Below, one piece after another: positions 1-64,000 of a DNA stretch of 64,000 nucleotides; the first letter of the stretch is position 1; every line of letters starts with the position of its first letter. Made by a program: the position numbers and the translations under genes. The notes beneath the pieces were generated by a model. That model saw only the letters and a program-made list of their open reading frames with translations, was not told the origin of the DNA and did no database searches. Source of the DNA: Ditylenchus dipsaci. Lineage: Eukaryota > Nematoda > Chromadorea > Rhabditida > Anguinidae. Location: assembly GCA_004194705.1 (NCBI GenBank), contig SADC01001298.1, forward strand, positions 62,001 to 126,000, read 5' to 3'.

Positions 1-150
1 GGAAAAAAGCGCAGCGAAAAAAGCGCAGGGAAAAAGCGCAGCGAAAAAAGCGCAGGGAAGAAAGCGCAGGGAAAAAAGCGCAGCGAAAAAAGCGCAGGGA
101 AGAAAGCGCAGGGAATAAGCGCAGGGAAATAAGCGCAGGGAAAAATTATT
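1..150. repeat. Tandem repeat of a 14-bp GCGCAGGGAAAAAA-type unit
   Basis: About ten head-to-tail copies of a unit reading GCGCAGSGAAAAAA, with variants ending AAGAAA or AATA, run from the window edge to a short ATT-rich stretch at 145-170. The array is cut by the window start, so its full length is unknown. The short G/C core alternating with poly-A is the same style as the reiterated words in the palindromic elements further right, so it could be one arm of such an element. Confidence 0.9.
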
Positions 151-242
151 ATTATTGTTATTATTATTGTTTGTTTGCTCATGTTTTTTCAGATGGAAAT
201 GAAGTCAAACAAAGGCAAATCGATGGCTTCCTGTAACAATAT

Positions 243-580
243 TTGATGAGAATGGCTGGACAGAGCGCTGATGGAACTCTTCAATTCTGGCGCTGCGCAA
301 AGAAGGGATGCACTGGCGGAGCACAATCATCTGTGGGATCAAAAATCAATCTTGTGGAAAGGAAGCATCACAATCCAGCGTTTTGCGTGCCTTCTCCAAC
401 AACAATCAGGGTAATATTTTGTTACTTTCAGCATTCATTCTCTTGTTTTCTTTCCAGGTCAAGCAAAAGATGACAGCAGTCAAACGGTCGGCCAAGGACA
501 ATCCCGCTCTCTCGTCGCAAGCCATCATGATCGCATCAAAGCAAGAACTGAGTGATCTGGAGACTGAAGCTTTCCCGAAG
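243..580 (+). CDS. FLYWCH-type zinc-finger fragment, two exons
   Basis: Exon 1 (about 198-410) encodes ADGTLQFWRCAKKGC followed after about 20 residues by ERKHHNPA. This matches the FLYWCH pattern: aromatic residue, WRC, a second Cys four residues on, and a closing His pair. Exon 2 (459-580, after a TTTCCAG acceptor) encodes a Lys/Ser-rich segment (VKQKMTAVKRSAKDNPALSS) ending at a GT donor. FLYWCH fingers occur in MULE-type transposases and in small nuclear DNA-binding proteins. A Lys-rich linker after the finger is common in transposon-derived invertebrate copies. No downstream catalytic domain is visible, so this is either a fragment or the 5' part of a gene whose rest I cannot follow. The start codon is not certain. 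Confidence 0.5.
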
Positions 581-735
581 GTTGGTTTTTATTTACATTT
601 ACTTGTAGCTATTCCCATTTCTAGGATTCAAACATCAAGAAAATAGAACTGAGTGATCTGGAGACTGAAGCTTTCCGAAGGTTGGTTTTTATTTACATTT
701 ACTTGTAGCTATTCCCATTTCTAGGATTCAAACAC
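546..735 (+). repeat. Direct tandem duplication of about 100 bp spanning an exon end and splice donor
   Basis: The block beginning GAACTGAGTGATCTGGAGAC at 546 recurs from about 649, including the exon end, the GTTGGTTTTTATTT donor region and the segment up to TCTAGGATTCAAACA. The second copy has lost one C (TTTCCGAAGG versus TTTCCCGAAGG). It duplicates the 3' end of the second FLYWCH-gene exon together with its donor. Confidence 0.85.
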
Positions 736-1777
736 AGAAAAAGAGTTATTTTTTTCAGGTCACGAGTTCAACCCCGCCCATGGACACCGCCAATTTTTCA
801 ATTCTTATGCCAATTTTTTCTTATTAACCCATTTGACGTGAAGTTGTAAAGTAGACATAGGTCATAAATACCAGATTGCAAATTCCGTCAAATATAAGGC
901 AAAAGTCACATGAAACTTATTTTTGCATGAGAATGCTAAGGTTCGCATTTTTGCTGCATAGTTTTACACGAAAATGTAGCCCCAGATCTCCTCTAAATAG
1001 TTGAATGAGCTTTTTACGAAGTTGAGGACCAGTAAAAACTAGAAGCCATTTTGAGTCTGGAATTCATTTTTAGTCAAATTTCGGGGTTTTTTCATTTCCC
1101 GCAAAAGTTTGGTTTAAACTCAAAATGCACTTTTTAGACGATTTAAAAAGCCGTGACCTTGTAAAGAAGTGTCAATTTACTGTATGAAATTTCAATATTT
1201 TTGGTGAACAGACAGAAAAACTCCACCCTGGAGACTCAAAAAACATCAAGTCGAAAACGGCCTTGGTCTTCCTGTTGTTTTTCGAAACATATTTTTCTGG
1301 AGTCAAACCTCGATGTAGGGATATCTTACAAGTTCAAGCCCTAGCTGGGTCTTACACTTTTTTAACCCGTTTGTTGAAAAAAATTGTTAAACCTGGAGGG
1401 AATCGAATTTTTAGGCGTGTTACTATATCAAGGTAGGAATGCAAAAATATGTTTCAAAAATCCACAGGGGGTAACAAGGCAATTTTGGCATATTTTTACA
1501 TGTTTCTCGAGTCTCTAGGTTGGAATTTTTCTGTCTGTTCGCCAAAAATCTTAAATAAGTGAATCGACTATGTTCTACTAGATAGCGTTGTCAGAACGTT
1601 CGAATCGAATTGTACAGTTTTCATATGTTTCCTTGTAAGTCAAATTTATGTAACTTGTATTCGTACTTTTGTCATTGTTTTGGTATGCTGATCTACCACA
1701 GCGCTTATGCAAAACGTGTATGAATGGTTAACGCCATATTTATGTGATTAGAAACTGATAAATTTGGCAAAGTTTAC
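736..1777. other. Non-coding stretch with a foldback at about 1186-1560
   Basis: I see no supportable gene here. A pair of inverted arms lies at about 1186-1290 (TTTTTGGTGAACAGACAG...) and 1478-1560 (...CTGTCTGTTCGCCAAAAA). The arms contain a decayed version of the CCTTGGTCCCCCTGTTG module that recurs in other foldbacks of the window (GCCTTGGTCTTCCTGTTG near 1261). Further ATG13 exons could be hidden here, because the last exon recognised (1778-1910) ends in a splice donor and not a stop. Confidence 0.5.
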
Positions 1778-4700
1778 CTGTCTATAGCTAGACGTCCTCT
1801 GGGGAAAGCTGCTCGGAGTCTTAGGGCTGTTTGGATTGGTGTCAGATTTGCTGCTTCCTGATGGATGTCGAATATTGGTAGTGGATTCATCGTTGATGAA
1901 GTTGATCTGCCTAGTTTGAAGTGCGATTTACTCTCCACGAATGGTAGATCCTACAAATTCAATGGTTGGGATTTTATAGCCGACTTGATAAATAACAATT
2001 TATGCAGAACGACGTCGGAGAAGCGAAATTAGCGAATGGACATTTAAGAACCGACATTTTCGAAACCGAAATCTTCGGAAATAACTTCTGCGGAATCCAC
2101 ATATTGTAAGCAGTCTTCGCCACGCATGGATTTTATAAACCGCCACATCCACCATCAACCGGTTGATGATATTAATAAACCGGTGGCCACCGTCGAATCA
2201 ATCGGTTGATTGGCCAAGACTGATTGCAATCCACGATAGATAAATACAAATGGCTCGCAATGCCAAGAGATGCTGATTTTTTCGGTTATCCTGAGGTTCA
2301 CAATAAATGGTAAAATTATAATTCGTATAAGAGAAGACCTCTCCCATACACGCTCGAATCCATGTTTTATAAACAAAGGGCTAGAAAATTCTTGGTGGTT
2401 TGGTGACTTAAATCCAATTTTTTCTGCAGAAAATAAAGCCCGTTCAAAAATTATTTGATCTTATTTTAGATGAAGTGAATTGCGTAATAATTGCGAAGCT
2501 TTTTGTACCCGCGTATATTTTTCATAAAACTTCGCAATACCGTTTCGTTATGATTCATTCGTAAGAAACACGGGCACTAGTGGAGAATCGGTTCCCATTT
2601 TTGCCTTGGTTCCCCTGTTGTTTGTTTCAAAAATATGCCTTGGTCCCCCGTGTTGATTTTTTTAAAGCGAAAATGTGAACCGATTTTCCTAGCTTGGGCT
2701 GGATTTGGATAATTATCCCATTTTTGGACATGTGAATCTCCATTCACCACAAAAATAGCATTTTTCGTAAAAACGTAAAAAGCAAACATGGGTTTTTACC
2801 ATGGTTGTCAAAATAGATAAAATTGATAAAATTCGATAAAAATTCAAACGAGAATTATTTTTTTGAATTCGATAAAAATCGATAAAAAATTCGATAAAAT
2901 TTTTATCGAATTTTTTATCGATTTTTATCGAATTTTACTGATGGTCATTCTACCACATTTTGTGATCTGTTAGGCCGATTTTTCACGTTTATCCCGAAAA
3001 TGGTCTCTGTTTTGCAGTATCCATAGGATTATTGTACATCTTTTAGCTATTCCAAGCATGAGTGTCACGCCTACATCTAAAAGAGCTAGACGAACGAAGG
3101 TAGAAAACTAGTGTTTATTATCCCATTTTGGTAACACTGCGTTTAGGAATCGTTTGATGAAGAGCACGATGAAATAGCCGTCTGGAAAAGCAAGGAGTTC
3201 GGGAGCCGATTCGACAGCCTGCTGGAAGATGGTAAGCCTAGTGGTTGAGTTGTCTGCAAGGATATCCAATGCCGTGCAATACTCAACAAGTGCGGTACAG
3301 CCAGTTTAAGGTTTGATATTTTTAGCCTTGTAAAATATTTCACAAGCTTACTACTTGATTTTTTGCAGGTTTCACGTTGGTAATCATGATAGCAGCAGAA
3401 CAGTGTCCCAGGATGATATGAAAGAAGCACTGTTAAAGTTCATCGTCGCTTCGGGACAGCCAATAAGTGTGGTGGATGATCCTCACTTCGTCAATTTCAT
3501 GGAGTCTTTCCGGAAGCTTGCGTAAGTGCCTTTTTGTCTCTAGTTGCCTTTGTTCCATTGACTCTCATATGTTTAGCATTGATGCGTACGACGCTAGATC
3601 AAGAAAGAGCGCTAAAGATTTCCTTTCGTCCCGTAACACAATAAGGAAAGGAATCGATAAAAGGTTGGATAGAGCAAAAGAAGAGGTGATATCGAAACTG
3701 GAGCTCCTGAAAAGACATGGGGGAGGAATAACGCTGGACTTTGCCAAGAAAAGTGTTGACTACATCGCTATGACAGGTCATTTCATCGACGAAAATTGGT
3801 GAGCTATTTCTTTAAGTTCGAATTCGTTTTCTTAATGTAACTTTTTTGTCAGGATAAAGCAAGATTTTGTTCTGTCATTCTCTCCTGTTGAAGCTGGTGC
3901 AAAGAAAACAAGCCAGTTTGTGCAATAACTTGTTAGCGATGAGCTTCACAAACTAGGAATTGGCCGGCATGAGCTATCGAAGATCTTCTTTACGACAGAC
4001 GAGGGATCAAATGTGTGCTGTGTTGGTGGTGCCATCATTTGCCTTGTCTCTGCCACATTGGATCTACAATCACCAAACGTTCAACCCGTTTCTACAAGGA
4101 TTCGAAGTTCAAACTTACGAAGTTCATACTTACGTTTACGATCTTTGTTTTTTGAAGGGTGTGATTTAGTGGTTTTGTTAATTTTGGTGTTATCTGTTGT
4201 TTGGAATAAAGTTGTATGAGAAGAATTTAAAGGAGCAGGACGTTTGGGCCCCGGACATTTGACTTCCCGGGCTATTATCTGTTTTCACTTAGTTTCTTGA
4301 GATAGCTACATAGCGGTTACAGTATTTTTCTGATAGTTATACTACCATTCAGGTAAATGGGGTATTCACTACCTTCAGTACTTTGGTTTTGGTTGCTAAA
4401 ATAACTTTTTCGTAATTATTAAACCATGTTTAGCTCATGGGTTTGGGTAGGATGTCACGAGCTTCAACAACTCATGTCTAAGTCTAAACGATTTTAGAAA
4501 GGGTACAATGTTTTTTAAATAATTTCTGGGAGTAATACAGCCCTGGTGGTCAAACGGCTGGCGGTCAAACGGGCGAGGTCAAACGTCGCGGACCCGACTT
4601 TGACTTGTCTAAGCAATTAGTACGAGATAACGGAGGCTATATACGTGCTAAGCTCGAAAAATGAGCCTATCAAGTGACAAAATGTGGTAGAATAACCACT

Positions 4701-7119
4701 AAAAAAGTTCGATAAAAATCGATAAAAAATTCGATAAAAATTTTATCGAATTTTTTATCGAATTTTATCGAATTCCATCTATGCACAACGCCATAAAATT
4801 TTATCGAATTTTATCAATTTATCTATTTTGACAACCATGGTTTTTACCCACCACTTTCTTCTAAAAATGCAATAAAAGATGAGAGTTACTCATCAAAAGT
4901 GGCAATTAATTTTTTAAACTGAAAAAAAACAGGGGGGACCAAGGCAGTTTTTTTGAATTTTACGCAAAAATTTGCTTAAAATTCAAAAAAACTGCCTTGG
5001 TCCCCCTGTTGTTTTTCAGTCTAAAAAATTAATTGCCACTTTTGATGAGTAACTCTCATTTTTATTGCATTTTTAGAAGAAAGTGGTGGGTAAAAACCCA
5101 TGTTTGATTTTTACGTTTTTACGAAAAATGCTATTTTTGGGGTGAATGGAGATTCACATGTCCAAAAATGGGATAATTATCCCAAATCCAGCCCAAGCCT
5201 AGATTTTCCACTAGCTCCGCAACACGATAGTTTTGATAACTTACTCCTTACGTGGCGTACGTTGCATGTTTTGGCCGTAGGAAAGAGTCGACTGTAGCAG
5301 CAGAAAAAACATACATTGCTGAGTGGGCTTGTGCTGAAAGAGTTGATGTCGTCAGTGACTGGACTAACTGCCACTGTTGTACTGCCTCTTGCTGGCACTG
5401 CATTGCCGTAGTAGGGAATGGAGGCTTGGTTGAACAGTACATTTTTCACCACCTGCAAAATAATTAATTTTGAGTAAAAGTTTAATTCTCCCAAAAACTT
5501 ATAATGACGAGAAAGTTTTTTTAGCAAAGAAATAACAATCAGCAAATATTAAAAAATGGGAGCAGTTTCGGAATACACACCCCACTCAATTTCGGTATAC
5601 ACACCCAGTTAATTCTGTAATACACCGCTTATTTTACTCCACAATTGAAAGCTTAGAATGTTAGCTACACAATGGTGTGAAATTAATCGGTTTAGTTCAC
5701 AAAACACAATTTATTTTGATTAAAATAGCCTCGAATCATTTCATGTATTTTCAGTTCGAGGCTATTTTGGTTCGAGGCTATTATAGTCAAAATTAATTGA
5801 TTTTTTTCACTAAACCGATAATTTTCACACCATTGTGTAGCTAACATTCTAAGCTTTCAATTGTGGAGTAAAATAAGCGGTGTATTACAGAATTAACTGG
5901 GGTGTGTATACCGAAATTGAGTGGGGTTCGTAAACCGAAATTGACTGGGGTGTGTATTCCGAAATTTAGCCAAAAAATGCACTTACTCTGCTCATTCTTG
6001 ATCTCCGGCGTCACAATAATTGGCTCAATGTAGGGGGCTGGAGTTATTTCCATTTTGGTCCTTAGATGTTTTTATTTAAAAACCGAACAAAAAATTTAAA
6101 AAAATGAAAACCTGTAGTGCAAATCAGTATGTATAGTTCCAAAGGAGTAGGCAAAAGCCTATTCTCCTGAACTTCTGTTCCTCTCCAAGCAATGACAAGT
6201 CTGGCTCTCCTTCAAACACCTGCAAAAAAGCCTATATTCAAAATGGTGTCACTATGAAGCCTATAATAATAATACCCGTAGAAAAGCACAAAAGTTTCTG
6301 GACTTTGTTTTCTCACGTAATACCTTAAAAAGAGTACTAGTATTTTACGCCTCCTAACAAAGCAAACTGACCGGTAGCTAGGTGTGAAACGGGAAGCCCT
6401 GAATATAAAAAATATACATTTGTGAGAATTTTCATTGAGACATCTTGCTCGACTCGGACCCTGTATTTTTCAGACCCGCGTATACGGTCAGGGTGATTTT
6501 TCTTTAAAAACAGCCGGGTACACGGATATCCGAAACAGTAGCTTACCGCTTTCCAGAAACAAATCTGACAAAAGCAACTTACATTATAACGGATTTGAGG
6601 AGTGTGGACATTTGATGGTAAAGAGCTGTGTGCACATTTACATTCTCGTCCAGCTGGTTTCTGTCCACTCGAACAACCCTGCCGAAACACTCTATGGACA
6701 GGAGTAAAAAACCACAACAAAACTTTACCAAGACTCCAACGGCAGAGAATCCCCATCAGCTGTGTGCAGAAGAAAATCCAAACTTAGAGCGGAACATTTA
6801 GGAGGATAGCTGCAAACAAGGATCAATAGATGTCAACTATGATAAATAAATTGCTTACTTTTTTATACCCGACTTCATGTAGGCAGCAATTTCCCCAATT
6901 TCATCCACAATCAGATTGAACCAATCAGGTGTTTCAGGAGTGGGCGAGCAGGAGTGAGCAACAGCCATTTGACCCATTCGTGCCTGTGATAGAAAAGTAT
7001 TTGAAGATATGGACCTTGCAAGTTGCAAAACATGAATGAACTACCTGCACAACGGACTGGACCAGGCGAGTGCAGAAATGCCTCATGAACTTGACAAAGT
7101 CTTTTTCCTTTTCACTCAT
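1778..7119 (-). CDS. ATG13: ATG13-like autophagy initiation protein (HORMA domain), partial at the 3' end
   Basis: ATG13 is the HORMA-domain subunit of the ULK1/Atg1 kinase complex that starts autophagosome formation in the cytosol. Readable exons are 7045-7119 (start MSEKEKDFVKFMRHF), 6859-6983 (PETPDWFNLIVDEIGEIAAY), 6729-6782, 6583-6689, about 6262-6398, about 6145-6219, 5987-6060, 5315-5452, 5252-5291 and 1778-1910. The first two exons align with the animal ATG13 start: a DxxKFxxxF helix, VQxxVQARxG, then a DWFN motif followed by an acidic-aliphatic helix. Exons 3-4 give LESW joined to CFGRVVRVD, then MSTLLKSVIMASRFTPSYRS, matching the ATG13 'LLKSLL..TRxTPAYR' block. Exon phases agree across the first four introns. 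The downstream exons are Ser/Thr/Pro-rich, as the ATG13 tail is; their frames are less sure. The intron between exons 3 and 4 is only 39 bp. The intron after 5252 holds a 2.6-kb palindrome. No stop is found, so the gene runs on to the left. Confidence 0.72.
3058..4160 (+). pseudogene. hAT transposase with BED-like finger, spliced and broken by a stop
   Basis: Exons are about 3058-3099 (start MSVTPTSKRARRTK, basic), 3147-3231, about 3262-3308, 3369-3521, 3576-3799 and from 3852. A BED-like finger is split over an intron: DIQCRAILNKCGTASLR joined to FHVGNHDSS, with the HxxxH intact but the second Cys of the first pair apparently replaced. Then comes the hAT core: ASGQPISVVDDPHFVNFMES, a helical linker, and DYIAMTGHFIDENW (the 'T.Hfid..W' strand). 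After KKTSQFVQ there is an in-frame TAA at 3926-3928. The same frame then continues with DELHKLGIGRHELSKIFFTT, so the stop is a mutation and not the natural end. The acidic and C-terminal dimerisation regions are missing, and a palindrome (4232-4606) occupies that space. The element is therefore not autonomous. Confidence 0.8.
4232..4606. mobile_element. Palindromic element with GACGTTT tip and GTTTGAC words, inside the hAT element
   Basis: The left tip reads GGAGCAGGACGTTTGGGCCC. The right side, read as reverse complement, is CGGGTCCGCGACGTTTGACC, followed by repeated GTTTGACCxxC words (right arm about 4540-4606). The tip GGG..C..GACGTTT is shared with the elements at 28352-29757 and 41668-42283. 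I could not find a convincing target-site duplication, so the exact ends are approximate. Confidence 0.55.
5556..5965. mobile_element. Palindromic element, ATACACACCCC-type words
   Basis: The left arm (about 5556-5710) and right arm (about 5815-5965) are complementary over well over 100 bp. For example, GAAAGCTTAGAATGTTAGCT at 5648 pairs with AGCTAACATTCTAAGCTTTC at 5839. The outer part of each arm reiterates a word of the type TTCGGTATACACACCC, with three units on the right. The element lies in the intron between the ATG13 exons at 5315-5452 and 5987-6060 and crowds the latter's splice donor. Confidence 0.82.
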
Positions 7120-7377
7120 CCCTCCCCGACTATAACTTAAGCTTGTGAAAAAAGCAAAATAGTCTGTCATATTCGCTAGAAAATGCTTACCTAGCTGTAC
7201 TATCCTGCCGCATCATTTTTGGCTTATAAAAGATGACCACAATTTTTTTTGCCGAAAATAAGCTGTAATCAGGTGTTTGTTCCCCAACTTCAATATTTAT
7301 CTTAAAAAATAAAATGCGGGAATTCGAATGTAATTGTTGGCTCTATGATAGGATTTTATGTATTCATGTGAATAGAC

Positions 7378-7859
7378 CAGTGTTTTCAAAAGTCAAGGTC
7401 AAGTTCAAGGTCAAGGTCAAGGTAAAACTTGACTTTAAAACTTCAAGGTCGTTTTTCTCGATTTTTAGTAAGGAAAATGGGTCTGAATTTTTTTCCTATC
7501 CCCTAAAGTCAAGATTTTGCGCTGAACAAAACGTACTCTTCAGAATAACGATATAATTTTTGCACGATGAGATATAGCCTAAAGTCAAGGTAAAATCACC
7601 TTGATTTTACCTTGACCTTGACTTTCGCTAAAATCAAGGTGATTTTACCTTGACTTAGGCTATATCTCATCGTACAAAAATTATATCGTTATTCTGAAAA
7701 GTACGTTTTGTTCAGCGCAAAATCTTGACTTTAGGGGATAGGAAAAAAATTCAGACCCATTTTCCTTACTAAAAATCGAGAAAAACGACCTTGAAGTTTT
7801 AAAGTCAAGTTTTACCTTGACCTTGACCTTGAACTTGACCTTGACTTTTGAAAACACTG
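7378..7859. mobile_element. Palindromic hAT-type MITE with CAAGGT words, 8-bp duplication (copy 1)
   Basis: A 482-bp element with tips CAGTGTTTTCAAAAGTC and its complement, flanked by the exact duplication GAATAGAC at 7370-7377 and 7860-7867. The arms carry reiterated CAAGGT words and are complementary almost to the centre (near 7615). There is no coding capacity; long open frames through it are translations of the repeat. A close relative sits at 63406-63874 with its own duplication. The position is just upstream of the ATG13 start exon, so it could affect that promoter; this is inference. Confidence 0.93.
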
Positions 7860-8121
7860 GAATAGACCTGCTAATATTAATACACATACAACTAACTCTC
7901 GATACAGTGTTTCATTTATACAAGGCATACCAAGAAATTAGACTGGTGAAGCTGTCAAATTTTTTGGCTTTAAGCATAAGTAATGAAGACCAGAAGGACA
8001 ATTCAATTTTTGACTATTTTTAAAATTATCTTTAAAAATCATAATACAATAGTCTGATGGGTTTTAAAATTTGCACGAAAAAAATTGCAACCTATCATTG
8101 ATTTTATTTCAATTTTAGTTA

Positions 8122-8545
8122 CAGTCGAGTCCCGCTAACCCGGCACCCCAAAAAGTTCGTTCCCGCCTTGGGTCCGACACTTTTTTTAACCCAATTTTCG
8201 AAGTATTTTTTCAATTGTGTTTTTACAGTCTGATAGCAAATATCGTGAGGATTCCGATTTTGCCGATCGTTTTTCAAAAACCTAATATTTTTGGCTCTAA
8301 AAGACCAAAACCCGCTAACCCGGCACCATATTTTTAAAAAGGGTGCCGGGTTAGCGGGGTTTGGTCTTTAGAGCCAAAATATTAGGTTTTTGAAAAACGA
8401 TCGGCAAAATCGGAATCCTCACGATATTTGCTATCAGACTGTAAAAACACAATTGAAAAAATACTTCGAAAATTGGGTTAAAAAAAGTGTCGGACCCAAG
8501 GCGGGAACGAACTTTTTGGGGTGCCGGGTTAGCGGGACTCGACTG
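8122..8545. mobile_element. pogo/Tc1-like palindromic MITE, TA duplication
   Basis: Tips CAGTCGAGTCCCGCTAACCC and complement are flanked by TA on both sides (8120-8121 and 8546-8547). The arms pair along nearly their whole length, including AAGTGTCGGACCCAAGGCGG. CAGTCGARYCCCGnTAA tips with TA duplication are typical of pogo/Tigger-type elements of the Tc1-mariner superfamily. The inner sequence is shared with a degenerate copy near 37640-37908. Confidence 0.88.
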
Positions 8546-8696
8546 TATTTAATTTTTACTGAACCTGAAGGATGGAAGGACACGAGGTTGCAGAATTTTG
8601 AAAAGGTGGTAAGTCAATTTTAATTTCGAATGAAATCAACAAAAAAATTATTTTTGATGACACCAGATACCCTAAACGAAAGCTGGGAAGATCTCT

Positions 8697-8905
8697 TTCA
8701 GAAAATACAGACCAAATTTTGTAGATTAGAGAGTTTAAAAAGTAGAAAAAGAATATACTCTATTTTACCACTGTCAGTTCATTTTCCGTTCTAATAAAGC
8801 ATATTATTTTTCTACTTTTCTAAACTCTCTAACTTACAAAAATTTTGTCTGTATTTTTCAGTAATTAGGGGGCAAAATTAAATACCACCCCATTCAAAAT
8901 TAGAA
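8697..8905. repeat. Inverted repeat plus a solitary MULE-like end
   Basis: TTCAGAAAATACAGACCAAA at 8697 pairs with TTTTGTCTGTATTTTTCAG at about 8844-8862, a hairpin of about 170 bp. It is directly followed by AATTAGGGGGCAAAATTAAA and TACCACCCC, which matches the right end of the 9-bp-duplication element at 22840-23149. A related GTCTGTATTTTCTGAAGTA fragment occurs near 25515. From here to 9380 I see no gene. Confidence 0.7.
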
Positions 8906-9379
8906 CTGATGAGAAAACTCACTTTTAAATTTTTGAAACCCGTGAGGAAACCCAAAGATAATTTAATGTTGTTTGTGAATTTTTTGGACTAATGCCGTTT
9001 GAATCTCTAAGAAAAACGTTAGTTAACTTGAGTCATTTAATTTCATTTAATGCAGCGTTTTCTTGCCAGTTCAATTTAAAGAAAATTGGAAGCCGTAAAT
9101 AAATCATTATAGCAGAAAAGAATCAGTAGTTGTACACAACAAAAACAGCTTATAAAATTATGATTCACAGTGCACCAATCTGTTTTAGCAATAACCAATT
9201 TAACGTTCATTAAGCTTCTGTTTACTTACTCAGAGCTTACAAAATTTAAAAAAAAAAAAGAAAATTTTGTAATGAAGTGTGGTGTCATAAATTTCAATGT
9301 ATTTTTTTTTGTAAAAACGACACATTTTTATGTGTTGTATTTGATTCCAAATATCATAACTAATTCATGACATGCCATT

Positions 9380-9660
9380 AAATGAAAGGCAGTGGGCACA
9401 AGCAAACAGACCTAATCAATAGGCAAGACACATAAACACGGCAGAGAGGCAGAGCAAGGAAATGTATTGCCTCTGCCCATTCCCTCCATTCCAAGCGATG
9501 TGTACAGAGGGTAACAAGGTCAGAGACGCAGGAGTGGGGAAGGAAGCCAGAACTAGGAAAGCATTATATGATGCAGTTGAGGGGCCGTCTCAATTTTGTT
9601 TCAACATCACCACTTTTACAAGGGGTCTTCTTCTTCTAATACCCAACTTGGCCGGTAAAC
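9380..9660 (+). promoter_or_regulatory. Non-repetitive, GC-richer block upstream of the 10.0-kb gene: candidate promoter or 5' exon
   Basis: This stretch has higher GC and more mixed composition than its surroundings and belongs to none of the repeat families. It lies about 0.4 kb upstream of the first recognised start codon on the plus strand (10000). No TATA box or initiator can be assigned with confidence. The call rests only on position, uniqueness and composition. Confidence 0.3.
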
Positions 9661-9999
9661 AATAATTACTCAACTTTTTTGGCTCATAATCCCTGAAAAG
9701 TAGGGCCCCAATATCCCACTGCTAGAATCGCACATTTTGCTCAAAATCTGTTTCGGCAGTGATTTTTGAGCTTAAAATAGGGTGCCGTCCGGGGTGAGAG
9801 TCGGACTTAGGGAGTTGTCAAAAGTGGTTCACCAGGAAAATATCACCAGATCCATCAGGCTATCCACGCCTTTAACCCAAAGAAATTTCTTTAGTCTGTT
9901 ATTCCCACCCAGGCGATAACGCTGATTTGAAACAAACATAATAATTTTTGATTGAAGGGACTGTCACAGTATTACTGTCTTATTGTATGGTTTTAAGGC

Positions 10000-12900
10000 A
10001 TGGACCACCAGAAGAATAGCCTGCCTTCTAATGCCAACATCAACTTTGCTGCTAATCCCTTCCCGTCACAGTTCCCAGGTGACTTTGATGAATTTTTGGA
10101 TAGATTACAAATTACAAGTAGGATTTGTGTATTTTTGTAGGACTGAACAGTGTGGCAGGAACAAGCAATGTGGTCACCTCACCTCTATTTATGTCTTCTC
10201 TGCAGCAATTGTCGAGTGGAGCAGCCGGCTTCCTGCCTTCAACAATCAATTGGGTTCTTCCTGGAATGCTCAATGCCAACAAACCGCTTCTTGGATTGAT
10301 CAGGTAGCTAAAAATATTGATTTAACTTTAAATCTTGTCATTTGAAGCTAATCGTGAAGTGGATTGTCGGAAAAATTTGCTCTTCACATAATTATTCAAT
10401 GAGTTGTAGCCTACAACTTGTAGAGCTAAAAAATTATTAAAATTATCCAATGGGCTTCAGAATGAGACTTCAAAAAAATTTAAAATCTACAGCCTATCAA
10501 ACAAAATTTACTTGCATTTATTTAAATTTGCATTGGAAAACTCGGCGCTAGTAGCGAATACCCCTCCCCCCCCCCTAAGAATCCGACCTTATAAAATTGC
10601 TGTAACTACTCTTGCAAACAACAAGTTTAGGCTTAGCCTTTAAGCTTAGGGGTAGGCCAGCGTACGGAAGTTGTGACTAATAAAGAGTTTACGCACATTT
10701 TGCACGATCTGGGACATAAATTTGGGTACTTTTTACTTAAGTAAAAAAGGTGAAAATCGTTGGGGGGGGGGGGGGAGGGGGTATTCGCTACTAGCGTTGA
10801 AAACTCTGCCGAAAACTGTGAAACGATTTCGATAAATATTTTTTGTTATGATCAGTGTTGGGACCCGAGGAAACCGTAGTCATACTTTAGCACCACATAT
10901 TTTTATGATTTTCTAATCCTGCAATTAAGTTAAATACACCAATCAATAGCAAATTCGTTTAGAAATCAAATAGAAACAGCACTTTGCGAAAGTAAGTTAG
11001 GCCCTTAGGCTTCGGGCCCTAGGCATCAGGCTCAGGTAAAAGCTGGTAAAAACGAGTAGCGTCGAAAATTCGCTATCGATTGGTGTGTGAACTTTATATG
11101 CGCGATAAGAAAATTTTAAAAATAGTGCTGCTGAAGTCCGACTACGGTTTTCGCGAGCCCCAAAACTGATTTACGATCCATGTTTGCTGATAAAATTTAG
11201 GCCAACAAATGGCTGCTATGTTGCCTATGTACAATGCACTGCAGACTGCTGTTAATGCTAGTGGGTCTCAAATGAATTGAAAGTAGTCTAATCTCAATAA
11301 ACTAAAATCCCCTTTAATTTTGTTTCCTGATGCATCCCCCATTTTATCACAATTTTGAACTTCTTTTGTTATTTCTGATATGTCAGTCTCGTCTGGAAAG
11401 ACTTTGCCAGTCTTTTTTTGCAAGAATTGAAAATGACAAAAAGTGTATACACAATAATGAGCCACTATATCTAATTTGCACTTTTAAAATGCCAAAATTG
11501 ACGAGCACAATTGGATTTTTTAATTTTTTCGAACTAGACTGTTTACACAAACCCAAAATCAGGGTTGAAAAGTGGCAAAATAAACTTGAAGGGGTGTTTT
11601 ATAGGGCAAAACTTTTTTTGTGCACGAAAACCTCTTTTTGTGGCCGGTTTCGTTCTCTTCGGTGATGAGCGACCGGAAAGAACGAAGACTTCTACAAAAA
11701 AAGAGATTTTCGGCCACAAAAAAAGTTTTGCCCGTTTTTATACCGAGACTTGGCTGTAATAGACAAAGAAATAACATTCCTCAATTTCCAGTGATCCCTC
11801 CTACATCCAGCAAAACTTCAAGAATCAAGCTGCTGTTGTAGGTAAATTTCATTTCTCGATTTTAAATAATTTCTTCAATGTCCTAACTTCATAATTAACT
11901 TGCAGCAGCAGCAGCATGCATGCCCAACCCACTGTTGTTTGCGTCGCAGTCCCTCAATGCCGTCACTGAATCTTCCCCCGCTGCCTCTAATATGTCCTAT
12001 ACTGGCCTCTCCAATCAACCCAAGACTTCTAACCAAAACCCTGGACTGGGATGTCCCACCGAGTTGTTCGCAGTCAGCCAGCACCGGCTCACACCCTCCC
12101 TCCCACGAAAACATTGAGTCGTCGCCTCTAAACTACACCACTTCTAAACTAACCATAATGAACGAGGGTGGTAACAAGGGTGGCAATATAGCTGCCACAA
12201 ACTTAGCAATGCTTCAGTTGAAGATTGTCGGCCCTGGAGCTGCACGACTTCGGAGACTACCTGATAGAGAGGGCTAAGGAGGGCTGCCACAATGCTGCGT
12301 TCCCTGCATCCTTCTTTGGTGTCGAGGACACCTTGTTGCCATCCACTTCCAAGAGCTTGTCCATGGAACAGAGAAGCAGTTCTTGTGAGACGTGAGTGCT
12401 TCTCTTTTTTAACGGGTCATCCACCTACAATTTCTGGTGGTTTTCCCGTGATTCTTTAACTATTGTAAAAACACTCGTTTTTGCAAAAAAAAAGTTCTGG
12501 AACTTATGTTTTTGATAGGAAGCAAAAGAGTATAATGTTGATCACGCAGCTAGTTTGGACGGCCTTTGTAAATTTCAGAAAACCCTCCAGTTCTTCTATG
12601 CGTAGCCACGAAAGCATGCACGATGAACAACAGGCCGAAGAACTAGCCAATGCCGACTTCGAACTGGACAGATTGGTATCCTTAGTGGCCAGACAGAATG
12701 ACGCCAACATAATTGCTCCACTGCCTACTGCCTCTTCCTCTCTTTTCAGTTTGGATGCATTCAAGACGCCTGATAAATCTGACAAGCAGCCTTATTTACT
12801 GAATCCACCACAGGTATTTTCGCTTTACTTATTATCAAAACCTAATTGAATGTTTTATCGATTGTTGTAGTTCACACCACCTGACTCACCAACCAATGAA

Positions 12901-15900
12901 GACACTGAGCAAAAGCCCTGTTCAACAATTCTCTCACTGTCAACAAGCCAACCATTCGTATTTCCTCGCCCAACCAGAGTTACGCTTGTTCCACTCCGTC
13001 TACCTCTTCTGCTTCTCTTCAATCCAAACCTGACACTTCAGCCCTGAGCACCAAATCTCCGGCCTACCATTGATGTTTCTGCCAAAAGTATCACCTAATA
13101 AATCACCTCAGAAGAATGCATCCTTGATGAGTGGCAGAATGACGGGAAGCGTTGCTGTTAATGCGGCCAGATCTACAAGAGTACCCATCTACAAGTCCAG
13201 CAAATCTTCAATTTCACTGTAAAAGAGTTGGCTGGACCAAGCACCTCTAGTTTGCAAGGTAAGAATCGTTTTTCAGGAACGCAACTGACTCGCCAACGCA
13301 AAATACCCGCCAACGCCAAAAAACTTGCCAGCGTGAAAACTCGCAAACGTCAAATCTCGCCAATGACGAAAACTCGCCAACGCAGAAATTCGATATAACT
13401 GCCCTTGAGACCAGCCATAGGTGGCCGTTTAATAAAAAAAATTTTGGCGAGTTCTTCGTTGGCGAGATTTGACATTGGCGAGTTTTTTCGTTGGCGAGTT
13501 CGGTCGTTGGAGAGCTGGTTGCGTTCCGCTTTTCATGAGAGGACTTTGCAAGAAAAAGATCTAAATATGGTAGATGATAACTAACATAATTTCGGAGCGA
13601 AATAAATAGGAAAAGCGATTGGATTCACTTTTTGTCACTTCATAGTCTTTTTTGATCAAGTTCTTTATTGTTTGTAAAGTTCAGTGCATTGCCTGAATAA
13701 GTTCAAAACTTTAGACAAGCCAGACGACGCATTCAGCTTCACGGACGATGAAGAGCCAGAGCCGTCCATTGTGCCACCACCATCCAAGCCAGCAAACATC
13801 CCCAAAGTAGGGCTTCAGAGTGTTTATGTGCCAACTACAGTCAACAGCAGCGAAAATGAATCGGTTTTAAACTAATTTAAAATCGATGACTAATCAAAAA
13901 AATATTGTTATAGGATCTGCTCAAACACGTTGTGCCCAAAAAACGTCATTTAGTGCAGAAGAATGTGGTGGAACAAGCAGATTCTGGAGTATCAACAGTT
14001 CACAACCAATTTACCTCTAGTGTTTTGGCTGACGATGGTTAGTTAAACCATTTGAGTCGCAATCTTGCCTATAGGCAGTCATCTCACTGAACAAATTCAC
14101 AATTTTTTTTTCCATTCAGGCGCTACTCCACAAACTTCATCATCCAGCTCTTCCTGGACTCCTCACTGGTTCAATTGATCAGAAGTCGGCGAAGTAGCAG
14201 AGCATCCAGTTTCTTGAAAAGTGAATATGCTGAGGACAATGACTGTGTGTGTTTGGAACTGGACAAGCCCAAGGAACAAGAATTGCCTTTAGCCACTTGT
14301 TTTATAAAAATAGAGGAGCCGGATGAGCAGAAACAGGAAGGTGAAGCAGTAAGGTATGTGAATGCACCAGATATACTATTGTTTCCACAGAAGTATGAAT
14401 GGTTTTAGATCCAATGAATTGGCAAGACCCATACTGCCCAAACTGGTCATCAAACTGCTGACGGCCAAAAAGAGCCAGATCAAAGCATGGAGAATGAATA
14501 TGTAGAGATGGTGTCCAGGAAGGAAAAGAAAAAGCGGAAAAAAGAAGGATAAAGACAAGGACTGGGTGATGGCTGGACAAGGTGGGTTGACCACAGAGGC
14601 TGGCAAAGATCAAGAAATTATACAAAAAATTTGTCTACCAATATGACTGGACATCGATTAAATCTTCGCCCGCCTCTACAGGGTGTCCCACAAAAACTGG
14701 TGCAAAAAAAATTCGTCCAAGGTTTCCCCTCCCCGCCGGATTGGGCTTTTTCGTGTTTTAACGTCTCTTGGACGATGTTGGAAGATAGGAAAGTGAACAC
14801 CGCACATTTATTAAACAACAACAAAACAAAATTGTAGAAATGCGACAAAAAGAATTATAAAAAATTGAACGAAAATTCAAAAACAGTTTTTGTGGACACC
14901 CTGTAGTTGACGGTTGAGAATTTCAGTTCTAGTTTTATATGAGCTTGGTATTTCAGAAAAGTCAAAGAAGGAAAAGCACAAGAAGAAAAAACATAAGAAG
15001 CACAAGAAAGAAAAGAGGAGAAAATCAATGGAGTAGGTCATATTAAAGGATTTGGATTTTTTTTGGTGCAAAAAAATTTCTTTTTGGTGCTAAAAGATTT
15101 TTTGGTGCAAAAAAAAATTGGTGCAAAAAAGCTCTTTTTTGGTGCAAATATGATCTTTTTTCGTGCAAAAAGATTTTATTTTGGTGCAAATCGCCTTGGT
15201 GCAAATTGAATTTTTTTTCGGCGCAATAACTTTCTTTTTGGTGCAAATTGAATTCTTTTTGGTGCAAATGGAATTCTTTTTGGTGCAAATGGATTTTTTT
15301 TGGTGCAAATAGTATTCTTTCTGGATAATATATTTTTTGCCCGTATAATACTCGTTTTCGCCCATCGCATATTTATTTTGCTCGTAGATTTTGAATGCCC
15401 GTAGAATATTTGTTTTTGCCCGTAGATTTCTTTTTTTCTAGTTTTTTCTGCCTGTAGATTTTACTGTAGATTTAAAACCTGTAGATTTTAAAATTCTGCG
15501 GAATTTCAAATTTTATGGTCAGAAAAGGACTTGGTTTGCTCAGAATCCCACCTCAGAGTGGCCAAGTTGGTTTTTTGGGAGTTTATTGAATGGGGAGTAA
15601 AATAATTGCAAAATTAGATTGCGCGCATCAGAATCTTTTTTCGATCGGATCAATGTCTCAGAATCCGAATTCCACCATTAAGACCCACCTTTATTATTGG
15701 TTTAGGGTACCTGAATACTAGTTGGTAATGGTTTTAAGGGTGAGGTATATTTCAGATACCGCATTGCCTAAGTCACAGGTTTGACTACCTGCACACTGGC
15801 TGCACACCTTTTTTCTCTCCTTTTATTTACAAGTTTAGTGTCAAATGATCCTCACACTCTTGACTATCTAACATGATTATCAGAGTATTCTATTACACCT

Positions 15901-18900
15901 ACTGAAGTTTGTATTCAGGCTGAAGTAGGCTAAATTTACGAAAATCGACGGTTTTCAGGGTTTTCTTTGATTAGTTACATTAAAATTTTCTAACTTTTAC
16001 AAGTCACACTTTTTATATACCAAAATATGGCCAAAATCTAGGCTTTCATTTAAGCTATCAAACAGAAGGAAGTTAGTATGAAGTTGAATCTAAAATTCGA
16101 AAAACATCCAACGATTTCCAATTCCATGCACTCCCACCCAGGGCTGTCTCCCGAAATTTTCGATATTGTTCTGGAACTGACGTTTTTCGCAAATTGAGGC
16201 AGTTTTGGACAGCAAAGCAGTGCTGTTAAGGATTGCAATCTATTTTTTGACAGTTTTGACCCTAGAAGTCAGTGAACTTAATATAAAAAAAATAAGATGT
16301 GCGCCTAGCGGGATGAAAACTATCGATTCAGGGCGATGCGTTTATAAAGTGTAACACCTCCCCCATTAAGTACTTTTAAATGGTGGGATTCGGATTTTGG
16401 GAGATTGAGCCAATCGAAAAGGGATTTCTGAAATTTCGCAATAAGCTTACCCCTCCTTCAATAAAATCCCAAAAACCAACTTGGTTACTTTGGGGTGGGA
16501 TTCTGAGCAAACCAAGTCCTTTTCTGACCATAAAATTTGAATTTCTGCGAAATTTTCAAATTTACAGGCAGAAAAAACTTGTGCACTGGGGGGGCCCCTT
16601 TTTCAGTCGACTGTGAACAGGGTTCGAACGCCTCTTAAGTAATTCTTATACGCTAAAAACGATAAAAAAGTACTTTCAAACAATTTCCGCACTAAAAAGT
16701 TCGATTTTTGAAAAAAATTTAGTTACAAAAGGTCAACCGATTGCCTTGGTCCCCAAAGCTAATTATACCATAAAGGGTACTAGATATTATTTATAAAAAG
16801 ACCGAAAAGATGGATTGAACATAGTTTTGTTAGCTGGGGCTTACCGCATAAAAAAACTCTGGTATGCATACATTTTTATGCATCCAGAGTCACTTTCGAG
16901 TGATTTGCGTCTAAGATATGTGGGTGTGCGCATCTCAACCCCAAGCAACTAAGCCCCCTGCGCCCTGTGGGGGCGCAGGGGGTTGGTTGGTCAGAGATGC
17001 GCGCACTCACTTACCTTAGACATAATTCCGAGCAAGACTCTTCAACAAAAATGCATTTAGAGACTATTTTGCCAAGCTCCAGTGACCAAAACATGGTAGG
17101 ATACCCTAATATAAGATATTTCACCTTAATACACAATATTTTACCTTGGGGGACCAAGGCAATCGGTTAACCTTTGGTAGCCAAATTTTTCAAAAATCCA
17201 AACTTTTTAGTGCGGAAATTGTTTGGAAAGTACTTTTTTATCGTTTTTAGCGTATAAGAAATACTTAAGACATGCGTTCGAACCTGTTCACAGTCGACTA
17301 AAAAAGGGCCCCCCCAAGTGCACAAACGAAAAAAACAGACAAAGAGAAATCTACGGGCGAAAACAAATATTTAAACGAATATATAAATCTACGGGCAAAT
17401 AAATATGTGATGGGCGAAAACGAGTATTATACGGGCAAAAATATATTATCCAGAAAGAATACTAGTTGCACCAAAACAAATTCATTTGCACCAAAAAGAA
17501 TTCAATTTGCACCAAAAAAAATTCAATTTGCACCAAGGCGATTTGCACAAAAATAAAATCTTTTTGCACCAAAAAGATCATATTTGCACCAAAAAAGATT
17601 CAATTTGCACCAAAAAGAGCTTTTTGCACCAAATTTTTTTTGCACCAAAAAAATTTTTTTGCACCAAAAAGAAATTTTTTGCACCAAAAAAAAAATATTT
17701 TTGCACCAGAAAAAACCATATCCAATATTAAATCTATAAATATTTTTTTGTGTTTTTGGGCAAGGCTAAGATCTGAAAATTTGAAAAAAGTATATTTCGA
17801 CTAATTTTGAAGGTAAAATGTTTACTCATTGTTTATTTTCATTTTGTAACGAAAATTTTTTGACGTAAAATCTCAAAAATAAAAAGATTTGAGGCCCAAA
17901 AAGTACACATCTTTTCGAGAAGTAGAGATCGCAGATCTGTTTCAAGGGCATGATCAGGCCAGGGTTAGCATCTTGGCTGCTGACTCATGGGTCACATGCG
18001 GCTAGATGGCGATTTTTCAATAATAATGCATTTGTGACCCACTTAATTATCTTACTGGTTTAGTTTTCAAAATTTGCCCAGCCACCGTCTCTTTATAGCT
18101 AAGCTAATGTCGAGCTAAAAACTAATAAAAAGCGCCTTATGCTAATGTTATCCACATGCAACTGAAATTTACGTAAAACAAAATGTTATTTCTAGTTGCG
18201 AAATGGACCCCACTTCAAGCCCGAACCATTTCGGATCTGAAAGTTCATCTAGAAGAGCTTCCTTAATAGATGACAACTTGGACTCCAGCCTTCACTCCAG
18301 AAAACGTCGCCTTGTCAACAAACAATGGAATGGAAGTGAGGAAACACAGGTGGAAACACCTCAACAGTGGATGACAATTTTGTGTCAGCAGGTCAAAGTC
18401 TAAGTGTGACACTAGTTTTGTGACCGAAAGGCTCAAATGTTTCTCCAAGGCGGATGGTCGAAGTCTTCCCAAAGTATATTCTACCCTATATTTTATCTAC
18501 ATTCAATAACACTCCGTTATTTTCAGGGAACTTTTCTGGTGGTTAAAGAGGAGGCTTTCAAGTCTGACTGTCCTCTGTGGAAGGTCGACAACCAGAATCT
18601 GCTTCAGAAATATTTGCCTCTTCTGCTGAATCAACCTACTGCCGCTGATGAACACGTGGAGGTAGGTGTTTGACTAGCTCACAATTCTGGCTGATTGCTA
18701 TACCCTCTTACCACTGCACCCTGAACTTAAATTACAGGATTAGTTATAATTCGTTTATGCTTTATGGGGACTGCGTTTAAGCTTCATTATTTTCAGGGAA
18801 CTTAAATTTTTTATTAATTCGTTTAATGAGGTTTCACAATTGAAACTGAAATATGTAAAATTTGAAGCGCGTTATACCTTACATTTTATGAATTTAAAAA

Positions 18901-21900
18901 AATCGGCTTTAACAAAAGTGAAACGAATGTTTGAGAAAATTAGAGGTGGAAACGGGACGCGGCATTCCGTCCCGCTTTGTCGAATTTCGAAACATCGTCC
19001 CGTGATCCCGCCGAAATTTTTTTGACACCTGTCCTGAAAAAATTATTCAAATTGTGTCACATTTCCATCTCTAGTGAAAATCATATGGTCATTCCCTGCC
19101 TTCTCTCTATCCACTTTAATACTACGAAGGTTTTAAAATTCACCTAGTCACGAAAAAATGCCTACATTTAATCTTGCAGTCATATATCAGAGAAGGTGTG
19201 TTTGAAATGTAATTCTCTGAAAGCACATTCTTTTCTCATTAGTTACCGTATTTTCTCTAACAGACTGGCCTCCCCTCGACTTTCAAGACTTATATCTCAC
19301 CCCAGGGAAAATGTATTCCAAAGCTGTTTAATGCGTTTTCTCAAACCTCTACTTTTGAGATTTCAGTTGAGCACCCGGAAATCTCGAGATCGACCTCAAA
19401 ACTTTCCAGTTTCGGAGGAATTCAAAATAAACGAGCCGGCCCGTTTAATAGAGAAAATACGGTATTTCATAATGGTAATTGAAAAAAATTACCGTATTTC
19501 CTCTAATAGAAGCCCATGGGCTTCTATTTTTCAACCTCACAAAAATCTTGAAATTGTCAATCACAAATGACCTTAACTCCGAAACTTAGTCAAAAATAGG
19601 GGGGGAGGGCTTCTAATGGAGCATGGGCTTATATTAGAGGAAATACGGTAACTTAAAGGCTCGTTCAAAACTCTTAATTGGAGCATTATTTGCATCAACA
19701 ATAATGGTTACAATCAGTGTTGTCCATTTGGCTCGCGCGAGCCAAACGCTAGACCTAAAATCGCATGTCCTAGCGAGCCAAATGGGTTCGAGCCATATGG
19801 CTCGCTTTTTTTTTATATATGCGAGCCAATTGGCTCGCGTACTTGTTTTTTTTAGCGAGCCGAACGCGAGCCAAACAATACGAGCCATTTGTATCGCGAA
19901 CCATTTGGCTCGCAAACAAAAACGAATGGTTCGGCTCGCGCTTTTTATGTGAGCTTTGTCAATTTATTGTTAAAGACAAATAAAAGGACAAATAAAGTGT
20001 TACTAGCTCAATATCTGCAAAAAATCAGTCAAAAAATGAAAAATAAACTAGATTTAGGCTTTATTTCAGCAAACAATATTTTCCGTGAGCCGAACCATAT
20101 GCTTATTATAGATGCGAGCCAAATGGCTCGCGAGCTAAGAAACTCTTGTCACTTTGTTCTTTAAATTGGCGAGCCATATGGCTCGCGAGCCATACGGCTC
20201 GCCAAGTTAGCTATTTGGCGAGCGAGCAGCTCGCGTGCTTTTTTTGAAGGGGCGCGAGCTGCTCGCTCGCAAACGAGCCAAACGCACAACACTGGTTACA
20301 ATGCTGAATTCCTAACCGAACTATTAGAAGAACCACTTCTAATTTTTTTTAATTCCATACATACTCCAATTTTTTTTAGGAAATTCGCCGCTACAAAAAC
20401 AGTTCTACTGTGAGTTGCTAATATGTTCGGACTAAATTTTATACTGGCAATTTTGCTAATTTAGTATGCTGGCTGGTGTGATCAAATAGCTGATGAATAC
20501 CTAATTGTTGAGATCAGATATGTAGGCAATTCGCAAATTACTTTCTCATTTAAAGCTAAATTTATTTGCACTTTAGGTGAAACACAGTCGATCTGAAAAC
20601 ATAATCGAGCCAGTCATTCCTATCGCCGATCTCATTCCAGCTATTAGCTCTGAAATTGCTGGTCAATCAGTTGTTAAAAGTAATTTTTTCCATACAACTT
20701 CCAGTTATTTTCGAAACAAATAATTATTCTAGCCGAGGAAGAATTGAGACGGGAAAGACAACAGCAGTCAATAATGAGGAGAGAATGGGGGACAGTGGCT
20801 TGAAAACACATGTGAATACCTTCCTGCAAGCCCTGCTCAACCATGCTGTCACACTCAATTTCTTGCAGACCGTCAAAAGCACTAATGGTTGGTACAGTTA
20901 GACAACAAGTTTCCCAAGTGGGCTGATTTCTAACCATTTTGCTTATTTCAACAGAAAATGCTGGCTTACCAAAACATTACCACCATGCGCAAACTATCAA
21001 CGATCTATATTTATCGATCACACTGTAACATCATCATAACTATTATAAAGAAATTAACTTTTAAAATTTGATATGTTATAAAGTTATCACTAGGGTTGTC
21101 GAATGTTTGGTGTGGTGAAGTGGTCATGTGTGATCGATTAACCATGGTTTCGATTAATTCATTTCCGAAAAATCCATTAGAGAGGCGGCGAAGCCGCAAA
21201 AAATTTCGAATTCCTAATCGAGCGCTCGACAACCCTAATTATCACTAAAAAATCCTATTGAACCCATCCGAAAAATAAAAGAATAACTAATTTTTTGTAT
21301 TGCAAGCCGTCATTATTCTAAATGTGGTAACCGTGGTGAGTGGCCTATGTAAATTTAAGCGGCGACGAGCAGGCCTCTGTAATAAGAGGTACCGTATTTA
21401 GTAAACACTATTTACTCTATTAACTGCCCGCGGAAAGTTATTTTTTCAACCTTGAAAAAATCGGAAAATTATGAGATCGTCTTTGAGATTTTTAGGTGCT
21501 CAGCCAAAACCTAAAAGTTGGAATTAGGAGAGCTCGTGATAAATCAGAAAACGAAAAAGAAAAGATTTGCAAAATGTTTTCTCTAACTTGAGATATGGGG
21601 TCCATAGGGTGGGGAGTTAAAAGAGTAAATTCTGTATATTTCTGCCTAGTAGTGCATTATCAGCCAGTAAAATATGTCATTTTAGAGCTGAGCTTTATCT
21701 CTTTCTAGATTGTTCGGCACTTGTGCACTTCGTAGGGGCCTTGTTAATATTAACTGTGAATAGTAATTTTCAAGTCGCCTAAGTCCTTTTTATACGCCGA
21801 AAACGGCAAAAAAGTTGTTTTACCAATGTTTACTTTACTAAAAACATGAGTTTTCGAAAAAGAGTTCCTTATCAAAATTTGACTTTTAACAGTTAATGAA

Positions 21901-22446
21901 AAGGATCAACCGCCGCCCCCCCCCAAGTGCCGATACTTCTGCCCTTTTCCTAAATTTGCTTTATGATAGCCAAGCCGAGACTTACAATTGGAGCATGACC
22001 ACTTTGTGATCAGCGTTCCCTTTCTAGTGTTAGGTCATATAATTCAAAAAACTGGAAACTTAATTTTAGACTGGAATTTCCTGTGTGCTTTGGACGAATT
22101 CGATCAAAAAAATGGAAAGGCTCGCCATAAGATCAGTAACAAAGTCAAATGGCTAGATGAATTTCAAGCTGCAATAAATAACTACACCAATTTGTACACA
22201 CATGATGGGGACAACCTTCTGGTGGCTGACACTTGTCAGGTGAAATAAATTACAGTGGCTCAGATCTTTTTTACCGAACTTCTATTTGCAGGCTTGTGCA
22301 AATGCTGATATATCAGCCATTATCCAACTGTTCACCCAGGAAACCTACAATCGTGACACCTTGTTAGTGTATGAGCCAAATTTTGGTGATGTCGAAAATT
22401 CATGTCTTCCTGCTGTGGTAATTTTGACTAATTACATGTTAAATTG
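10000..22446 (+). CDS. Large multi-exon nuclear-type protein; 3' half possibly DUF4211 (QSER1/PRR12-like)
   Basis: Readable exons: 10000-10117 (MDHQKNSLPSNANINFAANP), 10141-10303, about 11201-11280, 11792-11841, 11906-12391, 12579-12813, 12871-13258, 13715-13863, 13914-14037, 14120-14353, 14409-14581, 14957-15032 (KHKKKKHKKHKKEKRRK), 18196-18473, 18527-18661, 19180-19195, 20577-20679, 20733-20887, 20955-21024, 22070-22239 and 22292-22417. The protein is low-complexity Ser/Pro-rich, then has a Lys-rich block, then folded-looking exons: GTFLVVKEEAFKSDCPLWKV then DNQNLLQKYLPLLL; THVNTFLQALLNHAVTLNFL; and CQACANADISAIIQLF. Phase is preserved across the 3-kb intron 15033-18195, supporting a single gene. 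The C-terminal pattern (FLxxLLxxA helix, later CxxC and YNxxTL) recalls DUF4211 of QSER1/PRR12; I recall that family only loosely, so the name stays open. Several exons are frame-shifted (near 12080, 12230, 12940, 13065, 13225, 14170, 18385, 20785). Confidence 0.6.
10540..10803. mobile_element. Palindromic element with C-run/G-run and GCTAGTAGCGAATAC tips
   Basis: The left end CGGCGCTAGTAGCGAATACC followed by a long C run pairs with a long G run followed by GGTATTCGCTACTAGCG. The centre contains GGTAGGCCAGCGTACGGAAG and GGGACATAAATTTGGGTA, which are shared with copies near 31160-31275, 41838-42188 and 54040-54530. It lies in an intron of the 10-22 kb gene. Confidence 0.8.
10853..11168. mobile_element. 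hAT-like palindrome, CAGTGTTGGGACCC tips
   Basis: CAGTGTTGGGACCCGAGGAA at the left and its imperfect complement at the right (GCGAGCCCCAAAACTG) bracket paired arms that include ACCGTAGTC/GACTACGGT. No clean 8-bp duplication is visible, so this is an older or eroded copy. It also lies in an intron. Confidence 0.6.
11590..11762. mobile_element. Small palindrome with GGCAAAACTTTTTTTGTG arms
   Basis: The TTTTATAGGGCAAAACTTTT arm at about 11598 pairs with AAAAGTTTTGCCCGTTTTTA at about 11721, around a short centre. It is intronic. No duplication could be assigned. Confidence 0.65.
13270..13535. mobile_element. Palindromic element, ACTCGCCAACG words
   Basis: The left arm GGAACGCAACTGACTCGCCA and the right arm ending GGAGAGCTGGTTGCGTTCC are complementary. 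Between them each arm reiterates CTCGCCAACG or its complement CGTTGGCGAG four or five times with varied spacers. It lies in an intron that starts 10 bp before it. Confidence 0.8.
14679..14903. mobile_element. Mariner-like MITE, CAGGGTGTCC tips, TA duplication
   Basis: Tips CAGGGTGTCCCACAAAAACT and AGTTTTTGTGGACACCCTG are flanked by TA at 14677-14678 and 14904-14905. The 225-bp length and lack of coding content indicate a non-autonomous Tc1/mariner derivative. It is intronic. Confidence 0.82.
15048..17740. mobile_element. 2.7-kb nested foldback with mirrored GGTGCAAA arrays, in an intron
   Basis: Outer arms: about 15055-15310 carries some 14 units of TTTTTGGTGCAAA with variable spacers, and about 17465-17715 carries the complementary units in mirror order. 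The distinctive unit CAAATCGCCTTGGTGC at 15186 faces GCACCAAGGCGATTTG at 17530. Next inward, ATAATACTCGTTTTCGCCCA pairs with TGGGCGAAAACGAGTATTAT. Further in, TGGTCAGAAAAGGACTTGG (about 15516) pairs with CCAAGTCCTTTTCTGACCA (about 16512), and a second pair of arms at 16606-16760 and 17140-17300 shares the TAGCGTATAAG and CCTTGGTCCCC blocks. The centre (16790-17045) holds a further hairpin, also found inverted at 28970-29205. This is a stack of insertions and not a single element. Confidence 0.85.
19244..19464. mobile_element. TACCGTATTT element, copy a
   Basis: Begins TACCGTATTTTCTCTAACAG and ends AATAGAGAAAATACGGTA. Just inside the tips, ACTGGCC faces GAGCCGGCCCG. The interior holds a stretch shared with other copies (TTGAGCACCCGGAAATCTCG, GATCGACCTCAAAA). 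TA lies at both ends, as expected for a TA-inserting element. Confidence 0.8.
19490..19650. mobile_element. TACCGTATTT element, copy b (AAGCCC word)
   Basis: Begins TACCGTATTTCCTCTAATAG and ends TTAGAGGAAATACGGTA. The inner word is GAAGCCCATGGGCTTC on the left and GGGCTTATATTAGAGG on the right, so the word is mirrored within the copy. It lies 25 bp from copy a. Confidence 0.85.
19715..20294. mobile_element. hAT-type palindrome with GCGAGCC words, 8-bp duplication
   Basis: Tips CAGTGTTGTCCATTTGGCTC and GAGCCAAACGCACAACACTG are flanked by the exact duplication GTTACAAT (19707-19714 and 20295-20302). The interior is built of many GCGAGCCAAATGG-type words on one arm and their complement on the other, with some unpaired DNA near 19950-20090. 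It is intronic in the 10-22 kb gene. Confidence 0.92.
21084..21235. mobile_element. Short hAT-like MITE, TAGGGTTGTCGA tips
   Basis: TAGGGTTGTCGAATGTTTGG at the left and GAGCGCTCGACAACCCTA at the right; flanks GTTATCAC and ATTATCAC match at 7 of 8 bases, consistent with an old 8-bp duplication. The inner arms carry the GATTAA/TTAATC words CGATTAACC and GATTAATTC. Confidence 0.65.
21395..21645. mobile_element. Degenerate TACCGTATTT element
   Basis: Starts GGTACCGTATTTAGTAAACA and ends near AAAAGAGTAAATTCTGTAT. The interior contains GGAGAGCTCGTGATAAATCA and the GTGCTCAGCC block, which correspond to the AGCTCGTGAGAGTTAAG and GTTGAGCACCC blocks of other copies. Ends are eroded. Confidence 0.5.
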
Positions 22447-22839
22447 ATGGAAAAATCTCGATTCCATCCAAAAAAGAGCTTTTTTTTGTTCCTTGGTCTT
22501 TTAATGGTTTGGTTTTAAAGCGTCTTTTAGGAAGCACTGAAACATATTTTTCGAACTACTAAAACGGTTTGAGTCCGTCTTAAAATATGCTAGCTAACCC
22601 TCGCACAGACCCTATTCCACAATAGAAGTCTTGATGTCTTTTTGCCTTGATCCGACTAACAAGGGATCCTGACTGTGACCTGCGGTAATTTCGAAAAACT
22701 TTTCACACCTTAATGCCACCTTTTGGATGCTTTGGATACTGAAATTAGCGCGGAAGGCCCAGTTACTAAACAGAATCCCTTATGAATAAAATTAATAATA
22801 ACAAACAAAGTGCAGCGTAATAAAAAAGACAAAAAATTT

Positions 22840-23149
22840 GGGTAATATTTAATTCTGCCCCTAATTGCTGAAAAAGCCCCTAACTTCGGGAAAAATGCCC
22901 CCTAATTCGCTGAAAAATGCCGCCTAATTTGTCTCTCTTAACGTTTTTAGTCAAAATTTCGCAGGAATTTGAATTTTTTAGTCAAAAAATAACTTGGTTT
23001 GGTCACAATCCACTCCGGAATGGCCAGAAGCCCCATTTATCCCGAAATTAGAGGGCATTTTTCAGCAATTAGGGGCAGAATTAAATATTACCACTTCAGC
23101 AATTAGGGGGCATTTTTCAGTAATTAGGGGGCAAAATTAAATACCACCC
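22840..23149. mobile_element. MULE-like palindrome with 9-bp duplication, GCCCCTAATTGCTGAAAAA words
   Basis: The element starts GGGTAATATTTAATTCTGCC and ends GGCAAAATTAAATACCACCC, flanked by the exact 9-bp duplication AAAAAATTT (22831-22839 and 23150-23158). GCCCCTAATT-type words are repeated four times on the left and mirrored as AATTAGGGGGC on the right. A 9-bp duplication and GGG tips suggest a Mutator-like (MULE) element. It sits between the convergent 3' ends of the 10-22 kb gene and the 23.4-kb gene. Confidence 0.85.
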
Positions 23150-23395
23150 AAAAAATTTAGAGCAATTTTAATTTGAAAATATTGAATTTTCGAATTGGGG
23201 CCCAATGCGAGGCCAAATGCGTGTCAACGCCTCCAAGAGGAACACGCACAGAAACCCCGACTCATGTGGTTAAAAACATCCTACAAAATTAAACATATTT
23301 TATTTAGATATATACATGACAGTAACAATAAATATTTATTTGTTTCTGACTTAGAGAATATTTAACAGAGCGATATTTCTCGGCTCACAGATACT

Positions 23396-25089
23396 TCATG
23401 AGATGACTGCATTCTTCTTCTTCTTGGAAGAGGACTCAGTACTAGCTTCGGCAGTGAATTCCTTCAACTTCTTAACCTTCCTCACAGGCGTCTTGGCAGT
23501 GCGAGAGTCCAACGATTTCAGAGTCAGCGGTGTCGTGGGCGTAGCAATCTTAGGCTGATCCTTCGGAGTAGACGGCGTATTATTGACAGAGCCCGGAGCA
23601 TATACGGGAGCAGTTTTGCACTCAGCAGTTTTTGGAGCACCTCCCTTCTTGGCTACAGAGGAGAGCAGCGCTGGACCTCCGATGACTATGTACTGCCCAT
23701 CGTCTGGCTTCACCGGCTTCAGCTTCTTCTTTTTCTGCAAATCATCGGCCATTCGGTGTCTGACTTTCCTATCCTTTTCATACTTGTCTGCTCTCTTGGC
23801 TGCGCTCAACTCGGTGAAAGAAGCATCCTTGGTCTCTGTGATAGCAGGTTGCTTGGTGATGCTTCTGTCCTCCGACGACTGACCGATAGAGCTCACCGAC
23901 TTTCCTCTTCTAAAAGACATTAAATTACATGAATGTCCGCTCAAAATCTATACGTACTCATCTAACGTCTGCTCCATCGTAACAACGCACTGATCTTCTG
24001 AGGTGACATTCGACTGGAACTCCCGTTCGCGCTTTGGCTTTGCAGACTTCTTCTTACAGCGAGGGCAGAGACAAAACACAAGCAAATAAATAATCCCAGC
24101 CACTGCGGCACTAGAACAAAAGGTATAAATCATATAAGCGACGTTACGAAAGACAACTCACACAACGATGAGGACGATTATAAAGATAAGCCACCAAGCA
24201 AGACCACTACTCTGAGAAACATTGATTTTAGACGACTTCGGATTGGGTTTCACTTTCGATGGATCAGCAAGAAGTTTGTAGTCTTTCATGTCCTGAAATA
24301 AGTAGTGACGGGGAAGGGAGAAAAAATAGTTAACTTACAAATACAAATTCGAAGAAGCACTTGATGTTAACGCCACTGACCGATTTCGCCACAAAATCAA
24401 TATTATGCTGATATTCTCCGGAGTCCATAGCAGAAGTTTTGACATCACATATAGTAAATGGCTGCTTATTTTCTCCTACTGTGCCCTGGGAACCTTGAAG
24501 AATAACGCCGACTTCAGGATTTTTTGAGAGGCTGATAATTTCAGAATTCAACAACAGATTGCCGTAGTGCCACTTGATCGCCAAATCACAAGTCTTACTA
24601 TACCAAATTGAAGCTCTAAAAATTGTGAAAGCATTTTCTTGTGGTGCTAAAAGTTGTAAGAGCAAATTAACATACGCGCACTCATCACCATCCTGCAAAT
24701 CCGGTCGAGTCACGCCAAAAGCAAGCTGATTTTTCGTGGAAGAGTACAACTGAAGAGGCTTCACGTTCCCGATAGACTGATTGAACATAGCTCTTCTAAA
24801 ATCACAAAGTTAAACATTAGTAAAACTTCAGTACCCAGAAAAAAGGCTTACATCTTCCATCCTTGATCGTGACATATTTCTGCAATTCTTGCGGAAGATG
24901 AGCTGTTTCAGTCGCAAAGTTCTTTTCACTGATAGCCCGAGGAATGTTTGGTACGGTAGGAACAGAGCCAAGAAGAATAACCAGCCAAGCAACAACTGTT
25001 TGCGCTTTCCCAGCATGATGATCGAATTCGAGAACAGAGCGAGCAAATTTACCACTAAAATTGACAGAATACAGAAAATGCTTGAACAA
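23396..25089 (-). CDS. Single-pass membrane protein with basic Ser/Thr-rich cytoplasmic tail, unknown family
   Basis: Exons (minus): about 24852-25089, 24676-24790, 24339-24615, about 24166-24289, 23958-24110 and 23396-23909. The N-terminus is hydrophobic: one frame gives VVAWLVILLGSVPTVPNIP, while an overlapping frame starting at 25020 gives a more typical signal peptide (MLGKRKQLLLGWLFFLALFL), so the start may be frame-shifted. A luminal or extracellular domain of about 150 residues with several Cys follows (DGDECA, SKTCDLAIKW, FTICDVK, IKCFFEF). Then comes a membrane helix (GLAWWLIFIIVLIVV joined to AAVAGIIYLLVFCLC), a basic stop-transfer sequence (PRCKKK), and a tail of about 220 residues rich in Lys, Ser, Thr and SP/TP sites, ending KKKKNAVIS. 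Exon phases agree at the tail junction. A type I topology is inferred. I do not recognise the family. AATAAA-type signals lie downstream (about 23315-23340). Confidence 0.72.
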
Positions 25090-25159
25090 AAGACAAAGAA
25101 TAAGTCGTAAAAAGTAATGTAAACAGTGCTCACTAAGGACTTTTCAGTCATGACTCATG

Positions 25160-26090
25160 AGCGAAGAAAAATAACGGCGTATAGACGATTCCCAAAACTT
25201 TGCTCCTAACGTTTTTAGTAAACGGCTGACAGTGTCAGCCTGACACACACCCGACTAACACTCATTGAAAAGTCAAGATAAGTTTACCCAATTCGATTCC
25301 ATTATTTGGAAAGTAGGAAGGCGGTCCTTTGAACTAACTTAAAATTCTAGACTCTCCTGCACGGCTTTTCAAAACGCCCGAATGTGTTTCTTTTAGCTTT
25401 TCAAGCGAATTTCGCGGGAAATTAAAAAAACTCCTCAAATTTGACTAGAAAAATGTGTTCCAGACTTAAAATAGCTTCTAGTTCGCTAAATTCTGTATTT
25501 TGAAAATTCGGTCTGTATTTTCTGAAGTATAGATTCTCAGCTTTCGTTTGCTGTATACCTCACCTCTGAAATACAAACCTCCGCATCGACATACAAAAAT
25601 ACCGTATTTCCTCTAATAGAAGCCCTCCTCCTATTATAAGTCCCCCCTCTAAATATAAGCCCTCCCTCCTTAAGGAGTATCCTAAAAATACAAGCCCCTC
25701 TTTTTATATAAACAAAATTTATATATTTTTTTTCGATAAATAGCTATTGTTAATGGCGGTAAAAGGCGTAAAGAATGTCTTTGTGTATTTGCTAAGCACA
25801 TCTTTCAAAGTGGACCGCTGGAATACTTGTGAATGAGTGAATCTTAAAGCAAGAGGGCATCAATTCAAGAACCATTTTAGCGGGTACTTTGTTAGTTTAT
25901 GCAGTAATCATCAGCAGAAAATCAAGAATAAACGATAAATAGTGACGTCGGTTTACGTTTAAGGAACAAGGAAATAAATGGGTTATATTTAAAATTGGCC
26001 ATAGAATACTGAATTTTGGCCATAGAATATTTAATTTTGGCCATAGATTTCTGAAAATTGGCCATAGATTTCTAAATTTTAGCCATACTC
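25160..26090. other. Intergenic: solitary TACCGTATTT end and a short tandem array
   Basis: At 25600 a TACCGTATTTCCTCTAATAG end is followed by three AAGCCC-type words (AGAAGCCCTCC, ATAAGTCCCCC, ATAAGCCCTCC), but no right end is visible, so this copy is truncated. At 25985-26090 a word of about 22 bp (ATAGAATATTTAATTTTGGCC and variants) is repeated five times. No gene is seen. Confidence 0.7.
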
Positions 26091-26096
26091 GCTCGA

Positions 26097-26340
26097 AATC
26101 ATGTTTCAACCACTTTTTAAGATGCTCTTGGACCTGAAACATCCTGAAAAGATGTTTTAAGGGTGTCGATGACAATTTTCCGAGAATTTTTTTTGACCGA
26201 AATTTGACTTTTTGCCCTGAGCGACCAATGGTCGGAAAAATTACAGAATTTTTTTTCTCGGAAAAGTGTCATCGACACCCTTAAAACATCTTTCAGTATG
26301 TTTCAGGTCCGAGAGCATCTTAAAAAGTGGTTGAAACATG
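26097..26340. mobile_element. Palindrome with ATCATGTTTCAACCAC arms
   Basis: ATCATGTTTCAACCACTTTT at about 26099 pairs with AAAAGTGGTTGAAACATGAT at about 26323. The pairing continues through AAGGGTGTCGATGACA and TGTCATCGACACCCTT to a short centre near 26220. It is directly joined to the tandem array on its left. No target duplication was assigned. Confidence 0.82.
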
Positions 26341-26604
26341 ATTGCCCCGGTGTGCGCCCGAAAATTTATGGGTCAGTTAGGAAAAACCATGATAGGGGTA
26401 TCGAGGTGTTTTCAGAACTTTGATTGACCTTGTACCATATTTTTTGGACTTTCAGAACTGGGGAGCCAGATTTGTCAGGAACTCGGGCACGCTCTACAAG
26501 AATATGCAGAAAAAAACTTCATCGAAGTTCCCCCAGGTCACAGTCAGGCCCCCCCCCCTGTGAAACACTTTTTCCTACCTTTTTAGTAGTTCTAGAAACA
26601 TGTA

Positions 26605-26707
26605 CAGTCAAAGCTCTATATAACGTTCACCCTGGGGACCGGTCTCAGGTGAACGTTATGTAGAGCTGAACGTTATGAGGGGTGATTGTTAAATAGAGCT
26701 TTGACTG
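26605..26707. mobile_element. pogo-like mini-element, TA duplication
   Basis: CAGTCAAAGCTCTATATAAC at the left and AAATAGAGCTTTGACTG at the right, with TA at 26603-26604 and 26708-26709. The inner words GTGAACGTTAT and ATAACGTTCACC are mirrored. At 103 bp it is one of the smallest complete copies in the window. Confidence 0.85.
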
Positions 26708-26922
26708 TATAAGTCCGTCCTAATCAATGTTGCCTAACCTTGCCTGAACTTAAAAAGCCATACAAAAACCACAGCGGAAACCAAAGCGAACAATCTCCAT
26801 CCTTTGAATAGGACCAAAAAAAACTGCTCCAAAATGAAATTAGTAACTAGGCTGTCAATATGATATCAATTTTGATTTTTTTAAGAATTGTTTAAGAAAA
26901 TAGAATCTCAAAATCTCCTTAA

Positions 26923-27154
26923 AGGGTCATACCAGCGCGTAACACCGCATATTAAGGCCGGACCAGCAAGTTTTCGAAAATCGTCCTTGTTTTCACTCCT
27001 CTTATGTCAAATCTGATATTTATGACCTTATCCTACCTTTAAATTAGGCAGAAAACTTTCGTTGGATCAGGTAGAACGCTTATTGAAAATGGTCATGAGA
27101 GAAATAAATTGCTGGTCCCCGCCTAATCGTACTGTAACGCGCTGGTATGCCCCT
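26923..27154. mobile_element. TTAA-flanked palindrome, AGGGTCATACCAGCGCG tip
   Basis: TTAA at 26919-26922 and 27155-27158 flanks tips AGGGTCATACCAGCGCGTAA and TTACGCGCTGGTATGCCCCT. TTAA duplication is the hallmark of piggyBac-type insertion. Copies with the same outer tip but different inner sequence lie at 45380-45577, 48568 and 50562-50796. Confidence 0.85.
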
Positions 27155-27694
27155 TTAATTAAAATATTTATGGCTTTGGCACATTTTTTGGTATTCGTCG
27201 CGATCGAAGCCGACTTTTTTCAACTTTTTTTGTGATCAGAGGTTATTGTTTGCCAGGATCTAAGCCATCCTGTACATAAAAAAATTTAATTCCAATTATG
27301 AGAACAGGTATTTTGAGTAAACACACATCATATATAATTTTACAGGAGTTTCTGGTTTGCTGTGGATGTAAACTGGCAGCTAAATCTATCATGGAATATA
27401 TCACATGAAATACCACACTTTTAAACTAGCTGAAGAAAAGGTTAAACACTGTATTTGACATATAAATCTCTAAATTTGTCAAATTTCAAGTTGGAAGCTA
27501 TTTGCGAAGAGAATCCGGAATTGACGTCCGAGGCGCCGTCCAACTATGTTTGAACAATAAAGCATGGATACAAAATGTAGGTTAGAAAAATGTATTCTAA
27601 ATTAATTTTATGGTTTAGTCACTGAATGAATACATGGACATGTGTCGCAAAGCAGAGGAAGGATTCATTTAGAGATCACTGAAGAGGATACTTG

Positions 27695-27910
27695 GCCTTA
27701 TATGACAAAAGGACGCTTTTTTGTTTAGTCTCCCTGCTATTTTTGTTGTAATTTTTCAGGCTTAGGCAGGAGTTGGCCAGCGTATATCAAGACAGACTCA
27801 AACATATCTTGCGACTTCTTCGTTAATCCTCCTAGCATACGCTGGACAGCCCCTGCCTTAAGCCTAAGCTTAAAAAGTCACAAAAGCGCCATATTGTCGT
27901 ATAAAGCCAG
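27695..27910. mobile_element. Palindrome with GGCCAGCGTAT/ATACGCTGG core
   Basis: CTTATATGACAAAAGGACGC at about 27697 pairs with the imperfect GCGCCATATTGTCGTATAAAG at about 27887. Inside, AGGCTTAGGCAGGAGTTGGC faces GCCTTAAGCCTAAG. The GGCCAGCGTA core is also seen in the G-run elements and near 61345-61470. From 27910 to 28350 I see nothing supportable. Confidence 0.72.
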
Positions 27911-28351
27911 ATTATTGTTTGGTTTTCAAGAAAGTTTATAAGTTTTTTCATAGCCAATATATCTAATATGTGTAATCAATTGCTCAAAATTTTTGTATTT
28001 TTGATGGCCTAAGATCATGGTTTCATAGATTTATGATTAAGCATCGTAAAAAACTGTGTTAATGTAATAAGAAGTGGTCTGATCTTCTAAATTTGGCTTT
28101 TTCCAAGGACATATGCAAGAGTGGATACCTTTAGCTGATTTTGGGCCGACTGTAAATGTTATGTAAATGAATATTTAATCCGTGTGAGATCTCAAAGAAG
28201 TATATCAATGTATGAAAGCCATCTGTGCCAATTAATTTTTTTAATAAATAAAAACATACCCTTGTGATCTACAGAACATTAAAGCTCACGTATTTATTCA
28301 TTTATTTTTTCAACTGTTTGACCACAGCCTCGACTAAGGACGGTGAGCAGC

Positions 28352-29757
28352 AGGGGGCTACATGACGTTTGACCGCCGGCATATTGACCGCCAATCATAT
28401 TTTGACCGCCACTAAACTGACCGCCCCCTAAATTGGCCGCCGCTAAATTGACCGCCCGCCAAATTTGAGCGCCAGCATATTCAGACCAATTTTTAGATCT
28501 GATTTCTTTTTAATTTTAAAAAATTTTGGTACCAACTTGTAGCCTTGAATGTCAGCTACATTTCGGTACTGAAACTTCTGTAAAAACAAAAAGAGGTTGC
28601 AGCATAGAATCCCCCCCACGGGGAGTGATCAGATCGAGGAGATATTCGTGTTTCTCGACCACCGATTTCATGTGAAAGCCGGCTGTTTTATTGACTCTGA
28701 GAAAAAAAATTTTGAACCACAGGGGTATCATGGTTTTTTTAGTCAAAATTTGAAAAATTTAAATTGGCGCCTTTTGAATTAAAAAGGGAAAAAGGGCTGT
28801 ATTGGGAGGGAAAGGAATAAAGGGAATAAGGGCTGTATTGGGAGGGAAAGAAAAAAGGGCCACTTTTATGGCAGAAAGTCAAAAATAAATAATTGTATTC
28901 TTCGACTGCCTCACCATGTTTTTCAACTTGGCGTGGCAAAAAGAGCCTCTTTACGCATTTTTTGATCAAGAGTACTTCTCGGAATCATGTCTAAGGTAAG
29001 TGAGTGCGCGCATCTCTAACTCTCAAGCCCCTTGCGCATTCTTCGGGGCGCAGGGGCTTGGAGTTGAGATGCGCACACCCACATACCGTAGACACAAATC
29101 ACTTGAAAGTGACTCTGGATGCATGAAAAAGCATGCATACCAGAGTTTATTTATGCGGTAGGCCCAGTATTCAAAACTATGTTCAACATCTTCTTGTTAG
29201 TGGCCCCTGTGTGATTAGTGGCCCCCTTTTATTCCCTTCCCTTCCTATACAGCCTTTAATCCCTTTAAAATTCAAAAGGCGCCAATTTAATTTTTCAAAT
29301 TTTGACTAAAAAACCATGATAACCCCTGTGAATCGAAAAATTTTTCTTTCTCAGAACCAAAAACAGCCGGCTTTCTCATGAAATCGGGGTCGAGAAACAC
29401 GAATATGATGTTATCTCCTCGATCTGATCACTCCCGTGGGGGAAGGGGGATTCTATACTCAAGCCAAAGCCCAACAAGAGATCTAAACTTTAAAAGGCGC
29501 TAACTAGGTGATGAAAGACGTGTTAGATTATCACGAAGTGAGCAACTTTCAAAGTTTAGATATATTTTAATTTGTTTTTTCAGAAGTTTCACTACCAAAA
29601 TGTAGCGACATTCAGGGCTACAATTTGCACCAAAAATTTAAAAATTTATAAAATTCAGATCTAAAATTGGTCTAAATTAGGGGCGGTCAATTAAGGGGGC
29701 AGTCAGTTTTGTGGCGGTCAAAATATGACGTCGGTCAATATGTTGGCGGTCTAACGT
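28352..29757. mobile_element. 1.4-kb foldback with GACCGCC words
   Basis: The left tip GGGGGCTACATGACGTTTGA is followed by about seven GACCGCC-type words. The right end carries GGCGGTC words and ATGTTGGCGGTCTAACGTCC. Inner arms pair over hundreds of bases: GGGAGTGATCAGATCGAGGA at 28620 with TCCTCGATCTGATCACTCCC at 29416, and AATTGGCGCCTTTTGAATT with AATTCAAAAGGCGCCAATT. The centre (28970-29205) is an inverted copy of the centre of the 15-17.7 kb foldback. Ends are approximate because no duplication was found. Confidence 0.82.
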
Positions 29758-29869
29758 CCTGTACCCACCAAGCGTTCCCAGATTCTCACTAAAAAGCTTT
29801 TGCAATAGCATATCAAACAAAAATTACTGATTTATTTATTATTACCATTAAACACAAAAAACAAGGTAC

Positions 29870-30480
29870 AAATAGTTTCACCACAGTTTCAAACAGGCAA
29901 AAAAGAGAATCGACGTCTTACTTTTTTCTCTCTTGTTTCCCGCAATGCCACGCAATCCTAAATAGTGCTGGTCCTTCATGATGAGATACGCCAACCAGTC
30001 AGTCCAACAACATTCAGGCAGAAGAAGACGAGACACTGACCCTTGTGCAACCCATTTTTTGCCCACACCCAGCCATCCAACAAAAAAGACACTCTGCCAA
30101 TCAGAGTGGGGTAAAGAGACACACTAGAGATTTGCACAAAGATAAACAGAAAAGAAGCCCAGAGCAGTAGTTGGTCTTTCCCCTTGTAACTATTCGCCTC
30201 TCTTTTTTGTTGACTACTTGGCTGCTGAGTCAGATGCAGCGGCTGGGAAACTTCAAAGTTCTATGCAGCCACCAATGCAACTTTGAAATGGCGCCCTACC
30301 GTACTCTACTATCGATCCATGGTCCTGCTAGTGTGAGCAATGGACAAACACACACACGTCTACCCCTATATACTGCAGGCAGGGTAGGCAGGCAGGCGAA
30401 AAGGTGCTGTGGTGGAGGATAAATATAGTACACTACTGCTGCTGCTACTGCCGCTGCTAAAAGGTCTTGATGAAACCGAC
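29870..30480 (+). promoter_or_regulatory. Non-repetitive GC-richer block upstream of the MATH gene: candidate promoter/5' UTR
   Basis: Composition is more balanced than the neighbours and the region contains no foldback. CA-rich (ACACACACG) and GCT-repeat (CTGCTGCTGCTACTGCCGC) tracts are present. It lies about 1.2 kb upstream of the first recognised coding exon at 31634, which has no start of its own, so a first exon should lie hereabouts or in 30480-31630. No core promoter motif was assigned. 30480-31630 contains only a partial G-run element (about 31160-31275). Confidence 0.3.
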
Positions 30481-31633
30481 TGCAGCAATTCTGGCAAAAT
30501 GAAGTGCCCGAGTTTTTAGTTACATGGGACTTTTTCCTTAGTTTACGGATTGCACAACTTTTTTGCTCAGGCTTAGACCTATAGTAGCAGAACGACGTTT
30601 GTACACGTCAAAAAAAGTTCCCAAAATTTGCGAAACTCCTTGCAGACCACAACGATCTGGAGATTTTTTTCATAATGCTCGTTATTCAAAGTCAAAATTT
30701 ATTTGAAAGTTTGGAGTACTGATAGGCTTGACGATGCAAGTTTCAATCGGTCATGGTGTAATATTTTTTCAGACCGCTCGGAACTTAATATTTCAAATCA
30801 AATTCTGTAGTTCCAGCAGTATTTGTTAGAGATGGAAAGGCATTGTCACACTATTTGTAAAATTCTATTTGTAAAACTAATAGGCTCACCATGGAGCTGC
30901 GCACCTATTATCTAGGCTGAAAGGTTTAAGAATTTTTTTAGTTATAACATTATCTACACTATTTGTAAAGTAAAATTAGTATTATTGGACCTGCTTTTCT
31001 TCTGCTTTCCACGCGTTAGCCAATTTTCTGCACAACCGTGCCTTGATATTGCATCCCGCATGTGCTGTAATCGCAAGATGCAGCTATAATTATCCCAGTT
31101 TTGAGATCTCTTGTAAATTATAATATGTGAATCTAGGCTGAAAGGTTTAAGAATTTTTGGCGCTACTAGCGAATGCCTCTCCCCTTTTTTCTGGGTCTCA
31201 GACATATGTTTGGGTACTTTTTACTTAAGTTGAAAAGGCAAAAATCGTTGGGGGGGGGAGGGAAGGAGAGTTAGCAGGGTCAAATTTTTATTTTGCGAGT
31301 TAAACGTCTACAAATTTCTCTAAGGTTCAATCCCAATTATTTTTTTCTGAAAGTATGTGATTCTTGGCTGTATTTGCTGCTATCAGGTCTATGGCAAGTG
31401 CATTGTTGTTTTTTTAATGCCACTACGGGATTCCGCCTTTTTCAGACCAGCTATTTCCTTTTTTTTCAATCCAACTAAATGTTTCTACTGCATGATTTAT
31501 TCTTGATTTTTTGCCCTAAAGAGATTTACATTATTAGAAAGGGCTGTTCTGAGAAATAAAATTAAAATGTATTACGCAAAATATTAATCACCTATAATTT
31601 AGTTAAAGACTTCCACTAATTGACTTTAAATAG

Positions 31634-34600
31634 TGGCCAAATCAAGTACAATACATCTGCCAACAACAATACCTTCAACAATTTATGGCCAATCTAGTAG
31701 AGAGTATGGAAGAACAAGCTGGAGGTAGTTGTGCTGGAAGCATACCATTGAACACCCTTCAAGACAACATCTCTGAGGAAGCTCTCAATGCAGCTTTGGC
31801 TGATGGAGGGCTTGGAGGGGCGGGAAGTGCGCCAGCCATGTCTTCATCCACCTCTGCCACCCAAAACGGCTGAGAGGAGGGGCGGTGAATGATGGGATAG
31901 GAGTGGTGTGTTCGGGCCAGTCCTCTCCCGGTCGCAGTAGTCATTCCCTGTCTAATTCTTCGGCGAGAACGGCCACTAGTAATGGTAGTTTACCGAGGAG
32001 ATCTTTTAGTAGAGAGTGCTACAATTCCAGTCCGGAGCCAGGTAAATAATGGTTTCATTTGGGCCAAAATGATGTGTTTATGTTGCAGATGAAGAGAGCA
32101 ATCAGGAAGATGATCTTGAACAGCTCATCCGACTGCATGCTGAGGACTTGTAAGTTATTATTACAGTCGTCGGTTGTACTATTATTTACTTGTTTTAGTG
32201 CAAGACCATCCATAGGCGTGCAAACCGACTATGATGACAGTAAGTTGGACAATTATTTATTTGAAAATTTCATACGCAGGTCGGGAAAATCGACCGCTAT
32301 ACAGCATTTACACACAAAATCAGCTTTGAATGTAGTTGGGTTTGATATGCTTAGGGTAAAGGTAGATTTGACTGATCGGAGGTAAAAGAGATACCTTAAC
32401 CAAGATACCTATTTGATAGGTCACGGGGTGGTCGTGATATTCCTGCGTGAGTCAAAGATCAAAACTACAATGGAACCACAAACTATGCATAGAACAGGAA
32501 AATGCACGAATTAGGAAAAAAAATTTCTGTCGCCAAAAAGTTGTTGCCACAACATTTTTTCTTGTCGCCAATAAGTTCTTTCCTTATTCAAAAAATTTCG
32601 CTTGTCTTGACAAAAAAATTTTGAATAAGGGAAAACACTTTGGTGAAAAAAAGGGTTTGGCGACAGAAAAAAAATTTCCCCCATGAATAGAACTGAGGAC
32701 GATCGATTAATCGCAAATCGCACCAAATTTGGCAAAGAATAGTCACATCGCATAATCTCATGCATGCTTTTTGCGCAAATCGCAATCGCAATTTGAGAAA
32801 TTGCACGATTAATCGCAAATTTCGCCATAATGAACAATTTTACCAGCAAAATTACTTTTAGTAATGGATGGTACTTTTTTCTCACCGCAAAACACTTGGA
32901 AATCACCGCAAAATATGCAAAATGTGATCTTCCGCAAAATACACTGAAATCGAGTTTTCACGAAAAGTTTACTCTTTTATCACCGCAAAAATACTCTTTT
33001 CTCGCCGCGAATTTTTTTCAGTCAGAAAATAACTTATATTGCTCAGAATCCCACCCAGAGTGTCAGAAGCACTTGAAAGATGGGTTTTCAGAGTTTACTA
33101 AAGGGAAGTGAACTTTTCGTGAAAACTCGATTTCACACATCAAAATCCCACTTGAATCGACTTAATCGCTGAGAATCTCACTCTGAACCATTCGCAACCA
33201 CCTTAAAGCACCCTAAACTTCTCCAAACAAGAATTTAGTATTTAATGCCTGTAATACCTAAAACACCGGGCACTTTTTCACGTTCTCTGGGTACTTTTTC
33301 ACTAAATCTAGGCTCTCGATTTAGCAGATTTATCTGGGCAAAATATATCACTCTTTTTATTCGCAAAATATTTCACTCAAATTTTGATTAAATAAATTAT
33401 AAGTAAATACAAAATTTGCTTATTTATCCATAAATAGTATCAATTGCCTTTTAGATTTCCCGCCCTGAAGTTTCTTCGGTCGATAGTGGATGACAACAAC
33501 CAACTGGCAGCCATGCCACCAATGATGTTCAACATGTCCGACCACCAACAACAACTGCAACATCACATGCAGCAACAGCAATGTAAGACATGATAAGATT
33601 TGTCTATCTTGTTGCTAAGAACTACATTTTATCACGCAAATTTTTGACAAGTTTCCCAAAGAAACCTATTTCATTTTTTAATCTTTTTCTCTAAAAAATA
33701 ATACATATTTTGATCACTAATTTTATTGCTTCAAATTGCAGCGCCTATGGTCTCTATAGTTCCTTCATCAACGTCCTCCTCCGACTTGGCGGCATCTGCC
33801 ACTTGTTCCTCCAATTCAGCCGATGGCACCCTCCAACTGGTCATCCAGAACTTCCGTCACATGGCGGACACTGTCAGGGGACCCAGCAAATTTGTTCAAT
33901 CCGTGCCTTGGTAATTGTTTTTTCATTTTGCAGATTGTTAGAATGAAAGAAACCATTCATTACTCAAAATTTTTAGTCACAGTAGTATTAATATGCATAC
34001 AAAATCAATAATTAATTTATAAATTAAAAATTTTAGATCCCGTATAAAAATCCTGACCCCGGCATATTTTGATCAAATAATGAGTTCAGAATCGTGATTT
34101 ATTATTACGAAGTTGCAATTTCGACAAAAATTTCACTCTAAAAATTTGTTCTCGTCTCGGGCTCAAAATGTTTTTAACCTCAATTTTGTAGGGTCTTCTA
34201 TAAGTTCTGATTGTCGGTCCAGTCCTAAAAGTCGCATAGATTAGAATTTGCAGGTCGTTTCTGAGAAACATTTTCACTATGTCTATATTTACCATGTACA
34301 CTTAAATCTTAATAGGGTATAAATCAAATTATGAGTCTAAATGGATAAACTGTCGTCTTTCTCAGAAATGACCGCTATATTGGAATCTATGCAATATTCA
34401 GGATTACAGAATTGATAAAAGACCTCAAAATCGAGGTAAAAATTGTCAGTCACTATTCGGGAACGAACGTGGGTGTAATAAAAATTCAAATATGTATAAT
34501 TTATCCTTCGCCATGCAGATCGTTCGAATTTCTCCTCTGACAAATGTTAGCAAAATTGACTAAAATGTAAATTCCAGGCGAATTATGGTGATGCCTCGGC

Positions 34601-37600
34601 AACATGTGGTCGCGAAAAAGGGTACCCAGAAATGCCTTGGCTTTTTCCTCCAATGCTGCCCTGATGCCTACTCAGAGTGGGTTTTGCACTTCTGTAGAGC
34701 ACTATTTAGATATTTCATTGATTGTTGTAGGTCTTGGTCGTGCCAGGCTGCCGCCGAGCTCCGTCTCATCTCCCAAAAACCAGGAGTTCCAAATTTTACT
34801 CGCAAGACCAACCATGTGTATACAGCCAAAGAAAACGACTGGGGATACTCTTGTTTCATGACTTGGGCAGATATTTTGGACGAAGCACAAGGATATATCA
34901 AAGATGACAAAGTTGTGCTTGAAGTGTCCGTCAAGGCTGACCCTCCCAAAAACATTTTGTGAGTAAACAACCCTTATCTAAAAAATTCGAATCCCGCTAA
35001 TCTCGTGACAAGTTTTTAACCTGAAAATCAATAAAAAAAGAGAATTAGCTGGTTTCAAAAAAATTACTTTTGAAACCTTACTTTTGAACTTAGTGTACTT
35101 TTTATTTTTCACTATTTCTATTAGATTAGGGTTCTGAAAGATATATATATTTTTTGTAAAAGGCAATTGTATTCCAAAATTTCGGGTTTCTTCGAAACTT
35201 AACCGGCTCAGACGCTAAGCCTAAGTCTGAGCAGAAATTTTAAAGTTTTGAACTAGAGCCGAAGCACACTTTTCTAACCCTAGATGGACCGTAGGACCAT
35301 ATTTTCTGTTTTAACTTAGATTGGAAAAAAATCCTTGCCGAAAGAAGAAGCACTCAATTCAGCTGAAGCTATGAATCGTTAAGATTAAATTATCGAATGT
35401 CGAAAAGAGATTTCTAAGTTCCGTGAAAAATTTAGTAGGTTTTTATAAAAAAATACAAATGCAGCTACAGCTGATTTCAGAAGTTGTGGGAAAGTATCCC
35501 TTTAATGACATCAGCTATTGTGTGAAATCGTCTATTTCAGATCACACAAGGAATTTCAAAAAAGATCCAGGAATACAAAAGACTGGCCGACATGCAATGC
35601 CAACGTGGTCTTATTGACAAGGCTATTGAAGTTAATGCTCAGGTAAGTCCTACTACCTAATCACAAGTCGTCATTCCTGGTCTTACTTTTTTACCTTTTA
35701 GGCCCTAAAGTTCTGCAAGGATAAAGATACTGAGTGCAAGACACAATTAGAAACACAAAAAGCACATTTGATAGAGATGAAGCTCAAGCAATCTATTGAA
35801 CGAATCGAAAAAGGTATTCTGATTACAAAGTCTTAAATAAAAATTATAAAAATGTCTTTCTATTAAAAAATATTACAGGAAACGATCCCAACAAACCGTC
35901 AGAAGATGACTCAGCCGCCAATCTAAATGCTTTGAGACATGCCTTAGGCACAAATGCAGCTAGGGCGGCTTCTGTCAAGAACACCACAACACAAAAGAGC
36001 AATAACAAAACTGTCAGTAAGGAAGCTAATGAGACACTAACGAAGATGCCAGCAGACACCACACACCACCCATGATCCCAGTCACAGATGACAGGTCGAC
36101 CACCCCACCTGCCCATCTGGAGCACACTCTCCAAAATGGAGTCCTGCCCACTTTTGAGACCAAACAGAAGTCCGCAATTTTGGGCAGCAATATGGTGCAA
36201 AAGAAGAGCAGCAAGAGCTCCATGGGTTGCAGTGCTGGAGACCAGTGCAAAGGATACCTAAACAAGAAAGGTCATTTGAATAGCAAGGAATTGGTGGCTT
36301 TGGGCCATTTCAATAAGAGCTTGTTAAATTCAGACGAGTTTGACTTTGTGAAGGAAAGATATGAAGACGAAGAGGAACTACTACCACAACAAATCCAACA
36401 CTACTTGCAACATGTAGGTGGATTTGAACAAAACATGCTGAAAATATTAAGTTGATCAATAATTTCGTTCCGCTTTTTATTTACCTTCACATTTTCATTA
36501 TTTTTATGGGAACAAGGCCAACCAGGTATCCGATCATGGGCTTAAGCAGGGGGGGGGGCTGAGGTGGCTATAGCTCCCCCCCCCCCCGTCAGATTTTTTG
36601 AAAAACACTGTATATTAAAAACACTATAATTCGAAAACGGTGTAGGTAAATGACCTCTCGTGGTGCTTTAGCCCACTCAGCCCCCAGCAACGCCCCGACT
36701 CGAATCGGTTGGACAGACATTGTTTTAAAGTATGGCTAGTTCTACTTATGGTCATATGTGAACACCCGCAAATTGAAATTTTTTATGATTTAGATTCCTT
36801 AAAAAACTGGGATGTTTCAGAGTAAAATATTTTGATTGAAAATAGGTATTTTCATATTAGTAATACAAAAAGTCGGAACAATGGAACAAATTTATGACAC
36901 AACGCAATGATTTCACCAATGTACCAAATATCTAATTATTGGAAATTTTAGCTATCGGAAAAAGACAAAGAATCATCACGACTAAAGAGATTTTCTGCCG
37001 AACTGGAAATGTTAGCTTCTCCACTAGAGACTGGCAAACGAGCAGATGATGCTTACTTCAATGAATTGCTCAGTCTACCACCCAGAGAAGCTGATGTAAG
37101 TTTGGAACTTTCAAATGTTTTCATTTTATTAACTTATTCATACACCCTTTAATTTAGGCCTTGACATTGGCAGCCTTGAACTGTGAAATGGAAGAGCAGA
37201 AAATGAACCCGAAGAACAGGAAACTCTACCGCAAGAACCTGTGTGACTCATGTCTCAAGGAAGAGCGTGATGTGAAAAACAGTGCTGAACGAGTGCCTCC
37301 ACCCACTTCAGAGTCGGGCTGTCAAACAGAGTTCTCCAGATGCTTAAGCAGAGAAGGTAACTTTATAGGGTTGACGAAAAAGTCTGAGTAAATAACTAGT
37401 GATAAAAAACCTGTGTTGTATAATGGTGTTTCAATAATGTGCGCATGTCCCTCCACAATTTTCACGCGTGCATGCAACGCAAAGGATTTTTTAGTTGTAA
37501 ATAGTCGTCTGCACGACAGGACACGATAGTGCCCACGAAAGGCAAAATGCAAATTCCTTGTTTGAGGAATACGCACAACAAATGTCTCAAAAATGAAAAT

Positions 37601-40600
37601 TCATTGATTTCAATAAAAAAATTCTGGCTTTTGCGACAGTAGTATCAGGTTGTCCGAAAATTTTTGCATCGAGTGATAAAGTGACTAGTTTTATTGAAAA
37701 TAGTGTCGTTAAATCGAGATTTTAATTTTTCGGAGAGAAAAGTTTTATGATTCTGAAAAACGACCGCCGAAATCGGAATCTCTGCGATATTTAGGACCAG
37801 ACTGTTAAAGAAGAACGGTCAAAGATTTCGAAAATCAAGTAAATAAAAGTGCCGCACCTAGGCGGGAACGAGCTTGAGGGTGTTGTTAAATCGAGCGGCG
37901 ACTGTATGAGCTTTTGGGTCGACAACTCTCTTGTTTGCTAGGAAACTGATATGCAGAGTCTTAGCTGACTAAGTAAAATAATACTTTCATGTACTGATTT
38001 GCAATAAATTATGAGTGAAATTTTGATTTAGAGATTAGAAATCTGAGATAAAATTGTTCTAATGCAATTCTTGACATTCCCACGCAAACTTTTAACGTAA
38101 ATTTACCATTTATAGTGCTGGCGACAGACGCAGCAGCTCGTCTAATGCAACTGCAGCAGCACCAACAACAGCAGCAGCAATTGCAGCAAGCCAACGAACT
38201 AGTCAACAACATAGCCCCTCCAGCATTGCCTGCTCGTCAACGCAAGAAGGCTACAGCCAAAAAGACCATGCAGCAACAGCAGCAACAACAACTGATGCAA
38301 CAACAACAGCATCCAAAAGCCAATCCTAGAAATGCTCGTATGAACGCCAGTCTAACAGGCATGCAGGAAAACATGCTGCCAACCATGGGTCTGCTCAATG
38401 CCATGGACAAAAAGCCATTGATGGGTGCTAATCTGGACAATAATTTGGCAAACCTAGCTGCTGAACTTGAGATCGGAAAGGTATTTTTAAATTAGGTAGC
38501 AGAAATAGTTTTAATTTTAAAATTTCAGATGCAAAACGAGGAGATGATGGCGGCCCAGCCAACTGCAAACTCGATATTCTCAAGACAATACATCGAGGAG
38601 TGGTTGCGCTACAGTGCTCGGTTGGTGTTTTTAAGTTGTCTGGTGATTCGGAGCGAATTGTGTGATATTTTTAGAAACGTGTTGAAGTTGAACTACGACA
38701 AGTAAGTAATCGGTGTTGGACACATAAGCTAAATATTGCATGAAAATAAAAATAAATGTGCCTGTCCATGTTTTAAAAGTAAAGAAAAAATTAAAAATGT
38801 ATGAAATCACGTTTTTTCCATCCTAGATCAAGATATTTCGGATTGCTAACATTTTAAGAATCTCTTTTAAAATTGAAATGGTCATTTCGAAAATTTGGAA
38901 GCCTATAACCGCTGTTTCGGGTTTTTATAGTAACACAGGTTGGGTCGGGACTAAGATTTTTGGAGTCTTTGGCTTCGGGCTCAAATTTATCTGAGCCATA
39001 GACTTAATTTTCATTAAATTTTCCTGTGTCAAGCTTGCTTTCATGTCTCCATATTTTCAGCAATGGCAAGCCATTTATAACAACTCGATCTGGCAATGAT
39101 GTGGCAGAAATATGCTCAGAAAACAACTTACGAGAGCCTGAGGTATAATTTTAACTCCTTACTTTCAAACTATTTTCTACACCTAATTAATTTGTAGATA
39201 AGCGAGGTGTCAACTGCTTTAGGAGTAATTGGTCTGAACTGCATGAATGCTAGAAACATTCAGCAGAAGGTGGCTGACTTCGTGGAGACTCTAGAGTCCC
39301 ACACCAACTTCCGCGAGATGAGAGCCTCTATAGATCGGTTGTTGAGTTTGTGCAGCGATGATGAGAACTTCACAGGCGCTGACGACTCCATCTCTGTGGT
39401 TAGTGTCAGTGAATCATCCACCAAAGGTAGTAGTAGCCAAACAGGAAAGAAAAAAATGAAAAAAATCTGTCAAATTACAGACACTGACATGAGCAAAGAC
39501 TTTGCCGATTTTGCCAGCTTTCCAAGAACTTTTGCAGAAGAAGATCCTCACGACTATATGCTTTCTAGAGAGCTGAAACAAGCAGAAATAGCGCTGGCCA
39601 CTCGACTCACCAACATCATTTTTCAGCTGCATCAGGCCAGGTAAGATATTTGGGTGATTGTTAAGAATGGAGTCTTGTGCAGATTTTCGACTTATAGCCT
39701 TTTCAAATTTTTATTTATTTTCGGCTCTTTGGCTTACCGTATTCTCTTTAATAGAACCACACTCTCTATTAGAACCACACTTTCTAATAGAACCACACCT
39801 CTTAAGACTCTCAAGCTGCGCCAACGGCCGTCTAACTTTAATGGATTGTCGAAGCCTGGGAGAATCTCTTGTATGAGCTCATCGTTGAGTCATTCAAATC
39901 GTGCGGAGTTCCCAATGCTACTGATGAGGACGACGGCATTCACTGATTCAAGAGTTGGGCCGTTTCCAAGTGGTCGAATCACCTTAATAAACAAAATTAT
40001 TTATTAAACTATTCATATAGGTCGATATAATATCGATATAACCATGACTGCCATAAGCGACAAAAATAAATGAAAAGTATAGTATAAATGAGCGTCCCCC
40101 TAAACCAAGCAGGTCCGAAATAAAGAATTTATGCGCGTATGCTGCAATGCTTGAATATGTTCAGAAGGTTGAAAAATAGAACCACACTCTCTATTAGAAC
40201 CACTCTCTCTAATAGAACCACACCCCCCAAGGGGGGTTACAAAATAGAACCACATATGGTTCTATTAGAGAGAATACGGTATCTTTTTGATTTTTTTAAC
40301 TTCCAAAAAGCCTCAGGTGGAGGGTAGGCTAGCGCACGTCAGAACGAGCTAAATTGAAAAGTTTGGAATCGAAAAACGTCAACGTCTTTGTTATGGTCTT
40401 GTTATGGCGTAATTCATGGGCGTAGGCAGCGGGGGGGGGGGAGTGGCTGAGAGGACTGTAGCCCCCGTCAGGTGTTTCGAAAAACATTGTTAATTAAAAA
40501 CACTATGAAACTCGGAAACGGTGTAGGGAAGATGACCTCTTGGGGGGCTTAGCCTCCCCCCGTCAAATTTTTCTGGCTACGCCTCTGGCGTAATTATTCT

Positions 40601-43600
40601 AAAATTGTTCACATCAAATAAAGAAGATGGTTTTCAGTCTGCCCGACATCGTTGACCGCCTAGCTATGAAAATGGAATCCATCAAAGCACACGACGTGCA
40701 AGTCAACAAGCAATGTAGTGATGCGCACAAGAGCTTGCAAGTGGCCAATGAAAAGTATGAAAAACTAAACCAACAGCTCAAAGACCGCAAAAATGAAATT
40801 AAAAAGCTGGAAAAGAAGGCTAAATCTGAGGCGTAAGTACATCAGCTGCTTGATTTAATCAGTTAAAAAAAAGTGAACTCATATTTCTAGGCAATTGGCT
40901 GCTGAGAATAGTGAACTCCACGACAAATTGGACGCTTTTAAGAAGGAAGTCAGCCATTTGCAAAGACAGGTATGAGATATTTGTTGGCAAAGTTTTATAA
41001 ATTGTAATCCACTATGAACTTTTAGATTAATGAAGAGCAGATGAAGTACAAGCGAGACACCCAGTCATTGGCTGATTCCAAGAAGCACTTGCATGTAAGT
41101 CTTTGTAGTCAAATAGGTCAAAGTTCAAATCTAACTAACATGTATTTGTACGAAAAACTTCACTAAAAGTATAACACTTGAACAGTATTATCTGAAAAAA
41201 TTACAGTCAACCTGAAAATTGTTGACCTGCTTGCTTCAAATACGGCCCTATCCTAGAAGAGGGGGCCAAATATTGCCTTGGTCCCCTTGCTGATTTTTAT
41301 CAATTTTGCCTTGGTCCCCCCTGTTTTTTTTCTTATTGTTTTTTTTCTTTTTTTTAATGATTTTAAAATTATAACAAGTAAAATAATAATAATTACTTTT
41401 ATTAAACTTCACGAGTCATGGATAAGCCGGTTTTTTCACAACTTGTTTGTTGGACTAGTCATTTGCCCACATGTAGAATGCGATGAGGCAGGTTGCGAGA
41501 CGGAGTTTTGGCTCCTGGATGACGATTCTTTCCTGACGGTATCTCTCGAACACAGCTTGCTATTTTTCCTGCACCTCTACTGCCCTTATACACATGTCGA
41601 TTAAGTTTAAAATAAATCTGTATTCCATCTATTCTTTCGAAGCGCTTATCGATTGACATTGACAGATGGGTGCGCGACGTTTCACTACCAGGACAGTTAA
41701 CTACCGGGCCGTTTCACTACCGGGCGTTTCACTACCGACCGTTTCACTACCAGCCGTTTCACTACCGGGCCGTTTCACTACCGGGCCGTTTCACTACCGG
41801 GTTCATTTTATATTCAAAATTTCTTCGAATTCAAAATTTGGCGCTAGTATAGAATACCCCCCCCCAAATCGGACCTTTTCAAAATCGGTGTAACTACCCT
41901 TGCAAACAAAAAGTTTAGGCTCAGCCTTAGGCTTGGGGGTAGGCCAGCAAACGGAAGTTGTGACTAATAAAGAGTTTGCGCACATTTTCCGGGGTCTGGG
42001 ACATAAATTTGGGTAGTCTTTACTTAAGTTTTAGAAGGAAAAAGGGGGGGGGCGTTGGTATTCCATTCTTCCGTACGCTGGCCTACCCTCAAGCCTAAGG
42101 GCTAAGCCTAAATTTGTTGTTTGCAAGGGTAGTTACACCGATTTTGAAAAGGTCCGATTTGGGGGGGGGGTATTCTATACTGGCGCCAAATTTTGAATTC
42201 GAAGAAATTTTTTAATATAAAGTGAACCTGCTAGTGAAACGGCCCGGTAGTGAACTGTCTTGGTAGTGAAACGTCCTGCTCCCTTGACAGATTCCAATTC
42301 TCTCAAGTGGCTTCGTTCGGCAATTTGCTCTGTACTGTAGCACAAGACATTTTTCATGCGAAGTGCGGTTACATCGACAATCTCAACACTTTCAAAGATT
42401 TTGGTGCGAGCCATTGAATTGGAGAACCCTGTAAACACGATTAATCAAAACTAATAAAGACAACGAAAACCCATAGAGAAAGATTTTAACAGAACTGACT
42501 AAAGACCTAAAAACTCCAAATACAATGGCGGGAAAAACAACAGGGGTGACCAAGCCAAAATTGATTATAATAAAAGAGAGACCAAGGCAAAATTTGTCCC
42601 CCTCTGCCAGGATAGGGCCGTTACAAAAAACAAAAGTTCAAAAAACTCTCACCTACTTACGCGCTCATAATCCTGCATATTCTAACGATTCGGCGGTCGC
42701 TCTTTACATACTGCGCTTGAAGAGCAACGATGAAATTCAAGAGACCTCAATGGCAAATGTCAAATTTTGTTTGCAGACGATAATTGGCTGCCTAAGCGAA
42801 ATTATTGTTATGGTGACTTCTGCTTCTGCATCAGGGATCCCAGCCAAAATTTTGTGAAAAAGGTTTTTGTTCAAAAAATTGAAAAAAGTCAAGGAAAAGG
42901 ACACATTTAGTTTTCGAAAAATATAAAAGTATAAAAAAAATTTCGGAGCGTATGGCCTTTTTCTCAGCTCAAGAAAAAAGACCAGCCGTCGAAAAAAAGG
43001 CAAGTTTGGCACCCTGTTCTACATGGCGTTGGTTTGTAAACTATTTTAAAAGAGTGGCAAATCAAGACGCAATTAGAACTTTTCTTCTAAACACAATAAA
43101 AGAACCATGCCTAGGGTAGTCTGGTGGACCTCCGTCAATCCAAAATTTTTTCCTAATCGTTGGATTTACGTACCGATTTTTTGATCGGGTTTCTAAAAAT
43201 AAAAGGCATGCAATTAAATTTTTATGACTAACTGTAAAAATATTCAGGTGGAGATGACCTCTCGAGCTACCGAAATCCAAAAGCTTAGCAACCAGCTGGA
43301 AGAGAAGGCTCAGGCTTTGAAAAAGAGCGAATCTCAATTGGCTAATGTAATGTTTTTGACTCTCTTTTAGACTATTTACCAACACTGCTGCGTTTCAGGA
43401 ACGCAAGTCCAATTCTTCTATCATTTCCAGTCTCACAGAACGAGTGAAGAAGGCCGAAATGAGTTTGCTTGAGCATAAGCTGGAAGATGGGCTCAAAATT
43501 TTGGAGAGGGCTCGTGATGATTGTGTCATGCAAATTCGTTCCTTGGAAGAGCAACAGAAAAGGTAGGCAACCAATAGTATTTTAGAAGGTATCATTAGCA

Positions 43601-44754
43601 ATATATCCGGTTTTGTCACAGTCATCAAAAACCTTCAGTTGTATTTTTATTCGAGTTTTCAGTTAGACCAACCATTTGACCTTTACTTATTTTTTAATAA
43701 AATATCCTGAATACCGTCAAAACTACCAATAACAAATAATTTTTTTTTAAATTTAATTATTCGTTAGTTTTTATCTATTCGATGTTTCGGAATGGTCTAG
43801 TAAATCAAATTTAGCAAAACCCTTCAAAAATTAAGCTAAAAATTGGCAAACCCTAGAAGCGGTACATTAAATACTTTGAGACCCACCAAAAATTTATAGG
43901 ACTTGAAAACATGATCCAATACTCACCAGATATTTATACTCAATAACACCAGCCTCAATTTCAGACATGTCTTCCCTGCCGAGCAAGAAGTAATCCGCAA
44001 AAACATCGCGGAATGGGAAACCAAAAAGAAGAAGTGATTGGACTGATCAGCCAAGCCAAAGCCGACTTCTCCACCCACATCAACTCGATCAAGGGTGGCA
44101 AGCAGCTGTCTCAACTGCCTAAACTGCAAGTGCCCAGACCTCCTCCTTGTCCCAAACTGTATCCTATGCCTGTGCCTCCTCCAGCAGTAGTACCTCCTCC
44201 AGTAGTAATGCCTCCTCCAGTCAGTAGCACAGCAGCCAGAGTGGCGTCCCCCACCACTAACAATATCGCTGGACCAGCAGCAGCGGCAGTTGTGGTGCCA
44301 CCCTCTCCATTGCCTCTGGAGAGGAAGGCAATCACCCCGCCCAGCAGCAACCGCTCCAGAATGGGTGGGGCAACCACTCCTCAACACCAAATGGCTGGTA
44401 TGGGCATGAGCAGCAATAGCATCCAGTCTCCAGGAGGCAGTGGTGTGGTCACTTACCCATCCTCCTCCATCCCTAACTCCAGTAATGCAACTCCGGTCAA
44501 AAACTTCCAGCTGCACCAACAGCCTCCACCAAGCCTACCAACTGCCAGTAATGTCAATCCAATTGCTCCAATTGGGGTAAGACCCTATAACTACCAAAAC
44601 GGAGTCAGCCAGCAGCCAAAAGCACCCACACCTATGATGCATCTGCACCAGGCCAGACACAGTCCTACTGCTAGTCTGGGCTCACAATATGCTAATATGA
44701 TGCAGCAGCAGCAGCAACAGCAAATGCCTGTGCAGATGCAGCAACAACAATACT

Positions 44755-44786
<32 letters not shown>

Positions 44787-46097
44787 ATGCAACAGAAGAG
44801 CCAGGCACAACAGCAACAACAGGCGGTGGGAGGAGCATACCAGAGTTGGGTTGGATGGGGTGACCAAGTCAACAATATTAGCGAGCTGTTTTGCCAGGGA
44901 CGATCATTCGGACCATTGGGTAATTCATTTAAATAATTTACTGCAGTTTCAATTTTAACAAAACATATTCCTTTGACCGACAAATAACTCGATCTTGTTG
45001 TTCTTCGTCCGGCTGATTATTCGATTGGGTTGTACTCTGTATATTAAAATGAAGCGACAGTTTATACAGCTTAATATTATTCAACCGGGTTGTTCTTTTA
45101 TATTTGAGTACATACCGTATTTCCTCTAATAAGCGGCCCCGCTCTAATAAGCGCCCCCCCCTCGACTTTGAGGGTCTGGATCTCAGTGTAGAAACAATAT
45201 TTGGCAGAGCTGTTGTATACGTTTTCTTAACTCCCACGAGCTCTACCGATTCCACTTTTCAGATTTTGGTTGAGCACCCAAAAATCTCGAAATCGAGTTC
45301 CAAATTTTCCGATTTTGGTGGGTTTGAAAAATAAGCGTCCCGGGGCGCTTATTAGAGGAAATACGGTAAGCATGTTTAAAGGGGAATGCTAGTCGCCGAT
45401 GGGAATATTTTGAAAGGCGGGTACCAGTGAAATTCAAACAAGAATTAATTTGACGCAATTTGGTGAAATTTGAAGAAAAAATACACATCCGATAGCAATC
45501 GAACCAAAATAATTCATTTTTGAATTGATCTGATACCCGCCTTTTAAAATATTTCCATCGGCGGCGAGCATGCCCCTTTAAGTCAGGCTTTCAAGTAAGT
45601 GAGGAAAATTAAGATTGGAAAATCGCGTGAAGGTATGAAAAAAACGTTAAGAGCGTTGCAGAAGAGGCCATTCAAAAACTGAATTTGACAAAAAGCCAGT
45701 TGAAGAATGACCCGGCTAAAGAACTCAAAGATCAAATAATCCACCAATCTAGGACACCCGATTGAAGAGCAAGAGCAGGAGCTAGTTTCTGTTAACATTT
45801 TCTTTGATTCCTCGCTTGCTTGTGTCGTAATTTAATTCAAATTTTCAATTTTCAAATAGCGTTCTAAATATCAAGCTAAACATCGATTTTCCATCTTATT
45901 TATATGCTTTTAAATAATCCCACAATTTTTTAAATTGAATGAGCCTCGTTCCACCTTCAATACATTTTTCAAATTTAGGCAGTGACTTTGGCAACTCGGC
46001 TGCCCGCAGCAATGGAGGCAGTGCTGGAGGTAACGGCAATCCCAACGTCAACAACAGCAATAGCAACAATAACAACGGCGGTGGATTCTTTTCCTGA
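31634..46097 (+). CDS. USP7-type MATH domain plus coiled coils and polyQ, more than 20 exons
   Basis: Exons: 31634-32041, 32089-32149, 32199-32239, 33455-33582, 33742-33910, 34578-34676, 34731-34958, 35541-35642, 35702-35813, 35879-36413, 36952-37095, 37158-37356, 38116-38480, 38529-38620, 38675-38701, 39061-39142, 39198-39640, 40638-40832, 40891-40969, 41026-41094, 43248-43346, 43399-43562, 43965-44919 and 45979-46097 (stop). A MATH/TRAF domain spans 33790-34958: VIQNFRHMADTVRGPSKF, PWRIMVMPRQH, CLGFFLQC, SWSCQAAAELRLIS, KENDWGYSCFMTW, GYIKDDKVVLEVSVKAD. This matches the USP7 MATH domain block by block, including the DWG(F/Y)S substrate-binding strand. No ubiquitin-protease domain follows. 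Instead come coiled coils (35541-35813, 40638-43562), a glutamine-rich segment, a domain at 38529-39640, and a final helix (SQAKADFSTHINSIK) before Pro- and Gln-rich sequence. That last helix recalls RNF214/DZIP3/TTC3-type coiled coils, but no RING is present. The N-terminus is incomplete. Single-base frame shifts occur near 31865, 36075 and 44022. Confidence 0.8.
32505..32835. mobile_element. Two adjacent palindromes in a MATH-gene intron
   Basis: At about 32515-32690 AAAATTTCTGTCGCCAAAAA faces TTTGGCGACAGAAAAAAAA. At about 32693-32830 the words GATTAATCGCAAATCGCA and GCAAATCGCAATCGCA are mirrored around the centre, ending CACGATTAATCGCAAATT. They abut each other. The region 32840-33440 continues with TCACC/CCGCAAAA-type words and holds no exon. 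Confidence 0.7.
34130..34460. repeat. Long imperfect inverted repeat in a MATH-gene intron
   Basis: The GGTCGTTTCTGAGAAACATT block at 34252 and CTTTCTCAGAAATGACCGCT at 34357, plus TTTTTAACCTCAATTTTGTA and ACCTCAAAATCGAGGTAAAA, form an imperfect hairpin of about 330 bp. It splits the MATH domain between the exons ending 33910 and starting 34578. Confidence 0.55.
36535..36700. repeat. Dispersed G-run/C-run repeat, second copy at 40425-40590
   Basis: Both copies contain AGCAGGGGGGGG or GCAGCGGGGGGG, a run of C, GTCAG, TTTCGAAAAACA or TTTGAAAAACA, ATTAAAAACACTAT, CGGAAACGGTGTAGG and TGACCTCT, ending in CCCC-rich sequence. The two copies lie in different introns of the same gene and are clearly homologous but diverged. 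Confidence 0.75.
37640..37908. mobile_element. Degenerate relative of the 8122-8545 element, with a different tip
   Basis: CGACCGCCGAAATCGGAATC, GCGATATTTAGGACCAGACTG and GCCGCACCTAGGCGGGAACG match the right arm of 8122-8545 (GATCGGCAAAATCGGAATCC, CTATCAGACTG, GACCCAAGGCGGGAACGAAC). The outer end, however, reads TTAAATCGAGCGGCGACTGTA here and GTTAGCGGGACTCGACTGTA there. It lies in the intron 37357-38115. Confidence 0.65.
39735..40281. mobile_element. TACCGTATTT element, AGAACCACA word
   Basis: Begins TACCGTATTCTCTTTAATAG and ends TTAGAGAGAATACGGTA. The word AGAACCACACTCTCTATT is repeated three times at the left and again near 40177-40225, and its complement TATGGTTCTATTAGAGAG closes the right end. 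It lies in the MATH-gene intron 39641-40637. Confidence 0.85.
41668..42283. mobile_element. MULE-like palindrome with 9-bp duplication, CGTTTCACTACCGG words
   Basis: Tips GGGTGCGCGACGTTTCACTA and TAGTGAAACGTCCTGCTCCC are flanked by the exact 9-bp duplication TTGACAGAT (41659-41667 and 42284-42292). The left arm has about seven words of the type GTTTCACTACCGGGCC; the right arm has three complements. At its centre sits the G-run element (41838-42188). A 9-bp duplication and GGG tips suggest a Mutator-like element. Confidence 0.9.
41838..42188. mobile_element. G-run/C-run element nested at the centre of a palindrome
   Basis: TTTGGCGCTAGTATAGAATA followed by a C run faces a G run followed by TATTCTATACTGGCGCC. 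The interior contains GGGGTAGGCCAGCAAACGGA and ACATAAATTTGGGTAG, as in the copy at 10540-10803. The flanking sequence GAATTCAAAATTTGGCGC/GCGCCAAATTTTGAATTC continues the pairing of the surrounding element. Confidence 0.8.
45113..45368. mobile_element. TACCGTATTT element, AAGCGCCCC word
   Basis: Begins TACCGTATTTCCTCTAATAA, then GCGGCCCCGCTCTAATAAGC. Ends GGGGCGCTTATTAGAGG and AAATACGGTA. The interior holds AACTCCCACGAGCTCTACCG and TTGAGCACCCAAAAATCTCG. It lies in the last MATH-gene intron (44920-45978), 11 bp from the next element. Confidence 0.88.
45380..45577. mobile_element. TTAA-flanked palindrome, AGGGGAATGCT tip
   Basis: TTAA at 45376-45379 and 45578-45581 flanks AGGGGAATGCTAGTCGCCGA and TCGGCGGCGAGCATGCCCCT. 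Inside, GGGAATATTTTGAAAGGCGG faces CCGCCTTTTAAAATATTTCC. It lies in the last MATH-gene intron. Confidence 0.87.
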
Positions 46098-47884
46098 TCA
46101 AAGCTGTGTTTAGATTAGCCAATCTCATTGTAATAGCTGTTATTGTCCACAAATTGTCATATTATGGTGCACAAGGCTAAGTGTATGTGATGATTCAACA
46201 GAATTTTTAACCAAAATACAAGCTTATTCAAAACATCTTTCTTGCAACTCTTTCAAAGCTAAAGAAAGTCGTTCTAAAGCAGCCAATAGACCCACTTTCA
46301 GTGCTTTCCAAACTATATGGTATAAAATGTTTTTGTCCAAAAAGGCGCGAAATTAAACTTTTCCAGCAAATTTTGAAATTTGCTTAGGCTATTTTCCAGT
46401 ATATATCACAAATGTTTTTGTTGCCAACACAAAGTTAGGATTTGATTTTTGTTTATTGTTTTCTTTTTGCTTTTTTGTTTAACTAATCCAGAATTGCTAT
46501 GTTGTATACACTCGAACCCACACCCACCAACTATTGGCCTGATTCAACCATTTGAAGATACATTTGTTTAAATTATTATTAAAATACCGCTTTTGTGTCT
46601 ATTCAAATAGTGAATGTGGAAAAGAAAATAAATAATATTGTTATAATATGTAAAAAAAATATCTGTTGGAAATTTTTCAAACATATGGAACTTTTCATTG
46701 CTTCCCACCGGCAATTGTCCTTCTATTATCACTGACAAGAAAAACATGGAACACTAGCTTTTTCCTGCACTCTTTTCGATTTTCAGTAGTTAGTAAACTA
46801 TTTTTACTTAAAATGTGCACAAATAGCAAAAAAAATCTGGAGCTTCTTAATTTTAAAGCAAAATAAAACAAATGAAGTCCAGTAGCCATGGATGAACATT
46901 TTGCCTTTGCCTTTTCCGGGCAATTTGTCTAAAAAGGATATAAGCACTTGTTATTTGAAATTTTATTTTCGGATTGGGTTTTTTGAGATTTTTCGACTAT
47001 TGGATAAATTGTGAAAAACATCCACTACTGAAAATCAAAAAAGTGTACTCATATTGAAGTCACCATTAGGTAAACTATCACTGCTCTGGAACATCACAAT
47101 TATGTCTCTTTGTTACTATAACATCCCAATATAGCCAATACAACCAATAGGATTGCAGGACTGTGTCATGAACCTGTGTGTTTTTTGTTGGAATTACGCT
47201 CAGAATTTTTATACATTTATAATTATCTACCAATGAAAAAGGAATAAAGAACATTACTAAATTTGTCAATTCTGCTCAAACTACTACAACGTTCTACTAA
47301 TAAGGGCTGAACGAAATTTTGCAGAGCAATGAACACATCACGCTTGAATATTAAAAAAATGTGAAGTCACTAGATAGCTACCGTAGAAACTTGTCACAAT
47401 TTTTTTAGTAATAAATAGTCAAGTCTCACAAAAAACCGGTCCTTTGAAAAGATTTTTTATGAAAAGAGTTTGTTGAAGGAACATCGCCGCTGATGACAAT
47501 TTCGAGTTTAAGAATTCGCAGAGACAGCTTTTGAATGCGAAAAAAATCAATTATTTAAATTCATATAGCCATGGCCGCAATTTGAAGGAGGCAGGAGGAG
47601 GCAATAATAGGGTTACTACTCATTTGGGCACCCGCATTTGGGCCCGATTTCAAAATTCCATATTTTTAAATTATAAATAAAAATTTATCAATATTTTACT
47701 GTTTCATGCAAGTATTTATATGAGTCATTTCTGCCACTTAAACTGGAAAAATTCAATGTTGTGACCAAGTGTGTGAAATCAGCAAAATAAAAGACTGTCT
47801 TTTTAACCAAATTGATTCTTAATATCCATAAAAATCAGTTTTGTAACAATTTCAGTGAAAAAATAACAAAAAACAATTTGTGGA
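46098..47884. other. 3' flank of the MATH gene and intergenic DNA
   Basis: Downstream of the stop at 46095-46097 an AATAAA-containing stretch (GAAAATAAATAATATTG) lies near 46625, the best polyadenylation signal candidate. The rest, to the convergent gene ending at 47885, is AT-rich and holds no palindrome or coding exon that I can support. Confidence 0.5.
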
Positions 47885-50359
47885 TTACTGCAGAACTAGC
47901 TGAGCCATTTGGTTTTCTAGTTTGTTGGCTGTAATAGTAGCTTCACAAACAGATTTGCTTGGCTCTTCACCACCAGATTCAGTCACAGATATAACCTAAA
48001 AGCAAATTTTGAGTAGCTTTCTGATCAAAGCTTTGCGTTTTTATCAAATGTTATGAAGTGAAAAAATGTTAAGATTTAGTAATGTTTACCTTATTCTCTT
48101 AAATAAATTTATACCTCTTTTCCCTACTCCTGAGTTAGAGTTAATTTGCAAAAGACTGTAGGTGAAAACACCCGTCAAAATGTGTGTATCTCAGGTCAAA
48201 TATGTAAATCTCCGTCAAATTTTTAAAACTTCTTGTTTTCGGTCATTACTTTTCATTTTTTTGCACCAGCATGTAGCCCTGAATCTCTAGTTTCTAATAA
48301 GTCATCAACTAGCTAACTAGAATATTAAAAAGTGGGAGAAAAATTATATTTTTTTAAACTACATGTGTTTTTTCAAAATGAATTGTTTTTCCCTTTTTTC
48401 AATATTGGGCGCTAGAAGTGAATGAATCGGGCTACAAGCTGGTGCAAAATATTGAAAATTTGAAAAGTAAACACCGAGAACAAGAAGTTTTAAAATTTTG
48501 ACGAGAGATTCACACATTTTGACGGGTGTTTTAAATTTTAACCTTTAAAAGATGATTTGGATATTAAAGGGGCATGATCGACGCTAATGGGAATATTTTG
48601 AAAGACAGGTACCAGGGGTGGAACGGAATTCCGATTTCCGTCTTCCGATTTCCGGCACTTTTTCTCTTCCGTTTTCCGATTTCCGAAAAAATAGGGCGAA
48701 TTTCGGAAATTTCGGAAGAGAATAGTTCACTTGAAAAATATTTTCGAAGTATTTTTGGCAGAAATGTCTTGCAAGGAAACGGAAGTTACAGCTTTGCGGA
48801 GACCTTCGGTCCGCAAATATCTTAGTGCGCCACCTGCTTCTCAAGAAAGTGGGCGTTTCTTTTCAACTGCTGGATTCATTGTAAATGATCTTAGAAAAAG
48901 CGGATGCGGGTGCATGTGTACAACATTAAATTTTGGCACCAGGAAATTTTTTGAATTCTTCCGCTTTCCGTCTTCCGATTTCCGGCAGTTTTTTTCTTCC
49001 GATTTCCGACTTCCGGTTTTGAGAATTTTCTACTTCCGATTCCGATTTTTGTTCCGACTTTTTTTGTCTTCCGTTCCAGCCCTGACAGGTACCTTTGCAA
49101 TTCAAACAAGAATTAAAATTTCGCACTTTAGCAAAAATCAAGGAAAAACAGTGCTCCTGATCGGAATTGAACCGACGACCGCCTTTCACAGTCCACCGTC
49201 GCTTTAGCACTAAACCACCGAAAGTATACCAAGTGCTTATGGTTTTTAGTCAAAATTTTAATTGACGCCTTTTGAATTTTTTTAAATAGAATAATGGCAC
49301 TATTGGAAAGGGAGGGAAAAAAGGAGCCAATTTATAACAAAACGATAAAAATAAATGATTTTTTAACAGTTTCTACCCTATTTTTCAACTCTGTTGAGTG
49401 AATATAGATGCAAATTTCCCTTATTGTAGTTATTACATGGCTGGAGCACGTGGCTGTTAATTATAGTTAAAACCAGTGCTTCCAAATGAAAATTTCAAAA
49501 TAAAAGAACATTTGGTCAAAAATGCCATTTTATCCAGTGCTTGCTGGGTTTTGAACGCCAAAAATAAAGGTTCCGACGTGAGATCTCAAAATTTCTAAAG
49601 ATTTGAGGTCCTAAATAGAGGACAAATCTTTAAATAAAGAATGCTTAGAAGTCCTGGTTAAAACCCACACAGCCACGCATTATCAGCCACACAAAAATTA
49701 AGTTTAAATTCAAGCTGGCTCTACATTTCTGAGCTGTGCAATAGCCTGCAGAGCATTAGAGAGTTTTCTATCCACCACGAATCCAGCCATTTTCTCAATG
49801 TTAGCCAAGTCTTGGTTTTCCTTTTTGCCTGCAAGCTTTCGATGTTGCTGTATGGCTTGTTGCTGGTTCAACTTGACTATGGTGGCTTCCAAGACCAGTT
49901 GTTCTGCCTTAACCACAGCTTTGTGCATGGTCAGCGAGTGCACAGAATTTATCAGATTTCCCTCAGCCACCTCCAGAGCTTGATTAAGCTGTGTCTGCAC
50001 TGCTTAACTGGTAGTGTCTGCTTGTTTCACTGCTTTGGCCATTGAACCGTTAATCTCAGCTATCACAGCTTTGGCACGCTCTTTGTACAAGTCAAGATCC
50101 TCATCTAGTGCAATTAGTGTGTTGCGAGCTTTGTGAATGCCGGCATTAGTTTCCAAAAGCACTCGATCCTATAATTTTTTTTTAATATTATTATTGGAAT
50201 GTATAATATTACAGCTCTAGTGTGGAGTCATGTAAAGTAGCGGATGCCTTTTCAAGTTCTAACAATTTGGCCAGATGATTTTTGTCAACCATCACAGAAT
50301 CATCTTTCGGACTGACTGTGACATTTTTTTTAACCAAGCCGTTCACATCCTTCTTTATC
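47885..50359 (-). CDS. Alpha-helical (coiled-coil-like) protein of unknown family, in-frame stop
   Basis: Exons (minus): 50213-50359 (KKDVNGLVKKNVTVSPKDDS...LELEKASATLHDS), 49725-50168 (DRVLLETNAGIHKARNTLIA...QADTTS, TAA, AVQTQLNQALEVAEGN...LSNALQAIAQLRN) and 47885-47995 (ISVTESGGEEPSKSVCEA...QMAQLVLQ, stop). Sequence and composition indicate long amphipathic helices. The joint 49725 to 47995 keeps frame if the GTAGAG after LRN is the donor. Two defects are visible: a TAA at 50004-50006 inside an otherwise open, protein-like frame, and a phase mismatch between 50213 and 50168. Two possible upstream exons (51416-51492, NSLSTYTKKDLNDWKSGG; 51081-51130) are weak. Either a decaying gene or assembly error would explain the breaks. 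No family recognised. Confidence 0.5.
48568..49225. mobile_element. TTAA element remnant with tRNA-like 3' part, split by a hAT element
   Basis: TTAA then AGGGGCATGATCGACGCTAA begins at 48564-48568 and continues GGGAATATTTTGAAAGACAG, homologous to 45380-45440. After the hAT insertion (48613-49084) the homology resumes with AATTCAAACAAGAATTAAAA. It then runs into a minus-strand tRNA-like segment (about 49150-49215) with an A-box-like TTTAGTGCTAAAGCG and a B-box-like GGTTCAATTCC, but no matching acceptor stem. No right TTAA end is seen. Confidence 0.6.
48613..49084 (+). mobile_element. hAT deletion derivative carrying the transposase C-terminal domain, 8-bp duplication
   Basis: Tips CAGGGGTGGAACGGAATTCC and GTCTTCCGTTCCAGCCCTG are flanked by the exact duplication ACAGGTAC (48605-48612 and 49085-49092). 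Both arms are made of TTCCGATTTCCG words. The non-palindromic middle (about 48760-48905) encodes, on the plus strand, RKYLSAPPASQESGRFFSTA then GFIVNDLRKSG. This is the hAT C-terminal dimerisation motif (yLs.Pp.S..sER.FS.aG.iv...R), with GR in place of the usual ER. It is the left-over 3' end of an autonomous relative after internal deletion. Confidence 0.9.
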
Positions 50360-50561
50360 TAAATCGTTAACTTTTTAGATCATTTTAGTCGTTAAACTTA
50401 AAAAGTAGTTGCAAGCACAAAAAAGTGAACTTAAAATCATATGTGATTACTACTGTTGGATAATTAACAATCTTTTTCGAAAAAGAAAGAAACTTTCACT
50501 TCGTTTTTTGCCGAAAAATGTAAAGATACCCCATCAATGAAACTGCCAAGTATTTTCTTAA

Positions 50562-50796
50562 AGGGTCATTGCCGTCTACGACAACGACTGTTCCCCGTCT
50601 ATTCAAAAAATCTTCCGAATCATTGAACTTCTGTACGGATTTTTCAACTTGGTTTCTAACAACACAAGGGTTATAATTTAATTTTAGCTATAGTTTTGTT
50701 AGAAACCAAGTTGAAAAATCCGTACAGAAGTTCCAGGAGAAGTCGAATTTTTTTCGAATTGGCGAGAGACAATCAAGAACTCGTGACCATGGCCCT
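50562..50796. mobile_element. TTAA-type palindrome, AGGGTCATTGCCGTC tip
   Basis: TTAA at 50558-50561 precedes AGGGTCATTGCCGTCTACGA; the right end is ACCATGGCCCT followed by TCAA, a one-base change from TTAA. The inner arms pair very well: TCCGTACAGAAGTTC-type sequence with GAACTTCTGTACGGA and GAAACCAAGTTGAAAAATCC with its complement. The outer parts are eroded. Confidence 0.75.
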
Positions 50797-50817
50797 TCAA
50801 ACATATTATGTATACTA

Positions 50818-51396
50818 CAGGGTGTGTGAAAAGTTCTGACAACTTTATTAAACTCAAAACTTTTATTGTTTGTAACATAACATCAAAAACAAATAACACC
50901 ACGAACAAGAGCGAAGAATTTTGAACAAGATAGCTGCATCACTTTTCAATATAGCCGCCATTTGCTTGGACACAGTGTCAGCCGGCTGAGGCTGTAAATT
51001 TTCTTCAGCCGTCAGCCGGGCCCAAAATTCTAACTCAGCCGTCAGCCTCTGCCGGCTGAGGACACCACCCTGCTCATAACCTGTGATGACAAATTCAATG
51101 CTTCTTCTTTCGTAGACTGATAATCCAAGTCTGAAAAATCAAAAAGAAAAAACAATTAAAAATAAAGCTGAAAATTGGGTGGCTCATAGGTGAATTCGAA
51201 CTTGAGACAGTCTGGCTTTTTAAATTTTCGCTGATCGTTGGGTGCCATGATTTATGGAAAAACAAAAAAGTAAAACAACTATCTTGTATGCAATTTAACG
51301 TAGAAAAAAACTGGTAAAACCGTTTTCACTCATAAAACGAAATATGGTTAAAAATTTTGAGTTTAAAAAAGTTGTCAGAACTTTTTACGCACCCTG
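50818..51396 (-). mobile_element. Mariner remnant with TA duplication
   Basis: Tips CAGGGTGTGTGAAAAGTTCT and AGAACTTTTTACGCACCCTG are flanked by TA (50816-50817 and 51397-51398). On the minus strand near 50940-50980 the sequence encodes CVQANGGYIEK, the typical C-terminal '(C)i.anGgyie' of mariner transposases. The middle (about 50978-51071) is filled by another small inverted-repeat element with CAGCCGTCAGCCGG words. The rest of the transposase is gone. Confidence 0.78.
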
Positions 51397-51499
51397 TATA
51401 CAAACACCTACTCACCCCCTGGTTATAAATGGCAGTGCCACCCGATTTCCAGTCATTCAAATCTTTCTTTGTATACGTGCTCAGCGAATTTGCTAAATT

Positions 51500-53738
51500 G
51501 ATATGTTTGTTTAAAAAAAAATCAAAATGCAAGCAAATTATGACAAAACAAAAATGCTGGCATGTTAAAAAACATGTAGCCTATTCTAGTGCTAACTATT
51601 AGATTGAAAGAAAGCTCTCTTTTATGTTAAGCATTATTCTGTTTTATTAGTATAAGCAAAAAGTTGTAGCCCACATTACGAGCTACAAAACCTATTTTCA
51701 TAGAACAGCTTTCGAACATAATTATATTGAGATATGGCTTTTTGGAAAAAGCAAACAACGACCAACATTAATTTCTTTTTTGGATTTTGGGTCACTTTGA
51801 AAACATTGGAGAGGCAAAAAGAATAGCAGAATAGAACTGTACAAAAAAATATTGTGTCTGGCACCCAAAATTTTTTATTTTCATTTATATTCAGCTAGAA
51901 TAGGACTCGAAGTCATAAATTTTGCGACTAACCAAAAATGTTACCTGACTTGTCAGCCCTACAAACAAGTATTCCTGACTAAAATATTGTAAAAATATCT
52001 GTCTGTTAAAGTTTCTTCACCTCCTTAATGTCTGCGTCCATCGTTAGTATCAAACCACCCACAGGTATATGTTTGCACAACCAAGAACAACTGTCGTTAT
52101 TTGCACGACAATAAGTGTAATTCGTCTGACTGATTTACCGGTGTTTGTGTCAAAGTTGTGGCTTTGCTTAACGCTTTGATTGGTTCTTTTAGTCGAAGGA
52201 AACTAAACGACAATTAAATTTGCATGTGTGAAATGTAGAAAATATGTAAAAACATGTAGAAAATGTGAAAAGGTAGTCTTTTTAATACCAGCTTTGCAGC
52301 AGCTATTTTCAACCACTCAGATTTTGATCGGAGTTGTACGACAGATAAAATGTTTCTATTTCGGCCAGATTGTAACAAATACAACTTAGAAGGCAATCTC
52401 AACATTTTTAACGAACTGTTACTTACAAATAAGGAAAGACTAATGTGAGCAACTAAAAAAACATTGCTTTCACCAGTTTAAAACTGATTGATAAGAAATA
52501 TTTTCAAGTTTGTAGATCATCTTTTGAAAGATATCCCTCAGGACGCATTTTCAAGCAATTTAAATATATTCTTTCTTGTATGGGCTTGACCATTTCCCAT
52601 TTCGCTTATTTAATCAAATAGATTTCTTAATTTTACTTTAGTTTTTTAAAGGGCTACAAATAAAAAATAACATTATGAAACTGTATTCTAGGTAGGGCTT
52701 CTAAAATCCCAGTTAAAGGACCAACTTTTTGATGAAAATGAGAATTTGACAAATTTAAATGCGCGCGGGACACTTCTCTTTGGTCTCTTACTTTACTCTT
52801 TTGAGTCGCTCGAACTAAATCCAAAGAGTAGAGTGCGAGACGAAAAAGAAGTGTCCCGCGCGCATTTGAATTCGTCGAATTCTCATTTGCATCAACAAGT
52901 ATGGTTCTTTAAGCTTAGTTCACATATTGCGACTGCTCCTGGGCTCTTCATCCTGCCGCTGGCTCTTACATAATATGTGAACGATTTCGAGCAAATATTA
53001 ATATAGTATTGGCCATTTGGTTAAAAAAATTTGAACTAGAGTGTCAGTAAAGAAATAAAATAGTAGATTGCTTTGTGCAGTTCAGTGCCGATGTAACTGC
53101 ACCTTTAGGGACCGGACAAAGGTGCCGTTATATCGAGGGTGCCACTTTGTCGGAGGTAACATAATAAAATTCAACTAAACAGTGGCGTTCAAACTACCAA
53201 TCCAACTTAAAGCAGGAAAAGAAATCAAATTGAGAATAAAATGCAAAAGCAATTTTATTTATTTATCACTTTTATGTAGTTTGGTGAGCACGTTTGGTTC
53301 CTTTCTAACATACGCTGTCTTTTTAGAAATTGGTATGTTAGGGCGGTACTGGATAAAAACGGGCTACAAAAAGGGGTCAGTAAACTTTTGCATACAGCAC
53401 TCTAAATTTGCAGTTTGGTACGAATTTTTGGTACAAAAATGTTGGTACGAAAATGTACGAAAATCATGGTACGAAAATGTAGCTTATTTACTCCTCTACC
53501 AAGTCTCCCAATATGGCATTTAGTCGACTAGAAAAAATGCTACTGGCTCATTTTTCCGATCTATTAGATATAGGTTTGGCTGCTCACGGAAGTATTGGAA
53601 ATACAGAAAAATAAACCATAAAATAAAGTAAAAGTGGAGTTTAATAGTCTGCGATAAAGTTGATTGACCTATAAACTTTTTATTAATACTAAACAATAAA
53701 CAAGTGAATAGCAAACAAGTAAAACCGACAAAAACTAG
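51500..53738. other. Intergenic region with a palindrome at 52738-52890 and a pogo-like remnant
   Basis: AAATGAGAATTTGACAAATT at 52735 with ATGCGCGCGGGACACTTCT pairs with AGAAGTGTCCCGCGCGCAT and AATTCTCATTT ending near 52890. At 53085-53165, GTAACTGCACCTTTAGGGAC and CGTTATATCGAGGGTGCC resemble the inner part of pogo-like elements. No gene is supported in this stretch. Confidence 0.6.
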
Positions 53739-56700
53739 TCAAAAATTGAGCGAAAACGTTAATTTTTTGAGTTGACTGGCTAGATTACTGGAAGACCTTG
53801 AACTTGCCCTGATATGTTGGCGACAAGTGCCACAATGAGAAACCATCGAGGTGTTAGAACATTCCTCACAAGTATTGAAATGTAGGCAAGGCATAAACAG
53901 AATTTCTCTCTGCAAAAAAATAATTTTTTTACAATTACTTCAGGGATTGAAATGAGGGCTTGTAACTTAAAAAAAATCTATTATATGCGCCAAAGGTGGT
54001 AAAACCGGGTTAAAATCTACAAGCAATCTTCAAAACTTCAACCCTAGTAGCTAATACCATCCCCCCTAAAAATTTCTCATTCTAAAATCTACGTAAAACA
54101 CCAAGTATATGTCCCAGACACAGAAATAAGTGCGTAACACAGTTATTAGTCTTCCGGGCGCTGGCCTACCCCGAGTTTAGGACTAATCTTAAACTTACTG
54201 TTCAAAAGGATAGTTACACCGACTTTGAAAAAGTCAGATTCTTAAAGGGGGGGGGGGGGTTACGTATAACCTCCATTAATCCCTAGGTGGGACTACTTTT
54301 CGAACCCTCGAAAATCTGAAAATTTTGAGGTCAATCTTGAAATTCTTGGGTGAAAATCATAAATCGCAAAAGGGAAACCGGTAGAGCTCGTGAGAGTTAA
54401 GAAAATGCAATAAATATATTTGAAAAATATTCGCTTTGGGCTCATATATAGGTCTCAAAGTCAGGATTGGGTGATTAATAGAGGGCGGGGATTAATAGAG
54501 GTTATACGGTATTTGCTACTATCGCCAAAACTTCAAATTCTATCTGCATATACAAACCTTGGAGTCAAGACAAATGACGCATAAGTGTTCTCGTGAAAGT
54601 TTCTCCTTCTCCATTTCTAATCGCTGGACTTTTTCTCGCAGCATGACCTCTCGTCGCTCACTTTCTCTTAGCTAAACTCAATAAGATGATGAATTTAAGT
54701 TTTGCTGTTAAATCTAAAATTGCTTGATTATTTTTCAAAAAAATTCAAATTATTTGTTTTTATTTCAAGGAATTTTTATTCTATTTTTTGTCCGAAGAAG
54801 TTATTTTAGCATAATATTTAACAGGGAACAAAGATTCAATCAAGTAGCCTTGGCAGCCCAATAAAAGTTGATTTTGGTTCAAACCATACCTTTTTAATAA
54901 GACTAATGCATTCTCCTATAGATTTAGAATCTTTTTCTTGCTCACAGTTCCGTCTGCCAATAAGCTCGCTGGCATCCTGAAATTGTGATTTGTAATTTTC
55001 CTTTTTAATCAACTCGGAGTTATTCGCACATTAAAGAAATATGTGTATGATACCTGAGATTCGAATGAAGGTAATAGACGAGCGAAAACCTTGAACATAG
55101 TATAATCTTAACAAAATTTTGAATTTCAAAAAGACTACCAAAGAACAGATGGAACTATTTTTGTTGATTTTTCGCAAAACAGTAGTATGGAATGAAGTGC
55201 TAAATATATTTTTTATTAAATAAAAAAATCTAAATCATTGTGCAAGCACGATTTTTTCACACGTTTTCAAAATGAGTGTCTTCCCTTTGCTTTTTAAGAC
55301 CGATTTTATGTGAATACAATTTTTTGTCATGTGACCATTGATAAAATTTAATGTTTAAGCAAACTAAGAAAAAAGTAATAAACTACCTGGTCGAAGTGCA
55401 ATCATGAGAAGAAATCCTAGCCTTCTTAGAATTGTATTTTTGCCTCCTAAAGCTACAGAAAATTCATCATTCTTAGTCAACTCATGTAGAACATGGCTCA
55501 TTTCAGTGTCAAACTGCTAAAATTTTAAGAGATTAAGAGTTTTTTGTGCATCAAAAGCTAGGCGACCTTGTAGTATTTGTAAAGATTCGGAACATTGTCA
55601 TTTTTAGGCTTCAGCACTGGACGCTGATAGAAGTTAGACATAGCTTAAAAATAAATTACAAACGTTGTGAACTATCAAAATATTACCTGCTCGAGGGTCT
55701 TCCACGTACAAAATGATCGATCAAGCACTAAAATATTGTATTGGATGTGATAATTATTATTAAAAAAGTATTATTAACCAAGAAGAATATTTTCTCTTAT
55801 GCGCAAGTCAAGTTGTGTACCACTTACAATCAAGCAATCCACCAATCTAAATATTTTCAATATAAATAATTACCAATTGAAAGTGTGAATCTCTTTTTAA
55901 AAAATCTTTAAAGAATTTAACACTTACAGACCCGAATATAAGTTTGTATAAGCACGTTAAAGAGACTGTGCTAATACGGTGCTGGTCGTTTTCGATTTGG
56001 TTGGTGGATGAGCCCCTTTGTCTGCCCTCGAAGCAAAGCCCCCCACCCATGCCATCTTGTTCAGCACAGATTTTTTAACTTCCTGGCTAAATTAAACTAC
56101 CGGATTCCCTCTTATTTCAGCTCAAACATAATTTAAAACAGAAGTTTCAGACTACTTTGAGTTTGGAAACTGCATGGTTCTAATTAATCCCCGATGAGAA
56201 ATTAGAGAAAATACGGTATTTGAACAAAGCCAAAACTACGTTTTTTCAAGATCTGAGCATGTTTAAAGTTGAAACGATAGAAAACGCGCAAAAAATGAGG
56301 GACAGACCATTTTGGGATTTTTTCGCCTTGGTCCGCCTATGGTTTTTGCAATTTTTGTCTTGATCCCCCTATTATTTTAAACAAATTTCGCGTTTTCTAT
56401 CGTTTTAGTTCCTAAAATATACTTAATTTTGTTAGACCTTAAAAAACGATATTTCGGCTCTAATCAATAGTGTACTACTGCCAATTTGCTTAGACAAAAA
56501 TTGCAGTCACAAGCCCGTTAGTGTTAAAAAAAAAATCCTAAGAATTCAAGCATGTTTTTGCATGAAAACATTTTTTTAAATTCTAAAATGATGTACCTTT
56601 CAAATGTTTCATTAGCAATGGTTGGGTGTCTGGGTGGCTTAGTATGCAGAAATGGACCATAGCTCCAAGGCTATAACTCTTCTTCAGCATTTTTTCTACA

Positions 56701-59310
56701 ATTATTTCCAACTTTTGCTCATATGTTGGTTCTTTGACTACATCTTTAGAAGTATCCAAAATAATTCCAGCATTTGATCGATCTTCGACTAACTCCCTTT
56801 GAAAATTGCCAGAAACTAGCTTCTAAAAAAATCTTAGTGTTGAAATTAGAAAAACCAATTTCACTACCTCAAGAATAGATTTTTGTTTAAGTGAGCAAGA
56901 ATTGGACAAAGAGAAACTGCTTGGTCGAATTTGGCAATAGTTGAGGTAAGAAGTGTAAAATTTACGGCCAAGCTTTCTATGGTAATTGCTTTGTGAAGAT
57001 CCTTCGCAACCTTGGCTAGTCCAACTATTTTATCATTGTGAACATCTTGGTTGCTAAACAAAAATTCTTTGAGACCAGTTACTCTAACGCGTATATTAGA
57101 ATCCTCGGTAAATATTTTCTACGCCCGCTAATTTATTTGGTTGTGATTTATATACTTCTTTTCAAAAGAAACCATTAATGGATGGTTTTGAGCTTGTTGG
57201 CTGTATGTATTTGTGATTTGTACTAGCAGGTCAAAAGGTGGCGAGGAAAGTTCCAAAAACTTGTTTTACTATTTAAAAGCTGTATATAGTTTTTGTTATG
57301 TGTGGGTGGGTTGTGGGTCGGCACGGCGACAATTCCGCGGGAGACAGTTCCGCGACGGATAATTCCGACGGATAATTCCGCGGAATTTTCAATTTTTGAC
57401 GTTCGTGTCGAGAAAAACCAAATTCTGACACTGGATTCGTGTACAGCATGGTGGATTCCATATTCACCTTCTTCAAATTTTAACGTATTGTCCAATTTCA
57501 GATTCCACTCCAGACAAAAAAAACTTTTAAAAAAAATCCGTGTTTTAAATTTGACCACGAGTTTTAGATTAAAGCACCTTGTATGAAGTCGACCATTCTG
57601 ATCACGAATCTGGTGTCAGAATTTAGTTTTTCTCAACAGGAACGCCAAAAATTCCGCGGAATTATCCGTCGCGGAATTATCTGTCGCGGAATTATCCGTC
57701 GCGGAATTGTCTCTCGCGAAATTGTCTCGCGCGGAATTGTCGCCGTGCCTGTGGGTCTCCACTTTTGTGTGTAAGCAAGATTTTCTACCACTTTTTTGCA
57801 AATTATGTCGGGTATCTCACCGGAACCCTGAAACTCAACATCTTAGATCTCTTTTAAGCTTGCACCCGTAAAATTAAGGGGCTCTAAAAAGTTGTTTAAT
57901 TCCGTCTACCGTATTTTGTCTTAATAGACCCCCATGGGGGATTTTTTTTAACTCTCAAAAACATGTGAATTATCAATCAAAAATGGGCTCAACTCTGCCC
58001 ATTAAATTGGGGAAAAATTGGGGGTTGGGGATTATTAGAGAGTGGGGGATTATTAGAGAAAATACGGTTTACTGAAAGTGGCGGATTTTAGCCTGGATTT
58101 GGCTGACTTTCGTGTTCAAGCAAAGTGTTCAACTTTCTGCCAGTTTTCACAGAAATTTGTATCCGATGTCTTTCCAAGCTCTTACCGTACAACCTTTACC
58201 AATTTTCCATGAGGATAAATTTTCAGCCCCTGAAAATTTTGAAACTGTAAATCAAAAATGGCCTTAATTCGGAATCCTAGTTAAAAAATGTGGGGATTAT
58301 TAGGGGTGGGGATTAATAAAGGTTATACGGTAAATTGATTTACAATAGGCGACAGTCGTCGACAGAAACTAAAGGGTGTCTATAGAGCTCTCCTATAACA
58401 TAACAAATTTACACAGAAGAGGTAAGATGGATATGAGGGATGGTCGGTGAAGAAAGAAAACGTGCGAAGAAACGTTCTAAAGCTGTTTTTCAGCCATGAA
58501 AGACATAAACACACCAAGAAACATTGTCTAAGCCTCAGTCTAAGTCTTACTCCGTCAAGACTTCGACTGAGGCTTAGACTTAGACTAATAGGTGTTCATG
58601 TAGCTAAAAAAGTCTGAGTCTAAGTTTAAGTTGCAGTCTGTGAACGAGCCATAAAATAATATTAGTTTGACAAACACCAATAAAAAGCTGATATGAATAC
58701 TAGGTGGTAGTGATTTTTAAAAACAAACCTAGCTACAGCAACTGCTCTAAAACACTAATAAGTTTTGAAGCCACGAAATTCTGCAGCTGACCAATAAGAG
58801 ACGTCCAAGCCACCCTGACTTCGCCAGTGGACAAGTCACTGTGCACGATATCTGCTATGGTCGACTTAGAAAAGTAGAAGGCATACATGTCTCTGACACT
58901 ACATGAATCAGCATTTTCGTAATTTTCTTGTTTGATTAAGTAGAAGAATTTGCTGGCCTTAAAACATTTTTAAAAACATAAATTTAAGCTATAAATTATT
59001 CACTTTCTGAAGTCCTGCAGACGCAAGGCAGGAATATTGTTTTCCTTGAAATTTTCAGCCGCGGAATACTAACTGTTATCATTTAAGAGTAAAACGGAAG
59101 TAAAATTCAAGCTGGAAATACAACTAAAGCAGTGTATTAAAAATATTCTGTAAAGAAAATCCTTGATTGATAAGATAATGCAATAATTCATATTTCAAAG
59201 AACAATTATGCAGCTTGGTGAAGCATGAGAATTGATTTGAGATTGAGAGAAACTAACTGAGGTGCACGGATGTATTCAAAAATTCTGACAGCATTCTCTT
59301 TGTGAAACAT
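53739..59310 (-). CDS. RING-finger protein, probable E3 ubiquitin ligase of unknown family
   Basis: Exons (minus): 59258-59310 (start MFHKENAVRIFEYIRAP), 59004-59068, 58737-58956, 56868-57053, 56597-56822, small exons near 55835 and 55687-55729, 55567-55643, 55387-55515, 55054-55089, 54890-54976, 54558-54671 and 53739-53909 (stop). The body is alpha-helical with no domain I recognise (for example AFYFSKSTIADIVHSDLSTG, VEKMLKKSYSLGAMVHFCIL). A coiled coil (SERREVMLREKVQRLEMEKE) leads directly into a C-terminal RING split by one intron: LCVICLDSK joined to REILFMPCLHFNTCEECS, then VSHCGTCRQHI. All eight zinc ligands of a C3HC4 RING are present, so the domain should bind an E2. Coiled coil then C-terminal RING is common in dimeric E3 ligases. 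The 57054-58736 intron contains three palindromic elements. It is the same strand as, and downstream of, RNase H1. Confidence 0.75.
54040..54535. mobile_element. G-run element with a TACGTATAACC element inserted in its right end
   Basis: Outer: CTAGTAGCTAATACCATCCC at about 54045, GGCGCTGGCCTACCCCGAG in the middle, then a G run, with the terminal ATTTGCTACTATCGCC only at 54512-54527. Inner (about 54261-54511): TTACGTATAACCTCCATTAA faces TTAATAGAGGTTATACGGTA. Removing the inner unit restores the expected G run plus TATTTGCTACTA end. It lies in a RING-gene intron. Confidence 0.75.
56190..56425. repeat. Solitary TACCGTATTT end and a CCTTGGTCC hairpin
   Basis: GAAATTAGAGAAAATACGGTA ends at 56218 without a matching left end. 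Next to it, ACGATAGAAAACGCGCAAAA (56272) pairs with TTTCGCGTTTTCTATCGTTT (about 56386), and the centre holds GCCTTGGTCCGCC and a degenerate second module. Confidence 0.65.
57320..57749. mobile_element. Palindromic element with AATTCCGCGACGGAT words, 8-bp duplication
   Basis: Tips GGCACGGCGACAATTCCGCG and CGCGGAATTGTCGCCGTGCC are flanked by the exact duplication TGTGGGTC (57312-57319 and 57750-57757). The left arm has about four CGCGACGGATAATTC-type words and the right arm about six, so the arms differ in word number. The inner arms (AAATTCTGACAC and complement) pair well. It is intronic in the RING gene. An 8-bp duplication fits hAT or P-type elements. Confidence 0.92.
57907..58335. mobile_element. 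Two TACCGTAT-type elements side by side
   Basis: The first (57907-58068) begins TACCGTATTTTGTCTTAATA with word GACCCCCATGGGGGAT and ends GGGGGATTATTAGAGAAAAT then ACGGT. The second (about 58184-58332) begins TTACCGTACAACCTTTACC and ends GGGGATTAATAAAGGTTATA then CGGTA, with the variant tip also seen at 54261-54511. Both are in the large RING-gene intron. Confidence 0.75.
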
Positions 59311-60054
59311 CTTTGAAATACTTTATAAAATTTCAATATTTTTTGCAAACAGGCAGAAAAAATCGAACCTGGTCATTAAACAAACTGCCTTGGTTTTTTT
59401 GTGGATTTTCGAAAACACAATTTTCTAAATTCAAACTCCATATAGTTATACATTCACCATCTCTGCCTAAACTCTATTTCGGCTATTTTGGTCGAGTTAC
59501 CATATCGTTACTAAAAAAATGCAAGCTCAAAAATATACCACTCTTGTTTTTTTTCAAAATGTGCACAAAATGGTTGCGAAAAAATCAACGTCCTTTCTGT
59601 TGCCTCTGTGAACCAGCGATTTTACGATTCCGGCTACCAGGGCTGTCCCGGAACAGGCATTCAACATTTTGGAAAACGGGAATCGGAACTTTTAGGTACT
59701 TGAAAAAATTCTCAAAAAGCGTAAGTAGATGGCTACCTAATAAAGTTTTATTCCAATTTCCCAATACAGAGGATATTTTTTTCTAGTACAGGCCTTAAAA
59801 AATAAAGACTCATTCTTTTAACTTTAAAAGTTGTACAGGGTGCTTTTTCTTAAAAATTAAAATTCTTATAGTCTGTAAATTTTTTGTCTAGAAAAAATTA
59901 AATCTGGTCGCTCAACATTTAAGAAAATGCGATAAAAGCGATGTGCAATTTTTTCCTCGGGATGGGATGTAGATTCTCAAATTTGAGGGGCTGAGTTGTT
60001 AGATAGAGGTAATAATTATTTGAATATCTACGCTAATCAGCTCGAATCTTTATT

Positions 60055-60306
60055 TACCGTATTTCCTCTAATATACCGACACCCTCTAATAAACCGACAC
60101 CCCTACTTCGAAGGTCCGTATCTCAGTCCAAAGAAAGAAATTTACATCGCTTTTTTTTGCGTTTTCTTAGCTCCCACGAGCTCTATCGATTCCGCTTTTT
60201 CGATTTTGGATCTTCATCCAAAATTGTCGAGATCGACCCAAAATTTTCACGATTTTGAGGGGTTGAAAAATAACCGACATGTCGGTATATTAGAGGAAAT
60301 ACGGTA
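60055..60306. mobile_element. TACCGTATTT element, ACCGACA word
   Basis: Begins TACCGTATTTCCTCTAATAT, then ACCGACACCCTCTAATAAAC and CGACACCCC. Ends ATGTCGGTATATTAGAGG and AAATACGGTA. The interior CTCCCACGAGCTCTATCGAT matches the 45113 copy. It lies between the RING gene and RNase H1, ending 21 bp from the RNase H1 stop. Confidence 0.88.
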
Positions 60307-60326
60307 TTAAAAAGTGTTCTGACAGC

Positions 60327-61840
60327 TTATATATTTGGTGTTACAAGCACAGAGGCAAATTTAGAGTAGTCAAAGTTGTAGGTGCAATTGCTAGACACAT
60401 TTGTCACTGGCAGGTCGATGGCCATCCTAGCTAGTCTGTCTGCCTTCAAAATAAGTAATTAAAAAAGTGTTTGAAACTAATAAACATCAAAATAGCCTTA
60501 CCAGTTCATTACCTCTTTCCCCGGCATGCGATCTAATATATTCAAAGCGTACACCTTGCTCAAACGTTTTTTGCCTTCAAATACACCTTCTTATCCATTT
60601 TTTTTTTGGGGATTGAAGTTGACTACTGACTGAGATACCTTATGTGTAAGTGTTTTAATCAGTCCTAAACAGTCGGTTCGAATGATCACCAATTGTCGGC
60701 TGAAAATCCAAATAAAGCAAAATATTTTGTAATTTTTAATTAGTTCATTATATGAAATTCATTTTTTTGGCAATACATGTCCTGTAATGTGGTATACTTA
60801 CTTATAATCTGGCCATTCTTTGACAGATTTCAAAGCAATGAAAATGGCATGAAGTTCAGCTGAATAACTTGCACGCGAATAATTCACCTCCACACTTTGG
60901 TTGAGAGGATGCCCGGGATTGACAAATATTCCTATGCCTGTTCTTAAAAATTGTTGTCCTCACTTGTATGACACGAAGCGTCGGTGTAGATCTTAAAAAA
61001 TACCAAAATGCTTAAATTTTCTAGGTACCAAGGCGAAATTCCGTGAACTTTTAGAAAAAAAAACTAACGATATTGACGATATTTCTAATTACGTCCTCAA
61101 TATAATGTATTTGCAGGTCTCCCAGACGTCCTTATTTTTAGATTCCAAATCTGACTTTCATTTAAATTGTTAGTGAAAATCTTATTTTCAGTAGCAAAAG
61201 AGCAATGAGCACGGGATAATTTAGCAGACCATATTTCCTCTGATAAGCAGAGCTGTCGACTTATTTCTTACCCCCGAAAATCAGAAAATGATACTTACCC
61301 CTTTAAAAACTACAAAAAAGTTGAAAAACATGTTTGAGTCCGTCCTAACATACACCGGCTTAGCCGGTTTTTTCCAGCATATTCTAGGACAGACTTAAAC
61401 ATATCTTAGATTCATGCTTAAATACACAAGTCCAACATACGCTGGCCTGCCCTCGCCTAAGCAGAAACCTAAAATGACCTAAAAAAATCATTAAGGGGAC
61501 CAAGGCAAACGCCCCCCCCCCATTGAAGGATAGGGCCAAATATTCCTCCAAGCTGAGGTGGTGTCCTTAGAGGAGGTCCTTAATCTCAAGGTGTCGCCTT
61601 ACTAGAGCATGTCGGCTTATTAGAAGAAATACGGTATTTTTGGTGAAACACCCTAAAAATTCCTTATTTTTTAGCAAATGTCCTTTTAAAAAAGGTATCT
61701 AGGCTTTTAAGTGATGTTTAGAAGCTAGAATTTGTGAAAACTTACAATGATAGAGTCTTCCTGACAATAAAAATTCTCTTTTACTTCCGTTGCACTTAAT
61801 GCTATTTTTGCTTTGAATCTGCTGCGCTTAGAAGTTTTTG
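60327..61840 (-). CDS. Ribonuclease H1, 5' end incomplete
   Basis: RNase H1 cleaves the RNA strand of RNA-DNA hybrids in nucleus and mitochondria. Exons (minus): 61746-61840, 60802-60991, 60639-60699, 60502-60574 and 60327-60443 (stop). All four catalytic carboxylates appear in order: IYTDAS (Asp), SYSAELHAIFIAL (Glu), LVIIRTDCLGLIKTL (Asp) and ELADRLARMA (Asp), preceded by the YIRSHAGERGNE loop with the conserved His. RTGIGIFVNPGHPLNQS matches the 'GIGvyfGpghplN' block of animal RNase H1. The reading frame shifts by one base at the T run near 60940 (DNNF to RTGIG); one extra T restores it. The N-terminal hybrid-binding domain was not found upstream, so either an exon is missed or the domain is absent. 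The gene is in tandem with the RING gene. Confidence 0.85.
61228..61640. mobile_element. TACCGTATTT-type element with an embedded CCAGCGTA hairpin
   Basis: The left end is eroded (ACCATATTTCCTCTGATAAG); the right end is TCGGCTTATTAGAAGAAATACGGTA. The word is GTCGACTTATT on the left and GTCGGCTTATT on the right. The middle holds ATAGGGCC with GGGACCAAGGCAAAC, the module also found in the 41243-42620 element, and a GCCAGCGTATGTTGG-type core. It lies in the first visible RNase H1 intron. Confidence 0.6.
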
Positions 61841-62700
61841 CTAAATATAAATAACACTTAGTATAGCTATCTTTATGTTTACTTATGGTTGATATTACGT
61901 TTAGCCACCTTTCTATCTTTTGATTCTACTATACAGGATCAGCGGTTTCAAACACATTTTTTCAAAACTACTATTTTCAAGGCGCAGCATTTGCTAAAGA
62001 TATAATAAAGTCATTGGAGGAAAAAATGTTGTAAAACTGACCAGAATAACTCCAACACCCATACATTTTGAAGAATAATTGTTGACTTCTAAAAAAATAA
62101 AATCTCTAGAGCAACAGCAGGCTCTCAGATCGGCAAAAATAAAAAATAAGACAAAAGTAAAACACTAGTAGAGAATACAATTTTCTAATTCTATTACAAA
62201 ACGGTCTGATTTTTTGTGACGATCAGCATAATGAACAGGCAAGCCGTAAATGAACACTATATCATTTACTTTATTTATGGTACTTATTGTGTTGACGCCA
62301 CTCGAACATGTTTGTCTTACGAAACATAAGAAACATATTTGAGTCTGTCCTAACGAAAAGGGGGAAGGTGGCGCTAACTCATTAAGAACCTTATTTTTGA
62401 ATTATAAAACCATGAAACTTAGTAAGCACAGCAATTTGCCAAATTTAAATTTGCGCAAAACCCCCTAATCATTTCAATAATGTTTTTCGGGCATTTAACT
62501 TTGGATTTATTTATTTATTTAACACCAATAAAATGAATTATATGATTAATTGTAGTCCGATCTGGCATTGTAAAGCAACGTCAGACTTGACTAGTGGATG
62601 CTTCAAGATTAATTAAATGCAAACAAAAAATACTTAGAGGTCGTAGTCAGAGTTTTCAAAATTAGAAGCTTTCACATTGGTTTTACGGTTTCTTATGCCT
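61841..62700. other. AT-rich stretch upstream of RNase H1
   Basis: The region should contain the RNase H1 promoter and any missing first exon, but I could not identify a start codon in phase with the exon at 61746-61840. No palindrome of note. Confidence 0.3.
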
Positions 62701-62704
62701 CATT

Positions 62705-63300
62705 ATAAACGTTGTCATTGTCGTTGTCGTTGGAATATTTTTTTTTAAAACCCTTTTTTTCGCCAACGACGACGACAATGACAACGACGACCTATTTATA
62801 AAAAATCCAACGACAACGCCAACGACAACGCCAAGGACAACGAAATTTTTCATTCAAAAATGGGCAAATTTCACATTTTCAGTCGAGATTTCGAGGGAAA
62901 ACATGTGGAGAATATAGTTACCGTATTTCCTCTAATAAGCGCCCCTGCTCCATTAAGCGCCCCGCTCTAATAAGCGCCCTCCCTGGAGGAGATTTGAAAA
63001 ATAAGCGCCCCTGCTCCATTAAGCGCACCCGCTCTAATAAGCGCCCCCCTAGACAGGGGATTGAAAAATAAGCGCCCCGGGGCGCTTATTAGAGGAAATA
63101 CGGTAATCCTTAAAATTCTGGTTAAAATGCAAAATTGTCTAATTTGGAAGAAAAATTTTCGTTGTCATCGGCGTTGTCGTTGGATTTTTTATAAATAGGT
63201 CGTCGTTGTCGCTGTCGTCGTCGTTGGCGTTGTCGTTGGCGCAAAAGTGCCTTTATAAAACATTTTTTCAAAGACAACGACGACGTTTATAAATAAGCCA
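62705..63300. mobile_element. Palindrome with ACAACGACGAC words, itself hit by a TACCGTATTT element
   Basis: AACGTTGTCATTGTCGTTGT at 62708 faces ACAACGACGACGTTTATAAA at 63275. The arms are runs of ACAACGACG or CGTCGTTGT words, and ATTTATAAAAAATCCAACGA pairs with TCGTTGGATTTTTTATAAAT. The centre is interrupted by a complete TACCGTATTT element at 62919-63105. Confidence 0.85.
62919..63105. mobile_element. TACCGTATTT element, AAGCGCCCC word, nested
   Basis: Begins TACCGTATTTCCTCTAATAA and ends TATTAGAGGAAATACGGTA. Between lie repeated units AAGCGCCCCTGCTCCATT and AAGCGCCCCGCTCTAAT and the mirrored GGGGCGCTT. It is inserted at TA inside the 62705-63300 palindrome. Confidence 0.9.
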
Positions 63301-63405
63301 TTAAGGATGAAAATAAAAAATAAAAGGCTGAGAAAGACACATACTTGTGAAAAAAAAACTATAGTAAAAAGTTTTGCCTTTTGCAGATCGTACCTGTGTA
63401 CTATG

Positions 63406-63874
63406 CAGTGTTTTCAAAAGTCAATGTCAAGTTCAAGGTCAAGGTAAAACTTGACTTTAAAACTTCAAGGTCGTTTTTCTCGATTTTTAGTAAGGAAAAT
63501 GGGTCTGAATTTTTTTTCCTATCCCTTAAAGTCAAGATTTTGCGCTGAACAAAACGTACTTTTCAGAATAACGATATAATTTTTGCACGATGAGATATAG
63601 CCTAAAGTCAAGGTAAAATCACCTTAATTTTAGCGAAAGTCAAGGTCAAGGTAAAATCAAAGTGATTTTACCTTGACTTTGGCTATATCTCATCGTGCAA
63701 AAATTATATCGTTATCTGAAAAATACATTTTGTTCAGCGCAAAATCTTGACTTTAGGGGATAGGAAAAAAAAATTCAGACCCATTTTCCTTACTAAAAAT
63801 CGATAAAACGACCTTGAAGTTTTAAAGTCAAGTTTTACCTTGACCTTGAACCTGACCTTGACTTTGAAACACTG
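63406..63874. mobile_element. Palindromic hAT-type MITE with CAAGGT words, 8-bp duplication (copy 2)
   Basis: Tips CAGTGTTTTCAAAAGTCAAT and GACCTTGACTTTGAAACACTG are flanked by the exact duplication GTACTATG (63398-63405 and 63875-63882). It is highly similar along its whole length to 7378-7859, with small length differences in the CAAGGT arrays. Confidence 0.93.
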
Positions 63875-63907
63875 GTACTATGGTAATTGTATGAATAAAT
63901 CAGACTA

Positions 63908-64000
63908 CAGTCAAGTCTCGATATAGTGACACTCTTGATAAAAAGAGAAACTTCGGTATTCCGCAGTGCTCCGTCTCACTGATGCCTTGGACGACTTCTT
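63908..64000. mobile_element. pogo-like element, left end, cut by the window edge
   Basis: TACAGTCAAGTCTCGATATA opens a pogo/Tigger-type tip with its TA dinucleotide. The rest lies outside the window. Confidence 0.6.

What the first reader, a model, noticed from the sequence alone, without database searches (positions are those of the whole stretch)
19244..63105. Constant tip, copy-specific mirrored word: the TACCGTATTT family
At least seven copies share the tip TACCGTATTTYCTCTAATA and TA flanks (19244, 19490, 39735, 45113, 57907, 60055, 62919). The next bases inward differ by copy, yet always match between the two ends of the same copy: AAGCCC/GGGCTT (19490), AGAACCAC/TGGTTCT (39735), AAGCGCCCC/GGGGCGCTT (45113, 62919), ACCGACA/TGTCGGT (60055), ACCCCCA/GGGGGAT (57907). 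This is covariation within a copy, not ordinary drift. It implies either that the two arms are homogenised with each other (template switching or conversion across the hairpin) or that the word is a transposase-binding repeat that changes in a coordinated way.
Basis: partly seen in the sequence, partly recalled or inferred. Interest (0 to 1): 0.9.

Follow-up and report, generated by a model that had tools for sequence, protein, structure and literature searches.

The report
Jumping DNA with swappable address words
A nematode genome carries thousands of small jumping DNA elements whose ends share one fixed tip and differ in a six-letter 'address' repeated at the binding sites of a copy; the address goes with the element family and apparently with the enzyme that moves it, so it is family coevolution and not a copy correcting its own two arms.

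Summary
In 329 kb sampled from the window's 227 Mb genome (probably the stem nematode Ditylenchus dipsaci), 42 paired elements have left and right words 83% identical, against 37% for random pairing. Genome-wide the tip (up to 2 mismatches) occurs 29,518 times, against 5 for a reversed control. The hypervariable block is six bases; the tip outside it is nearly constant.

The copies are non-autonomous relatives (MITEs) of a pogo-superfamily transposon, Passer type. Two full-length copies carry the same tips, BrkDBD and DDE_1, one also HTH_Tnp_Tc5 and DD35D spacing; insertion is at TA. The word recurs, with small changes, in 18-bp subterminal repeats and an end palindrome.

Words are mostly discrete and family-wide. 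They recur on unrelated backbones, and 18 copies of one backbone carry 14 consensus words. Two words map exclusively to two transposase types: 5 of 5 and 8 of 8 BrkDBD hits, and none of the other 87 listed. Coordinated change of a transposase-binding repeat is supported; arm homogenisation is not.

Noteworthy: words are saturated while backbones are still 72% identical. Closest precedent: coral CMITEs (PMC2872659).

The parts
19244..19464 (-). MITE, backbone A, word AACGGG (decayed; left word GACTGG). Strand convention here: + means the palindromic end is on the left
19490..19650 (+). MITE, backbone B, word GAAGCC (outer right TAAGCC); palindromic end left, direct-repeat end right
   Evidence: 97% identical to a GAAGCC copy on contig C2 (element 39)
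25600..25668 (+). single end: tip plus array of units with word GAAGCC and variants; no partner within 1.2 kb
39735..40281 (-). longer non-autonomous copy (type D), word GAACCA at 8 exact places, 18-nt arrays at both ends
   Evidence: 82% identical to a GAACCA copy on C2
45113..45368 (-). MITE, backbone A, word AGCGCC (outer left AGCGGC)
54260..54511 (.). decayed copy, word ATCCC, not counted among the 42 pairs
56098..56218 (.). decayed backbone-C copy, words no longer agree
57907..58069 (+). MITE, backbone B, word ATCCCC (left AGACCC)
60055..60306 (-). MITE, backbone A, outer word TACCGA at both ends, inner direct unit AACCGA
61227..61636 (.). decayed copy, word about AGCCGA, backbone not assigned
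62919..63105 (-). type D short copy, word AGCGCC at 7 exact places

Best explanation
The copies are non-autonomous elements (MITEs and longer deletion derivatives) of a large clan of Passer-type pogo transposons with many, probably dozens of, subfamilies in one nematode genome. The typical end is built as tip CCGTATTTYC + constant half-site CTCTAATA + a six-base word. Half-site and word repeat every 18 bp at one end; at the other end the word is followed by its reverse complement, then TATTTTTCAA. Inferred mechanism: the tip is the cleavage and joining signal common to the clan (insertion at TA). Each transposase subfamily reads its own word with its N-terminal Brinker-type helix-turn-helix, while another part (perhaps HTH_Tnp_Tc5) reads the constant CTCTAATA. 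Both ends must carry the word that the local transposase reads, so words agree within a copy. When a transposase lineage changes its recognition helix, only derivatives with the matching word amplify, giving word families. Shown: structure, word statistics, family-wide words, transposase domains between these tips, exclusivity of two words to two transposase types, TA insertion. Inferred: that the BrkDBD reads the word, and that selection for matched ends causes the agreement.
For: Full-length copies L051 (2,336 bp, outer word GAGCCA) and L052 (2,244 bp, outer word GAACGA) have these tips at both ends. L052 encodes BrkDBD (9.8e-10), HTH_Tnp_Tc5 (1e-6) and DDE_1 (2.8e-12); L051 encodes BrkDBD (5.9e-9) and DDE_1 (6.7e-6). 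Spacing in L052 is DD35D across a 46-nt GTAAGT..TTAG intron, assumed spliced. Coordinates only: all 5 listed BrkDBD hits of 36.3 bits lie between GAGCCAC tips, and all 8 of 39.4-39.5 bits between GAACGAC tips; 0 of the other 87 listed lie within 3 kb of either word. 3 of 8 GAGCCAC pairs and 5 of 13 GAACGAC pairs hold no listed BrkDBD; two of the latter are MITE-sized, 254 and 259 bp. L053 (ATCCCC, one end seen) and L054 (AACGAC, array seen, tip outside the piece) have other recognition-helix residues. The domain models as a helix-turn-helix (mean pLDDT 90.9) close to Brinker bound to DNA (2glo: TM 0.89 by query, rmsd 1.2; sequence E 1.2e-5). Words shared between unrelated backbones: 9, null mean 0.94, 0 of 5,000 draws reach 9. 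Own-end agreement.
Against: No binding was measured. Only five words are tied to a transposase N-terminus (L051-L054 and the remnant in element 16), too few to test a helix-word code. Exclusivity is within types defined by identical bit scores, probably clonal, so it shows association by descent, not recognition. On backbone C the words follow the backbone (0.78 at 0.85, 3 pairs). Foldseek E-values are weak (0.14-0.19).
Confidence: 0.7

Rival explanations
1. Arm homogenisation: the two arms of each copy are corrected against each other by template switching or conversion across a hairpin, so words drift per copy but stay matched.
For: Word agreement is strong, and the ends could fold back. The ordered case of both outer words changed and inner ones not (element 37, GCTCAC outside, ACTCAC inside) fits a one-time arm-to-arm copying event. 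Four elements deviate identically in both arms.
Against: Words are shared by families and by unrelated backbones, with many members per word (AGCGCC 12 of 54). Of 42 elements, 16 deviate in one arm, 6 differently in both arms and 4 identically. Arm mismatch per site is higher in the word (0.145) than in the tip (0.073; 38 elements).
Confidence: 0.07
2. Ordinary family diversity: many old families whose words drifted without any tie to a changing transposase; agreement is only inheritance from a symmetrical founder.
For: Five same-word pairs are 90-98% identical. On backbone A, word distance correlates with backbone distance (Mantel r 0.32, 0 of 5,000; B 345 of 5,000, C 1,632 of 5,000). On backbone C word and backbone diverge alike (3 pairs).
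Against: On backbone A at 72% identity the words are at 33%, lower than any of 125 six-column backbone blocks (minimum 44%), while the tip is 87%. Identical words on unrelated backbones are not expected from independent drift.
Confidence: 0.15
3. Plain co-divergence: each autonomous lineage carried its own set of MITE backbones from the start, and word and backbones split together, without any backbone ever switching to another transposase.
For: Similar words sit on more similar backbones (ACTCAC, GCTCAC, GCTCCC), and the Mantel signal on backbone A. Compatible with the best explanation; it differs only on how backbones got their words.
Against: On backbone B, pairs with 82% backbone identity share 8% of word letters (4 pairs), and backbone A pairs at 75-80% have words at chance level (0.34). 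That suggests jumps rather than gradual change, but samples are small.
Confidence: 0.3

Closest known systems
Passer family, pogo superfamily (PMC7386202, passages seen; PMC9976928, passages and one section seen)
   Same: TA target duplication, DDE_1 catalytic domain with DD35D, BrkDBD plus HTH_Tnp_Tc5 N-terminus, full copies of 1.6-4.0 kb, short TIRs.
   Different: What I saw of those papers describes one short TIR per element. 'Subterminal' occurs in PMC9976928 only in a reference about Tol2 and 'tandem' not at all, and 'subterminal' not at all in PMC7386202; word arrays, an end palindrome and re-used MITE backbones were not in the passages seen.
CMITE elements of Acropora corals, piggyBac-related (PMC2872659, abstract and two sections read)
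   Same: MITE families with a conserved internal region, a short constant tip (CC[C/T]T) and family-specific sequence just inside it, matching between the two ends in families I-III.
   Different: Different superfamily (TTAA target). Six families, about 1,600 copies in A. millepora, one internal region. Here there are three short backbones plus long copies, 26 consensus words (some from decayed copies), the word repeated at several sites per copy, and transposases tied to words.
Brinker DNA-binding domain (2glo) and CENP-B (1hlv)
   Same: Same helix-turn-helix fold; sequence match to 2glo.
   Different: Single cellular proteins, not a set of paralogous transposases with differing sites (from general knowledge).

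Membership tests
Passer (pogo superfamily) | DDE_1 (PF03184) catalytic domain | tested here: met
   L052 2.8e-12, L051 6.7e-6
Passer (pogo superfamily) | DD35D spacing | tested here: met
   [quoted passage not shown] not counted in L051
Passer (pogo superfamily) | BrkDBD plus HTH_Tnp_Tc5 (or HTH_Tnp_Tc5 alone) N-terminal domains | tested here: met
   L052 has both; in L051 only BrkDBD was found, and the piece after it had no Pfam match
Passer (pogo superfamily) | TA target-site duplication | tested here: met
   TA at both ends in 35 of 42 elements (the tip pattern itself favours this) and no longer duplication. Paralogous sites without the element keep one TA for elements 19, 21, 7 and, with a one-base gap, 26; further alignments for 26 and those for 5, 12 and 39 have other letters there
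Passer (pogo superfamily) | Place inside the Passer clade of a transposase tree | not tested
   No reference transposase set was aligned
MITE | Short, non-coding, TIR-bounded, high copy number, moved by a related autonomous element | tested here: met
   Most copies 120-270 bp, 29,518 tips genome-wide, same tips and words on transposase-bearing copies; movement itself not observed
CMITE-like (internal region more conserved than TIR) | Internal region conserved between families that differ in the TIR | tested here: met
   Backbone A 72%, word 33%, tip 87% over 14 consensus-word families

The most novel reading that the evidence does not exclude
MITE backbones are repeatedly re-addressed. A parasite backbone acquires, at several sites in concert, the six-letter word of another Passer transposase subfamily, and so switches its helper. 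The set of BrkDBD paralogues and words in this genome would then be a natural recognition code for this helix-turn-helix, diversifying under pressure to avoid or regain cross-mobilisation.
Probability: 0.35. Interest if true: 0.75.

Novelty: new variant of a known kind. Interest (0 to 1): 0.5.

Why it matters
How transposases and their ends split into mutually deaf families is, to my knowledge, mostly inferred from single pairs in different species. Here one genome appears to hold dozens of word families and 52 different BrkDBD scores among 100 listed hits on a nearly constant framework, so the question of which residues read which bases, and how the sites of an element change together, can be tested by alignment within one genome. 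It also bears on how MITEs outlive the transposase that made them.

Tried and rejected
Rejected: chance; per-copy arm homogenisation; a longer target duplication (flanks agree at 1 base in 13 of 42, at 2 in 2, at 3 in 0). Led nowhere: text search for the tip (27 papers, 20 listed, unrelated titles); the tip in IMG/VR; single-sequence PDB search; long ORFs of the sample for a transposase (read by eye). Paper searches for anything like word families on a shared backbone listed CMITEs as the nearest; most subscription papers and Repbase are not held, so this is weak evidence of absence. Limits: the 30 loci were chosen by exact tips; groups A-D were set by BLAST and eye (A 18, B 7, C 4, D 8; five elements left out: 7, 15, 17, 20, 38; 20 was listed under B); some consensus words come from decayed copies (4, 10, 28); one representative per word was used, which favours low word identity; the nine sharings include three that come from adding the four L051-L054 words to group D, and AGCGCC counts three times; 54 of 1,117 ends printed letters; genome protein matches are lower bounds (150 of 437 candidates scored, 150 of 286). 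The published draft has 227.2 Mb against 160-170 Mb by flow cytometry (PMC6929663, passages), so copy counts may include alleles.

Full report
What is there. The window lies in a 226,978,389-base assembly of 1,359 contigs. An F-box gene on contig C1 is 94% identical over 98% of its length to a Ditylenchus dipsaci protein. The published draft of that nematode has 227,234,012 bp in 1,394 scaffolds (PMC6929663, passages), so the host is most likely D. dipsaci or a very close relative. The 19-nt tip with up to 2 mismatches occurs 14,716 times forward and 14,802 reverse, against 3 and 2 for the reversed pattern.

Anatomy. From 329 kb in hand I took facing tips (up to 4 mismatches) 60-1,200 bp apart: 42 elements. 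The commonest layout is asymmetrical. One end reads tip, word, reverse complement of the word, TATTTTTCAA or near it. The other reads tip, word, then often CTCTAATA plus the word again, once or more, with an 18-nt period. So a well-kept copy holds the word, exact or nearly so, at about four sites or more; decayed ones hold fewer exact repeats. The word is six bases, usually followed by C; outside it the tip is nearly constant, inside it the two ends are not alike.

Statistics. Own-end identity of the word is 0.833 against 0.371 for random pairings, above all 100,000 permutations. Genome-wide counts for neighbouring units give 157 AGCGCC-AGCGCC pairs where 15 are expected, and 0 AGCGCC-ACTCAC. 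Of 54 printed direct-repeat ends (of 1,117), 18 distinct words occur, 10 of them more than once; AGCGCC leads with 12, and six of the eight singletons are one base from a repeated word.

Family, not copy. BLAST of the insides and inspection give three short backbones and a longer type, some of it with transposase remnants: A 18 elements, B 7, C 4, D 8, 5 unplaced. Five same-word pairs on one backbone are 90-98% identical and three are 78-82%; elements with different words are mostly 66-84% where the whole inside aligns. Identical words occur on different backbones (AGCGCC on A, C and D; AACGGG on A and D; AGGCGG and ATCCCC on A and B): 6 sharings, 9 when words of L051-L054 are added to D, against 0.94 expected and a maximum of 6 in 5,000 draws for the latter set. 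Deviations of the outer word: 16 one-arm, 6 both arms differently, 4 both arms identically, 12 intact, 4 unassigned. The four identical cases (GAAGGC, GCCGCC, GAAGAC, ATGACC) may simply be further words, and some one-arm cases are asymmetries shared by other copies.

The mover. Reading frames in elements 16, 31 and 34 looked by eye like a pogo-type transposase; Pfam gave only a weak DDE_1 match in 31 (E 0.0077, below its cut-off). DDE_1 has 181 matches and BrkDBD 100 in the genome, both lower bounds. Two stretches fetched around DDE_1 matches related to the fragment in element 31 held elements with this very tip at both ends: L051, outer word GAGCCA, and L052, outer word GAACGA. L051's units are nearly all GAGCCA (some AAGCCA); L052's inner units are AAGCGA, AACCGA and GAGCGA. 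Domains are BrkDBD, HTH_Tnp_Tc5 (L052 only) and DDE_1, with DD35D spacing in L052. That is the architecture given for Passer in PMC7386202 and PMC9976928 (passages). Sites without the element show one TA for elements 19, 21, 7 and, with a gap, 26; alignments for 5, 12 and 39 do not show it. L053 has word ATCCCC (with variants) after a CTCTAATT half-site, one end seen; L054 has AACGAC and AAAGAC units, its tip outside the piece.

Word and transposase. Searching the exact tip plus word gave 43 GAGCCAC and 38 GAACGAC tips. All 5 listed BrkDBD hits of 36.3 bits lie inside GAGCCAC pairs and all 8 of 39.4-39.5 bits inside GAACGAC pairs; none of the other 87 listed is within 3 kb of either. Types were told apart by bit score, so this is association by descent. 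The four BrkDBDs aligned differ at recognition-helix positions (T/D/D/Q, S/S/H/V, T/T/M/R, I/I/R/R), in or just before a helix placed by the model at residues 33-41, with Drosophila distal antenna, Brinker and CENP-B domains as nearest folds and Brinker as nearest sequence.

Speed of the word. Over 14 consensus-word families on backbone A, mean pairwise identity is 0.87 in the tip, 0.72 in the backbone and 0.33 in the word; no six-column backbone block falls as low (minimum 0.44 of 125). In bins of backbone identity 0.60-0.80 the word stays near 0.34, about the level of random pairing. Word distance still correlates with backbone distance on A (Mantel r 0.32, 0 of 5,000), not clearly on B (345 of 5,000) or C (1,632 of 5,000; 3 pairs, word 0.78 at backbone 0.85), so C does not show the effect. 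On A and B words change faster than the rest and in concert. Whether by gradual co-divergence with the transposase or by re-addressing of a backbone I cannot decide with this sample.

Verdict. The best explanation is family-level coevolution of a transposase-binding word in a Passer clan, with MITE backbones re-used across words. It is a new variant of a known kind; the coral CMITEs (PMC2872659, abstract and two sections) are the nearest printed case I found.

Noticed in passing
window 7377-7860 and 8094-8573: Two long hairpins, arms 206 nt at 99% and 198 nt at 94% complementarity, with no tip of the TACCGTATTT family.
   Followed up: no
window 15056-15309 and 17466-17715: Two arrays of a ~20-nt unit (TTTTTTGGTGCAAA / TTTGCACCAAAAAA) in opposite orientation about 2.2 kb apart.
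   Followed up: no
window 41668-42283: Nested inverted repeats with a 16-nt array CGTTTCACTACCGGGC at one end.
   Followed up: no
L052 651-2894; elements 27, 37 and 40: Outer and inner words can differ in an ordered way that is the same at both ends (TAACCA outside, AACCCA inside; GCTCAC outside, ACTCAC inside; GAACGA outside, AACCGA and GAGCGA inside), as if the outermost site had its own reader.
   Followed up: partly
C1_421106 offsets 1807-2340, C2_335241 offsets 2212-2584 (sample stretches): A ~190-nt tandem repeat into which element 19 inserted; it supplied the empty sites.
   Followed up: partly
tip TACCGTATAACC at window 54511 and 58332, C1 21069, 126398 and 162346: A sister tip (AACC instead of TTYC) with words such as ATCCCC and AACGGG, so the tip also has family variants.
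   Followed up: no
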